NCBI GenBank assembly: GCA_009192285.1 | Contig: CM018607.1 | Location: 496,001 to 560,000 of the forward strand | Origin: Morchella semilibera | Lineage: Eukaryota; Ascomycota; Pezizomycetes; Pezizales; Morchellaceae | Length of the DNA stretch: 64,000 nt | Reading direction: 5' to 3' | Shown: positions 1 to 64,000 of the stretch, piece by piece | Layout of the letters: every line of letters starts with the position of its first letter | Numbering within the stretch: the first letter of the stretch is position 1 | Notes under the pieces: model-generated | The model's input: only the letters and a program-made list of their open reading frames with translations | What the model was told of the DNA's origin: nothing | The model's database searches: none | Position numbers and translations under genes: made by a program

Positions 1-393
1 AGACCCATCATTATATCAAAATCTGCGAAAGTTTTTTTAAAAAAAAAGGCCAGGATTCCACAGTAGTATGCCGCCGATATTCTCGCTTGCCGTTGGTCGG
101 GAACTCTGTTTTGCACAGCAGAGTGGTATAGTAAATGGAGAGACTCGTCTGAACATAGGTACGTAGCAAACTACAGGTTTGTTTGCCAGGCAGTATTTTT
201 ACATTTTATTGTTGCAGGATAACCGTTTTGAACGATATTGTTAGAGGGCGTATATATACGGGGTCATTGATACCTATTTCCTGGGCCGAAGTATAAATAC
301 AAGTAAACAAACCCAGACCGGGGGTTTCCCTTCACCATCAACACAAGACAAGGAGGTCACCAAATTAAAAGACAAAAAGAACGTGTCTATCCT
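1..393. other. Non-coding stretch upstream of the tRNA
   Basis: I see no gene here. An A-run lies near position 40. On the minus strand, a run of five T at 374-378 follows the tRNA 3' end and fits an RNA polymerase III terminator. Confidence 0.5.
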
Positions 394-480
394 TGTCGGT
401 GCCATGAATCGAACATGGGTCCTCTCGGAGCAGGATGCTGGAACCACAACGAGAAGTACTAACCACTATACTACACCGAC
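394..480 (-). tRNA. tRNA-His (anticodon GTG) with an intron
   Basis: The minus strand folds as a complete nuclear tRNA. The acceptor stem pairs GTCGGTG with CACCGAC, followed by discriminator A. The D arm contains TAGTGGTTAG, the anticodon stem pairs TCTCG with CGAGA, and the T arm is CCATG-TTCGATT-CATGG. The anticodon loop reads TTGTGG, giving GTG for histidine. About 15 extra bases lie between loop position 37 and the 3' half of the anticodon stem, where eukaryotic tRNA introns sit. Removing them leaves 72 bases, a normal tRNA-His body to which cells add G at -1. A T-run terminator lies 16 bases downstream. The D-arm and anticodon region match the usual eukaryotic tRNA-His pattern, so I consider the call secure. 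Confidence 0.93.
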
Positions 481-945
481 ATGCTCTCGGGGCTAGAGGA
501 GGTGGTTAAGACTCATCTGGACGGCGACTACTGCATACCCCTGTCGTGGCTTCGCCGTTGCAACCCCAATGTGGCTAGGTTTCAAAGACTTGCTATCGTC
601 TCGTCAAGGAATAGGCAGGGCCTCAGTGGGAAAAGTAAGTATCAACGTGGAATACGTGAAGGCATAGGGGGTGGGTGTATAAACCGCAGGGAAATCTTTT
701 TTGTATGGGAATTAGACCGTTAGGCTAGGCGCTGCTACAATTATGGGAGTAGATCTCCCAATTTCTATAGACTGATTGGCTGAAAACGCCGAGGTTTACA
801 CACCTACCCATAGCTTCTCGAGCCATAGGTACACTGTGAGACAATGCTGGCGGTTCAAATCATTGGTTTTTGGGGTGGTTGCCAAGAGCTTGAATTACTA
901 ATCGGGTGGGTTAGGGTACGAGAATCACAATCAATCACTCGCGCC
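481..945. other. Non-coding stretch
   Basis: No gene is supported. Short open frames at 481-723 and 844-1125 have no recognisable motif and the second runs into the minisatellite. Confidence 0.4.
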
Positions 946-1700
946 AGCGCGGGCCAAGAAATCAACTCTTTCCATGTCCCCACGACGAACAAGAGGTACA
1001 TAGTATCCCAGCACCCAACAAGCACGAGTTCACAAGCACAAGCCAGTTTCCATGTAGCCAACGACGAACCAGCCACAGGTCACCAGCAACGTTCTGGTAT
1101 CGCGAACGCCATCTCGCACAATTAGTGCAAGTCCATCACCTCGCCAACAGTCAGCTACATACCATTGTCGTTAACGGTGCTCGGCCATGTTTCCAGCGAC
1201 CTGTCAAAGAGTATTTCCACGCTGCCATTAACGACACCTTAGCACATGCACAGCGTGGGCCAGCCAGGGGTGTTTCCGCGTCGCCAACGGCGTGCTGGGC
1301 GAGGAGGGCCCCCAAGGATATATATTTCTATGGTCACAAACGATGCGCTAACCATAATCAATGTTCCTGGCAAGCACGAACCCTCCAAGGAGTATTTCCA
1401 TGTCACCAACAAATATTTCCATGCCACCACCAACGAACACATCCATATCACCAACGACTTGCTGGACAGCCTAAGGAGTATTCCATGTTGCCAACGATAC
1501 ACGGACATGTTGCTAGCCATATGTCTCAAGCTTGAGCTTAAGGAGAATCTCCATGCCACCAACAATGTCGCCAGCCATGTGCGAACCCTCAAAGAGTATT
1601 TCCACGCCGCCAACCAAGCACGAACCAGTTAAGGACACCCATGTTGCCAACGACGCAGCCAACGACTCTACGTTACCACCAAAGTTCTCAACGACGTTCC
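946..1700 (+). repeat. Degenerate minisatellite, core TATTTCCATGCCACCAAC
   Basis: A core close to AAGGAGTATTTCCATGCC followed by ACCAACGA recurs with substitutions and variable spacing, near 970, 1049, 1190, 1270, 1385, 1410, 1445, 1476, 1545 and 1592. Copies are often preceded by CGAACC or CAAGGAG. The copies are diverged and unevenly spaced, so the array is old. Short open frames across it change frame from copy to copy and I do not treat them as genes. Confidence 0.65.
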
Positions 1701-2898
1701 GAGGTGCAAGGGGGGGGGGTGGTAGTAGTTACAGGAACAACCCATCTGCGCAACATCCCTCCACAACGCATGCGCAAGCCCATCTAACCAAAGCGCGCCT
1801 ACTGACCGACCTTTATGACATCTCCAGCAGCGGCCAACACCACACCCACCAAAGCACCACCACCACCCCCGGCCTCCCGCACCAACGCCCTCCCCAAGCA
1901 GCGCCCCCACCACCGCAAACCCAACCCTCCATCCACCCCCCACGCCCACAAAAGCCCACCGTCTTCATCAGTCTTCATCACAAGCGTGCCCCACCTCGCC
2001 ACCTCGCCTCCGACGGGGCTTGGAGCAGCGGCCCTTGACGTGGCCCTCCCCCCAACCAGCGGACGAGCGGGTGTAGTCGTGCCTTGCGGGTAGGCGGGGG
2101 GACAGGCGCAGACGGAGCGCCGTGTCTAGGAGCAGTAATACGTTATGGCTACCCCAATTAGTATAGTACATGTAGCCAGCTAGGCAAACACCCTCTGGCA
2201 GAGTCAATGAAGCAAGACCTCTCGCCATTGACCCAGTCTCCGTAATGGTAAGTGTAGATAGTACCTGGCAGGGGGAACAGAGGTAGCGGGGGGGCTCGTG
2301 GCGGGTCGGACATGTACCATACATGTAGGTATATATATACTTACATACATGTAGTTCGACGCCCCTCCTCCGCTCCTGTCGTCAACGTCCACCAACACCC
2401 CCCATAGCACCACTTGGATAAGCCGACACCAGGGCCAACCAGCGGTCAGAGCTGCACGCAGGATTTCCCGAACCCCGGATGGCCGCGCACTTGAATGCTG
2501 GGATACAATCCCACGGGCACATATAATGCATCGTTGTGCAGGAGATAACCCCGCTCTCAGGGGACATGGGTATTTCACTACACAGCTAGCTAGGACGAAT
2601 GCATGTGGGGGTGGTGCACAATGCAGGATATACCGAACCCGGCAGGTTAAAGATCTGCCGTAACGCCCCCCCGGGCGTACGGTCTGGCATCAAGCAGCTG
2701 CATATGTATGTATGTATTGTGGGCGCCATACACTCTTGCATACGGACAAAGGAGCAGACTACAACTGGCTTCCGATTGAAACTCCAGGGCCAGGCCGACC
2801 ATCACCACCGGGAATTGGCCTTCCAATCTGCAAGTCAAGATTTCCAAACGCAGTCCTCCCCCAGTCGACCACAAATCCCTATGTACACAGCGCAAGCG
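1701..2898. other. GC-rich non-coding stretch
   Basis: A C-rich tract runs from about 1840 to 1960. Three copies of the palindrome TACATGTA lie at 2167, 2320 and 2346. Open frames are proline- or glycine-rich products of base composition on both strands, and I support no gene. Confidence 0.4.
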
Positions 2899-3866
2899 CT
2901 ACCTCCTCACAACCCTAATCAGGTTCTCCAGCAGCCTCCAATTCGCCCCCTTATCCGGCCTCAACAAGCGTCTCGCCATCTCCCCATGCCCCGCCCTCCA
3001 CGCACAATCATACGGCGTCCACCCCCTCCCATCCCTCGCCCCCTTCTCCGCCCCCGCCCCCAACAAACACACAACCACGCGCTCCGCCCCCCCCGCCGCC
3101 GCCAAATGCAGCGGCCCCGCCCCCCCCGCATCCACCACGCCCACCCGCGCCCCCACAACCACCAACAGCTCCGCAACCTCGCCCATGCCCCTCCACGCCG
3201 CCAGATGCAGCGGCGTCGCCCCATTCCCATTCCTCACATCCAAGCCAGCCCCCTCCCAACCAACACGCTCGCAACGCCCACATCGCCGCGCATCGCCGCA
3301 TAGTGCAGCGCCGTGCACCCCTTCCACCCCCCGCAATCCACGTCGACGGCGCCACGCACCAGGAGCCGCGCAACAACACCGACATGGCCCGCCTCGGCCG
3401 CAACATGCAGCGCCGTGTCCCGCCTGCTGGTCCTCGCCCCCGCGTCCGCGCCCGCATCCAGCAGCACATCCACGATCTCCGCGTGGCCGGCGTGTGCGGC
3501 GCGGTGCACCGCCGCAAGCGTGTACCGCTCCACGCAGTGGTCGAGGCTGGCGTTGAGGCGCAGCGTGAGCAGGTCGTTGTCGTACTTTACGGCGGCCCAC
3601 GTGTCGCGGGAGAGGTACTGGTTCTCGGGGGTGAGCGGGGCGAGGGCGGCGCCGCGGTGCAGCGCGATGCGCAGCAGCAGCGGGTGGTTGTTTGTTACGG
3701 CGAAGTGCAGCAGGGCGTCGGCGCGGGTGCGGGAGAAGACGATGCAGGTTAGGAGGGAGCGGAGGTGGGTGGAGGTTTGGGAGAGGTTGCGGAGCGGGGG
3801 CGGGGGGAGGTGCTCGGCGATCATGAGCTGGAGCTCGGGGGGGAGGGTCAGGAGGGTTGGTGCCAT
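2899..3866 (-). pseudogene. F-box and ankyrin-repeat protein, frameshifted
   Basis: The frame starting at 3866 (MAPTLLTLPPELQ) opens with an F-box (LTLPPELQLMIAEHL, about residues 6-20), the adaptor domain that docks a protein to the SCF ubiquitin ligase. Ankyrin repeats follow, for example TALHVAAEAGHVGVVARLL and TALHYAAMRGDVGVASVLV. The frame stops at 3234 in the middle of a repeat. The ankyrin series continues in the next frame (ATPLHLAAWRGMGEVAELL, then GPLHLAAAGG) to a stop at 2899. The break lies in a run of five C on the plus strand near 3249-3253; one more base would keep the frame, giving about 322 aa. This is either an assembly or read error in a homopolymer or a recent mutation. 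The gene is far richer in GC than its surroundings. A short microsatellite lies just upstream of the ATG. Confidence 0.75.
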
Positions 3867-3867
3867 G

Positions 3868-3922
3868 TGTGTGTGTGTGTACGTAGGTATGTAGATAGGT
3901 AGATAGGTAGGTAGGTGGGAGG
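3868..3922. repeat. Microsatellite upstream of the F-box gene
   Basis: A (GT)n run passes into GTAG/ATAG tetranucleotide units. It lies immediately 5' of the F-box gene start on the opposite strand, so it probably falls in its promoter or 5' untranslated region. Confidence 0.8.
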
Positions 3923-6900
3923 CCGGGGGGTGGTGGTTTATATCAATCTCCGGCGTGGTCCCCCATTGATATGACATGACTGCGTCTCAGCCCGATCAAT
4001 AGAGTTCGCGGGGTAACCAACCAACCGTCTCGTATTACACGACGGAACTACCCGTCCCAGTTGCACTGCCACAACGGGCAGCCCATAAGTAAGAAGAAGT
4101 GCAGTTACGCGCACCTACACTCGCGGGCAGGATCCCGACAGGGCTGCATTCACATATTACGAGCCTGCATGTACTCCGGGATGCACTTACAGCATATTTC
4201 GCCCTCGGGACTAAGCAACCACATCACAATGTAGGCACATATAAAAACACATGCCAACTGGTGGTCAGAGTGGAAGTATACATTCACACTTCTTATGAAC
4301 CAGGCCGCGCCAAGCCGCGCCATGATTGGTCCGCGACACCGAGTAATGATAGCTACTAGACTAATAATTGAGCCGAAACCGGCCACCGGCCGTAAACAGG
4401 GTTGGGTGGGGGGGTGGGGGTTTGAGACGTCCTTGTAGATATAGATATACACGCGGGGGGTGGACACAGTGAAGACTGGAGCTGTATGTAGGTACTAACC
4501 TCCGGGCAACGAAGGGATGGGCAGGTCGTTTGGTGTTGGCGGGACTCATGGAGGTGCTTAGAGTGCGTTTATCGAGTTTAATAATGTCTACCCCCGTGCG
4601 AGCCCGGGGGGTGTCTCCGCCGTGAGGTATAGCTGGCGCAACCGAACAGAACCCTTATGCCCAGCAAACATCAACGTCAATTCCAAGGCCCATGAATCGC
4701 GCCGTGTCAAACCCAAGCCAACAAGCCGGGAGAAATACCTCCCCATCCCACCACTAGAAGACCCGTCGAGCCAACCCGAGAGGGCAACAAACCGCCCACC
4801 CCGATGCCGGGGAGAGAGAGTGGGGCCCCGAACCCAAGCACCCTCGAATTACTGTCCGGCGGGGGTGTGCTGTTGCCATGCTACCTGATCATGAGCTAGC
4901 TGTCTCTTCGCTCGGGGGTGTACAAGTACGAAACGCAGATCAACGCAGCAGCGGGAGGCCGTCCGTTTGGCACAGCTAGCTAGACCTCCCAGAGACCCCA
5001 CTGCTCGGTCCTGGGAGCTTCGATACCCGCATATCGCGCTGGCGCTATAGTATTGGTACTTCTGGGGGTATCACATTGAGGCTTTACAGCATCCCATAAT
5101 AGCTAGTCGCCAGTACACCCCGCAGCTTGGTGTACGTGTGGCCTTCCTGCCAGATCCTGTTATCGGACAAAATACCAGACCACATACAGATACAACCCCT
5201 CGCATCGGGGTTGTTTTTGCTAATGGGCGCTGGTACTGCCCCGAGATTCAAGTCTGTGTTGTAAGTGGTGTGCTGGGCTGCTAGAGATCTTTTTGCCCGC
5301 CCGCTCTGCGTAGATGGTGTACCGTACCGTACTACTAGGAACACATGTGTACGCGAAACGACGGTATATAGTCCCGTTTTCCCCACGGCGTTTGGTCCTC
5401 GAAGAATGGTACATAAGTATGTAGACTGCACCGCAGCACATCCACCCGAACATGCGGTAAAACACGAACCTCCGCACAAAGCACCAGCCACCGTTCCACT
5501 CCTAGTACCATGGACAGCCTACCTTGCAGGCACCCACCTCACCTCCAACGTACACCATTCCGTAGCCAGGCCGAGCAGCACAATTAACAAAACGCTGGCC
5601 ACAAAAACATGCATTCCAGTCATTACCCCGCACCTGGCACCTCGTAATTGGTGGGGCTGTGCAGATACAGCCTGGTAATATGTACACGGTAGGGCTCTGG
5701 GCTCGGTAGTATCAGTCGCTAGGTGGAGTCAAGCAGAGGAGGTTCTAGGTTTAGGATGTATGTCCATACCAGCCACCCTGGTTGAGGCAGCGGCGCTCGG
5801 CTCTAGGTTGTATGGAACGGTGTAGTATATACTGCCTGGCTCGGCGCTAGGGTGTGTATAAAACACAGGTACATATACATCTTCTGCACTCTTTTACACT
5901 ATAGCTACATGTATTAAACCCCATGCTAGCTTCCCCCGGGCATGCACCCCGCAATCAAACCGACCGATCCAGCGCCGAACCCGCAACCAAAGCCTCTACA
6001 CCGGGAGTCAGTGAGACATTCAACCCCAATCACGTGCACTAACATTTCTATCATTACCCGCCGTGCCACGCCGCCCTCAGGAGCTCAGCATTTTGCAACG
6101 AATCGAGGAGATGCTCAGGCAAGAGTTGGGCTCGGTTGTTCCTGCGACTAGCCTAGGCTCCATTGGCAGCTCTTGAGTGAGGAACACTATAGACCCAAAA
6201 AACCAGGGAGAAGCAGCGGGCTGGTCCAGAAGTGATCACCGGGGGATCAGAACAACTGGACCTTTATACACACTCCCTTCATACCTCTCGTGTCACCACC
6301 CCCAGACTCCCACCGCAGGCTATTACCACTTCCTGACAAAATCTATACAAACACCCAAAACATTCCTGGTGAAGGCATGCGCTACACTGCCAAGCTGAGC
6401 TTAAATTCTATGGGCCCTGTGACCCTCCCTCTACCTTTGCAAAGCCGCCGTAGCTGCTTCTGCTATTTGGTAAGTACCCAAGTACTGTGCCCCCTAGGCT
6501 CGAGTAAGACAAGTCAGTGCTTGATCTACTAAACATGCCGCATGCGAACGAAACATACTGCATCTTGCAGGCCAGAGTAGAAAGAACGAAAGACCCCGGG
6601 CCGACCAACGTCATCGTCCCTTTCAAAGAATGAAGCGAGCACCACTCGCCGTGTACCAAGGCCGAGTTGTCTCCCCAACTCATCAGAGACGACCGCATTC
6701 TCCCACTAGGACGCTGCGTTTCAACCGTAGGAGCTGAGCCTGCTGCACGTCGCACCCTGGTCCTATCAGGCTGACACCAAGAACACGTTCCGATACCGAC
6801 AGCCGCGCCGGGCGCCACGAATGGTAAAGGACGCTCGCTCCCGAACCCGGTGCTCCCTCGATTTTATGATTTTTTGGTGTTCTTGGTGGGGGTGTGCTGC

Positions 6901-7342
6901 CGCTACACTGCCTGAGCTCATATATAGGCAGGTCATAACTTATGTAGATGCGCATGTTGGACAAGGCTGTCCTTCCACGGCTCAGGAGGAGGCTTCGAGT
7001 AGGGCTGGGGTTTGGTCGGGGGTGCTGTCCTTTATGTCCCGCGGGTCCTGGCCTCGGGATACAGGTACATGATCTCCCGGAGGTGTATCTCTCAATCATT
7101 GCCCGGCGGGTGGGGCTTCGCGCGATGTTTCAAGGTGGCTCAAGCTGGGGTTGAACCTAAGGTTATGTAAAACAGGGCGGGCTGTAACCTGGATGCCCAA
7201 ATTTGGAGCTCATGCATGAAATTTAAGAGGCATACTAACTAGGCCGGCCTAGCCCAGAGGTGCGGTCTAATGATGCACTGGGGAGGGGGGAACACAGTTT
7301 AACGCATAATATCCACCTTGTAGTGGGCATTTCCTGCATACT
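3923..7342. other. 3.4-kb stretch without a supported gene
   Basis: Both strands carry many open frames of 60-138 codons, mostly beginning with GTG or TTG, with overlapping antisense partners and no motif. One TACATGTA lies at 5906. I see no splice-consistent gene model, RNA gene or clear inverted-repeat element. Confidence 0.4.
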
Positions 7343-7543
7343 ATGGAGCTAATAGATTGGGGTAAATTTGACGAAGGATATCCCTACGGAGAATTAAATT
7401 ATCACTGTTTTATGGACTGGAATAGAAGAAACAACATGGGTTGGATCCATCTCTTTCCAACTGTTGCGCCACCAGTTCAATATCCATACTGGCGCTCCTA
7501 TCCTAGGTTTTATCTCAGGATATTAAGTCTCGGTATACTCTGA
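7343..7543 (+). CDS. Possible small aromatic-rich protein (66 aa)
   Basis: The frame has an ATG start and contains unusually many Trp, Tyr and Phe residues (for example FMDWNRRNNMGWIH and PVQYPYWRSYPRFYL). There is no antisense frame of comparable length. An AATAAA-like signal lies near 7700. I do not recognise it, there is no signal peptide or membrane segment, and it may be a chance frame or a gene fragment. Confidence 0.25.
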   Translation: MELIDWGKFDEGYPYGELNYHCFMDWNRRNNMGWIHLFPTVAPPVQYPYWRSYPRFYLRILSLGIL

Positions 7544-7994
7544 TATGAGGTCCTCTGCAGATCAATACGACTTGGAAATTTGCGTTCCATGTAGGTAGTA
7601 CAATATGCAATGTAATCACACTGCTTGATCTCGTTAGTGCATTTGTAGATTGTTATGGGTTATGTTGGAGGAGATTTTGTTGTTGTTTGATGATAAATTA
7701 AATAAAGATTTTCATTTATAATTATGTTCCGCTCATCCCCCCGCCCCCCCCCCCCTCTTCCGAAAAATCAAGCTTTACCTTAAACACATGCACTGAGGTA
7801 CGTTAACTGCCACCTATATTTTTAAGTTAATAGAAATAGATTATAACGATAGGTTCTGCTTAGCAAATGTAACAAGATACACCTGGTGATAGATTCATTG
7901 GCAATATAAATCTATATTATCCACAAGCGTGTTACAGACAAGAAAGATCGTGAACATGGGTTTAATGTTAATTGACCCATAAGCCCATTATAAT
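7544..7994. other. AT-rich non-coding stretch
   Basis: No gene is seen. A run of C lies near 7741-7755. Confidence 0.4.
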
Positions 7995-8190
7995 CCCCCG
8001 GTCTGGTGAGATCCGCAGATTCGGGACCCCCCCAAGATTTGGTGAGGTCTTCACCTTGAAGGAGTGCAATTAACGGCCAATGGAGAGGTTGCAACAGTGA
8101 GATTTAGCAATGGTCAAATCTTACCCCTTCCAGGCAACGACATCACAAAGCCTGGGGGGTCCCGAATCTGCTTGTGTCACCAGGACCGTT
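7995..8190. mobile_element. Inverted-repeat element (MITE family K)
   Basis: GGTCTGGTG plus GCAGATTCGGGACCCCCC at the left is matched in reverse complement by GGTCCTGGTG plus GCAGATTCGGGACCCCCC at the right, separated by about 90 bases. The arms carry small indels, so this is an aged miniature element. I could not fix its exact ends or target duplication. Confidence 0.6.
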
Positions 8191-8920
8191 AAAGGGAAAG
8201 AGTAGAGAACCTGTTATATGTAAACTTGATTACGCACGCATGTTTATTTTTACCTGTAACTATTGCTAATGTACAACAATTGATACTATCTTGGTCGGAG
8301 TAATAAAAAGCAAGTCCTCAATTTAATTGATGACATAGAAGAAAAGTAGAAAGAAGTGACAGTGATGAGATCGAGAGTAGAGTTGCTGGAAACTTTGAAG
8401 GAACTCACAAAGGGGGAGAGTAGTTTTATGTTTGAAATCATTGGGGTTGAGAGGCTCATTGCTAATATAACTAGAGAGCTCAAGGAACTTGACAACTGGT
8501 TCTGATCCCCCGTGCCTGTGTATTGACTGCTATTTTTCTTTTAATTCACCAAATACATGCTGTTCCCTGAACTCTCTCCTTCCAGCACCCGTACGTTAAT
8601 CCTACTTAGTTTCATATTAGTGATACTCACTAAATGTCTGTACCTTCTATTAAATTCGCGGTCACGGTAGAAACTTGGCTCGCTTTAAACGACTCCTGAA
8701 ACGGTACCCCGAACGGGTCATGTTGCCCCGCACGAGACCGCTTTCATTCACTCCTATATGTCTATGTAAACATAAATCAGCAGAAAGCTTCCGTGCACGG
8801 CCGCCTCCTGGAGGCGGGCTCATAGGGCCCACCGAGGAATTTTGTCTCCGTGGAGAATGGCTCATTCCCATAGCTCCATGTAAAAGCCTCTCCTCTAAAA
8901 GGTAAAGCCTTTAAGCGTCG
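8191..8920. other. Non-coding stretch with mirror open frames
   Basis: Open frames exist on both strands at 8662-8905 (69 and 76 codons) around CTCCTGGAGGCGG. Neither has a recognisable motif, and overlapping frames of this kind are usually composition artefacts. Confidence 0.35.
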
Positions 8921-10330
8921 CTCTTCTGCCGAAATTGTCTCCGGCCCTTAAACCTGGATGACGTTGCTTCTGCTTGCCCGGCACATAGTCCTAGGCAGGC
9001 TCTCCTCCCATATCTACTTCCTTTGCTCGACCGGCACTCATATTTGGGATAGGCTTTCTTTAACGCCCTGTCTGCCTACTCGCCGGTGATCCACTGTCAT
9101 CTGTTAGATTCCTTTGCTCTTCCGGTGTCTATCTGTCGGCAGACTTTGATTTTTCATCTCCTTTTTGAGCTAGGATGCTTGACCGGTGTTTATCCATGAG
9201 AAGGTCTTCTCTATAATCTCATGTCTCCTTATTCATCTGGTGCGTAGTATGGATTCCTAGGAATAAAGTTTCCTTTCCCCTTTCTAATATCCCTGTGCTC
9301 GACTAGCACCCAGGCAGGGCAGTGCCATTCCTTTACTTCCCCGAGATGGATTCTCCTTCCTCTTGTTTTATCCTAGCCCCCTGCTCGTCTAACGCCTGTC
9401 TCTTCCAGGCTTTCATTTAAAAACTTCCTTCACATGTCTCTACCACGCCAGGAAATGCATCATTTGATGCATTACCTTTTGAGGGCTCTCCTAATTGATA
9501 TGCATGATATATTTTATGATGACTTTACTATCTTGCTGGGAAAGGCATCAGGAAATACATCAGGAAAATCATCGGGAAAGTTGTTGAATAGCTATAAACT
9601 CGCTTAATAAGATCTATTATCATATGATTACTATATGAATTCATGGCCTAGCTGGTAAGATATACATTCTCCCAGTGGAAGCATTCAGGTTCAACTCCCA
9701 CACATAATTTTTTTTATTTCCGGATCCCTTTACTGATTGGAAAGTCGTCAAATGGGACTGGGATGCATTTAGGATGCATTCGCCGATGCATTTAGGATTC
9801 ATTAATTGCCAACCCATAATTACTATCAAGGATGCATTTTGGGATCCATTTGTGATGCATTACCTGCCGTGGTAGAGCGTGCAGCATATATTTGTGGCTA
9901 GGCTCTCTTCCTGTCCTCTCCAATATTCAATTTAGGCCCGATTTCTGCTTGAGCCGTGCCTAGATTGGTTGGAGATATGCTTTTGCCCAGCTGATTTCTT
10001 ATGTGCTTGCCCTCTACTAGATGGGATAGGCCTTTATTGCTTGGGTTGTCGTGGCTGCCTACTCGGCCAGCACTAGGTAGGCTTCTCAAGCGCCCATTTC
10101 TCGTCTTTGTCGCTAGTCCGACGCCACCTCTGGGAAAAATTTTGTTTTTATATTTCCTTCGTTTGTCCGGCTCCCGTCCTTGGGTAGCTATAGGTTTCCT
10201 CAAATTTCTCCTGTGTGGTCTCTTGCTCATCCTGGGCGTACTTCTGGGTAGAGCCTCCGTCTCGTGATTCTCCCCCGCTTCATGTTTGTTTGGCGCCCTG
10301 CTCATCCTGGGTATGGGGCCCTCTTGGGCT
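8921..10330 (+). repeat. Degenerate ~70-base minisatellite, split by an inserted element
   Basis: A loose unit recurs about every 65-75 bases. It has TTTGCTCGACCGGC (variants GCTTGCCCGG, GCTCTTCCGG, GCTCATCCTGGGC), then a GGGTAGG- or GGCAGG-like core and CTTTC/CTTCC. Units can be followed from about 8930 to 9420 and again from 9900 to 10330. The TIR element at 9438-9877 interrupts the array. Divergence is high, so the array is old. Confidence 0.5.
9438..9877. mobile_element. ATGCAT-rich TIR element, copy 1, with tRNA-like core
   Basis: The left end, CTCTACCACGCCAGG followed by AATGCATC, is matched in reverse complement at the right end by CTCTACCACGGCAGG followed by AATGCATC. The interior is full of GATGCATT motifs. 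At 9645-9706 there is a tRNA-like stretch with an A-box-like TAGCTGGTAAG, a B-box GGTTCAACTCC at 9688-9698, and an eight-T run just after it. A second copy lies at 41426-41886. Confidence 0.72.
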
Positions 10331-10946
10331 CCCTTGCTAATTTACTCCGCCCATCCGGCGCCCTCGTGCTTGCACGGCTCCCTATTGAGGTGTTTGTTAA
10401 CATAATTTCCGGAATACTGTCATAGCAGAAGGGGTTAATCAGTGTGCAAACCCCATGACACCCCCTGTACCCGAGTGGTTCTCTCCTACAACGAGGATAC
10501 CACCCACCGCCCAACCCTGTCCATCGTCAGTGGTCTTTCTCTCATTTCGTACTCAGTTATTAGTCCACTTGGTTCCTTGCGCAGGCTCGAGTAGGACAGC
10601 GTGCCTTTATTCTATACAGCGGCACCTTCCCGGGTTCTGTAAAGAAGAGCTTTATTCCCACGAACTGGGTTGTGGCCGAGTGATAAACTGTGATTGGGTT
10701 GATCACGAACCATGGTATGCGGGGTCCAACCTAAGAAGGCTACATGGTGAGTATCGGTCGGGACTTACCTATCCGGCGGTTACCTGCAGCCCTGCTGCTG
10801 CTGCTGATGGTCCTGCACTCACGCGCTGTCAACCCGTTCCGGGATAGTGGGGGGGAGGGATTCCGCAGGGTCCCGCCCGAAGTCTCCACCAGTTGCCGAG
10901 AGTGCGGCAGTCATTGCTAGCAATGGTTCTTGCTTGATACTAGTTC
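10331..10946. other. Non-coding stretch
   Basis: A short CTG/CTGCTG run lies near 10792-10805. No gene is supported. Confidence 0.35.
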
Positions 10947-11103
10947 TCGTTTTGTTGTAATCAGGCAAATTGAAGGCCCCAGTGCCGTTGGCGTCCAGTC
11001 AGCCATCGCCAACGACACTGGAACCTTCGCGAGCACAACTGCACTTGCATCTTTAGCAGGCCCACGCCCAATACGCCCAGCTTGCCTGATTACAACAAAA
11101 CGA
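10947..11103. mobile_element. MITE family I with 22-bp perfect TIR
   Basis: TCGTTTTGTTGTAATCAGGC plus AA at the left end (10947-10968) is the exact reverse complement of the right end (11082-11103). The 157-base element has no coding capacity. The perfect repeat suggests a fairly recent insertion, although I do not see a clear target duplication. Confidence 0.8.
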
Positions 11104-11182
11104 TTGGAGGAATGGAGGGAATGGGAGGAATGGAGGGAGTGGGAGGAATGGAGGGAGTGGGAGGAATGGAGGGATCCGGGAG
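11104..11182 (+). repeat. 18-base minisatellite GGAATGGAGGGAGTGGGA
   Basis: About four tandem copies of an 18-base G-rich unit directly abut the MITE at 10947-11103. The array produces repetitive reading frames (EEWREW on one strand, SLHSSH on the other) that are not genes. Confidence 0.85.
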
Positions 11183-11392
11183 TGGGAGGGGTGGCCGTGG
11201 GGGGAGTGTGGTGTGATCTTATACCAATATGGACCGTGTCCGCCATTCTATGTATGAGTCTATGCGCCCAAGCCCAATGTGCAATGTAATTACATTAATG
11301 AAGTAAACAAACAAAAAAAAAAGCCCAATGTGCACATTTAGGGTTAGGGTGAGAATGATAATCGATGAAAAGTATAGAAGCATATTACATAG

Positions 11393-11527
11393 GGTCTGTT
11401 CGGTTGACACAAAAATCCATAGATTGGTTGCAATGTTTGGATTGGGTCTAATAAAATAATTACCTCTAGAGGTGTTTTTTTAATCCAATCCATGGATTGC
11501 ACCAACTCAACGTCAACCGAACGGAGC
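11393..11527. mobile_element. MITE family J, hAT-like termini
   Basis: GGTCTGTTCGGTTGAC at the left and GGCTCCGTTCGGTTGAC (read inward from the right) form imperfect terminal repeats around an AT-rich centre with ATCCATAGATTGG and ATCCATGGATTGG pairs. A short TTTAGGGTTAGGG run lies just outside at 11338. I could not confirm a target duplication. Confidence 0.6.
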
Positions 11528-11679
11528 CATAATCTATTATACTAGTATACGTACTAACCCTGGGGTACATCGATTTGTATGGTGACGCGGTAGTCTATCC
11601 TGGGTACGGGGATAAGAAATGATAATTCTGCATGTTTTGGGCTCAAAAAGTGAAGTTATCTTTCGTACTGGATAATACC

Positions 11680-11866
11680 GATATATATCATCCTGTTAGG
11701 ATATATATCATCCTGTTAGGATATATATCATCCTGTTAGGATATGAATTGTCCTATCAGGATCAGTGTTTCTCGGGAGCATAGATATCCTAAAAGGACGA
11801 TATATATCCTAAAAGGATGATATATATCCTGACAGGATGATATATATCCTGATAGGACGATATATA
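11680..11866. repeat. Two inverted arrays of a 20-base palindromic unit
   Basis: The left array (11680-11762) has three near-identical units built around ATATATATCATCCTGTTAGG, plus a diverged fourth. After a spacer of about 20 bases, the right array (11783-11866) carries about four units of the same sequence in reverse complement. Each unit is itself palindromic (ATCCTGTTAGGAT), so the locus is a palindrome at two scales. Confidence 0.9.
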
Positions 11867-12119
11867 GGCCCAATCACCCCTAGCCGCGCCCAGCTGCCGC
11901 GCTCTGCCGAGCCATCATGAACTTTTTCAGCTTCACCACCCGATCATCACTAAACCACTATATGCATCACCGCATTTATCAATAGCACCTTCAAATCATC
12001 ACTTCTATCATTGGGCTTGCCAGAGTTGGGGAACACATTAACTACAAGAATTATTTGCACATGAATCTGAGCAAAACAGGTTGGAGTTTATCTACTAATT
12101 TTCTAATGATCTTGATAGT

Positions 12120-12325
12120 TGGCATTCATGATGGTGAAGATGAGATACTGATGGTAATAGTGATAGCGATGATGATGATGATGGTGGTGATATTGTTGAT
12201 GATGATGATGTTAGTGGTTTAGCTTGCTGCCCTGCCATGCTGCCGTGCTGCTGTGCTGCCGTCCCTACCGCCCTGCCGTCCCCGCCGCCCTACCGTCCCT
12301 GCCGTCCCCGCCGCTCTGCCGCTAT
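12120..12325. repeat. Simple repeats: (GAT)n followed by CCGCC/CCGTCC
   Basis: A GATGATGATG run at about 12150-12215 is followed by a CCCTGCCGTCCC-type imperfect repeat at 12225-12325. Frames across them are low-complexity artefacts. Confidence 0.7.
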
Positions 12326-12619
12326 GCCGCCTGCATGATAACTTATACACCCCTATATGATAACTTACCATACAGCGATGATAGAACGCCTCTAGATATC
12401 GGGGAGTGGAGATATGCCTATCCCAAAAACTCGTGAAAGTGCACGAGTTACGCAACTGGAGGTATAAAGCATCCTTGGTTTTAGGATACATTAGTATGGG
12501 AGATTTTCATCCTCTATAGTCAATAAGTTATCTTTTCGACTCGTGTACCACAGGGCTAACCAGGGAGGGTTACTGCATCCTACTATACTCCTGCACCACC
12601 TCCTCGATTCTCGGGGTTA

Positions 12620-13664
12620 TCATTTTCCACCGGCTATTCTTGAATCAATCTCGGGCCCATCTCTTGCGGATGGTTCAACTGTAGCTGCGGTATCCATAGG
12701 GTCCAAAAGGCTTCTTGCAGTAGACTCATGTTCCACCGTGATATCTTTATACTGCTTCAGTAAGCCAAAGTAATGCAAACAGATATCACAGGCCTTGGCC
12801 CGCTCCTGGGTAAGATGGGCCCCTTGGGATAGCTCGTTGTAACTCTTGGATACATCTGCCAACCGTAAAGTGATTGAAACCACTCTACCCACGCATCTCT
12901 CCGCAATCACCGTCATCGGTACTGTCTCCGCACAGTCTCCATCCCGGAATCTGTAGGTATCTTCAGCTGCAGCCCGTGGCAAAGGCTCACTAGAGATTGA
13001 CTCCCTCAACCTTTCTAACCTGTCATCCTGCCAATTCTTGTTGGTCCATCCAAGTTTGTTCTTGTAGTGCTTAGAGAGGGTGCACTTAGAGGTTCCACAA
13101 ACCAGGATGGGAAGCTGTTTACCCGCGTCGTCGGTGCCACTGCTATATCCGTACATGACGCATACCACTCTCACGTTTTGTTTGGCCTTCTTCCTACTAC
13201 CCAGTCTACAGAGGACTTCCAGTATTGCCGCCACTTCTAAAGCCCACTCATGCTCTATCCTTCCAGAAGCCTGTGCAGTAATCGACAACACGGCGGAAAT
13301 CGCGCAGTATATTGAAACAATCTTTAGCACAACCCCGTGGACCTTGATATCCACCAATCGAATCTCAGGAAACCTATTGCTACTAGACAGAGCATCAGTT
13401 ATCGTTGACCTCTATAAAGAGTGAAAGGGAACTAATTTGGTAGAGGTCAACATACAAGAAAGGGTCAATTATCGAATTCCAAACCACTTTCAGGTTAACA
13501 CGCTCCTTGTCGGTGATTTGTTCGTGGTCGTTGTATATGGTGGCATCTTCCAAGAATCTGTGAACTCCCTCCCTATCGTATCCCAAAACCTCACTTAGCG
13601 TAAAGGTCCGTCTTTGCGGAAGCCGGTACCTATATCGCTGTAGCGAGGAATAATTGGATGCCAT
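12620..13664 (-). CDS. Two-exon protein of unknown function (332 aa)
   Basis: My model joins exon 1 (13664-13456, starting MASNYSSLQ) to exon 2 (13409-12620) across a 46-base intron with GTATGT donor and AG acceptor in matching phase. The frame stays open for 999 bases. The first half is rich in basic residues; the centre has a hydrophobic helix-like stretch (VVLKIVSIYCAISAVLSI) followed by HEWALEVAAILEVL. A segment LPILVCGTSKCTL and a Trp-containing stretch follow. The spacing of the HE, GTSKC and W segments faintly recalls fungal OTT_1508-type deaminases, but the usual H-x-E and C-x-x-C signatures are not intact, so I do not assign that function. The ends of the intron contain an exact 11-base inverted repeat (GTTGACCTCTA/TAGAGGTCAAC). 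The start could be farther upstream. No neighbour suggests a role. Confidence 0.55.
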
Positions 13665-13832
13665 ATCTTTGTTGGGTAATAAATGGTAGACTCTGTTCTG
13701 AATATATATGTATATATGGTTGATTGTTTTGCAAAAGCAATGGTGATCGATCCAAAAGCTCATAGCAGGGAAACCCATTATATGTTCCACTAGTTCTCTA
13801 ATCCGAAACGCCAATGATAACGGATATTGCAC

Positions 13833-16800
13833 TATATGATACTGGTCACAAAAAGCGTGCCATCGTTCATGTCTTTCAGGCCTAGGGCGCCTTTCACCTC
13901 TGCAGATTGATCTGTCTCACATACGGTGACGAAACAACAGACAAATGGCGCGAAGTATCTAAGTCTATTGAGAATCGACTAAGTGCTTCAGTTTCTTCAT
14001 CTCAATTGTCAGTATAACTACAGACCTAATACATATGAAGTATAAATACATATAGCTATAGACCTAGGAATACGGTTTCAGAAGACGTGCGGGTAGGGTT
14101 AGGGTTATATGCATGGATGTAACCTACATACATGTATTTTCTAGAAGTGCGGTGATTTGTTGTTTTTGTAAGAAAGCTTACTACATTCTTCAAAACGTCT
14201 CATATAGTCTTGCCGGTCAACAGACGCGTGCTTGGCGCCACCACGGCCACCTGACCGACCCCCAACACTTGGCGGTATTTCTGCATGTCGAAAAAGCTTG
14301 GGTCATGATTAGCATCTCGCTTATGGAGATACACATGGCTGAGCATCTGCTTCTAATCGAATGGATTGGTCTAAATCTTAACCCACGCGAGAATGTTGAG
14401 CTCAGTGCCTACGAAACTTGCCAGTTCCGGAATTCGCGACCGGTCTGATGTTAGGAGCACCTTAGCCTCTGGTATCGGGAGGACTGGGATGTTGAGGCGT
14501 GTGCATCGTTCCACATGCACAATGGAGCCATAAATATGCGGCAATATTGGAACTGGAAGCGCGACATGACATATCACTCGATAAGACAAGATTAAATCTA
14601 CCCCCCCGCTAGGCTCGAATCATCGGGCCATAGATTTCCGGGACAAGCCACACACTTCGGGCCTGGCCAGCGCAGCATATCCATCCGGTCTGGTAAGAAT
14701 ATGGATCTCGTCGATTATTTCCAATCCTTCTATATACAGCTAACCACGGGGACGAGGCTATTTTGACCTAATATATAATAATGTTTGGGCAATGTTCTCG
14801 GTTTATGGACGTACTTGGACTGGAATGATTTCATTCGCTGCAGCGCCTACGCGGCGTCGATAAGATCGATAGATAAGATCTTTTGGCAAAAGCCAAGGCA
14901 GTATATGCTGACAGATAAGCACGCAATAGAGTGACCTGGCCAATCCCTGTTTTTCAAATTTTGAGTGCCAAGAATTAAATATTTGGACTCAGAGGTTGTC
15001 TAGGTCCGTTAGAACAGCCCAGTGATTTAGGGCCCATGTGGCAACAGGCCAGACAGCTAGGTGGTCAAAATTTAGGGGAAAGGTGGCGAGGAGTTCATGA
15101 TTTAGGAGCTTTCTTTTATTTCTTTTCTTTCCTTTTGACGAGGAAGATTTTACCCCGCCTCCTGAGAGCGGGAGGAAAGGTTTTGCCATAGCCTACGGGC
15201 TGCATGCATCAATCAATCACCCCTCTACTGCCGCCTCCGCCCAATGGTACTTCCTAAGGCTAGATTCTTTACTGGTGCTTTTATCTGATGATCGGTTGCT
15301 TTTTGAAGACTATATTGGTCATGTAGTAGCTAGGTTTTGTGATTATAGAAAAGCAAATTTACGTAAGTTGTCACACATATTTCTCCACATTCATCATATT
15401 ACAAGACCTGTGCTTTACATGTTAAAACGAATCAACGGCCGATCAAACTAATTTAAGAAATGTGAGTGATATTCTATGATTAACAAATCAGCATTCTCTT
15501 GGAGCAAGGTATCATAATCCATTACTAATGTCCCTAGGTTAAATTTTAATTATAACTGAGTGGGTGTTGAATAAAACTAAGGAATGGTTGTTTAGCCGGT
15601 ACAAAAGTTATGTTGTGGACTCGTGCCAACCCACGACGCACTTGACTGGACTTATTCCAAGAGCTCTCTCCCCCACGTTTTCCAAAAGAAATTATCAAGT
15701 ATTGCCTTACTCCGTCTTTTTTTTTTTTACATATATGAGTGGCGTGGAGTGAAGATGTGGCTGTGCAGTGAGCGCCAAGACCTAGAAGGCACGAGCCACC
15801 TAATCCCCACCTACGGCGGGTGGCCTTTAGGGACAAGCAGTGATAGCACACACCATCTCCTATAGTAGTATGGGTATGGGGACTGCCTGGAAACGAGATG
15901 TCGTTAAACTAAGCTTATCACTCGAGATAGCAGGGTAAGGGGCACTACTGTCTCGAGTGAGGTTAACTTAAGCTTGGTGCGCTCAGATCACCCTACGAGT
16001 CGGAATTAAGCTTTGCCAAGACGGTAGGGTTGGGCCGCTTGCCCACCTTCGTTACCACCCGTCATAAACATAATATTAACGATAAGTACAATATCGGTAC
16101 TGTAGGGAGGCTTCGCAGATGTGGGTATGGTGTAGAGCTCAAATTTTGCTTGTACTTTGTTTGTACTTCGACTTTCTCTACATAATTAGTCAATTTTTCA
16201 TCTCAAGCCAACTATCCGATTCGCTTATGTCGCCTGTATGTACACAAGTCGACCCCCGGCCCCCTCACTAACATCGTTCAACCTTTAATGCAGACTTCAT
16301 TTCGCATTACTTTGGGAACCTGCTTTTGCTGTATATACAAGTATGTACACCGCCGCAAAACATCTCTAGTAAAAGACTATCCCCCTGGCCCTGTCTCGAG
16401 AATGTGCCAGTACCCAGAATCTTAGAAAAATGTTGCCTTTATTATATTATGCGGATGAGACACGATTCTCGGCGCAGGTGCACACGGTGAACTATACGCC
16501 ACCAAAGTCTGCTAATTGACAAGTCGGCCTCCCCCACACCGCCGATGGCTGTTCTTTAAGCCACAGGTTTCCACAATTCCTGAATACGGGCGCGCGGGGG
16601 TGTTGGGTTCCTGTACACCACGCCAAATAGCACCAAATCCATCTTCTAATTATAATATGGTATTTTAAACTATTATTCCATATACAGTAACTAGACAAGT
16701 CATACTTTCGTAAAAGTTTAAAGAAATCCTTAGTCTCCTATTCAGCCCAAAATATGATATTCTCCTGACGGTGACTAAGGCCGTCTGATACGCCCTTAGT

Positions 16801-19557
16801 ACTAGTGTGGTAATCCACATAAGAACAGTTGTATTATTAAGCAACCACTAAGCATAATACCTAGGTGGCAAAGGACCAGGATTATCGGCTACCTGTCAAA
16901 TAGAGATGCATTTAGTCGGGAGGAGGAGGTCAGAGCCTCTCCTCCCATCATCATCAATACAAGTAACTATCTATCAACCTCTCGAGTTACTTCACTCAGC
17001 ATCAGTTCCGGAAGGCTTTGACCTATCCAGCGTGTGTCTAGGGGTCCCCCAAGGGGATTTCTTTCTCAAAATCTGGCTACTCAACAACTGCGGGGGGCGA
17101 GTTCAAATTACTGGGGCCATGAAGGTTACACCTTTGACTTTATGGGTTCAAGTCTTAAAGTACGCCTACTGTGTGTGAGCAACACTAGTTCCGGAACCTA
17201 CTTATTGCACCAATAAAGAACCCACAGATATATCCTTCTACATTTTGCGGTAACCAACCTACCAGGTTAGCTGCGATTAATTGTATCGGATTCGTGGGTT
17301 GCGTAGCTAATGAATCGGACGGAATAGCTTCGAGGAGCCAGGTCTTGGTGCCAAGACAACTAGGGCTAGTCAACGTCCGCATGAGCTCTCGTATTCCGAC
17401 GTCAACATTATTAACATGATGCAATGGCCATCAAGCATACGTATACAATTTCCTTTATCTTCTACACCATTCCTTTCACTTGCATCTAGGCAGGGCATGG
17501 TCTCTAACCGGCTCGAATACTACCTTGCTTACCAGGTTACATAATACGGAGGCCGATGCCGAGACTTCAGGATTGATTTGTAGCCGTTAATTATAACGTT
17601 GATCATCAGTTTCACCATATGCATATTTATGTACTTCTTCAGTGCTCCGGGTTTCGTAGCGGAGAGTTCCGGGACTGGGGCTCGCCTTGTACGTTGTCGA
17701 CCCGTTAATGTTCGATCAGTTTCGTAAATTATAAAGCCACGCGGTATATTCTCGGGAGTCATAACCATGTTTGGCGATTTTCTGGAGCTCCCCAGCCTTA
17801 TCCAAGGGGGTATTCCCCGTTAACCTCGCCTCCACCGTGGTGGTGCAGAGCTTTAGGGGTTGATACGGTGCTACATATACATGGTGTACCACGGGCGAAA
17901 TCTCTCCTCCTCCGGGAGGACCTGCCCTCAGTATCCAAGAATTGGTTTGAATACGTCTTGCAGCCACGTGGTAGCGGTATCTTGATTTTTACAAGGTCAA
18001 CCGCTTCTCTTCTCTCCAGGCTGACATCACGCGAGTTAGCGCAAGTGAGAGAGACCACTGCATCGGTCAACAAATAAATCGGGCAACACACACACCCCAG
18101 CTTAACTCCTCGCCATGTCAGGAGGGCTCAAATTACCCCGAGGGCTGTTAGGTGAGGTTTAAGGCGTGAAATATTGCATGAGTGGAATCCGGAATCCTAC
18201 GTCCCGATCAACTTCAAGTGCTTTTTGGTTCAGGGTAGTGTATACAAGATATGTTTTCTGGTTGCAGTCTAAAACACGTGGCTTTGGAGTGTTCTTCTGC
18301 AGGTCTTGCCCCACAAGGCTTCGAGAATATTTAAGGTACCAGGTTAATTAAGCAAAGACACCGCCCTGGGTTAGTAGGAATATCCGCCTACCAATAAGAA
18401 AGATGCCGAAATTTAGCCGCTAGGGTGGGACAGCGCGGCTAGCTCAAGATCTTATAATAAGATATCCCGCTGACGCCTTACTGCAGGACCCCGAGCAGCA
18501 GATATCCCAGGAACAGGCAACGCAGGGAGAAAAAAAGATTTTTTTCGGTCACTGCCAACCGGGTCTATATCTACTTGCGGCCAGTTCATCTCATACTACA
18601 TGCAGTTTTCGGCGCTTTACTTTTTTGTCCACCTCTTACGGGGGGGGACTCTAGACCCTGTTGACCATACAATGTAGCAACTCCTGCCACCCCAAAGTGA
18701 CCAGCTCTTTTGATAGGATGTTTCCCGGTGGTTTTATCTAGGGGCTACTTCAGCTCGGCTCAATTGATGCATGCTTATGTTCCTCAATATTCACAGTCGG
18801 CTACAATTGCTACGAACACTGTAGGCCTTGGCATAAACATGATGGGAGTGAAACGTATCTTCTGAGATGTAGTGGACGCAATTACTTCGGCGAAATAGGC
18901 CCTCAGCCTTGGATTTAAATCACTGCAGCTGGCTGGACGGGGCCGAGAATTAATACCAGTATGCACTCAGCGGATCCGGGGCTGTCAGAGTAGGATCGTA
19001 CCAGGGTACGTGCGGTTAGCATATTGACATGTGATTATTGGTGTGTACCCCAAGAGCCGCAGTCTGCGCACTAACCAAGGCGCAGATGGTGGCTGTGCAA
19101 TACCTTGGGCTGCTGGGTCTGTGTAACCTGGGGTCCTAAATCTTTATTGACGGATTGCAGGCAAAACTTGGCTTGGCTGTCTCTCTTTTGGCTTGTTCCG
19201 CCAACACCCAGTGTCCGTCAACACACCACAGTGAACGACAGTACTCTACTAAACCAGACAGCGCGTCCCGCACCAGCCAGAGACCCATGAGAGATGCCTA
19301 ACATGAGCTTAAACCGCCGTATTCCTGAAAACGGAGTTGATAGCCGCTACGGGTGGGTGGTGAACTTATTGGGTGGTTCGGTTCGCGTTTGAGTATGTGC
19401 TCCAGAAAGACCAAGTCTTTCTCTTGCACCCACAACCGTGCCATACCGGCCGGGTCCCGAAATATATCTAGGCTAAATCCTCGAGGTCAGCCAGCAATCT
19501 CGGCCTGAAGTGCGACCTTTTTTTCCCACCTGTATACAACTGCGACGGGGAGCGAAA
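13833..19557. other. 5.7-kb stretch without a supported gene
   Basis: The tract holds a TTAGGG-type run at 14091-14108, TACATGTA at 14129, a copy of the CCAAGAA...GACTCAGA repeat near 14970, and a small foldback around CACTCGAGA at 15902-15980. The minus strand at 17529-18091 has several short frames, one with an ankyrin-like phrase (GNTPLDKAGELQ), but frames overlap and no gene can be built. Nothing else is convincing. Confidence 0.4.
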
Positions 19558-20107
19558 ATGGGTATCTCGCTTACAGCTCTCTCCAGCAGCGACATAATCG
19601 CCATTGTCATTGGGGTCGTAAACATACTTGTCGGCGTATTTGGGACCATCCAGGTCTGGAGATGCTACAGGAGACGAAGAGCCTACTTTCGGGGAAGGGC
19701 CCATAAGAGACACAAGGTACGCTATAATAGACTCTAGCCTGTTCCTTGGACACCCAAGCTTCCGGAACCCCGCCTGGGAGACAGGAATATAAGCTTTGCC
19801 CGGCCAGCGTTCCTGTTCAGCGGTGCTAATCCATATATGTTGTGCTTGTGGCTAGGTATCAAGGAGAAGGCGCCGACGTAAACCACAAGCCACAGGGGAT
19901 GTGCCCCAGACAGCCCCACAGCCGCTCCTCGACGACGATAGGACACCGCACCGTTGCCGTCACCAGTTAGGGGATCCGGATACAGCATTCAATTGTTGTT
20001 GCGACCAGACAGACACCCCCCCAAGCACACACGACCCACCACCACCGCCATATCCCCCTATCCGCCCCCAAATACCGCCAGCAGCAAAACTGAAGCCCGG
20101 GGCGTAG
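19558..20107 (+). CDS. Small single-pass membrane protein, SD-TM family member 1 (136 aa)
   Basis: Exon 1 (19558-19716) encodes MGISLTALSSSDIIAIVIG, a membrane segment of about 22 residues (roughly 11-33), and then a strongly basic run (CYRRRRAYFRGRAHKRHK). A GTACGC donor in phase 0 and a TAG acceptor join it to exon 2 (19856-20107). Exon 2 starts VSRRRRRRKPQATGD and ends in a Pro-rich tail with PPPPPYPP and RPQIPPAAKLKPGA. A single helix followed by a basic flank predicts N-out/C-in topology, with the tail in the cytoplasm. The tail has PPPY, a WW-domain ligand type. Three further loci (38610-39262, 46558-46883, 55815-56203) share the Ser-Asp/membrane/basic plan and the phase-0 intron. No family name is known to me. 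The function is unknown. Confidence 0.65.
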
Positions 20108-22046
20108 CACGGTGCACGCTTGGTTGTGTGTCGATTCGAGGGCGACATTCGCCCGTAGCCCACCTTTTTTAGTTCTTTCTTAATTATATAGACATTGTAT
20201 CGCCATCTTTGTTGTAGCATTTTCCCCCCGGCCGGCCTTTACTGTCGATGTTAGTGTTGTGACTTGGTTCGACCTACTGGTCCCTCCTCTAGCTTCGGGG
20301 TGATTTCCTTTGTAATGTTAGATTTCTCTCACTGTCAATGTTAGTGTTGCAACCCCTAGTCTCTCCTCTTCAGGATGTATTTGATGCGACTATCAAGTGT
20401 CCTGGACCTAATTTACATAACCTTGCCCCGTTCCCACACAAACCTGGTCCTCTACCGTCTAAGCTATCTTGCTTTTAGCCAGAGTTGGACCCGGGTCTCC
20501 CATGCCACCTACAGTCCAGCTGAACCCGTGAGAAGCCTTACCCCAGTGTCATGATCTTACGGGACTTGCGAGCCGCCATACCCCGCCCCGGGGGTTGTCT
20601 GCATGTATGTAGGAGTAACAACATCGATATCTAACTGGATCATGTAAAATCACTCGGCCTAGCTGTGGAACAAACGATTTTTTGAGTAACAGATAGTGGG
20701 GGGGTATATGGAGTAGACTTCGTTGCTACCCAACATTAGGTACAGAGGATGTGTCTAACATGGGCATATAAGACAGCCACCACAATAGAATGGTTGACTG
20801 TGCTCGGAGGCAACACACGTTACAACAACCATGTTCTACGTACCCAGGGGGGTGGGGGTTAGATGGAGGCCGCCCCGTTCGGGTTTAGGGTTGCTGCGTT
20901 AGGCAACTTAGTCAGCAGGCGGACGACGAGTGATATCCATGATCCAGTAATAATAGTTAAGTATCTCTTGTACAACCTTGGACCAACTACTAGTACAGAA
21001 ACCCAAGCCCATGGCCATTTGATTGGCCAACAAGCCCGGTCTCCATACAGCAGTACACCCGTGCAGTATAACGGGCCTGGAAATGCAAGTCCCTTTCTAG
21101 CCCAGCTGTCCCGATTACATAAGCAAGCAACAGACGAGTGATCTGTCGTGAAGCACAGCCGCTTCATAGAACATTGCAACTGGGTTGGGCGATAAGGTCC
21201 TTTACGTATAACGCTACAGCGCTAAACACCGACCAGGGCCGGGCAGAACGGATATCGCGCCGCCCAACCAACCAACCAAGCCCCGGGGTGGGGGGTGGTT
21301 CAAAAGCTCCCTATGTAGCGCCCACCAGCGCTGGTGCCAACACCCGGGCCACCCCCTGTCTGTGCTGCCCAGGCCCGATTAAAACAAAAACCACGACCAC
21401 GACCCGGCCCCACGTGCGCTTCCGCCCCCACGGGGCGTTTGTAGGTAGCGTGGGGGGCCATGTCGGCCCAATGTCCGTTGAACAGGTAGGGGTGGTTCGC
21501 GCTTCGCCACATCACAGCGCGTTTTATTGGACAGCCCTGTGTGCGGCTGAGCGCAGCTGGGGGGGATATAAACCCCCTCCCCCCTCCCTCCCGTGGGATT
21601 ATGGGTTTTTTTCCGTCTTTGATTACAGCAGTGGATCTTTTGCACAGGAGGTGTGGCGTTAGCGCAGCTAGGCTCGGGGGTGGTGGAGGGGGGGGCGGGG
21701 TACGTACGGCGGGGATGGACTGGTCTCGTATAAGGGTGACGGTGGGCGAGTGCGTTGGGGGGGGGATCTACGGATGTGGGGTGTGTCGGGTGGGGGGGGG
21801 GTTGCTCATATCGACGTTGTGGCTGCAGGGGGGATAGGTTGCGGGTATTAGGCGGTAAGATGGGCGATGGGTTGGGGTATGAGCGAAGAAGGGGTATGGG
21901 GGGGGGATTGCTTATCGGTTTTGACGATGTGGGACGGGGATTGGGGGGGGGGGTAGGATTGGGGGGGGGTAGTTGCCGACCGGTGTGGTATTTCGGGTAG
22001 TGCGCTGGGGGTGCACCGGGGGTGCCCTGGAGGGAGGGGGGTGTTA
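20108..22046. other. Non-coding stretch with a direct repeat and a G-rich tract
   Basis: ACTGTCGATGTTAGTGTTG at about 20240 recurs as ACTGTCAATGTTAGTGTTG at about 20333. From 21670 to 21985 the plus strand is dominated by runs of 4-10 G. Open frames in both tracts are composition artefacts. Confidence 0.45.
21670..21985 (+). repeat. G-run tract with G-quadruplex potential
   Basis: More than ten runs of four or more G occur on the plus strand within about 315 bases, many separated by only 1-7 bases. This fulfils the usual G-quadruplex sequence pattern several times over. Confidence 0.75.
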
Positions 22047-22589
22047 TTAGAATACTACAGCGCCGACTGAGGCTACTACACCGGAGCCGAAGGCGGGTGG
22101 GGGGGGGGGTTTGCGATGCGCTACGTACAACGGAAGAGGAGGACGCCCCAACACCCTACACGGGGCAACCACAATCCAACAGCAGGACCCGGGCCTTGCT
22201 GTCGGGCTGCTCTCTGTCAACACGTCCACTTCGACCACTAGCTCCGTGTCCCGCGCAAACACTGCCCATTCCCTATTGCTAGCTAGATAGAGCCCTAGCC
22301 CTGCGGTGCTTATGTACACATGTAGACTAACTTTGTAGACCGACGTGGGGCGGACAGGGAACAGGTTGTGTTTTTCTGCCACTACCGCGCACCCGCTCGC
22401 CGGCCGGGCTTGGTACTCCGACGGCTGTAAAGTGTGCCGTGACAGGGCAAGGTGTACAAAATCAAACCGTGAAGAGCTGCCCGCCCCCCCCCCCCCGGGG
22501 ACCAGCTGAGTAGTAAGTGAGGCTGTAGAAACTGTCTTACCAGTCCGGGGATCACAGGCTATCACTCGCCTGCCATCACACAGCGTCAT
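22047..22589 (-). CDS. Possible hypothetical protein (up to 180 aa)
   Basis: The frame has an ATG start at 22589. A middle stretch looks protein-like, with alternating hydrophobic segments (SVYKVSLHVYISTAGLGLYL and AVFARDTELVVEVDVL). A strong GTAAGA donor follows RTG near residue 17 and a TACTACTCAG-type acceptor lies about 35 bases later, so the first part may contain a small intron. The C-terminal third is proline-rich and sits over G-rich DNA, so the true end may be earlier. I recognise no domain. Confidence 0.3.
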   Translation of the reverse strand: MTLCDGRRVIACDPRTGKTVSTASLTTQLVPGGGGAGSSSRFDFVHLALSRHTLQPSEYQARPASGCAVVAEKHNLFPVRPTSVYKVSLHVYISTAGLGLYLASNREWAVFARDTELVVEVDVLTESSPTARPGSCCWIVVAPCRVLGRPPLPLYVAHRKPPPPPAFGSGVVASVGAVVF

Positions 22590-23735
22590 GAGATATCACT
22601 CGTGCAGGAACACCGAAAAAAGCTGCTTTGTGCAACCATTGTGTAAATACCACCACCAGAGGACACAGTATGTTCCATTATTATCTATTAGTGTAGAAGA
22701 CATGTACATAGCCATGTAATCAGTCAACCAACCGCCCAGCCCCCCTACACCGAGATTTCAAAAGATATGGAGGCCTAGGGGTTATAATATGCTGCTGGTG
22801 ACGTTGAGATGCGCTGGATGGTTATGATACATGTTCCGTACGGCTCTCCTACGGGCTCATTGGTTCCTTTATGTTTAATCTAGGACTCAATACAAGACAG
22901 ACATACCATGCAGGCTTCATATAACCGTCCATAACTCCCATGCGATCAAGAACCCCGAGTGATATCCCATGACCCACCCACCCCACACCCCCGACCGCCG
23001 CGCCAAACGGGCCGCACCAGAGCTGGCTATGCACGGGCCAGACGCCAATCAATCAGGGGCTGCGTGGTTGTTCCCGCCTCGCAGAAGAGTAAGAGATGTC
23101 ACTCCCAGCAGTATAGTATAGTAGCATCTCGAGCAGCAGCGGCAGCACCGCGGTGGTGGCATCACTGTAGCGTTCTACTAGGGCCTAGGCTGGGAGGGAA
23201 GGGAGGGCTGTCTGGGCCTATAGTAGTGGGATCCGGGTCGATCCGATCCCTGAAGAGAGGCTTTGGGCGGGGTGGGGGGGGGGGTCGGCTTCCGTCAGGA
23301 CTAAGGCCCAATGCGAGTGTAGAGGAGTCTTGATTGGGCATGCTTCCGGGCTCTTGAAGCCAGGGCATAGGGCAGCAACGCATCAATAACTTTGTAAGCT
23401 TAAGGCTTCAGGTTTGCAATACTAGGCGGCCCTACGATGCCGTACTTGTAACATGTCAATAGTACCACCATACTATAGCCACAGCAAATACTCCCCCAAT
23501 GTTTTCGCAGCCGCCTCCAATTGTGCCTTGTTATGACCGAGCAGATGCCCTGGTGGATGCCACCACGCGGGGCCGAGGGGTGGAGGTGCCACTGTGGCAC
23601 CCCTGTGTTGGCCATGGTGATATAACGTCCGATACATACGAGATTTATCTTTTGGGCCCAAGTCATGTAGATGTATATAGTGGTAATGATCGCTCCGTAG
23701 GGTTATCTATAACATCCTTCCCTCAGTCGTACCTA
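22590..23735. other. Non-coding stretch
   Basis: No gene is supported. A G-run near 23275 and several short frames on both strands are present. Confidence 0.35.
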
Positions 23736-24500
23736 CAGTACCAAAAAACGGGTAGGGATAGCGACCGTAGTGCTACCGGAGTGATACTTATTTAGGTGGA
23801 GTACGGTAGTCCGATGAATGCCGCATCATTTCTGCTTTCTTGACAAAATAAATTGCGAGCACTATAGTATTGAGGGCGGACTGCGCTTTGCGCGACATAC
23901 CGTATTTTTCAGGAATGTGGCTGTGATATGGTGGTGCTATTTCTTTTGGCGGAAGGCGCATTGGAAAAAATAGGGTATGGCTGGGGTATCGCTCCTGCAT
24001 TGTGGCAGAATTAATTATGCTGAGAATACTGTAGCAATACCGCTCCACTACCGCATTGTGTGGGGCGCGCACTCTGTACAAGAGGGTAACTGTACGGTGT
24101 GCACATGGTTGTACACCTAAAATGATTTTTGGCAGAATACGGCACGGCTACAGGCAAAACAAGAGTGCGTACTCGATCGAGTATGGTCGCGCTACCCGAT
24201 TTGTCAAAAAGATATTTAGCGCTCCATACAGTATGGCTACTGTATTCCTTACATTGCGTATTGGAAGATCACTCGTTCTACTATGGTAGTGGTACCGTTT
24301 TTTGAGGTTAAGAAGAGCCTTTTGAATATCGTACCACTACCTGATCACTTTAATTTTGGTGGGAATTCCGTATCCCTACTAGATTGCTACTTTATTGTAT
24401 TTACTGGTAGTTTGTTTGTCACGGTCGCATTTTTGTGGTTGCTTTTAATATTTCCGAAAATCATATTTTTTTGTTATTATTATTATTATTAAATCTATTA
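23736..24500. repeat. Left subterminal repeat region of the 8.8-kb element
   Basis: Many short variants of TAGTGCTACC, GGTGGTGCTA, AGCAATACCGC, CCACTACCGC and GTAGTGGTACCG occur in both orientations. Matching motifs occupy the last 400 bases of the element at the right. The frame at 24283-24492 ending in a Tyr run is not supported as a gene. Confidence 0.65.
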
Positions 24501-25736
24501 CTACAAATACATTTATAGTTGCAGTTCTAAGCAGAAAACAAGATGCGGAAGGGAAGTGGAGGGTTGCGGTAATGCGCGCGCGAATGTGTGCTATCTAAAT
24601 CTGTTAGCGAGTGTGGTAAGGAAGGAAACTGGAGACTTACATGTACATAAAGAGAGACTACAGTGCTGGTATTGTACAGTATATTATCGGTATCGTATGT
24701 AGTATTGTAAAGTACATGTAGATCGCTATTGCAACTGAGAAAGATCTGTTAGCGAAAGCGGCAAAAAAAGACCACAAGAGACTCACATGATTTTACTATA
24801 TCGTGGCGTGAGTGGATGTATCTGTTGCGTGTATGATTTATTAGTGAGATAGAAGAACGAAACGAATATATGATGGGCTAGACTTACACGAGCTGTGCGT
24901 TTTCTCTTGTGTGGTTGGGAATACCTGCGAGGGTTAGCAAACTTGTTGGTTAGGCATGAGATGTGTGGATACGTGTACTTGCAAGAACCTGGATCTCTTT
25001 GATACGAACATGGAACCTATGAACACGGTTAATTAGCAATTGGAGTACATGTACATGATAGAGTGGAGTAATTCGTGGGGATATGTGGCACCCTATTGTA
25101 GTGTTCGTGGGCATGTTTTGGAAGAGGAGCATACAATGGTACTGTAGTGTGCGAGAGGATTAAATAGGTGGGAAGGTGGGACTGTTATTTTTAGGTCATG
25201 GTCTTGGCAGCGCACAAATCCAATAGAACGCGGATTAAGGACTGCGTTCGCTTCGAGCCCGCAGGCCCGAAACGAAACGAAACATTTCTCGGCGCATGAA
25301 ATAAACGTTTCTCGGCGCTACTTTTCTTCCATGCTATCTGCCTGTATTATACAGAATTTTTAAAGATACAAATAAAAATCTAGGACGCCAATATTGTAAT
25401 GAACTAAAAAAAAAACACTACTGTTATGAATACAAGTTTGTGTCTGTCGCGCTATTGTTGAAATTCATCATGTTTTGTCATTGGAACACCGACAACTCCG
25501 TGCCCTGTGAAAAAAAAAGGTATATGTGCAATGTATGTAAAAAAAAAAAGATATGTGCAGTATTGTATGTAAAAGAAAAATAGGAGTATGTGCATGTATG
25601 TAAAAAAAAAATACAGTATTGTAGGGATATGTGATGTACCTGTATGTAAAAGAAAAATACGGTATTGTATTGTAGGGTTATGTGAAGGAAACATTATTGT
25701 ATAAGTGATTGAAAGAGGAAGGTTGCATGCCTACAT
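24501..25736. other. Element interior without genes
   Basis: Imperfect direct repeats containing AAATCTGTTAGCGA (24599 and 24746) and TACATGTA palindromes (24638, 24713, 25046) lie here. TTTCTCGGCG occurs twice near 25285-25315 and again near the right end at 32203. Confidence 0.5.
25505..25690 (+). repeat. Tandem repeat of about 40 bases, TGTATGTAAAAGAAAAATA
   Basis: About four to five imperfect units combine a poly-A tract with TATGTGCAGTATTGTATGTA or a variant of it. The array lies just downstream of the accessory gene's stop and may form part of its 3' region. Confidence 0.75.
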
Positions 25737-27474
25737 TTATTCCTCCTCTAGTAATTGAGTACCGTTAATTTGCGAAAGTGGCGACGAAGGTTGATCCTGA
25801 GTTCTAGCGCCTGCGTCGTCTTCCGATTCTGGATCTTCGTCTTCCGGATCGGAAATGTCCAACAAAATCGGTGCAAGGGGGGCAGGAGTAGAGGGTGCGG
25901 TTGATGCAGAGGTAGATGCGGCCTGTCTGTCCCTATTCATTCGTCTCCTCTGGGCGGTTGGGGCAGCTACCTCTTCCTCGGGAGCATCATCATCATCTAT
26001 TTCGGCATCTTCTTCGAAAATGGTAAATGTGGGGTCGAGTGCGTCGATATTTGTTGGCCTATCTCGCTTGCTCGCCCTGACCTTTGTCTGTGGTTTCTGA
26101 GGAAGTAGAACGAGAATGTCGGTTGTATAATCATGGAATGACTTATGACGCCCGATGAGACGCATTCGCTCTCTACCATCTGCTTTTGATAGCTTAGCGG
26201 GCCAATGACGGTATGTGTGACTGTATCTAAAATTTTGTATAATGTTAGACTCAGGTTAAATTCGGTTATATGGATATTGGGGTTTCTACACGTACATAAG
26301 ACTATATGTCCAAATAGTTTTATATAGCTGGAATGCTTTCGGGTTGTCAAGGACCTTAGCCCAGTTTACTATAGCCGTGGTTGTCCCCATGAGACGATAC
26401 AGCAGCTGATATTGAAACAGCTTACCATATGCTTCACGGAGGTCGTTGGGGCGAAGACGTGCTAGCCCCACTTGTTCATCCTCGAGCTCACTCTGGAGCA
26501 GATCCACCTCGTTTGCGTAGTTGAAAAACCAATTCTTGCGCCACTCTTGTACACGACTATATGCTTTCTTATATGCATTAGAGAAACGATCTGCTCGTCT
26601 ACCTAAAGCGGAATCGATGAACCCGGGAATGGCAGCATCAGTCCAGCTAAGGAAACGTGCGAATTCCAGTCGACATGTAAATATGAGGGCATTCCATGTT
26701 TGTCCCCCGTCTTCGAATTCGCCTCTGAGATGTGTGCTGTCGTATGAACGTTTGTTACGTCGATTATATATTGCGGTATTCAATATGTCTTGGACCTCCT
26801 CCGGAGAGAGACTTGTCGGGACCTATAGACACTAGTACCTCTAGTGGTGACAAAATTGTGTTGTATGTGATGGGGGCTCATACCTTAACCTGTAACTCTA
26901 TAATATGTTGCTCTTCATCCTCATCTCCCTCCTCTTCTATCACTAATGGTTGGCGATCTCTATGATCTGAACGTAACAAAGAGGCAAATTCTACCCCATT
27001 GCCAAATTGTTCGTTAAAAACCTCATCCCCTGCAGTTTGAGCTCGGTTTGGCCGTGGCAGCTGACTCTCACGACGGTCTATTGGCCTTGGAACCCGACGC
27101 TCTTGTGCCCGCCGCTCACGCTCTCTTGAAGATATAACAGTGTCGCGGTCTCTTGAGTGATCCGCTGAAACAAGAGGCTCTCTCCCGGTCAGTCGTTCTA
27201 TAGAGTGCGACCGCTCTCGCCTATTATGTTGTGAGGCTGATGCAGCGGCCACGCGTGATTGAGACTCTTGAGACCGACCTATAGTCGCCTGTGAAAAATC
27301 GAACGAATTCGGAGAGTCATTAGAATAAATTGGGATATTTGTGGTACGGCGAGGAGTAGGAGTTTCGGGGGAATAAGCGATGCTTGCCTGTGTAGTGTTA
27401 CGATTAGCTCTGTTTGAGGGGGTTAGCCCAGCACGTCTATTGGGAGTTGCCCTAGGTAAATGAGATTGGCTCAT
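25737..27474 (-). CDS. Transposon accessory protein (535 aa, three exons)
   Basis: The exons are 27474-26884, 26822-26296 and 26226-25737; introns of 61 and 69 bases have GTATGA and GTACGT donors and AG acceptors in matching phases. The joined frame is 1,608 bases without a stop. Residues 1-190 (MSQSHLPRATPNRRAG onward) are Ser/Arg/Thr-rich and probably disordered. Residues about 198-400 form a compact helical domain with many aromatic residues (EWRKNWFFNYANEVDLL, LFQYQLLYRLMGTTTAIVNW). The C-terminal third is acidic and Pro/Ser-rich, with ILLDISDPEDEDPESEDD, which fits a SUMO-interacting motif. The gene converges away from the transposase within one element. By position it is a second transposon protein comparable to the DNA-binding subunit of CACTA elements, but I recognise no homologous domain, so that role is inference. 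Confidence 0.7.
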
Positions 27475-27771
27475 GATTGTGATGGATGGGTTAGTTGATC
27501 GATTGGAACTATGATCGATTGGAACTATGGATTTAACCTCGAGTGATAGGAAGTGCAGTTGTGGAGAAAAAAAAGGTTGTCTTGGCAAATTGATATACAG
27601 GGGCAAGGGTCTTCTCATGTGATACATGTGCGCTACGCGAGAATTGTTTTTTAGATTGGTACAGACAGGTACATGATTTGTATTAACTCTGATGCTTCCA
27701 CTGAACCTCAAATTTATCGCTGTCCTCCATTAGTTCCAGACGCGATAATTTTTTAACTGCCCTCCGGTGAG

Positions 27772-28163
27772 CTACAATTCAACCGGTTCGATAACCCCCC
27801 ATTCCATTCCACCCTTCCAACACTCCACTCCCAACCAATCAAAAGCCTCTGCATCTTTAATCATTCCGACGAGCTTATGCCCAATGGCAAGAAGCTCTAG
27901 CATGGGCCCGTTATGAATGACCCTGACCCACCCGCTGGGGCTATCACGTCTAATAAGCTGGACACCAGTAACCGGATGATCGGGGGTGGAATTGGTGCCA
28001 GGTGCAGTCTTCAACCAATACCATTGATTAATGATAGGAGGAGTTCCGTTGAACAAGTCTCCACCGACATCTACCGCAGAGTGTTAGTTTATAAATTTGA
28101 AAGATATACACTGTAGCCATCCTCACAGATAAAGTCAGCTTCGCCCATCTTGATGTATGTCAT
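27772..28163 (-). CDS. Third element gene, 116-aa protein of unknown function
   Basis: Exon 1 (28163-28112) encodes MTYIKMGEADFICEDGY. It joins exon 2 (28070-27772) across a 41-base intron with GTGTAT donor and TAG acceptor in phase. The protein contains WYWLK and ends FDWLGVECWKGGMEWGVIEP. The Trp-rich, mixed-charge sequence without signal peptide or membrane segment suggests a small globular domain. It lies between the accessory gene and the transposase gene and starts only about 230 bases from the transposase start in the opposite direction, so the two may share a promoter region. Its function is unknown. Confidence 0.6.
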
Positions 28164-28389
28164 GGTATATAGTAGTCAAAGGGATCTTCGATGTGTTTGG
28201 TTGAAGATGGATTAGTGGGGTGTTAGGAGATGGATTAGTGGGGTGTTAGTGGGGTGTTATGTGAGGTACCAGAGCTTGAGCTCGGGAGCTCAGTTGCGCT
28301 TCCCTGCCCATTTGATTACTAATCGTGATAACCTCCGAGAACCTTTGAACGCGACCAAAATTACCACAACCATCAGTTTCAACAGCAAC
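28164..28389. promoter_or_regulatory. Shared upstream region between divergent transposon genes
   Basis: This 226-base space separates the divergent starts of the 116-aa gene and the transposase gene. It holds a tandem repeat, GATGGATTAGTGGGGTGTTA, present twice at 28206-28250, followed by a third partial TGGGGTGTTA. I infer a bidirectional promoter from layout only. Confidence 0.4.
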
Positions 28390-31300
28390 ATGAAGCGACG
28401 TGGGCTCCCAATAATTCCGGCGCAAATTAAACGCGTCAACCGGCATGTAGTCTCATCATGTGTGTATTGTCATCTATGTTTTATGCGCATATATTTCAAT
28501 TTATATCATTGACTCTTCATAGTTGAGAACAGTGCCTATCAAGGCTCAGCCGTATCATTCAATTGGGAAGAGGCCCCTGAAGTTGAACAAATGGACGAGG
28601 AAACGGTGATCGTTGAAGATGATATCGCACCATTCGAGGAAAGAGACAACGATATACGTCTCCGTCAACGGGAAATCAACTTGCTGGGTGTTGAATATGG
28701 AGATACTGACATGGTGGAAGGTGAAGAGGAAATATTGGAGGGCGGCGCGGCGGGCCCGGCGGTTTGTGGGAGGAACGAAACTATCGGCGGTGAACCTTTA
28801 GACGAATACGAGTTGGAGGAAGGTGGGGCGCCAGATGAGGCTGAAATGGGCATGGACCTACTAGTTGGCGACGAAGAATTACAAGACATATCGTTACCAA
28901 CAAATCTATCTACAATAACCGAGAATGGAGAAAGGGATATGGATGGATGTTCGGAAGAGTTCGTTGCAGATGGGCCATGCGATAAAAATACAGCTATTGA
29001 CGACTTCCACTTGGCGCTCATGATATTTGTCACTGCGGCGGATCTCTCAACCTCTATGTACGAAGCTCTGACCGAGGTGTTGGCATTGGCGTCGACGGAG
29101 AGTGTAAAAAGTCTCCCGAAAAGTCTGAAGACACTCAGAGAAAGATGCCGTCAAACGTTCCCTATCTCACCAATAAAAGCACGCCCCGTTGAGATCAACC
29201 TTGCAGTAGCACCTCCCAAATCATCCACCCCCCGCATGGCATATTATTTTGATGTCTCCCATTACTGCAAAATTTGGCTGAGCAACCCACGTATCATGTC
29301 ACGGCTGCACACGGGTTTTGGTAGGATTGTGGAGTCACCAACTGAGTTGTGGCATGGTGATGCTTGGATGGAGAGTGTACGATCCACATCAGGCGAATTT
29401 GCCCGCATACGAGATGGTACCACGGATGGAGTTGTGTTATTCCCATCAGACTGTGTTGAATTCATTGATGCGCAGGGCACGCCCGCAATGGGGCGAATTA
29501 AAGCTATCGGCCTCGATCTCCGGAATAAACAACACGAGGGAGGCGTAGTGTCTGCTATTATAAATCGTTTAGTACCAATTGGCGACCTACCAGATCACAT
29601 CAAAGAATGTATACATATAACGGCTCGAGACGATCGACTGGTAGGAAAAGCAAAGGAAGTTGATAAGATAATACATAAAACATTTCCTTCTGGACTATCA
29701 GAACTTGTATTATTCGAATCACGTGAGGTAATATCGTGCTCGGCGATATTATCTAGAATTTGGGTTTACTTCACTGACTACGAATCACCCGAATCACTCA
29801 AGGACAGCCTACTGCCATACCCACCAAAATATTATGTCCGTCACATAGTATATCAAGGACCTACTATTGGATTAGAGCAGTTTGGGCAGCCTAGAGCTCG
29901 GGTACGATGTGTTGCTAAACGACATAGAGTTATCGCCGAGACAGAACTTATCCAAATATCACGGGCCACTGTTTTGGCTAAATTGGTATCTGGCGGAGGT
30001 GCGCTCGATATTCACACCCAAAAAATCGTCTCCGTCCCATTCTCGGTATTTCTCGATGGGTTCGGATTATATCGAAATGCATACAAATCTCTGAAGGGAA
30101 TGTATGTAACACCGGCTGGTCTGGATGTTGATAGTCGGTCCCATCTATCAAACATGTTCGTGTTAATGATTGGACCGTTTGGTGCCACAGAATTATCCAT
30201 GGCAAATTGTTTGGCTGAAGATAGTCGGAAGATGGGCACATGTAATGGGGAACAGTTGACCCTGTTTACGGGCGAAAGAGTGACCGTGATCTCTTTCCCG
30301 TTGGTTTTCACTGGAGACCTACCACAGCAGAACATGAACTCTGGTAATAAGGCACATAACGCAGTATACGGATGTCGCTCTTGTTTCGTGGCAGACACTG
30401 GAAGAGGTGATCTGTTTCTAGATATTCATTCCACGGGGAGATACTGGGGCCCAACCAAGAGGTTGCTTGAATATACACGGTCACTGAAGAGTAAAAGTGC
30501 TCAGTCTGCGGCACAGCAGAAATATGGGCTAACAGCCGAAGGACCATACTTCGCCCAATGCTACACTATGCTAGATCCCCAGCGATCGAACCCCAATGAT
30601 CCTCTACACGCCGAGCTACGCCTATGCAAGTACTACGCAGAGGTGCTGATAGATGGAATCCTGTCGCCGGCGGGTATAATTGCATACCAAAAAGAATGGA
30701 GTGGCGTGAATGTACCGTTTAAATGGGGTCAACCACAGAATCCTGTTACTCATAAAGGGTCAATGGTATTCAGCGAACATGGTCGAATGGCAGTTATGAA
30801 CCCATTCGTGTTGATGCGGATGTTTTTAGATCAAGAAGGCGACAGTGGCGGCGGCGAAAACAAAAGAAAAGAGTTTCTCAAAGCAGGCGCCGAAGCGCGG
30901 ATGAAAGCTTCATTTAATGATGGAGAGGGTTTGTGTCCAGAGCGAAAAGTGCGCCTCCAGCTACTGCGTACATCTTTCGTTCTCGCTAAGATGGTGCACT
31001 TGGCTCTCAAGCGCTCTCTTAATCAAAAAGAAAGATATGACTTTGCAATAACAACAAAAGAGGTTAGTAAACCCCCTCCCACTAAATAATCAAATATTAA
31101 ATAGGGCAGATGCGCATTATGTTACGGAAGTTTTTTGCAGGGAGCGCTACGTCTAAAAGCGCAGGACACCAGAGGTACGCGAATGTGCCGAATATTCATA
31201 TAGGATTGCATTACCGCCAAGACATAGAAAATTTCGCGACAGTGTACAATGCTACCACGATGATGGGAGAACAGAAGCACAAAATATTCAAACAGCACGC

Positions 31301-32051
31301 CCAACACACCAACTCCAAAGAAAATGATCTTCAACTTCTAAGATCCGTTAATACGTCACAGACTATAAGGTTCATGCTTGACGGCACGTTTGATAGGTCC
31401 AATCCGGCAATAAGTCAACAACTACGCCGTGTCGTCACACTCTGTCCGAAGGTGAAAATGCGATATCTAGGACAAAGAGAGAATCTGGGTGCAGAGGAAC
31501 TAGTAGAAAAACCAGCAGAACATTCCGGTTTCAACCTTTCTGGCACCCTACTACGTTCAGCGAAAACGGGATGCGCCATACCTTTCAGTTCAGTCTCCCC
31601 AAAAGAAAGAGAAAGCGACCTCGAGCAAATACGTATTCAATATAAAGAGGAAGAAGGGGTTGCAATCGTGAGACAGATGCGGGCAAGAGTTCACTACTGG
31701 GGATATCTCACAGGCGAAGCAACCAGAAAGACCAGGGAATACGACGGGCAGCACATATATCACATAAAACCAGGGGGGTTTGTGAGACTAAGAGAAAACC
31801 CTTTCTCCTTCTACTTTGTGAAGAGGATCCTTACGGTTTCAGTGGGTACATATGTGAAGATCTACTTTGTACTTGATGTATTGAAGCGAGACGTCAAAAT
31901 GGAGACAGAAGCCGCCCCATACCCTGTTTTTACAATAAGTAACGACTCCTTGACTGTAAGTATACGCAGGATCGACCCCGTAGTGTTCCATTTCGTCACA
32001 AGATGTCCTGGTTCCTGGTGGTTTAATCCTTATGTTCCACATTTCATGTAA
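28390..32051 (+). CDS. Transposase-like protein of the 8.8-kb element (about 1,183 aa)
   Basis: My model has exons 28390-28459, 28523-31062 and 31110-32051, in phase throughout; a shorter alternative starts at ATG 28591 (1,137 aa). The first exon is the least certain. An acidic N-terminal region (many Glu/Asp) leads to the catalytic core, where FLDGFGLYRN places a conserved Asp at residue 489 of the short form and YGCRSCF supplies a C-x-x-C pair at 595-598. This block (FLDGFGLYRNAYKSLKGMY and the following PAGL) is a pattern I know from fungal CACTA/Plavaka-like transposase proteins. The distal exon ends with a region containing YHIKPGGFVRL. I cannot place the remaining catalytic acids with confidence. 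AATAAA follows the stop. Complete frames and splice sites suggest the gene could be expressed. Confidence 0.72.
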
Positions 32052-32552
32052 CTAATAAAATATACAATACGATGCTCTAATATGTGCGCAATACATGGTC
32101 TTATAAAGATTATAAAGGTGTACGATGTAGGGCGGTACCGCGGTACAGGCAGTTGGGTAAATGAGGTAGAGCTACCCCCTTAGCGAAAAAAAATATTTCT
32201 CGGCAATATAGCACTGGCGGAACAGCAGTATTGGTGGCAATACCATACCACTACCCGGTTAGCCACAATACCGCTTTGGCAAAACTTTGCATTGCAACCA
32301 CTTCGGTAGCGCTAGGGTATTCTAGCTAATGGGGCAGCACTACGACATCAACCGGGTAGCCCACACACACCGTATTTATCAACTAATGCGCTGTGCCTAG
32401 AAAACCGCAGCCCAACGGCATTTATCTAAAGACGCTTTAATTGCAAACTTTATTCACATGACTACGATACGGCCAAGAACACTGTAGCACTACCACACTT
32501 ACACTAATAAAATAGCACTACAGGTGTATCCTGTGCCCGTTTTTTGGTATTG
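32052..32552. repeat. Right subterminal region of the 8.8-kb element
   Basis: The segment carries AGCACTGGCGG, CACTACCCGGTTAGCC, CAATACCGC, GGTAGCGCTAGG and two copies of TAGCACTAC close to the end. These mirror motifs near the left end in the opposite orientation. Confidence 0.65.
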
Positions 32553-34857
32553 TAGTTTCCATTAATAACAATCCCAATCCGCCCGCCCTGCTTCTCATGG
32601 TTATATATATGTACATTATATTTCGGAAAACACCTAAGGACTTCCACTTTACAATCCAACCTCATCACGGAACAAGAGTAGTTGTTTTGAGCCTTTAAAA
32701 ATTGCTATTAATGTAACCGCAGGCTTCGTTTAGACCTTTGTCATCCACACAAGTAGAACCTGTCACAAGTATCATTGACCCTGTCACAACTACCGGATCA
32801 TCAATTGATCGCCTCACTAGCAAGAACAGGTCTGCACCTTTCATGATCGCGTCTCACCGGTTCATTTAGTTAGGGTTAGTTAGGGTTAATTAGGGTTAGT
32901 GTCAGCAGATGAACGGCGTTGTTTCTAGTGATATTAGTTACCATAGGGCCTGTAGCTTTAGCTGCGTCTATGACGGCACATAGGAAGACCATGGCCACTA
33001 CTCGCTGGCAATTACTTTTGTTATATATATGGTCCTTCGGTCCCAGGTGGTAGAGCTCCATAGGTCTTATAGATGGCCGCTATGCCCTGTAGGACCTCAG
33101 CCCTTGGTGTAGGACTGTGGCCCTTGGCACCTATAGGGGAGACTGTAGTCCCTGTCTTAACCTGATAGGACTATGATGCTCCGGGCAGCCGGACGTTCTG
33201 GTCCTACCCATGTACAAGGAGGACCGACTGCCCTTTTGAAGGTCCCGGGGGTCTCATCGGGCCCCTAAGAATTCGAACAGTAAATAAGCTTACTTACTTC
33301 ACACCTTGTAACAGAAACCGTGGGGTACCGGTAGTTCGGACCTATTATACCTCCAGGTACGGTTACCGCAAGATAGCGACAAAAAGCACCGTGATATTTA
33401 TCCTAAGCTTGATCGTCCGCCTTTGTTGTGATCCGATCGCGAGGGGTCTGTTCCGGCTCCGCCCAACCGTAAGCTACGGTGTGGCTTTTGGGGGCGGGGT
33501 TCTGTGCATGTTCTCGAGACCCCCCGGAGCGCAGGGGCAGGTGTACCAATTTAAAGCTCCCTGAAGTGTACGCCCTTACTATAGAGTATACAAGGAATTA
33601 ACCCTCGGTAGAGGTAGCAAACTAGGAGACACCGCGAGTTGTTGGGGCACCGCCGACAAGATGTTTAAATAGGCCCGGGGGGCTGAATATATATATAGGG
33701 GTATCTGTGATTAAAGTAAGGGCAACGGATTGTGGGACATATCTATTTTAGGTCCCTGGGCCCGGAAGGTATTTACATATCAAACAGCGTTTTAAAACCT
33801 ATGCAAGTCGACTGTCAACAGATTTTGCGGTACGACAGTAATGTCGTAATAAAACTGCCCCAACCTCTCCCCGCCCCATGGGATTTGTTTATCTCAGTCG
33901 GGTCGCCTGTAGCTAGCGTCAAGTCCATGCCTAATACTCCTACCCGGGGCTCTACTCGTACCTCATTGGTGAAGAGGTGGTCATTGTAGTAGTTGCGGGA
34001 CCCACCGACGAATAGAAGATGTAGGTTATCGGTACCATCATAGCGACCTGATACACTTATCGCCTAATTTACTCTTAGCAAGGTATTCGGATATGGGTAT
34101 AGTGAGGAGCTCACATCATCTGACATTCAAGTCCATGCATACTACATGTATCTCTTCTTTCCCGCCCTCCTCCTACTACATAGTATCTATTAGCCCGTCT
34201 GGGGGTGCGGCGACGGATGAACTGAGAGTGAGTAGCGCCCCGTTCCGCTGGTGGTACGGAGTTAGAGTGAAAGGGGGGGGGGGAGCTCCTTCTTGGATCT
34301 ATTTGAACGTTCAGCTGCGTGTCTCCCTAGCTAGATTTACCTCGATGATGTGTACGTGTTTTTTGTAAGCATCCTTTGAGTGTGAATCCTGGGTCTCCAT
34401 AGGACTTATTTCTGCTTATGACTGATGATGTCTGGTGTTGGTCGGCGTTGTGGTAGTTTAAGGATTAACCCTAACCCTTTATCTGAGAGTACATATAGGT
34501 CTCCGTCTTTCTTCGATGGTGGGGTGAGAAAATGCAGTAAAGAATATGACTCTGTAGCCCTGATCGAATACTGGCGATATTTCGCCCTGGTGCCAACCCT
34601 AACCCTCAACATTGGGGGTATTTTAACCATATTTTGGGGATGAAATTGCCGTAGGCTTATCATGACTGGCGCCATATGGAGCTTCATTTGATTAGTGTCA
34701 GACAGCTCAATTACAGATATCAAAGACCTTCCCAGTGCTGCAACTATCATTTCTACTAGCGTTATTGCTAACAACGGCTCCGGATTAATTAAGCTTCTCA
34801 GGGTCTGTTGTGCTCTATATAAATTTCTGGGTGGCCTCTCCGTGGTGTTAACGTATA
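32553..34857. other. 2.3-kb stretch without a supported gene
   Basis: Three near-copies of TTAGGGTTAG lie at 32866-32900. AACCCTAACCCT-type runs occur at 34465 and 34593, and TACATGTA at 34143. Open frames are short and without motif. Confidence 0.4.
32866..32902 (+). repeat. Interstitial telomere-like repeat
   Basis: TAGTTAGGGTTAGTTAGGG continues with TTAATTAGGGTTAG, giving three telomere-type units separated by one or two extra bases. Most filamentous fungi use TTAGGG at their telomeres. Confidence 0.75.
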
Positions 34858-35566
34858 CAGTACCAAAAAAGAGGCTGTTTTCGAGGCGGGTAAAATACAG
34901 TAGTTTTATAGTTATATAGAGATTACTGCAGTGGGGTAAATTCTAGAAACATTACTGTTGGTTATGGAAGGTAGCCTTTACTAGAGTGCAGCAGAGGTGA
35001 CGGATTACCACTTTTGTAGACTCCGGCATTTAAAAGACTGCCGTATTTCTACTGCCATAACACTAGTATTTATTTGGTATTGCTGTGACCCACTAGTCCC
35101 GTTGGGTCCCTGCCTTTGGGTATATACATGTATGTATCAGTCCATCATTTAAATAACCATACCATCAATGAACCATCAATGAACCATCCGAGTCAATGAA
35201 CTTCAGTACTCCCTTTAGCACTCCACACCCAACCGTTAGACTAAATCTCCAGAAATAAGATATTTACAGTCAATTTTAAATAGTATATCGCGAACATGCT
35301 AGTTTTAAGTTGTTTAGGTAACATTTAGATATAAGATAAGCTTTAGTAATACTAGATAAAAATAAATATAGTTAATTATAAACTGTTAGCTTCATTTCAA
35401 TCAGCATTAGTATGATTGTAGCACTAGTGCGGTATTCTTATGGCATTTTTTTCTATCCAGTAATAATATAGTTTAGTTTACATATTTATATGACTTTGCA
35501 TTCAAAATGAATGCGAATTTATTTCAAAAGCATGATACTACTGTCTGGCAGATGATACCGCTGTTA

Positions 35567-37501
35567 GACGACTCCACCACTCACCCGGACACCCCCCTCA
35601 ACAGGACAGTTTGCGATTGGGCAGAATTCAAGTTGCGATTCTATAGTACTTTTAGAGTTGCCTACGCTTTCTACTACTAGCAGTCTGCTTTCCTTCATCT
35701 CTTTTCTTTTTCTGTTGTGCAAGGTATTCTCCACTACATAATCTAGCTTTTGTGAAAACCTTTCGCTTATCTACCTTTGCTCCCCTTATCCTGCGCAACT
35801 CACCCTGTGTTTTTTCTAAAGAATATTCAATTGCTGCAAGCTCTGTTCTTTGTTTCTGAATAAGAAGCTGTTGGCGTTCTAGGAGATTTAGGAGAAAATC
35901 TTTGTCAAAAATAGCCACCTCTTGTGGGCCCGGGTCATTAAGAAGTCTGCAAGCCCGGTTGTAATCATCATCTAAAGGAACAGGATACTCGGGTGGAGGT
36001 GAAAATAACTTTGGTGGTGGATCTGGAATGCGACGTCTTGCTGCTTCAGGATTCCAAGGCCATGCTCCTGCTTGTTCAAAGGCTCGGATAGCAAGTGAGC
36101 TAGTCCACTCTGCTTGTTCGGTTTCGGATCGGGATTCATGCTGTGGGATATCAAATGTAGACCTGCGTGCAGGGTCAAGAAAAGACATAAAATTATGCTT
36201 TCCGATACCAGTTCTTCCATGCCGTGAATGTAAATCAACCTGTTTGGAATAATGGTGTTGGTAATGCCGGAATACACCAACATCTAATGGTTGCAATAGG
36301 TGTGTAGCGTGTGACGGTAAACAGAGTACGATAATCTTATTCTGCCAGCAGAACTCAATTGTATCGAATGTCATATGGGCTTGGAGTCCATCAACCAGTA
36401 GAAGACGCCAACGTCCATTTGCACTATAAATATTTTGGTTAGTTATAAATTATACAAGGATTGAGAAATAACTACATACCGTCTAGAGGTTTCTAGATTA
36501 AAGATCTCTTTTATCCATGCACTATATAGATCGCTATCAATCCAACCAGATTCCGAATGTCCATACATATAGCCGTTCATAATAGACCAGCCATAATTAT
36601 GGTTCTTTCCCTTATAAATTATAAGTGGCCGTCTAGTTACCCATCCATCCGCAGCTATTGCTTCAAGAACAGTGATGTTTTCTTTATTTCCGTCTTCGAC
36701 TACTTCAGCCAATTCTGGATAGCCACGTCTAACTATCACTTTAGAGTTCCTCGCTTCACCCATCCTAAATCCTTTCTCATCCAAATTATAGAAATTTTGT
36801 CCCTCAATTTCATACTCTTCAAAGGCTTCTTTTAGAATATTGAAATAGTCGGAATAAAACTCCTTATCATTATTTGCAGCTGCCCGACCAGATTGTAATC
36901 GCTTGCTGTAAACAGTTTGGTATTGTTGACGCCATTTTTGGAAGTGTCGATATAACCAGTTTTTGCCTAAACATGCGTTCTGGTTCTCTGTCTTTCGTTT
37001 GTAGATATTATTTGCCCAATCTAGAAATATCTCCTCGGTAACTGAAAAATTATGGGAAGCTTGACGATCCGCAATCTCAAATAAATATCTCTGTTCCGCC
37101 TCTATTCCTCATTAGTAACTTCCTACTAATTACTTTCTTTATGGTTTCTTACCTGATAGTCGCTGTCTCCCCTGTGCGTCAGCTACTTTATCTGCTCCAT
37201 TTTTGAGTTTATCGGCTAAGGCTGATTTTGAGACAAGGTCAAAACAGGCCGCTGTTTTTCGGATTGATGAATAATCGCTATGTGTTTTGTATACTCGGGC
37301 AGCTTCAGCAAGTTGTTGAGTTCTCCTAATCGTAGTGTTGCTAATTACCATTGTGATTGCGGTTGCTTGACTGCAAACGAGATGATCCATTCTCACAACT
37401 ATAACCCGGTTGATCAACAGCAATGTCTCATATCCATAGATCAACCAATCACAATCAACTGTCCTGTTGAGGGGGGTGTCCGGGTGAGTGGTGGAGTCGT
37501 C
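35567..37501 (-). mobile_element. Intact Fot1/pogo-like transposon (1,935 bp)
   Basis: The ends are a perfect 45-bp inverted repeat beginning GACGACTCCACCACTCACCC (35567-35611 and 37457-37501), flanked by TA at 35565-35566 and 37502-37503, the target duplication of this group. Size, TIR length and TA duplication match Fot1 of Fusarium (about 1.9 kb with 44-bp TIRs). Motifs such as TTGCGATTGG occur just inside the ends. The single gene fills most of the element. Perfect TIRs and an open gene suggest recent activity. Confidence 0.9.
35652..37351 (-). CDS. Fot1-like pogo-family transposase (530 aa, three exons)
   Basis: The exons are 37351-37153, 37101-36480 and 36423-35652, joined by introns of 51 and 56 bases with GTAAGA and GTATGT donors in matching phase; the joined frame is 1,593 bases. 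The N-terminus has a psq-type helix-turn-helix (VYKTHSDYSSIRKTAACFDL), then a CENP-B-type DNA-binding region (LSEAEQRYLFEIADRQ onward, with NWLYRHFQK). The DDE_1 core shows NLDEKGF (Asp174), LLLVDGLQAH (Asp285) and HATHLLQPLDVGVF (Asp321). The last two Asp are separated by 35 residues, the DD35D signature of Fot1/pogo enzymes. The C-terminus is basic and coiled-coil-like (ERQQLLIQKQRTELAAIEY). Such enzymes cut and paste elements into TA sites in the nucleus. No frame damage is visible. Confidence 0.88.
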
Positions 37502-37606
37502 TATATATATAATATTTTTGTTTTTATGGGTACTACTCTGACTTCGGCAAATCATATCACAACCAGTAGTATTAAAGCCTCCAAAACAGCCCGATTTTTG
37601 GTACTG

Positions 37607-38609
37607 TAGCTACATACTTGCTGGTCGGGGCCAGGCCGACCTCCGATCCCCTTGGGAAAGATATTCCCCGCAGCGACCCCAGTGGGTTTGTGGCGCCATT
37701 GTGTCATGCGTCCCCGGGCGCAAGGCTTTAATTTAGAGCACTAGTAGGGTGTGTTATTCCAGTTAGATGAAGGCCCGCAAATACAGTCGCACCTCGTTAT
37801 GTCGTTAGCGCATGTGTTCTGGGGGCCAAACTCCTGCGAGATAGCAAATATACGAGACAGCGAATAGTTTTTGGTGGGGAAGAGCAGTACCTGTCCCTCA
37901 AATCCGTACGAGGCAGCAAGGGATCCGAGATATCGAGATAGGTGCGGCTGTATGGGCAAGTGTTCAATTGGGCAAGAAGCCAATGATCGATGGTTGGTGG
38001 TGGAAGCGAGACTTGGCGCCTAGATGCTCATACGTGTACTTACAGTACTACTCTACATACGCAATGCAGGGTTCGGTAAACTAGGCTCTACATACAAGTA
38101 GGTACTCTACCTAGCTCTTAGGGCCCTGCTGCATGCATGTTTTGCCTCAGGGCACTTTCTGTGCTTAATGACTGAATATGACCGTCTGCCAACACCAACT
38201 ACCTTGTATGCATGGCTTATTTCGTGGGTTAGTACTCGCTCGATTCGGGTGTGCATCTGGGTTTTCTTCTTGTACTAGTGGGGTATGTATTTTGTAGTTA
38301 TATATAGCTGTCAGGCACAGCGCCGTAAAGGGAGAGTAACGACCAAATAAGTACATGTATGTGTGTATATATCCACCAAATATACAGGATTAAACTAATA
38401 AAAACCGATCTAATGAATGATAGACGTCGACGCAACAAAAGAAAACAAGTTGACTGAGCCCTGGAAGGGGATTCAATGGGTGAAAGTACATGTACTTTAT
38501 GTATGTATATGGTGCTCATGGGATCGGATAGGCGACATCGCTTCTTAACCGGCAAGTGCGATCGCTAGCTAGACGGGTCGGCGTGTATATATATATGGGC
38601 CGAGATCGA
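37607..38609. other. Non-coding stretch containing one MITE
   Basis: Apart from the element at 37784-37950, the tract holds TACATGTA at 38352 and 38487 and a TATATATATA run near 38587. I support no gene. Confidence 0.4.
37784..37950. mobile_element. Tigger/pogo-like MITE (family L)
   Basis: CAGTCGCACCTCGTTATGTC at the left pairs with CAGCCGCACCTATCTCGATA read inward from the right, and TA flanks both ends. Ends of the type CAG-YCGCACCTCG are typical of Tigger/pogo-related elements. A similar end, CAGCCATACCTCGCTATAAG, starts at about 63953. Confidence 0.65.
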
Positions 38610-39262
38610 TCACCAATTGGCCTTTTCGAGTGTCCAGACTCCCCCGCTCACTATCCTGCCATCGTTTATCACTACTATATACGAGCCGTGTCCATTGAGC
38701 TTCATCTTCGCCGGCGGCGGCATCTGGGGCCGCGCGGGGTTCTGGGCGTCTGCCGGGTCTTGGGCCGCATCGATTTCGGGTTTAATAGCTAGGCATTCTT
38801 CGTCGGGCACTTTCTAAAGGCCAATCAGTAAGTTATATCAAACCAGGCATTTGGGGGAGGTTTAATTTAACCTACGCTGCTGGTTTTACCCAATCTCCAT
38901 TCCCGTGTGTAAATGATGCCGGAGACGGTCAAAAGTATCCCCAATGCGCCAATCCATACCTGCAAGATACCGATAATATCGGAAGTACTGAGCAGCGGAG
39001 GATCCATAGGAAGTTGGTCTAGAAAGCCCGGGGTAGGGTGTGTACACGCGTAAAAACCGCCCGTAAAATCTGGGGTTCTGAAGAAAACCTGTTTACCTTC
39101 GACTATCATGTAGAATTGCGGGTTCCAAGGGTATGATGTCCATATATACCATTTGGATGAAGCATTGAAGAGAGATACATCATATAGAGAGGTTTTGTTG
39201 TTAGACATGTTGTCCGGCCTTTGTTGACGATAGAACTGTTCCTGCGTCATACCCCTGTCCAT
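38610..39262 (-). CDS. Membrane protein, SD-TM family member 2 (196 aa)
   Basis: Exon 1 (39262-38876) encodes MDRGMTQEQFYRQQ and a region of about 90 residues with many aromatics (KWYIWTSYPWNPQFYMIVEG). Then come LLSTSDIIGILQVW, a membrane segment (about residues 95-117) and a basic flank (YTREWRLGK). A GTAGGT donor in phase 0 joins a 62-base intron to exon 2 (38813-38610). Exon 2 encodes an acidic stretch, then NPARPQMPPPAKMKLNG, close to RPQIPPAAKLKPG in family member 1, and ends GGVWTLEKANW. The long N-terminal region is absent from the other three members. By the positive-inside rule the tail is cytoplasmic. A TATA-like run lies 20-30 bases upstream of the ATG. The start could also be Met 39250. 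The function is unknown. Confidence 0.62.
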
Positions 39263-39804
39263 CCAATCAGAACCAACCAATTATATATATACCGGGACGC
39301 TGAGCTAAAACGCTCGCCCACCAAAGAATCCTATCGCCGATTTAAACTCCCTGTCCCAAACCAAGGTAGGTAGGGAAGGCGGCTAGTAAACCCATTATAT
39401 AAAGTATAAAGCAGTAAGTTTAAAATGGGTGTGGTAATCTGCTAGGAGTATGTAGATAATATCAGTAACCTAGTCCAAAAATCTTCACAGGAGAGAAAAA
39501 AAGGTATGCGAAAGGTGACGGAGGAGTGTCCTCAGACCGAAAGACATCGAATTAAGCTTTATGAAGGCCTTTAAACTACAGCCTACGTATACATTAACCA
39601 GGACTTGATAGGGTAGGTGCATGTATTTAGGCTTTAGTCTCCTCACCTGGCCGTGACTTAGGGGTAGTTCTTTCCGGACAATGGGGAGCCTGGTTAATTT
39701 CGCACTCGTCAGGCGGTCAAGGCTCCGAAGATACCGCACTTACCCTACTGTAATTGCGAACATGAGAGATTGCGTAAGGCATATGAGTCTTAGAAAACGT
39801 AGTA
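39263..39804. other. Non-coding stretch
   Basis: I see no gene. This segment lies between the start of the membrane protein gene and the MITE pair. Confidence 0.35.
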
Positions 39805-40013
39805 TGGCGGATCTACTCATAGAGGGTGAGCGGGAGTACTCCACCCCCAAAAATGCTATTGGCTGATGGCCACTAAACCCAAGTGATGGCAACCGAGAAA
39901 GGACCCGTAGTTCCTTAGATAGGATTAGTTTAACACTATTACAGGCCCCCAACCAATGGTATTTTTCAAGGTGGATATGTACTCCCGCTCACCCTCTATG
40001 AGTAGATCCGCCA
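39805..40013. mobile_element. MITE family A (209 bp), 35-bp perfect TIR, TA flanks
   Basis: TGGCGGATCTACTCATAGAG, continuing GGTGAGCGGGAGTAC, begins at 39805 and its exact reverse complement ends at 40013. Similarity continues further inward with indels. TA lies at 39803-39804 and 40014-40015. Confidence 0.85.
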
Positions 40014-40015
40014 TA

Positions 40016-40150
40016 CCTGTCCCAACGGCGGGTCACACACGACGTCCAAGTTGCCTTTTCGAGCCAGCATGAGGGTAGTACTCAAGAAAAATAACCAGAT
40101 AGGGGAATTTCAACGTCCTGTGTGACGGCCGCTGAGACGAATTAATGCGG
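40016..40150 (-). mobile_element. MITE family B copy 1 (135 bp)
   Basis: Read on the minus strand, this copy starts CCGCATTAATTCGTCTC and matches the 136-base copy at 51314-51449 along most of its length. Its own arms (CCGTCACACAGGACGTTG and its mirror) form an imperfect TIR. Its right flank TA is at 40151-40152. Its left flank TA (40014-40015) is the same TA that ends MITE A. Confidence 0.8.
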
Positions 40151-40693
40151 TATGTCACTCGTTACACAGCAGTGGTACATTTTCCCTGCAGACACATGTG
40201 TGAGTGAACGCGGCGGTGTGGTTGGTGTTGTTACCCTTGGTACCGGAATACAGGTAGAGTGGATACCCGACGCCCAGCCACTCCGACCAGGCCCCATATA
40301 CGCAGCGATTCACAGAGTTTATGTATGGATATAAATTCTACTCTTCTTAAGCACTATCCTCGTGGTAAACTCAGGTAGGTAGAATAAAATGACCCATCAG
40401 CTGCAGCCCTGCAGCTGCGCTGGGGAGCTGGTTGTGCTCACAGTCCCTGTGCTCTGGTAAGGCCTAGAGAATCAAACGTCACGGGTGTTTGAGATGACTT
40501 CCAAGTGCGAACACGTCTATGACAGCAGTCAAGATGGACGCTGGTGCAAGGCAAATGGTACCGGACAACGCAAGCCTTGTCCCTGTGGTTCCCGCCTGCT
40601 GCGTGTGCCCATTGGTGAACCAGGGACCCTTATGGTCCGGTATAGCGAGTGTGGGCCTTGAAGCATGGCCATAATTGAGGTCCGGAGGATGTA
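40151..40693. other. Non-coding stretch
   Basis: I see no gene. A short GCTGCAGCCCTGCAGCTGC palindrome lies near 40400. Confidence 0.35.
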
Positions 40694-40866
40694 CCGCAGG
40701 ATCTCAAGAATAACGAATCGGATTGGGCTGGAGTACCACTTACCTATTGGTCAAGACAGCTAAAGCTACGCTTTGGCTTTGTTAGATTGAGGCTCAACAG
40801 GCATTTGACCAATCCGAAGACTGATACCCCAGTCCAGTTCGATTCGTTATTCCTGGGGTTCTGCGG
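40694..40866 (+). mobile_element. MITE family C copy 1 (173 bp)
   Basis: The element begins CCGCAGGATCTCAAGAATAA and ends with a near reverse complement of that sequence, with AACGAATCG inside each arm. TA flanks it at 40692-40693 and 40867-40868. A close copy in the same orientation lies 114 bases downstream. Confidence 0.88.
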
Positions 40867-40980
40867 TAATTGATAAGATGTGGGGTTGACGGACCTTATT
40901 GGTCCTGTAGCTGCGGCTGCATGCCAAGGCCTACTCTGGACGGACCCAAGCCCGGGCGTCCCCATCCCCTGGCTTGTATA

Positions 40981-41154
40981 CCGCAGAATCTCAGGAATAA
41001 CGAATCGGACTGGGCTGGAATACCACTTATCTATTGGTCAAGACCACTAAAAGTTACGCTTTGGCTTTGTCAGATTGAGGCTCAACAGGCATTTGACCAA
41101 TCCAAAGTCTAATATTCCAGTCCAGTTCGATTCGTTATTCCTGAGATTCTGCGG
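40981..41154 (+). mobile_element. MITE family C copy 2 (174 bp)
   Basis: The element begins CCGCAGAATCTCAGGAATAA and is bounded by TA at 40979-40980 and 41155-41156. It is about 90% identical to copy 1 by eye, and its two arms agree with each other better than those of copy 1 do. Confidence 0.88.
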
Positions 41155-41425
41155 TAGTACCGTAGATATTCGGCGTTGTTGCCCAAAAAATCAGCACTTT
41201 CAGTACTTTTTGGTGTAAAGGGAGATAGCGAATTTCGTACTCCAGACCCACGCATAGCGGCACCTGTCACACATATATTTCTATGGTCTCTACGCGGCGG
41301 TTTGTACGGCTTGCACTCCATGCAACGGGCTGTCCAAACGTGGGCCTCAGGAGTCCGGGCGCATTATCGCTGTCAATGGTTTATATAATTGCACATATTA
41401 TGCCGGTTACATGCAAGTCCAACAA

Positions 41426-41886
41426 CTCTACCACCCCAAGTAATGAATCAGCATATGCATCTAAAATGCATCTAAAATGTATCGTTTCATAATGCATCGG
41501 AAATGCATCGATAATGCATCGGAAATGTGTTGAAAATGCATCGGAAATGCATCAAAATCCCAGCTAATGTATCAGTCTAATTAGGACATGGAAAATTTCC
41601 TGGAAAAAAAGAAAACTGTCAGAGAATTGAACCTAAATCATTATACTAGATTACTGAAGAGCTAATCCATTACACCATGCTATAAATTGATATAATTTCA
41701 AGCTTTTCAGGCATGCTATTGACTATTCACAGCTAAAGTATCAGTAAATGTGTTGCTGTCATCAGTAAATTCGTTGCTGTGATGCATTAATATCCTTCGT
41801 TGCATTTAATGCATCCTTCAATGCATTCACAGACCCTTTTTATATGAGTAAATGCATCAAACGACGCATTAATTGTGGTGGTAGAG
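41426..41886. mobile_element. ATGCAT-rich TIR element, copy 2, with tRNA-like core
   Basis: The ends are CTCTACCACCCCAAGTAATG and, read inward from the right, CTCTACCACCACAATTAATG, matching the element at 9438-9877. ATGCATCGGAAATGCATC-type repeats fill both flanks. On the minus strand the centre has an A-box-like GTGTAATGGATTAGC (about 41660-41676), a B-box GGTTCAATTCTC (41633-41622) and then a run of seven T. Confidence 0.7.
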
Positions 41887-42861
41887 CAAAACCTAGCCTA
41901 CATGATCGCAAGCCAGGGCTCGGGGGCCTTCTGGTATTTTTGCGGTTTCGCGAATGGGCTCGGGCAATTGCTAAGTGGCCTATAGCTACTATACTATATA
42001 TACATTGGTTCAGGTACATATTCCCCGAGAATGTGATAAGCGACTCGGGCTCTTTTCCGCCTTAATTAAGCACAAGCATTCATAATACCATACAGAGTTT
42101 AATCTAGCCTTAAATAGGCATAGAAACTATTAACACCATCAGGTATCAGGTCCGGATCCGGCCCTGAAAGATACTGATGTCCCGGCCGATCCCTGAGAAA
42201 TCTGTACCCCAATAGTTTTTAGGTGGTCGGTGTATTTTTTTGCGGTAGTGTCCGACCATTTAATGAAGGCATGAGTATTTCCCTAGCCACACCAGTAGAT
42301 TTCAACCTGGGGTATCCCTTAGTCTGTCAATGCTTACCTCCCTATAATAGAGGAGCTAGGTTTGCGCGGAAGATCTATTATTTGGTAAGGGAGATAGCGG
42401 GATCTGGTAAACCCACACTAGATTTGCTTCTTCTGGGGGGGGGGGGGGGGGGGGTCAGCATTTTACAGACAGACTAAGGGATAGGGTCGGTCTATTCATG
42501 CAAGGCCCGTTACAGAACGACAAGCGAACTTCCAGGAACCACCCCTTCCCCCTTCCGACCCACCACCGGTGATATGCTTGCGCCACAGATATACCGGGAC
42601 AGTGTATTGCAGGCCGCTGGTGAAAGGCCCATGCCCAGCGGATCTATTGATGAAACCCCTCAACGGGCTAGAGCTGCGCATGCCCTACGGGGAAGTGGGT
42701 GATGATTGGTACGTTGGTCTGTTCATTATGTGTACGCAGCCTCCCTGCTAGGGCACTACTAGCTCTAGGACTGGCTTCTATTGGCCTGCGTGCTGAAGAT
42801 CTCTGTTCTTTTGAATCTTCCGTCGGCCTTAATAATCTTATCTTGAACCAGTTTAGGGTTA
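41887..42861. other. Non-coding stretch with a 20-base poly-G tract
   Basis: An uninterrupted run of 20 G occupies 42435-42454. I support no gene. Confidence 0.5.
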
Positions 42862-43715
42862 CTACCAAATCGGGAATTTTATAGCATCGACATACGCGAC
42901 CTCCACCGAGATATTCAGCATAAAACCAATTAGGGGGGTAAATCTGGCTCTGTCCCAGATCATATGGTGCGGTGTTGGAGGTAGTGTGGTACTAGTGGTG
43001 ATAGATAAACTTTCGGATGAGGCATTGCGTCCAAACAATGGGCCTGGAGTAATAGCCTTTCGAGTTTCTAAATAATCACTCCAACCCCACCCCACAACCC
43101 CACCCCCCACCCCCGGGGTGGAGAATCCGGAGTTTATGGCATAGCAACTGGGCAAAAAAGGAACTGGTATAAACGTTTTGGGCAAGTATACCAGACCCTT
43201 CCGGCATTGGACCCCACCAGCCAAAGGAATACCGGTTGCGTCTGGGAACGGGACTAGTGTAGCTTGATGTCACAAGTCGCGGGACAACGGCCAAAACACA
43301 CCAAAATAGGGACATTTTTGCAACACTCCCCAGGCACCACCACCAACCATTAAGCCTTGGGATTTATGATATAGACTCAGAAGGCTTTAAAGTACCCCCT
43401 GTAAAAATATCTTGTGTTAATTTCCAATTGTTGGTGGTATAGTAACTCCAGCTTCCGCCAAGACCTAGGTTTCCAGCACAAGCCACAGCCCATCCACAAA
43501 AATGATTATTACCCATAAAACAATGATTTTATTTTGGGTTTGGGCCCTGATTTGGATTCTTCTAATGATTCAGTAGACTCTGATAAATTTCCGTTCACTA
43601 AAATCCGCTGTTGCTGCCTGGGTAAATTTTTAAAAGTATCAATTTTTTGGGTGTGGTTTGGGCTGTTGTCCCAGGACTTTTGAACAAGAACTATACATAC
43701 CAGTTGAACATGCAC
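42862..43715 (-). pseudogene. Probable gene relic or multi-exon gene, unknown product
   Basis: The minus strand carries a chain of protein-like segments in different frames. In order these are SESTESLEESKSGPKPKIK (43509-43715 frame); HFCGWAVACAGNLGLGGSWS and the following YYTTNNWKLTQDIF (about 43380-43500); MVGGGAWGVLQKCPYFGVFW (about 43270-43350); GLVYLPKTFIPVPFL; and DRARFTPLIGFMLNISVEVA, ending with a stop at 42862. Base composition and residue use look coding throughout, yet I cannot join the segments with good splice sites. A decayed gene with frameshifts is the simplest reading; an intact gene with several short introns is possible. I recognise no domain. Confidence 0.35.
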
Positions 43716-44353
43716 GTAATAATGGAATGATACTCGGGACTTTATATCATTGATAACTCACCGGAACGTCATTATTGCACTAGGGTACGACAATTAACAT
43801 GTCCCAGCGTTTTAGGGCGGTCCCTTCCCCATTTAGTGTATATAGAACTTCAAAATCTTTATGAACCTCAGAGGTTATAGACAGCTGTCTCTGAAACGGC
43901 GAGAGCGTCTCCACGGTATACTGCGGGCGAGGGCAGTCAGCGGATCTTCGTAGGCAGTGGCGGGCAGGCGCAGGGTGCTAGAAGGGCTTAGTCATACCTT
44001 AGAACATATATGAGGATACGTACAATATGGTCTAGATTGAACATGGTACTCATTATTGTAACTACATAAGTACGTATATCTAGGGGATAGAGGCGGGATT
44101 TAATAGGGCATTATCATTACTGGTACATACACCTATACCATAGGTTACCTATAACAAGCTCTAACGATAGTGGGATCGACATTTTTTTGCCTAGGGGGGG
44201 GGGGTTGGGGGTTGCGGGCTGGGGTTGGATCAGGACTGGAGGTTGAGATAAGCTTTTGCCAGGGGAGCAAGGGACGCCGTTCCGGTGGCACAGCACTAAA
44301 GCAGGTACGCTAGGGTAATACGGTCTAGGGATTTCAGAAACCTCCTACGGATA
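43716..44353. other. Non-coding stretch
   Basis: No gene is seen. A G-run lies near 44195-44212. Confidence 0.35.
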
Positions 44354-44739
44354 TGGTGCGGCGCGTCTTAAAGGTGACATGCCGGCATTTCAGCTGGAAC
44401 AATCTTGGCCACTCCAATTGGCTCTTGAGCCAATTGAAGCCTTATATTCCAGCCATATTATGGCTGAGAACTAAATCTTGGCTGCAGGTCTGTGGTGTAG
44501 GGGTATAAATGGGTATAATACTGTTCCACTTCACCAGGTCTTGGCGCTTTTTACATACAAAAACAGGCAAATTCAATCTCTAATAACTTTTTAACAGGGG
44601 GGGGTATCAAAAATCTGTCTGATAGAAGTATTCACCATCACTAGACCTACACTTCTGTCAGACAGATTTTGAATATCATGTCTTGATAAAAAGTTATTAG
44701 CAACGGTATTTGCTCTCACCTTTAAGATGCGCCGCACCA
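44354..44739. mobile_element. MITE family D (386 bp) with a nested foldback
   Basis: The ends form TGGTGCGGCGCGTCTTAAAG (left) and TGGTGCGGCGCATCTTAAAG (read inward from the right), and TA flanks both. Inside lies a second inverted repeat (44580-44700). Confidence 0.78.
44580..44700. repeat. Nested foldback, arms CTAATAACTTTTTA
   Basis: CTAATAACTTTTTA plus CAAAAATCTGTCTGATAGAA at the left is mirrored by CTAATAACTTTTTA plus CAAAATCTGTCTGACAGAA from the right. The hairpin has a short loop and lies entirely within MITE D, so it is either a later insertion or part of that element. Confidence 0.8.
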
Positions 44740-46557
44740 TATCTATCGGATCCTTGTCCCACTGTGACACACAGGAGGTGCCCAGAGAGGCGTTGGACTC
44801 TCAGCAAACGTCTTGGCGACCGGCACCTCGGGCTTGAGGTCTCACATCTACGCGGCCTATTAATTCCTCAGATCCTCATCTACTTAAACATGGGACGTTC
44901 CCCCGCCATGTTTCATTGGGGGTACCCCCCTTGACTGTCTCCAACAACTACAACAACCACCTGTTTGACCATTCTAACAGATCTTTCTGGATAGGAACAA
45001 TGTCAAATCTCTACTCCAGCGACTCGTGCCTGATGATCACATCATACAAATACTGAGAAAAGGCCAACACCTCACTTCCCCTGGTTAAGGGAGTGTGGGA
45101 GAAGTATAAGGAGAGCTAGGTTCTCCTCTGTGTGTTTACGGATCACAGTATGGCGACTCCTCCCAAGTCTTATACGCGCTACATTTTCACCGAGCGTCCT
45201 GGATGGTTAGGGCCGGGCCGGGCCCGACCTATAATGGGTTGAGCTGGTCAACACCGCCCCCCGCCCCCCGCCCCCCATCCCAGGAGAGACCCCAAACGCC
45301 GGCGGCAAAAACGGAAAGGAGACGCCCCCGGGTACCACTATGTGGGGCGCTAAAACAGTATAGCATTGCCACCCAATGCTCGGGGGAGAGGCCGCCCTTT
45401 GTGTCTTTCCACTAGTCAACCTCTCTATGAGTGGTGGCCCTTTATCCGGAGGTTTTAGCCCTTGATGAAGGCTTAGGGCTCTTTCAGGGGAGCTCAACCC
45501 TTCACCGTTGAACCACCTCGCTCCGTCGGGCGTGATACGCCCAATCATATGCCAAGGATTGAAGTTAAACAGCCCAGGCTCGGCCAAAAGGGCATCTTAA
45601 AAGCTTGGCTCCCTTTGGAGATAGCGGCTCTGCGCGATGAATAATGAGGTTCCGCCAAAGAGCCTTGTTTTTTTTGTAAGCCACCCGACCATACGGCTAA
45701 CGATCAAGGCTTTGTTAAGCCTTGTGCATAGATTTCTATCGTATACACAGTACTAGGTGAGGTGGACCGTGCTACAGTTGCCATTGTGCTTGAGCTCGGG
45801 GTAGATACGTGTGGAGGGTGAAGATCGCTCCGCGGACAAAATTTCTGGTCTCTCGGCTCCACACCCCACGCGCGTTTGGCTTGGTCTCTTGCTGTTCCTA
45901 GGCCTAGGCTCCGCCTGGGCCACCGTTTTGCGGCCACCCGTGGTACAATTTTCTATCTACAACTACAAATGAGAATATTAAAACGAATTTACTAAGAGGG
46001 CGATTAGGCATAGTGGCCTTTTAAAAATATAAAGCGCGGGGGTAGGTAGCTTCAGGCTCTTTAGTGTTCCCGGGGCCGGGGCTAGATTAGGATATGTCGA
46101 GCGCCAAGATTTTGAGCGTCCCGTAGCTGAACAGGGCAATATCCAGCAATGCTGGTTTCACTCAGGGCACTCTTTGATTGTACCTGGTTACCAATGGAAT
46201 AGTTGAGCAGTGAACACAAGGCGGATATAGGCAACAGAATGCTATATATATTCCAGCAAAATCCCCACTTCCGATCCCACGGATAGGTATACGGCGAACA
46301 GAACTATATTACCGTCCCAATCTATTTTTTAGTTACGATTAAGGTCGCCTGAGCGCCTCTAGAGAACCGTATCCTAATTTCGATTCCGACTCCGCATACC
46401 CGCACGGCCGAGCAGGCCCGGAAAGGCAGAAGGCATCTTTGAGTCCTCAAGAAGACCGAGAGAAAGTGAAGGGTTGTATAAAGTCTAGATACTGTTGAAG
46501 AAAACATTCCCCGAGATAGCTGCCCGTGTACTGGCTATCGTGTGTTTGCACCCGGCC
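44740..46557. other. Non-coding stretch
   Basis: A plus-strand phrase ERPQTPAAKTERRRP near 45280 recalls the tail exons of family members 1 and 2, but no matching membrane exon is found upstream. Other frames lack support. Confidence 0.35.
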
Positions 46558-46883
46558 ATGTGCTCATTTGTTCTGAGTAGCAGCGACATTCTTGGCATTA
46601 TACAGATATGCATCAGTGTGATTGGGATTATTGTGGGTCTTGGATACGGCAAAAGAAGACCTGTAGGTCCTTTACTCTAAAAAGATTCTATCAGGGGGTA
46701 GCTGACCTTTTTGGGAGCTAGATATTGGATGAAGAAAGCAGAGTCGGTCTAGAGACTGTGGAAAAGCAGCATGCAGTATCTCCGCGACTGAAGCTAAGGG
46801 AGGACCAGCTCTCATTCGAGTATTACAGTCGCTTCACCACCTCTGATTTACCTCCACTACACCCAAAACCCAGCAACAGCTAA
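46558..46883 (+). CDS. Small membrane protein, SD-TM family member 3 (88 aa)
   Basis: Exon 1 (46558-46662) encodes MCSFVLSSSDILGIIQ, a membrane segment (about residues 10-30) and a short basic flank (GKRRP). A GTAGGT donor in phase 0 begins a 59-base intron ending GAGCTAG. Exon 2 (46722-46883) encodes an acidic start (ILDEESRVGLETVEK), a central charged stretch (LKLREDQLSFEYYSRF) and a proline-rich end (DLPPLHPKPSNS). The layout is the same as in the other members, although outside the SSSDI motif the sequence has little in common with them. The helix and basic flank predict a cytoplasmic tail. The function is unknown. Confidence 0.58.
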
Positions 46884-47639
46884 GCTGAAGCGCGATTTTT
46901 GGACCCCACACGTACCGGAATCCCGTACGGAATCCCCCCCAATGATAGATATCAACAAAAAACACAATGTGAAATTCTGGTGGTACGAGAAGGCAAAGGC
47001 ATGGCCATTTATTGGCAGGGTTCTTTCCTAGCTTGAGATTACACTCTGTATTGGTTCATTATATACGAAATCTCTCTTTTGTTATACACACTCATATACA
47101 CGAACCCTCATTCCTTATATACCTGTAATGAATAATGTCACACGTCGCGCGGGCTCATATCACCCGTTTTCCTACCAAGTAATTTATGATTTGTATTTGA
47201 TCCTAATGAGGCAGATACCTATCGATTCCTATTTAGTGGGCAGCGCACACTCAACAATCAGTGGAATAATAGCCAATGGTGCAGAACCAATAGCTAGTGG
47301 ACGTAGAGCATCTGCGGTTTCAGAAGCCACATGTATACAGGCATTACTACTATAAGGCTCGAAGACAAGCAGCCAATCGGAGGAAAGGGTCAGCCCAAGC
47401 CTGTCAAGTCTCTGTGAAACCGGAGGGCAAGATATGCTTTTTCCAGGGGATATCCTTGGGCGTGTCTCAGTTCTTAAACCCCGGGAATTTCGTTGGGCCG
47501 CAGCAAGGATCATGATTTATACTAATACCTGCGGATCGATGTCTAAGGGCGGGCTCTGGTTGGCCTACACCCCTGCTGTATGTGCCCCCAGCGAGTAGTT
47601 ATCTCTTCTAGATCTTAATATCTGGTGCACATAACAGCC
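46884..47639. other. Non-coding stretch
   Basis: I support no gene. Mirror frames on both strands at 47229-47515 look like artefacts. Confidence 0.35.
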
Positions 47640-47918
47640 TAGATCACACTGGTGCATGCTATTGGACTAGGGGCTTGGACTTACTTTCGACTACCTGTAG
47701 CTTCTTTTCTCCTTGCAGTAGCGTACGTCACATTGATTTCTAGTATCTGTAGGTACATATTTGATGGTTCCCTTCAAGCATCATTGCCGTCAGTCCGGTC
47801 ACAATCGCTACAATTGCGCTTAAACCAGGACTTTATTCTACTAGAAACGGTAATAGGACGCTTTTGGGAAAAAGAGGTTGCAATTCACAACCCTAACCCT
47901 GAGCCTGGTTCGGAGTGA
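47640..47918 (+). CDS. Possible exon of unknown gene
   Basis: The frame lacks an ATG and is bounded upstream by a TAG that could be a splice acceptor (CAGCCTAG). It contains a hydrophobic stretch (VASFLLAVAYVTLISSICRY), then a polar region ending NPNPEPGS before a strong GTGAGT donor. An AACCCTAACCCT run lies inside the 3' end. It may be an internal exon, but I find no partner exons. Confidence 0.22.
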
Positions 47919-50429
47919 GTGTCTAGGGACGTCGTGATAGTTGGGATTTGCTGGCAGTTCCTACTTAAGCCTCTGTGTTTCTCCCTGCCATCGATCAAGG
48001 AAGGAACCAGTTCGCTTGATTGAGGATGCCGTTGCCCGAACTTTTGAGATTTCTAGTGATTGCGGTTGCCGGGACTAGCTAGTCCCATTCTATATTGAAA
48101 ATAGATTGGCGCCCCTGGCTCTCATAGTATTTTTTCTAAGAGCCTTCTTAGCTTGGCAATTATCTAGGGTAAAGCCCGGTTCCATATCCTCTGATCTGCC
48201 CCACCACCCAAAATTGTGCGAACTCGACGATTTTTTCGACCACCCTAACCACCCCTCCAGGCACCCCCAACCCGCAGCTAGTTTCTGCTAGATAGCGAGA
48301 CGATCGCCCGGATGATGCTATCGACTACTCGTAGGTTTGAGAGACCTAGGGTTGTACCACCCCGCCCTCAATCAGCGCGTACATTACAGAACGCGACTTG
48401 GCCCGCCTCTACTATTGGATTTCGAACCATGGCCACAGGGCCTGTGGCGACGTCGCGCAACCATCCTGGGCCTCATCTGTCCCGGCGCGGAGTCGGAGGC
48501 AAGACCATATATCCAAATTCACCGTAACGATGTGGTCGATCATATCAATGTTAGCTGGTAACTAACACTTGCTCTCAGAAGCGGGAGCCGCCATTGAGCG
48601 GGGTATTACGCCAGGGCAAGCCCAAGAAACTCCTCAACAAAGCATAGCCGCCAATACCCGCTACTTAGAATAAGACAAAGGTCCTCCTATGTTGGAAAGG
48701 AGCGTTTAGGCAGACATTGTCACTGCTGGCTTGATACATCCCGAGGGACTAAAGCTTTACCTGCTCATTACCGCCCCACAACTGGCGTGATTGCAGACTC
48801 TGGAAGATGAAATCCCCTTTTACAAAGCGACCAGTTTTATAACGGGCTAACATCGAATTCGTTGAGACAACCTTCAACTGCCAACTCCCAAGGAAAACCC
48901 GCGCGAGTGCGCCGGAGGGTAGCTTGACCTAGATCTGAAGAGCAGGTATCGGGGTACCCGTACTTGTCCATCAGATCTGTTATTATTAGCGCAGCGCGCT
49001 TGCTACGCCGCCTCAAAGAAGGATAGAGCACCGCGGGAATTCAGTACCTACAGTCCACGATTGATGGCTCAAATCCGACGGAAACCTCCATCTGCTGATC
49101 AGTGGGTTGTAGACGTTTACAGTACTCAAGATAAATACAAGTCAGGCTTGGTCCAGTAACCATTTCTAATGCCGGGCTACCACCTATGTCTAACGCCGAG
49201 ACATGCGTATATTCCAACTATCGCATACGGATCTATGTACATGTACTGAGCCAGCAGTAATAGGAACGTCAAGAGCTCTGCGACCGAGGACATGATGTAG
49301 CTAAATAAGAAGGGACATATTTACGCCTCCGGTAAACCTGAATTGGTATTCGAGGGGGTTCGCAGTCTCCCGAATCACCCGCAGGGGTCTCAAATTCACA
49401 TCCCTAACTCGCATACAAGATTCTAAGGCTCAAAATAGACCCGAACGAGCACAAAAATCTATAGCTGTCGCTGAAGCCGCTGCTATGTAAAAATACGGTG
49501 GCATGAACGATCCAACACTAGGGGCCGAAATACAACAAAACATGCTAGTATATGGCCTATACACAACACAATAGGACCTCTAAAGGACAAAACCGTAAAT
49601 TTAAGTGCCGTCCAGATCAACTTTCACTATGTTTTGTGTGGCGGACCCAAGCGTTTGGGGCCTTATTAGGAACTTAGCTAGGACCAACTTACCTCAGGAC
49701 CATGATTAAGCCATCCGGAATCAATAGAACAAGGCATAACCCTCTCTGACCGCATTGTATTTCCTCATGGGATCAAGTTATTTGAGTGCTAGGTTGTTAA
49801 TTATTAGCCTCCTCTAAATACTAGATCGACCTCCGAGATTCACCTATTTTTCTAGGATCAGATATAGGTATGGCAATAATGGATATGTTGTCGGAAGCTC
49901 TCTATGGGTGTGACTCTAAACAGACTTGGTCAATCATACCGTTTAAATCCAACGCCTCCCACGCTGTTTACAAGGTCCTCCCAAGACCACGGGTTCCTAT
50001 GGGCTTGGCAAATTTCGTATATTTTTCTGATTCCGAGCCATGCATCTCTAGATCTATAGCTACCACGGAGCCCTGAGATTTAGTAAATCAGTGATATCAA
50101 GCATATAAGTGTTTCGCTGGGTTGTGGACAGAGTTCATGTTTTGGCCAGTTTGGTTTGTCGCCAGATCTAGATTGATCATTGATGTCCTTTTATTTGTAT
50201 ACTTGCAAATTTTTAGTATCAGGTAACTAGGATCGGTGTTCATGAGTATTAGGATTAGTAGGCAACGCTTCAGGCAAGGTAACAGGGTGGTATGTGATGA
50301 TTCTACGTTTTGTATGACTGTGTCAGGGGACATACATGTATATATAGCAATAGCGTGTTGGACTCGCCAAGGAGAAGGTAATCATGTCCCGTAGGTTAGA
50401 GTGATTTGGCTAGCAACCTAATATTTACT
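47919..50429. other. 2.5-kb stretch without a supported gene
   Basis: A frame near 48100-48291 has a hydrophobic start and a Pro/His-rich tail (HPNHPSRHPQPA), loosely like the small membrane proteins, but it lacks the Ser-Asp motif and a proper start. TACATGTA occurs at 49238 and 50333. Nothing else is seen. Confidence 0.4.
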
Positions 50430-50632
50430 TCTTGGCGACAGTCTTGGTGCGAAAATCCCGCCAAGAGCTCAAAATTTGAAAAAAAGAGATTACCACCTTC
50501 TGAGTCTAAATTTTTAGTTCTTGGCGACCGGTTTTTGGTGGATAGTCCGCCAAGAGCTCAAAATTTGAGCTCAAAACTTGAAAATTTGGGTGTTGCCAAA
50601 ATGCTCTATTGGCCAAATCGTATAATGAATGC
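50430..50632 (+). repeat. Dispersed repeat with internal duplication (CCAAGAGCTCAAAATTTGA)
   Basis: TTCTTGGCGAC, followed later by CGCCAAGAGCTCAAAATTTG, occurs twice in tandem here (near 50431 and 50519). CTTCTGAGTCTAAATTTTTA followed by GTTCTTGGCGA lies between the two. Related sequence in the opposite orientation occurs at 63851-63915 and, more diverged, near 14970. Confidence 0.7.
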
Positions 50633-50918
50633 AACATCCTTGCCCTATGTCCCGGAGGCACCAGACACTGGCGAAATCTCTCTCATGCATAAATGTCATG
50701 TGATTCATGTTTTTGCTAGCTACAGAGATCTAGAATGTCCGGGTAAGTAGTTCGCCGCATTACTACAGTCTCTAGAATACTTAGAAATTCCATAAACTTC
50801 GCACATTGCTGCTTTGTTTCAGTCAATCATTTCCTTCATAGGCCACACTAATGCATGAGAGACATTTCGCCAGTGTCTGGTGCCTCCGGGACATAAGTAC
50901 ATGTACTTACTATATGTA

Positions 50919-51041
50919 CTCGCAAATTCATAACGTTTCTGAACACAACCGCTATTACATGCCATACAAAAATGTAGTCTTGGCGGGTTTTTTATGTGTA
51001 TGCAATATTAGTCATGTTCAAAAACGCTACGAGATTGCGAG
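50919..51041 (+). mobile_element. MITE family G copy 1 (123 bp)
   Basis: CTCGCAAATTCATAACGTTT at the left pairs imperfectly with CTCGCAATCTCGTAGCGTTT read inward from the right, and TA flanks both ends. A near-identical copy lies at 60555-60667, and a third, degraded relative overlaps about 51137-51222. Confidence 0.82.
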
Positions 51042-51313
51042 TAGATAGTGTCTTCTTGCCCTTTTCATAAAGTGATGTTGTCCCTTGCTTACATGCATAT
51101 GTAACGTTACACCCCTAACCCTCGCGTATACTTGTGTATTGCGTGCCATATAAAAAGCAGCCTTGGCTTTTTCTGTGTATGTAATACCTGTTGTGTCCAG
51201 AAACGCTATGAGATTACAGAAGGACATGCATGCCTCAGAACCAATAAAATAGCCGTATTATGTTGTGTCTGTAACTCAAAAACACTCAGTCTACCTTCAT
51301 GTAATATGCCCTA

Positions 51314-51449
51314 CCGCATTAATTGGTCTCGACGACCAGTCACACAAGACGTTGGAATTCCCCTATTTGATTATTTGTCTTGAATACGCCCTCATACCCG
51401 CTGAAAAAGGCAACTTCGACGTCTTGTGTGACCGGCCGTCGAGACGAAC
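51314..51449 (+). mobile_element. MITE family B copy 2 (136 bp)
   Basis: The element starts CCGCATTAATTGGTCTCGAC and ends with a near reverse complement (GGCCGTCGAGACGAAC), with TA at 51312-51313 and 51450-51451. It is the inverted partner of 40016-40150. Confidence 0.82.
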
Positions 51450-51451
51450 TA

Positions 51452-52753
51452 ACAACATAGGACCCGCATCCCGCTAATGCAGGTACACGGGTTGGCTCAC
51501 CCCATGCTCTCGCAGAGCACGTGATCCCTCCTAACCCTGGCTTAAGCCTAGCTTAAACGAAAAGGGCGCCGGTAGAATAAAAATCACGTAATAGTAGTTA
51601 AGTGCGACGTGGCGTTAACATATATTAGGGGGGAACTTGCACGCACATATTCCCTCACCCCCTCCCGCCACCTTCTCCTATCCCCCTCCCCAGATAATAA
51701 CTTTATAGGACAACCTCCGTTGCTCTTGATTCATCGACCTCTCACCTTTGTGCTTCGAGACGTGAGCAAGTGATCCCCTACTCCGTCATTGTGGAGGAAC
51801 AGTGGGATTTAAGGGGGTTGGCCATGTTTACCATGATCCCCTTTTGTTCACTCAGATTGCTAACTGGTCCCTTTTCAAAGCGCAGTGATCAGACTGGACA
51901 TATCGCTAGAGAGATACTCGCGTTAATTGAGTCCTGAGAAATTTTGTGAGCCCGCTGCTACCATGAATTCTCAGGACATAATCAATACGTGATCATGATA
52001 GGGAAACAAATCTGAGTTTTGGGCGAGAATAGAACAGGTAATCCCTTGTAGATAATTTTCTCCACTTTAGGCTAGGCCTATTATCGATAATTTGGTGAAA
52101 ACATGCTTCTTAAGGACTTTTTTAGTTACTTTACGAACATACTATCATTGCCTTTCTTCGAATAAGCATGAAGTTGGCGTAAAAAGAGACATACAGCGAC
52201 AAATAATAAGTAATAGAACGCCCTAAAAGTGCAAACACCAGATTTTGGTGCCGTTTTACCAAAACAGGCATCACTGCGTTCCATCACTTATAACCTGCCG
52301 TTGTACCACTCCCAATGCAAAGGAGAGTAAATATCTCCACCAAGATGCCCCTAAAAGATAATTCCTAATAATTTACCCGTCCCCATTGCGATATCGCGGT
52401 CGTACAAGATCAGGTTTTCTATGGCTAGAGCTTCTTGCTCGTTATGTGGTAGAGATGGGGGTATGTACGAAAGACCTCGACCTTTGATTGATTGCTGAAC
52501 TCTGATGTAGTGTGGCATATCCCAGTCCTTTAATAGTGGTAAGACTCTTGACGTACCACCCGGTAGCAGGTCCTTGGTGAAACCTCTAATAGCACAAAAA
52601 CCGAAAAAATTACACCAAGAACATTCCTTACTACTAGATCACGAAATGACTAATAGCCGGGCCTGTAGGTGAAGCGCGACATAGAGTCAAAGTTGATTAC
52701 CTTGATCCATAAATGAAACATAATCACCAATGAACGGTTTCAAAAGCATATCA
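51452..52753. other. Non-coding stretch
   Basis: I see no supported gene or element. Confidence 0.35.
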
Positions 52754-53139
52754 TGCGCGCAGAAATCCGCTCCCGCGGCCTGTCAACCAACTTTCATGTT
52801 GGAGTTGAGTCATAGTCCAACTTTTGAGTGATAGTCCAACTTTCATATGAGAGTTGAGTGGTAGTCGGCGCGCCAAATAATGAGCTAGTCTAACAGAGAT
52901 GCTGGGATACCTTTCCATAGCCTGGACATATGCTACCCCCAAGTCACCCGCCAACAACGCCGCAGCCCCGGAATGCAAGATATCCCACTTGCCATGGGCA
53001 TCTAGCTCTGTGGCAATAGCTGATGTGGCTTGTGGGTCTCTGTCGCCGGTAGAGTTGGTGAGCTGTCCAGGTATTTTGGGCAAATATATGTCCGTCGGCG
53101 AGCTAGCGGGAGCCGTTTCTTTTGGAGGTGAGCTTTATT
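52754..53139 (-). CDS. Possible terminal exon of unknown gene
   Basis: From an AG acceptor near 53140 the minus strand stays open for about 128 codons with protein-like composition: SPPKETAPASSPTDIYLPKI, then DAHGKWDILHSGAAALLAGD and ERYPSISVRLAHYLARRLP, to a stop at 52751. No upstream exon is convincing. A tandem AGTCCAACTTT repeat underlies the 3' part (52790-52866), so the genuine exon may end earlier. Confidence 0.3.
52790..52866. repeat. Short tandem repeat, AGTCCAACTTTCAT-type unit
   Basis: About three imperfect units combine CCAACTTTCATGTTGGAGTT, GTCCAACTTTTGAGTGATA and GTCCAACTTTCATATGAGAG. Confidence 0.6.
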
Positions 53140-54401
53140 GCAAATCTTGTGAAGAACAAAATCATGCTCAACGCCCACTCAAGAGGTTTTAATGAATAAC
53201 CGACAGAAAGTACTCGACAGAAAATTTAGGCAGTTATTTCCCCCGCTATGTCGAAATTTTGAAGTGCGGCGCGTTACTACTGGGTACACCGGGAGCTATG
53301 GCGCTCTTGATACCGGGGTTGTTCCATATCGCCTCAATAAGAGATATACAGCTGGATATAAGATACATAGGTAGTCAATAGCTCAAGGACTTGCTGCTCA
53401 TAGATACCTGTATCACAGCTTATAAGGATACAGAAGCGAAAGGGGAAAAGCCATTGCAATTTGAGATATAGTTTTTATTTGGTGGGTGTCTATTGGAGAA
53501 TTTCCGAATTTCGGGAATGAACTAGGGCCATTCATAAAACACCTGCTGTCTTCATGTGTTTGTCATAGGAACGGCCCATCGGTGAATGGTTTAGCAAAAA
53601 CTACGGCTCTGAAGTATGTAGAACCCTTCACTCTTTGTTTTAGTTTGCTTATACAATGCTTACGGCTCATAGATACGTTTTTTTGGGCCGCCCACCACTT
53701 GTATAGGATTTTTGGTCCTATGTTAATAAACATACGGACCATTTGTGAACGGCCCGAGTCTATTCATAAAATCTTCAGCTTACCCAATAACCCTAAAAGG
53801 TCAACGGTTTCAGCTTTTAAGATTTAAACTAAGGTCACAACGAGCAGAGTTATGATACCGAGTTACAATTGTACAGCCCCTTGAGTATCAAGCTGATGCC
53901 GCCTGCCCTAGTGGAGAGTGCTCCGTACCATGCGCCTTTGCTCCTGCGGGGTTGATCTAGAACCGTTGTTCTATTAGCTTTTTCGTAACTCATTCTAGTG
54001 CGTGACGCTCTGGGGCTGGAGGCGGCCGAAAGGTGCTTATTGCCATACCTGGATAGCTAGGTCTCCGTCTACTTGGTAGCCAAAAATATATGGTTAGGGA
54101 ACACCTATGGTGCGAGAAGTGATGGGGGGGAAGTCTGTCAACCAAAAAACATCTAGTGAACGGGAGCTTTAGAACAGCTACGCAATCTATGAATTAGGGA
54201 TCTCGTGTGGCGAGCTGTGGCTTCCGCGTGAGATTTAGCGTGGGAGCAGGTTGACGGGCTTCCCCCCATCACCGCAACACCGACTTCTGATGATCAATTT
54301 CCAATCAGGTAATTGTTTAATCATTTACGCCAGTAAGTTGCCAAGAATGGCCTTTTTGCGCTCCTATAGAGTACAGCGATTGAGTGCCCAATGCGGGCGT
54401 A
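53140..54401. other. Non-coding stretch
   Basis: Open frames at 53192-53827 begin without ATG or lack motifs. I support no gene. Confidence 0.35.
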
Positions 54402-54611
54402 TCCCTTAAACCGTCAGGCCGAACTCAAATAATAGGATCCTAAAGGAATTTGGAAATCGTGATGTGTAGAACGCAGAATTTGGGTGTGTGCTGTTGCAAT
54501 ATATAATCCATCACAGCATCAAATCCGTTCCCTGTAGAGTAGGCGTTCCAGATATCACGATTTCCATATTGCGTTTCCTATTGTTTGAATTTGGCCTGAC
54601 GGTTTAAGGGA
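54402..54611. mobile_element. MITE family E (210 bp)
   Basis: TCCCTTAAACCGTCAGGCCG at the left pairs with TCCCTTAAACCGTCAGGCCA read inward from the right. Shared internal blocks (GGAAATCGTGAT) lie further inside each arm, and TA flanks both ends (54400-54401, 54612-54613). Confidence 0.85.
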
Positions 54612-54767
54612 TACCATCCTAATCGGTAACCTATCCATCCCAAATAGGCAGCGATGGGTGCGATGGTCTGGTAGTAGCTCCGCCAGCAAAAGATGAAACT
54701 AATCTGGCTGGTAAATGGTAGAGAGGAAGCGGAACCATTGATTAACCGAGAGGAAAGTAAATTGTAG

Positions 54768-55041
54768 TGTGGCTGAGGAAGGTTATGAGCAGTTGAAGTT
54801 GACCCTCGAAATATCTACAATACCTGTTACAGATGACGAAGGAAAAACTGTAACAGACAGGATACCATGCGGGCTTAGCACCAAGCATTGGCCATCGCGC
54901 GCACTAGATGAAATTCTACCCATAGCTGGGCATACGGTTGAAACCGCTTCTAAATCTTATACTTTAAAGTCTGGGAATAGCCTACCCCTTACGGAGCCGG
55001 AAAGTACTAATCAATTAATCGTTCAATCAGTCCAGAATTAG
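54768..55041 (+). CDS. Possible terminal exon of unknown gene (90 codons)
   Basis: Following an AG acceptor (AAATTGTAG) the frame reads AEEGYEQLKLTLEISTIPVT, continues acidic and ends TNQLIVQSVQN. Residue use is typical of a real protein, and there is no antisense frame. The frame lacks ATG. A possible upstream exon (PPAKDETNLAG, about 54680-54712) is separated from older sequence by MITE E, so the gene may have been cut off from its 5' part. I recognise no domain. Confidence 0.35.
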
Positions 55042-55814
55042 CAACTACATGTAACTCCCTAAACCTTTTACCTCCACCCCTTATAATCAACTGATACAAT
55101 TGACGATAAGAAAACGAAAACAACGATAATCAATGAAACTTTACACAATGCCGACACCGATAAGCCCCCTAATAGAAATGAACAGTTCAACTCCACCAGT
55201 GAGATATTCTAGTTATGTCACCCTTTTCTTCACACGGATACACCCAAACGAGGAGCTCGAAATCACGCAGAATTCAGAGCACTACCGGTAAACACCAAGC
55301 GCAATATACAAGTTCAGAGCGTCTTGGGCCTAGTTGTGGGGTTCGCCCGCCTGCCTGATCAAAGGATTCAAACTTTTGAGGGGAATATGAGAGGGTAAAT
55401 GCATTGACACAACTGTCGCATGGCCCAAAGAGAATCAACAAGTTGTTGGGGCTCCGCAAAACCCATCGGTTGTTTTGGGCCCGGTAATCCCAATCCTGAC
55501 AACTAGGAGACATGTAGAAAATCTAAGTTTCGTTTGCCGGTGGAGCTCAATTCCTCGGGAGGTGATGTTAATGGTTTATTCCCATGACTGGCTACCCTAA
55601 TAATCCACAGCGAAACATCTATAGCGAATGAAATATTGAAAAACATCCTTCATCTAGCTGTACTGGAACTGGAGAGAACTAGCGAAGTAAGCCTATGGTC
55701 AATGATGAACGTCTGGGGCTATATATTAATCCACCGTCAGGATGATAGGATAGGAGTTACATGCATCATGCGGTAATAACTGACCATTAGAGAAAACTAT
55801 TTACTAACTGAATA
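55042..55814. other. Non-coding stretch
   Basis: I support no gene. One TACATGTA is at 55046. Confidence 0.35.
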
Positions 55815-56203
55815 TCAAGGGTTGTGGCCTAGAGAAGGGGTGGAGGAGGAGGTAAGCGATCCTTGGCCACCGATTCCCGACACTAGAGCGGTTCCATCCG
55901 TGTCCTCCACGGTTTCTGGTGCCGCGTTGGCTCCTTCGAATTCCTCATCGACTGACTACATACTCATAAAACACCCCGGGGTTAGTAACATGAACAGATC
56001 AGATGAACCCAAAAATATGTAGCCAGAGAAGCTCTTCGACCTGCACCCACTTGCACTAAAGAATAGAGGGGTACGCATACTCTCCGCGGAGTCCGCCCCC
56101 GCAAAGTTATGATTCCAAGAACCCCGACTATAACTCCGAAGAAGCTCACAATAATACCGAAAAGGGCAAATACGTCGCTTCTGTTGAGAAGTGATATACC
56201 CAT
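55815..56203 (-). CDS. Small membrane protein, SD-TM family member 4 (87 aa)
   Basis: Exon 1 (56203-56081) starts MGISLLNRSDVFALFGIIV, almost the same first five residues as member 1. It has one membrane segment (about residues 10-33) and a basic flank (LRGRTPRR). A GTATGC donor in phase 0 begins a 125-base intron ending TATGTAG. Exon 2 (55955-55815) encodes an acidic tail (SVDEEFEGANAAPETVEDTD) ending STPSLGHNP. The fit of phase, splice sites and stop gives 87 aa. The predicted orientation is N-out with a cytoplasmic acidic tail. A weak possible relative lies upstream on the same strand at 56548-56763. The function is unknown. Confidence 0.6.
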
Positions 56204-56547
56204 TGTACTATGTGTTTATCCTCGATTAGTCTACTGCTGTACGGTTTCCTGATGGTTGATGTTCTCTTGGTCCTCTGGTGTTGCGTGGGTTGGTGAATTA
56301 TGTTACTTAGGTCTATACTTGCTTATAATATCGGGTGTAATTCTTTGATGGGAAGCGCGAAAGGTAGCAGGTTCGGGTATTTAGGGGGCCTGTGCACCGG
56401 AATTAGTACGTATGGACTGAGATCTCACAGTCTAGCTCAAGTATTATGAAGAGTCTGCCCCACGATAGTTTAGTACACCGGTCCCTTGATATTCTAGGAT
56501 AGTAACTGCAATCGGAGGCCTAGGAGTAGGTAAGGCATTGCGGGGTT

Positions 56548-56763
56548 TCAGATCGCGCCCAAGACTCCAGGGCGCTGGTATACTGCTTTATTTGAGAAAA
56601 TTCGTTGTGCTGCAGCAGGGGTCTTTTCTCTACCAAATCTTGCATATTGACATTTAAAGTCGCACATGACATTAATTAACAGATTAACTATAAGAATCAA
56701 GTCGGAGTCATTGACAAAAGAAAACACGTACAGCAGATGTGTAATTAGCCTCTTGATGTTCAT
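56548..56763 (-). CDS. Possible diverged relative of the SD-TM genes
   Basis: An ATG frame of 71 codons has FVNDSDLILIVNLLINVMC, a Ser-Asp followed by a hydrophobic stretch, and then a basic segment (RFGREKTP). This is the family order, but there is no convincing phase-0 donor and no tail exon, and the hydrophobic part is short. It could be a coincidence. Confidence 0.2.
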   Translation of the reverse strand: MNIKRLITHLLYVFSFVNDSDLILIVNLLINVMCDFKCQYARFGREKTPAAAQRIFSNKAVYQRPGVLGAI

Positions 56764-56800
56764 TGCTTAAGATAAATATGGAATGACCCGCTGCACGCAC

Positions 56801-56868
56801 GTAGGGGCAAGTCTGTAGACAGTGGTCGCGGCTGCAACAGCAGTAGGTGTCTACAGACTTACTCCTAC
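56801..56868. repeat. Foldback family M copy 1
   Basis: GTAGGGGCAAGTCTGTAGAC pairs with GTAGGAGTAAGTCTGTAGAC read from the right. The sequence just after it (ACACCCGTAGTAC) also follows the second copy at 60201-60249. Confidence 0.75.
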
Positions 56869-59553
56869 ACCCGTAGTACGCTTAGTACCGCAATTATTCG
56901 AAAAATTTGCTAGATCGATGCCATCCAACCAATCACTCGGGAGATAGTCCCTGGACGGGGCTTGCGGATTTATCGAGTATTTGCAGTGTGTACTTATGTA
57001 CGTGGTGGAATGATATAGGGGGATGTAAAAAGGTGTTGTTTGTTTTTTTGGTGCGGCAGGTCCAGAAAGGCTAGACTACATGTACATACCTAGAATACAT
57101 GTATTTCCATTGGGTGTTGGCGCGTTGGAAAACCGTTAAATACATGTACATGTAGTCTCATCATAGGTAACATATATGTTACTGTACGTATCAACCTGTG
57201 CTACACTCTTCCTCATCCTATTATAAATTTATGAACACCCGTACTAAAGAGCTCTATCCTCTAACCTCCACTAGTATCCCTACCTGTTGGCTGTATTGAT
57301 ATTCTGTCGTAGATAAAATGCATAAATCGCTCGTCGGGCGCTCTCAGCCTTGTCCCCGACGGGGCGCGCGCCGCCGGGAAATTTATATATCGGCCTCCAT
57401 TTAAACAGTGCCGTTGATCATTTGCTGTAGTGATAGGATGGAGGGGAAAACTGTAAACCCGTCTCATGATCATGTGATGAATTTACAATTTACCAGCCTA
57501 CTTGTAGTGCATACAGTGCATCCGTAAACATACGGCGCCATCGAGGGGGTATGACGGTTGGCCTGTTTTCCATACAGTATTTAATTGGAATTAATTATGT
57601 AGATGTATAGATCAATTATGATTCAGAGAAGAATGAATCTAGGCTTGTAAGATGTAACGTGTTTCACCTGTCATAGCCTACGGGCTGGATGCATGTATGA
57701 AGTATAAATAAATAAATACATAGCGTGTTTCACCGGGAAAGCACTCATCACTGGGTAAGTAATCAACTATGATAATAGGACTTGAGAAATTTTAGATTTT
57801 GAGGCTGGAGCGAATTAAGTGTCTAGAAACACCCTTTAGATGTCTTTTGACAATTTTAGATGATATTTGCTAAGGTTAAGTGGTGAGGGATGGTTGTCAT
57901 AATACATAATTTCTTCTCCTTAAGCTTCCGGGTCTTTTGAAAGTACTCCTACCACACTACCCAAAGTAAATAACGCCCAAAAACAAAAAAAGTACTTCCA
58001 ACATAATTGGCTACGTATTAGACTGAACTTTAGTCCTACCATCTTTCATCAACAGGACCCGGTTGCTGTGACGATCGCTTTCCTGGTGAAATACGTTACT
58101 ATATATATTGTATACCAATATACTGCACTTATAGCTGGAGGTTTTACACAGGAGACAGAACTTGATCGAAGGATCTGAGCTATTTGAATCGAGGATGACA
58201 GTAATTGATCATACGGGTACCTATTAACCAGGTATGCTGCAATTTCACATACTGGCCTTATCTTACTTTCTATTTTGGTTATTCCCCACGCGCCCTTAGT
58301 ATCAGTGAAGATTTAATTTCATGAATGGAAGTATCATCATCACTTACAATCCGACCTCAAAGGCCTCCGAACATCAGATACAATCCGTAAAGCCGCCCAA
58401 ACGATAATCGCTTCCTGTGAAATTCGATTAATAACTCATTCTCTTGGTAGCGGATCATCGCTGGACGTCCTCTATACCGAATTCTATATATATACCAGGA
58501 GCTTTTTGGTAGTTCACATAAAATATATGTCTGGCACCCACTCAGTGGCGTGTAATCCATGTATCCTGGCTGGCTTGGGAAGCTCAAACATTTTAGGGTT
58601 AAGTCGGAATTCTGCTACCCCCGCATCTACGATTTTGACCTCGCCTGAATTCACACTGAATTTGTTGGCCGGGTCAGTCCTAGTATTATCCTGTTGTGTT
58701 ATCCACACGGGCTTCGTGGCGGGCATTCGACACGGCTCCGTGAAGGTCACATTGGTATGCCGCCTAAAGAGCCCGCCTAAATATGATTGATTTATCCGTT
58801 AAGGTTCGTCGCACAGATGGTGATCTAGCTCCGCCCTCTAAGGGAGCGGGCCAGTAGCATCGGCATTCGGACAGTACAGCTGGCACGCTCCGTGACCTGA
58901 GCAGGATTTGGACGTCCATACACCGCTGGCCTCCGTCATTGTAGGGACTGATAGTTCCTGGGGTCCTGACCTTTGTAGACCCAATCACTATTAGGGTGCG
59001 TCCGTACAGATTCATGCGCTTATCCATATATGCAATAACAGCCCTGTTTGAAAATGTCCGAATCTTACATGAACCAGAAAATTCTCTTGCATATATTCAT
59101 GCGTATTGTATTCTAGCCTTCCAACAATTTCTAAACACCTCTGTCCTCCTAAGTCCCCTATGCATCTAATAAATGCAGGATAGTTTAGTTTTCTGGCAAA
59201 TTCCATGATATTAACACTTCAAACCTTTCTAAGCGTTTAGATGCTCGCCGTGGCATGGATAATTCAAATCAGCCTCAGGGGTACCCTAATGAGTAACGTT
59301 CGGTAGGTTGATAGTCATATATGAAGCGTGCTTTGTTTGCAACAATATGTGAAAGTCAATCTATAATTGGGTGTATAGAACCTCCCCAAAGATCAATGGT
59401 GCTGATTGGGGAGGCATTCACATCCAAGCATCATCCCAATCTGAAGCAACTCTCTGACTTGAATCACATTTAAGTTATATTATGACCGCTTCGACCGACG
59501 CTCAGGCTGACGAGGATTCAGAATAGCCACCCCCTGAAGAACAATGCTAATTA
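56869..59553. other. 2.7-kb stretch without a supported gene
   Basis: Four TACATGTA palindromes lie at 57077, 57096, 57141 and 57147, the outer ones forming an inverted repeat (GACTACATGTAC/GTACATGTAGTC). CATAGCCTACGGGCTG at 57675 also occurs at 15189. Open frames at 58357-59206 overlap on both strands and lack motifs. Confidence 0.4.
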
Positions 59554-59653
59554 TTCGGGGCAGGCAGAGAGTACCGGACAATGGAAGTTTTGTCTCTAGA
59601 CCTTTTTGTGAACGAAAAATCCTTATTGTCCGATACTTTATTCCTGCCCCGAG
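59554..59653. mobile_element. MITE family F (100 bp)
   Basis: TTCGGGGCAGGCAGAGAGTA at the left pairs with CTCGGGGCAGGAATAAAGTA from the right, followed in both by CGGACAAT. TA flanks both ends. Confidence 0.75.
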
Positions 59654-59812
59654 TAGACCAATAAATTCGTTAATGGGCTCTGAAGGCGCTTAGAAATTAT
59701 TCGGCTGAGACTACGAGCCATGATATAACTCCATCCTGCGAACTGTTGGCATCCGCTTGGTGGTAAACTCTGGAAGTTTTGGGCATCCCTTAGTCTAGTG
59801 CCAATGAGAACC

Positions 59813-59938
59813 CCTCCATAATGAAACTTTGCGCAGATGGAGTCAGCTAATCATCCGATTGGCAGGTTTTGGGATCGGCACGGATCAAGTTACCGAAAAA
59901 TGGAGCTGGCTCCATTTGCGCAAAGTCTGTAATAGAGG
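59813..59938. mobile_element. MITE family H (about 126 bp)
   Basis: CCTCCATAATGAAACTTTGC and CCTCTATTACAGACTTTGCG (read inward) form the arms, both continuing into ATGGAG(T/C)CAGCT. The exact target duplication was not resolved. Confidence 0.7.
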
Positions 59939-60200
59939 AATCAAAGTTTTATCGGAGATCTATTAGTAAAGCCACACATACATTAGCTTTTAGGTAAAAG
60001 GGGGGGGGCGGCATTTCTTGCCAGACGAAGGGATTCGGTCTAAATGGATCGCAGGCTATCTGCCTACATGCAGATTCCAGGGCGACAGTGACATCATGTG
60101 AATACCTGATAATCACCCCACCCCACTTATGGTCCTGGCGCCTCCATTCGCCATGTCTTAGGCGTTGCAACGTTGGCTATGCCTGGTCCTGTTAACTGCT

Positions 60201-60249
60201 GTAGGGGTAAGTCTGGCGGGGTTGCAACCACGGCCAGGCTTTCCCCTAC
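60201..60249. repeat. Foldback family M copy 2
   Basis: GTAGGGGTAAGTCTGGC pairs with GTAGGGGAAAGCCTGGC from the right. It is followed by ACACCCGTAATAC, the same flank as copy 1. Confidence 0.7.
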
Positions 60250-60554
60250 ACCCGTAATACAAGTGTACCTAACTATTTTCAAGTTAGCCCAAGACCAGAA
60301 CGAATAAAAACAATAACGTGATGAATCTCGCCATCCCATCTTCTTTTGTCTCGTGCCTCCCATGGTTCGCTGGCCTGATAGTTGGTTCGCTGGGCTGTGA
60401 GTACCATGATACTCTATTATCACCTGTTCCCATTTGACCAACCAACATAAAGTAGATAGAGGGCTTTCCCAATTGGGCATGGTTTATGAACCCCTGCCAG
60501 GATGAAATGAGTCTGCGTGTTAGTGCATAACGATTGTGGTGATGTGCAAACCTA

Positions 60555-60667
60555 CTCGCAACTTTTTCTGAACACAACCGCTATTACATGCCATACAAAA
60601 ATGTAGTCTTGGCGGTTTTTTATGTGTATGCAATATTAGTCGTGTTCAAAAACGCTATGAGAGCGAG
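60555..60667 (+). mobile_element. MITE family G copy 2 (113 bp)
   Basis: The core, for example ACACAACCGCTATTACATGC and CAATATTAGTCGTGTTCAAA, is nearly identical to 50919-51041. TA flanks it at 60553-60554 and 60668-60669. Confidence 0.82.
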
Positions 60668-63086
60668 TAGACTATTGCATTGCATCCTTATTGACACTTT
60701 GATATACCCTGGTAGCCGGGTTCTAGAGTATTGTACTACCTGTTTACCGGGCTGTCCTATCATACAAGGTCAATATATGCACATGCACATACCGGAAACC
60801 CCGTTACGGAACTCCGTTTCCCAAAGGCTGGAGGCAAACAGTCGCGAACTCCCGTAAACGGGCATCGTGAGTTTTTTCTTTGTTGCCACCGGCCGGACAC
60901 GGTACTTAATCAAGGGTTTTTGTAAGAGGCATTGATGCGTAGGCCTGTCTCTGTAGATAGCTGTTGGGCCAGCGATATAACCAAACGAAGGGTCGCAAAA
61001 ATTGGCTAGAGAATTTACCGGTCAGAAACAATAGAATAAAAGTTGAGCGGAGAGGCCTTACCTGCCAGATGACGCTGGGAAAGGACTGATATCCATGGTT
61101 AAAAATAGCTTGCTATTACAGCTGATTGGGACCAATTTTATCCTTTCTTCACCATTTGTCCCGCCGTCCCGTGTAGAATGTACCATTGTTCATTCAGAGA
61201 AAGAATGATCGTGTATGGGCCGCGACTAGTATTTAAGAATAATTAGACAGTGTTGCGAGTCTTAGAGAGATTTAATCATTTGATTAAGATAGAGGTTACC
61301 CATTTCTGCAAGAGGTTACGATTTCCAGACTCACAATAGTCCTTTTCAGATATATTGGGAGGGCGAGTCTTCGGACTTTCTTATCTAGTCCGAGCTAAAG
61401 GTTAACTCAAAATAGTCTGAAGTGGACGTGCCAGACGTGCGGCGCCTACTGATGTATTCCGGTATCAAATGGGACGAGTATTGACTAAAAGATATCTTCT
61501 CGATACTTCACATGACAGATGAATACCTATCTCGAGCTAAGAAAGGTGGTGTGAGAATGTACGAATCTTTTCGACTCATGTGCTCCTTATCGACTCAAAT
61601 CCGCGACATGGACCGTGCACGCACTTAGCTAATTAGGTAAGGTAACTGCTTTTGTTTTTACGTGCGAGAGTAACAGTAGAGCCAATGAAAAATTAGCACC
61701 AGTTACCACAAAGGGCTAGGAATAGCTGAAAGAGGATTTCGTCCGTCCAAGGGCCCTTCCTCCTACCTACGGATACTCGAACAGAATAAATCTCTACACT
61801 ATCAAACAGCTATCCCTGTACTTTAATTCCCCATGCATAATTCGGGACTTAGGGATATACTTAATTTAAGATACATGAACGCTTGGGTATATACGTACGG
61901 TGTAATATAAACTGAGTACACTCCCCCAGCGGTATATAACCGAGAACCCCGATTTTTATAAATCCTTTTCTAAATTATATCCTTTACTGACCAATGTTAG
62001 TCCTCTACAGTCATAGCCCACCTTTTGCTGTTCACGTGGCATTCTCATGATAGCGGGGAGATCCGAAAATGTAGCTAGCCAATGCAAACATATATGCACT
62101 ATGTAAAGTACTTATCTGGTGCGCGTGCGGCTTATAATCAGCTGTGAATGCAATGCATGATTACAACGACCCCTCACTCTTTATCCCGCAGCTTGGAATT
62201 GCGACTCATTTATAATTATATAATTAATTACATGTATATCAAAACAGACTTAGAAGGATTACCAAAATGGGCTTTTGCATTTTCCTGGAGTTAGCGATTC
62301 AGGGGATCGGCCAGTAATAAATAGTACTTGGTGTTTAAGATATATTTGTATTGATTGATCTTTCGCTGAACCTGGGGCCAGAGCCTAGCTAGGGTAATAA
62401 AAAACCGGCAAAACACAATGCTACGAGTAGCCAAAGCGAGACTTGGGGCCTTCTACTACGTAAAAACTAACCGCCAAACCTGCAGCCAAGGAATATTTGT
62501 ATGTGAAGCCTCGATCAACAGGGAACCCGCTGAGCAGGGAAACGGAGTATGCCCGCAGAATTTTAGTATCTGCCTACAGTACATACACATGCACAGGGAA
62601 TAGAAAGCTTGTTCCTGCTAACCTTTCCTCCGCTTGAAAGACCCCACTACACTGAAGCTGGTTAGCATATGTTAAAGAAAAGCTTACGCGTGTACCATGT
62701 TTCATAGAACAACGGTTACACCTACCGCCGGGAAAATGTTAGATACATGTACTCGTAAGTATTGATTGACTGATTGTTACTTGGTTAGGTAGGTAGATTT
62801 TGTGATAAAACTTGCCAGAGCCCCTGACCAAACTGCGGGGGTTAGACGTACTACATGTATGCCTAAATCAGTCTATTCAAAGGTGGTAGGTGCCGAATTA
62901 CAACCCTAACCCTGAGTTTCTATTGAGTAGTATGTATGTACTATATATATACCTACATAAATGTTAATCCCCCACAATCTCACGGCCAAGAAGCGGCAGC
63001 CCCGACATAGAACGAACGGGAAACGGGCTCAGGAGACGCCTCCCTAGTGTAAATATGCAAACCTACATGCACCATACGCTACCCCC
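60668..63086. other. 2.4-kb stretch without a supported gene
   Basis: TACATGTA occurs at 62229, 62744 and 62852, and AACCCTAACCCT at 62902. Short frames lack motifs. Confidence 0.4.
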
Positions 63087-63148
63087 TAAAACTACACTTC
63101 CAATTCCCATATGCTAAGGAAAGTTCCGTAATTGGAAGTATTTAGAAC
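63087..63148. repeat. Small foldback, arms ACACTTCCAATT
   Basis: CTAAAACTACACTTCCAATT is mirrored by CTAAATACTTCCAATT about 25 bases away. It is a minimal inverted repeat without other features. Confidence 0.6.
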
Positions 63149-63850
63149 CAAGCAATAACCCTAAATTCCGAATCCCAGTGACATGAAGAAGGAAGCAAAG
63201 ACCTAAGCTAGAGTCCCCTTCCTTTGTGACCTACGTGTCATACTTTGATAAACAAATTAATACTATAGTTAACTGCCTCGGGAGCAATGGCGAGTCGCAA
63301 AAAACGACGAAACTGTAGATTTCAGCCAATCATGACACTTGATATTTTGCTGGGCACCACTATATAATTATTTCAATGTCCTAGACACCCTTCTTGTCGC
63401 TCAACCGGTCTCGTCGTTGCTCCAAAGCTGACTATAGTCCTAAGCAAGACATCATATTAATACTATGATTAGCCCCCCTATAACACGCCGGCAAAAACAT
63501 CGCAACCTACTAAAACACATTACCTGGAGCCTATGCGGCTACCTTATATGTGTTATTACATGGGAACGTGTTTTCGACTCTGTCTTGAACTGACATTTAA
63601 TATTTGTTAAGCTACGTGTCTGGCTATGAACCTGTGCCTGGGATTTCGTTCCGATCATTCATTCCAGGTACTCCACACCACCTCCATGTTTATTTCTAAT
63701 ATAGATGATAATATACTTCCCAATTAAAATATCACTCCTAGATCTCCTGGGGTCTCGATTTACCATGCATTCGATTTCGGTCTACTTTCAGATAAGAGCA
63801 AGATAAGCTATCAACCGGTAATATAATTTGAACTCGTGACCGGAAACCGA
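63149..63850. other. Non-coding stretch
   Basis: I see no gene. Confidence 0.35.
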
Positions 63851-63915
63851 TCGCCAAGAACTAAAAATTTAGACTCAGAAGTTGGTTGCCAAAACGCTCT
63901 ATTAAATCATTAAAT
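63851..63915 (-). repeat. Dispersed repeat, second copy
   Basis: CGCCAAGAACTAAAAATTTA, followed by GACTCAGAAG, is the reverse complement of the centre of the 50430-50632 repeat. GCTCTATTAAATC matches the end of that repeat. Confidence 0.65.
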
Positions 63916-63952
63916 CGAGCCGGCATTGTTTGTTTTTACGTTTCTTGGTACA

Positions 63953-64000
63953 GCCATACCTCGCTATAAGAAACCTCGCTACAAGAAAAACCCCCCTATA
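63953..64000 (+). mobile_element. Start of a Tigger/pogo-like element, cut by the window end
   Basis: CAGCCATACCTCGCTATAAG, followed by AAACCTCGCTACAAG, is preceded by TA. Ends with CATACCTCG and repeated CTCGCTAYAA are characteristic of Tigger/pogo-type transposons. Only the first 48 bases are visible. Confidence 0.5.

Follow-up and report, generated by a model that had tools for sequence, protein, structure and literature searches.

Very short N-termini, one helix and a basic cytosolic flank are common to the yeast Pmp1/Pmp2 proteolipids and the FXYD pump regulators, and clustered, lineage-specific orphan families occur in transposon-rich compartments of fungal genomes. Among short single-pass proteins with L/PPxY motifs, PMC5578492 names Rcr1/Rcr2, Commissureless and PRRG4, and it describes the binding of Rcr1 to Rsp5 through cytoplasmic PY motifs. 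The genes analyzed here, five predicted paralogs (M1-M5) from Morchella semilibera, of which four lie in a 64,000-nucleotide stretch of DNA that was analyzed as a whole (the window), resemble these proteins in their short length, one predicted membrane helix and putative cytosolic tail (PMC5578492). M1 also carries a PPPY in its Pro-rich tail, but PPxY is found in only one of the five tails and the family has no Pfam match above cut-off. With fungal orphan families these genes share few copies, confinement to one region, strong divergence and the absence of a homolog in the present searches, whereas their constrained membrane helix and common intron place and phase set them apart. For a two-exon family spotted by eye in raw sequence, outside the reach of Pfam at its cut-offs, support could be gained independently of transcripts, from a profile match out of sample, silent-site excess and splice signals.

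Pfam includes an Rcr model and Pmp1/FXYD-type models. Searches with all five spliced proteins at E ≤ 10 returned nothing above cut-off, in keeping with the initial annotation, which had offered no name or function for the family. The weak names obtained (YtpI, tetraspanin, PARM, DUF2371, NKAIN and A13L) each fell below cut-off, with the NKAIN match for M5 far sub-threshold (13.1 bits versus a cut-off of 25.9). The family follows the same general plan as Pmp1/Pmp2 and FXYD, namely a tiny N-terminus, one helix and a basic cytosolic flank, and by this analogy its members might be regulators that act by docking their helix onto a pump, either a P-type ATPase or a comparable transporter; the tails of 46-83 residues, the intron after the flank and the lack of any such Pfam match at E ≤ 10 in the five proteins, save the sub-threshold NKAIN match, make such a role quite unlikely. 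A PDB profile search yielded eight rows (E 0.69-0.82, over 12-16 residues) that we took as chance. In the protein collection, four full-length proteins searched as an alignment gave no match at E ≤ 10 among 2916 candidates and the consensus exon joined to the M4 tail gave none among nine, in searches that use few words and could miss unannotated small genes of relatives. A control query encoded on the contig of the family, an inositol-pentakisphosphate 2-kinase, retrieved a protein of Morchella sextelata with 96% identity, and the collection therefore includes morel proteins. Queries of the open-licence literature made without the motif itself, covering the available part of PMC13208314, found no description of the family.

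Gene plan and splice signals

All four loci in the window follow one plan in their DNA and translations, as had been proposed: a short N-terminus, an [ST]SD or RSD motif, a helix, a basic flank, a phase-0 GT..AG intron and a second exon running to the stop codon. The helix comprises about 20 uncharged residues, with best 19-residue Kyte-Doolittle means of 2.15-2.79 across M1-M4. On the plus strand, M1 consists of a membrane exon with MGISLTALSSSD, helix and basic flank (19558-19716), delimited by its reading frame and with a profile score of 3.4e-19, a phase-0 intron (19717-19855; GTACGC...GGCTAG, with a CTAAT branch-like site) and an Arg- and Pro-rich tail of 83 aa (19856-20107) containing the single PPPY and RPQIPPAAKLK. 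M2, on the minus strand, is formed by exon 1 (38876-39007; proposed start MDPPLLSTSD), a phase-0 intron (38814-38875; GTAGGT...CCTTTAG, CTGAT) and a 67-aa tail (38610-38813) with RPQMPPPAKMK. Its start is probably MDPPLL at 39007, rather than the 39262 first annotated, because the Asp then becomes residue 10, matching M3, M4 and M5. M3 (plus strand) presents exon 1 with MCSFVLSSSD, helix and YGKRRP (46558-46662), a phase-0 intron (46663-46721; GTAGGT...GAGCTAG, CTGAC) and a 53-aa tail (46722-46883). In M4 (minus strand), exon 1 (56081-56203) encodes MGISLLNRSD, a helix with six small residues spaced 3-4 apart and a basic flank, and is followed by a phase-0 intron (55956-56080; GTATGC...TATGTAG, CTAAC) and an acidic tail of 46 aa with net charge -8 (55815-55955). 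M5, about 21 kb to the right of the window, has its first exon at C5:581591-581701 and a phase-0 intron as in M1-M4.

The donor fits GTRNGY in all five genes (M1-M5), and all five introns contain CTRAY starting 15-30 bases before the intron end; the chance per gene is about 7% for the donor fit (22 phase-0 sites) and about 11% for CTRAY (37 positions). Under an acceptor rule set once the genes were known (CTRAY followed by CAG, TAG or AAG, in an intron of 45-200 bases), the modelled acceptor is the longest-tail choice in every gene, and comparison with dinucleotide shuffles under the same rule gave P values of 0.012-0.078 per gene (Fisher P = 2.8e-4). These sequence signals establish a predicted phase-0 intron common to the family and uphold the claim that its phase and position are shared across members.

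Common ancestry and conservation of the membrane exon

A profile of the M1-M4 membrane exons, searched against the window and 200 kb of flank, found M5 at E = 3.6e-14, with the next match at E 0.54 and the best reversed-sequence match at 0.63. The profile that detected M5 did not contain it, making this an out-of-sample test that we regard as decisive; it adds to the support for the common plan and, in the comparison that the initial annotation had proposed, brings in more members than random hydrophobic frames do. The proposed search of the rest of the genome was also performed. A consensus query, built from the family members themselves, produced exactly five matches in 56.8 Mb, corresponding to M1-M5, which fall inside a 66-kb interval of a single contig (C5:515558-581701), revealing a clustered family instead of the dispersed one first described. 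Two scrambled queries against the whole genome gave 0 and 0 matches, a weak control, and since the consensus is derived from its own matches, the independent evidence is the M5 profile match. A family of at least five intact, predicted two-exon genes is thus well supported. A sixth place, M6 (C5:773884-773985), weakly matching M1 exon 1 (E 0.28) and devoid of an in-frame ATG, is probably a diverged, dead copy. A frame at C5:624040 with LNRSD followed by an Arg-containing helix (E 0.13-0.54) was not accepted as a member.

Over the 21-24 helix codons compared, pS exceeded pN in all ten pairs, demonstrating that the predicted helix exon has been under purifying selection. M4 and M5 are the closest pair, with 68% identity over 37 residues of exon 1, and their pS reaches 0.70 for exon 1 and 0.78 for the helix. 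At the DNA level, a single gene-to-gene match exists among members, spanning the first 80 bases of M4/M5 exon 1 (72.5%) from the ATG onward, and this restriction of similarity to a coding exon counts in favor of a family. Against shuffles preserving the composition of each segment, helix-exon pairs scored better at P ≤ 0.012 in 10/10 cases, whereas tail pairs did so in 1/10. The predicted tails are hence very weakly conserved, and their sole common motif, RPQ[IM]PPxAK[LM]K, is found in M1 and M2 (P = 0.002).

The initial annotation had attributed this pattern, a kept membrane exon and far more diverged tails, to a module of fixed helix and varied tail. The conserved helix exon and less conserved tails stand, but a special varied or swapped tail exon is not needed, because silent sites are near saturation and a weakly constrained tail would already be unrecognizable through ordinary drift. 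Tail swapping, considered for M1 and M2, which share the tail motif although the M2 helix scores best with M3, was rejected: M1, M2 and M3 are all of the SSSD/STSD type, and motif loss in M3 explains the mismatch.

These results demonstrate the common ancestry of the predicted membrane exons and bear on whether the genes could be a product of chance, that is, unrelated hydrophobic frames chosen by eye with introns fitted to order. Short helices hold little information, the loci and splice sites were picked by the earlier reader, and the first scan rule, set after seeing M1-M4, recovered 4/5 members and missed M5. The detection of M5 by a profile lacking it, the success of every helix-exon pair against shuffles and the silent-site excess in every pair already strongly disfavor such a coincidence, which is barely credible.

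Topology and proposed role

In all five members, the N-side carries a charge of -2 to 0 and the exon-1 flank one of +2 to +10. According to the positive-inside rule, a basic flank marks the cytosolic side, so the acidic or neutral N-side and basic flank would place the tail inside. Exon 1 might instead encode a signal peptide that is cleaved off, leaving the tail as a secreted, fast-evolving peptide, as the N-terminal position, small size, transposon-rich surroundings and tail variability would allow; the usual signal peptide, however, has the reverse arrangement of charge, and the conserved part is a long hydrophobic stretch, something signal peptides do not usually show, rendering a secreted product rather improbable. 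In M4, all six small residues lie on a single heptad face, and the same holds for M5 (P = 0.0001 for either gene when the phase is left free, the two not being independent of each other); M1 also presents such a face (P = 0.017), and in M2, M3 and M6 it is not significant (P = 0.13, 0.20 and 0.38). N-myristoylation at an initial MG was discarded as a family feature, since M1, M4 and M5 begin with MG and M2 and M3 do not.

From this anatomy we infer a mechanism in which the protein would insert as an uncleaved reverse signal-anchor, so that roughly the first 10 residues would face the lumen or the outside, and the basic flank and the tail of 46-83 residues would be cytosolic. The helix would pair with itself or a partner helix via its small residues, and the tail would act as a weakly constrained docking segment for cytosolic partners, perhaps differing between members. 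A reverse anchor, helix association and a docking tail lead us to propose that these proteins are small membrane-anchored adaptors or regulators of other membrane proteins. We assign a probability of about 0.5 to this reading of M1-M5 as old single-pass proteins, with M6 as a dead copy; M1, with PPPY in its Pro-rich tail, would come closest among them to ubiquitin-ligase adaptors of the yeast Rcr1 type. That the genes make up a locus for membrane recognition or signalling in Morchella, in which helices with small residues at 3-4 spacing pair mutually and differing tails are combined in mixed oligomers, as allorecognition or defence might need, appears very doubtful. Morels are a cultivated food fungus, and if expressed, these genes would provide a compact paralog set for asking how a membrane helix can remain constant as the attached tail drifts.

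Transposon-rich surroundings

Transposon-type frames lie around the family genes, in a contig stretch rich in transposons. Such surroundings, together with the absence of an in-frame ATG in M6 and the dissimilar tails, could indicate that an ancient family is for the most part degenerating within a transposon-rich island, where the helix exons survive as recognizable remnants. The ATG, donor, branch-like site, acceptor and tail frame are nevertheless kept in 5/5 genes despite near-saturated silent sites, and decay on this scale is unlikely. In a test for transposon-borne copies, comparison of 4 kb on either side of each of M1-M6 against 264 kb, retaining matches of at least 40 bases with E ≤ 1e-3, identified no flanking sequence placed alike around them. 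The matches between members were M4/M5 exon 1 and a single repeat, roughly 100 bases long (80.8%). This repeat occurs upstream of M3, at a distance of 3.5 kb, and downstream of M5, 1.9 kb from the centre of that gene, and further copies are present elsewhere.

Membership of the family and its extent

The profile built from exon 1 (the membrane exon) of the four two-exon genes in the window, M1-M4, recovered a fifth member, M5, in the right flank at C5:581701-581579 (E = 3.6e-14), against E = 0.54 for the next match and 0.63 for the best match in reversed sequence. The profile search proposed in the initial annotation thus extended the family. It was a fair test compared with a first scan of 264 kb for frames combining a short N-terminus, a hydrophobic residue following S-D or S-x-D, and an uncharged helix: that rule, set after the four loci had been seen, matched M1-M4 and nothing more (none in reversed sequence), and missed M5.

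Across the genome (56.76 Mb, 23 contigs), M5 as query returned M4 (68% over 37 residues) and M4 returned M5; M2 and M3 returned only themselves, and M1 a weak sixth place. A consensus query recovered M1-M5 at E 7.4e-7 to 4.9e-4, as expected of a consensus built from them; the informative part is that no further genome frame joined them at E <= 10. The sixth place escaped this query, and other diverged copies may therefore have been overlooked. Two scrambled consensus versions yielded no candidates, a weak control because the search's first look goes by shared words. M1-M5 are a real family, found nowhere else as far as can be tested; the family proposed initially stands, but it is clustered rather than dispersed.

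The sixth place (M6), on the same contig at C5:773881-773997 (+), encodes SSISTGDIIATALGCINIAIATMSAVIQWWDYRSRIHIA, followed by GTGAGT at phase 0. Its match to M1 reaches 35% (E 0.28 and 0.15), and the five-member profile run on 20 kb placed it at E 0.011 (10.4 bits; next 0.14). A query blended from M1 and M6 returned these two only, a recovery expected by construction. M6 has no in-frame ATG past the last stop and is therefore probably a dead copy; its membership of the family is likely, not certain. Separately, a frame at C5:623873-624040 (-) ends KLNRSDMVSRIIGAVAIFVAFIKL, an M4/M5-like motif with an E of only 0.13-0.54.

Gene models and constraint on the two exons

Exon translations were obtained for M1 (window 19558-19716 and 19856-20107, +), M2 (39007-38876 and 38813-38610, -), M3 (46558-46662 and 46722-46883, +) and M4 (56203-56081 and 55955-55815, -). 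In M5 the intron is phase 0 and 120 bases long, with GTATGT as its donor and CTAAT as its branch-like site, and the tail has 61 residues. The common intron phase noted at the four loci is phase 0 in each and likewise in M5; all five donors match GTRNGY, and every intron contains CTRAY beginning 15-30 bases upstream of its end. Unspliced, the frames stop 2-32 codons past exon 1. Under a single splicing rule with the acceptor left free, the chance of tails this long in shuffled downstream sequence was 0.037 (M1), 0.012 (M2), 0.053 (M3), 0.078 (M4) and 0.039 (M5); two of the five genes do not individually fall below 0.05, and the combined p is 2.8e-4. For M2, the start at 39262 initially annotated probably gives way to 39007: the former frame is open, though it adds 85 residues absent from every other member, and with the latter the Asp is residue 10, its position in M3, M4 and M5 too (residue 12 in M1).

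Over 24 aligned helix codons (21 in pairs with M1), silent change exceeded replacement change in all ten pairs of M1-M5 (pS 0.56-0.93, pN 0.14-0.54). M4/M5 gave pS 0.78 and pN 0.14, with 10 of the 18 codons for the same amino acid silently different, and pS 0.70 and pN 0.27 over the 41 codons of exon 1. The only gene-to-gene DNA match spans 80 bases of M4/M5 exon 1, from the ATG on; M3 and M5 each have a copy of one dispersed repeat, some 100 bases long, nearby but at unequal distances. Against segment-wise shuffles, all ten helix-exon pairs were distinguished (p <= 0.012), whereas only one of ten tail pairs was clear (M1/M2, p = 0.002; the other nine, p 0.09-0.90), its members having RPQ[IM]PPxAK[LM]K in common within Pro-rich sequence. 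Judged from these comparisons, the helix of M1-M5 is constrained and the tail is drifting. The conservation contrast recognized initially therefore holds, but the module of kept helix and varied tail built upon it is not needed: with silent sites near saturation, a weakly constrained tail would be unrecognisable anyway. Tail swapping or diversifying selection is a possible reading of the same sequences.

Predicted topology and helix packing

In M1-M5 the helix is uncharged, with a net charge of -2 to 0 on its N-side and +2 to +10 on its flank. By the positive-inside rule, the basic flank side is cytosolic, and these charges predict an uncleaved reverse signal-anchor with the tail in the cytosol. 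The tails look disordered, as 58-77% of their residues are P, S, T, D, E, G, Q, N, K or R. Read after the fact, small or polar residues fall at Asp+3, +6, +10, +13 and +17 in M2-M5 (also +20 in M2, M4 and M5), and at Asp+3, +7, +10, +14 and +17 in M1 and M6. Scoring Gly, Ala and Ser only, with phase left free, yielded a strong small-residue face in M4 and in M5 (p = 0.0001 for either, mutually non-independent), a fair one in M1 (0.017), and no significant one in M2 (0.13), M3 (0.20) or M6 (0.38), a pattern that favours, without proving, packing against another helix. Topology, helix face and tail make-up together would suit a putative membrane-anchored adaptor or regulator. A likeness to Rcr1, which according to PMC5578492 binds Rsp5 through PY motifs, is confined to PPPY in the tail of M1, one member of five, and is not a family-wide trait.

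Genomic surroundings of the cluster

The cluster sits in a transposon-rich stretch: DDE_1 remnants lie inside the window, which spans C5:496001-560000, and on its right side are polymerase frames of Ty3 and LINE type as well as DUF6589. Farther away the genes are of ordinary kinds: inositol kinase, beta-galactosidase, carboxypeptidase and DUF92. Some 61 kb left of the window, the product of a conserved gene shares 96% identity with a protein of Morchella sextelata, followed by matches at 91, 87 and 83% and, as the next named, Tuber at 69%. This one protein makes Morchella the probable genus of the source. No NLR-type or incompatibility domain was found among the 39 distinct frames scanned, a selection of the larger uninterrupted frames around the cluster; the frame at L007:4974-6614 gave sub-threshold matches to DUF7580 and kinase.

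Two copies of a 586-base repeat, at C5:573073-573658 and C5:578367-578952 and 100% identical, flank Ty3-type polymerase frames; this has the look of an LTR element that inserted recently, some 2.3 kb away from M5. Within the window, two adjoining frames at 35652-37108 (-) each encode about half a DDE_1 transposase domain, an interrupted transposon, and adjoining long frames of 858 and 316 aa at 28513-32051 (+), possibly a transposon, gave no Pfam match at E <= 0.01. The interval 3234-3986 (-), within a GC-rich stretch, encodes an F-box (PF00646, E 4.3e-6) followed by ankyrin repeats (PF12796, E 8.2e-19), and a short tandem repeat at 10917-11294 has one frame that reads EWREWEEWREWEEW, while its opposite strand gives HSSHSLHSSHSL.
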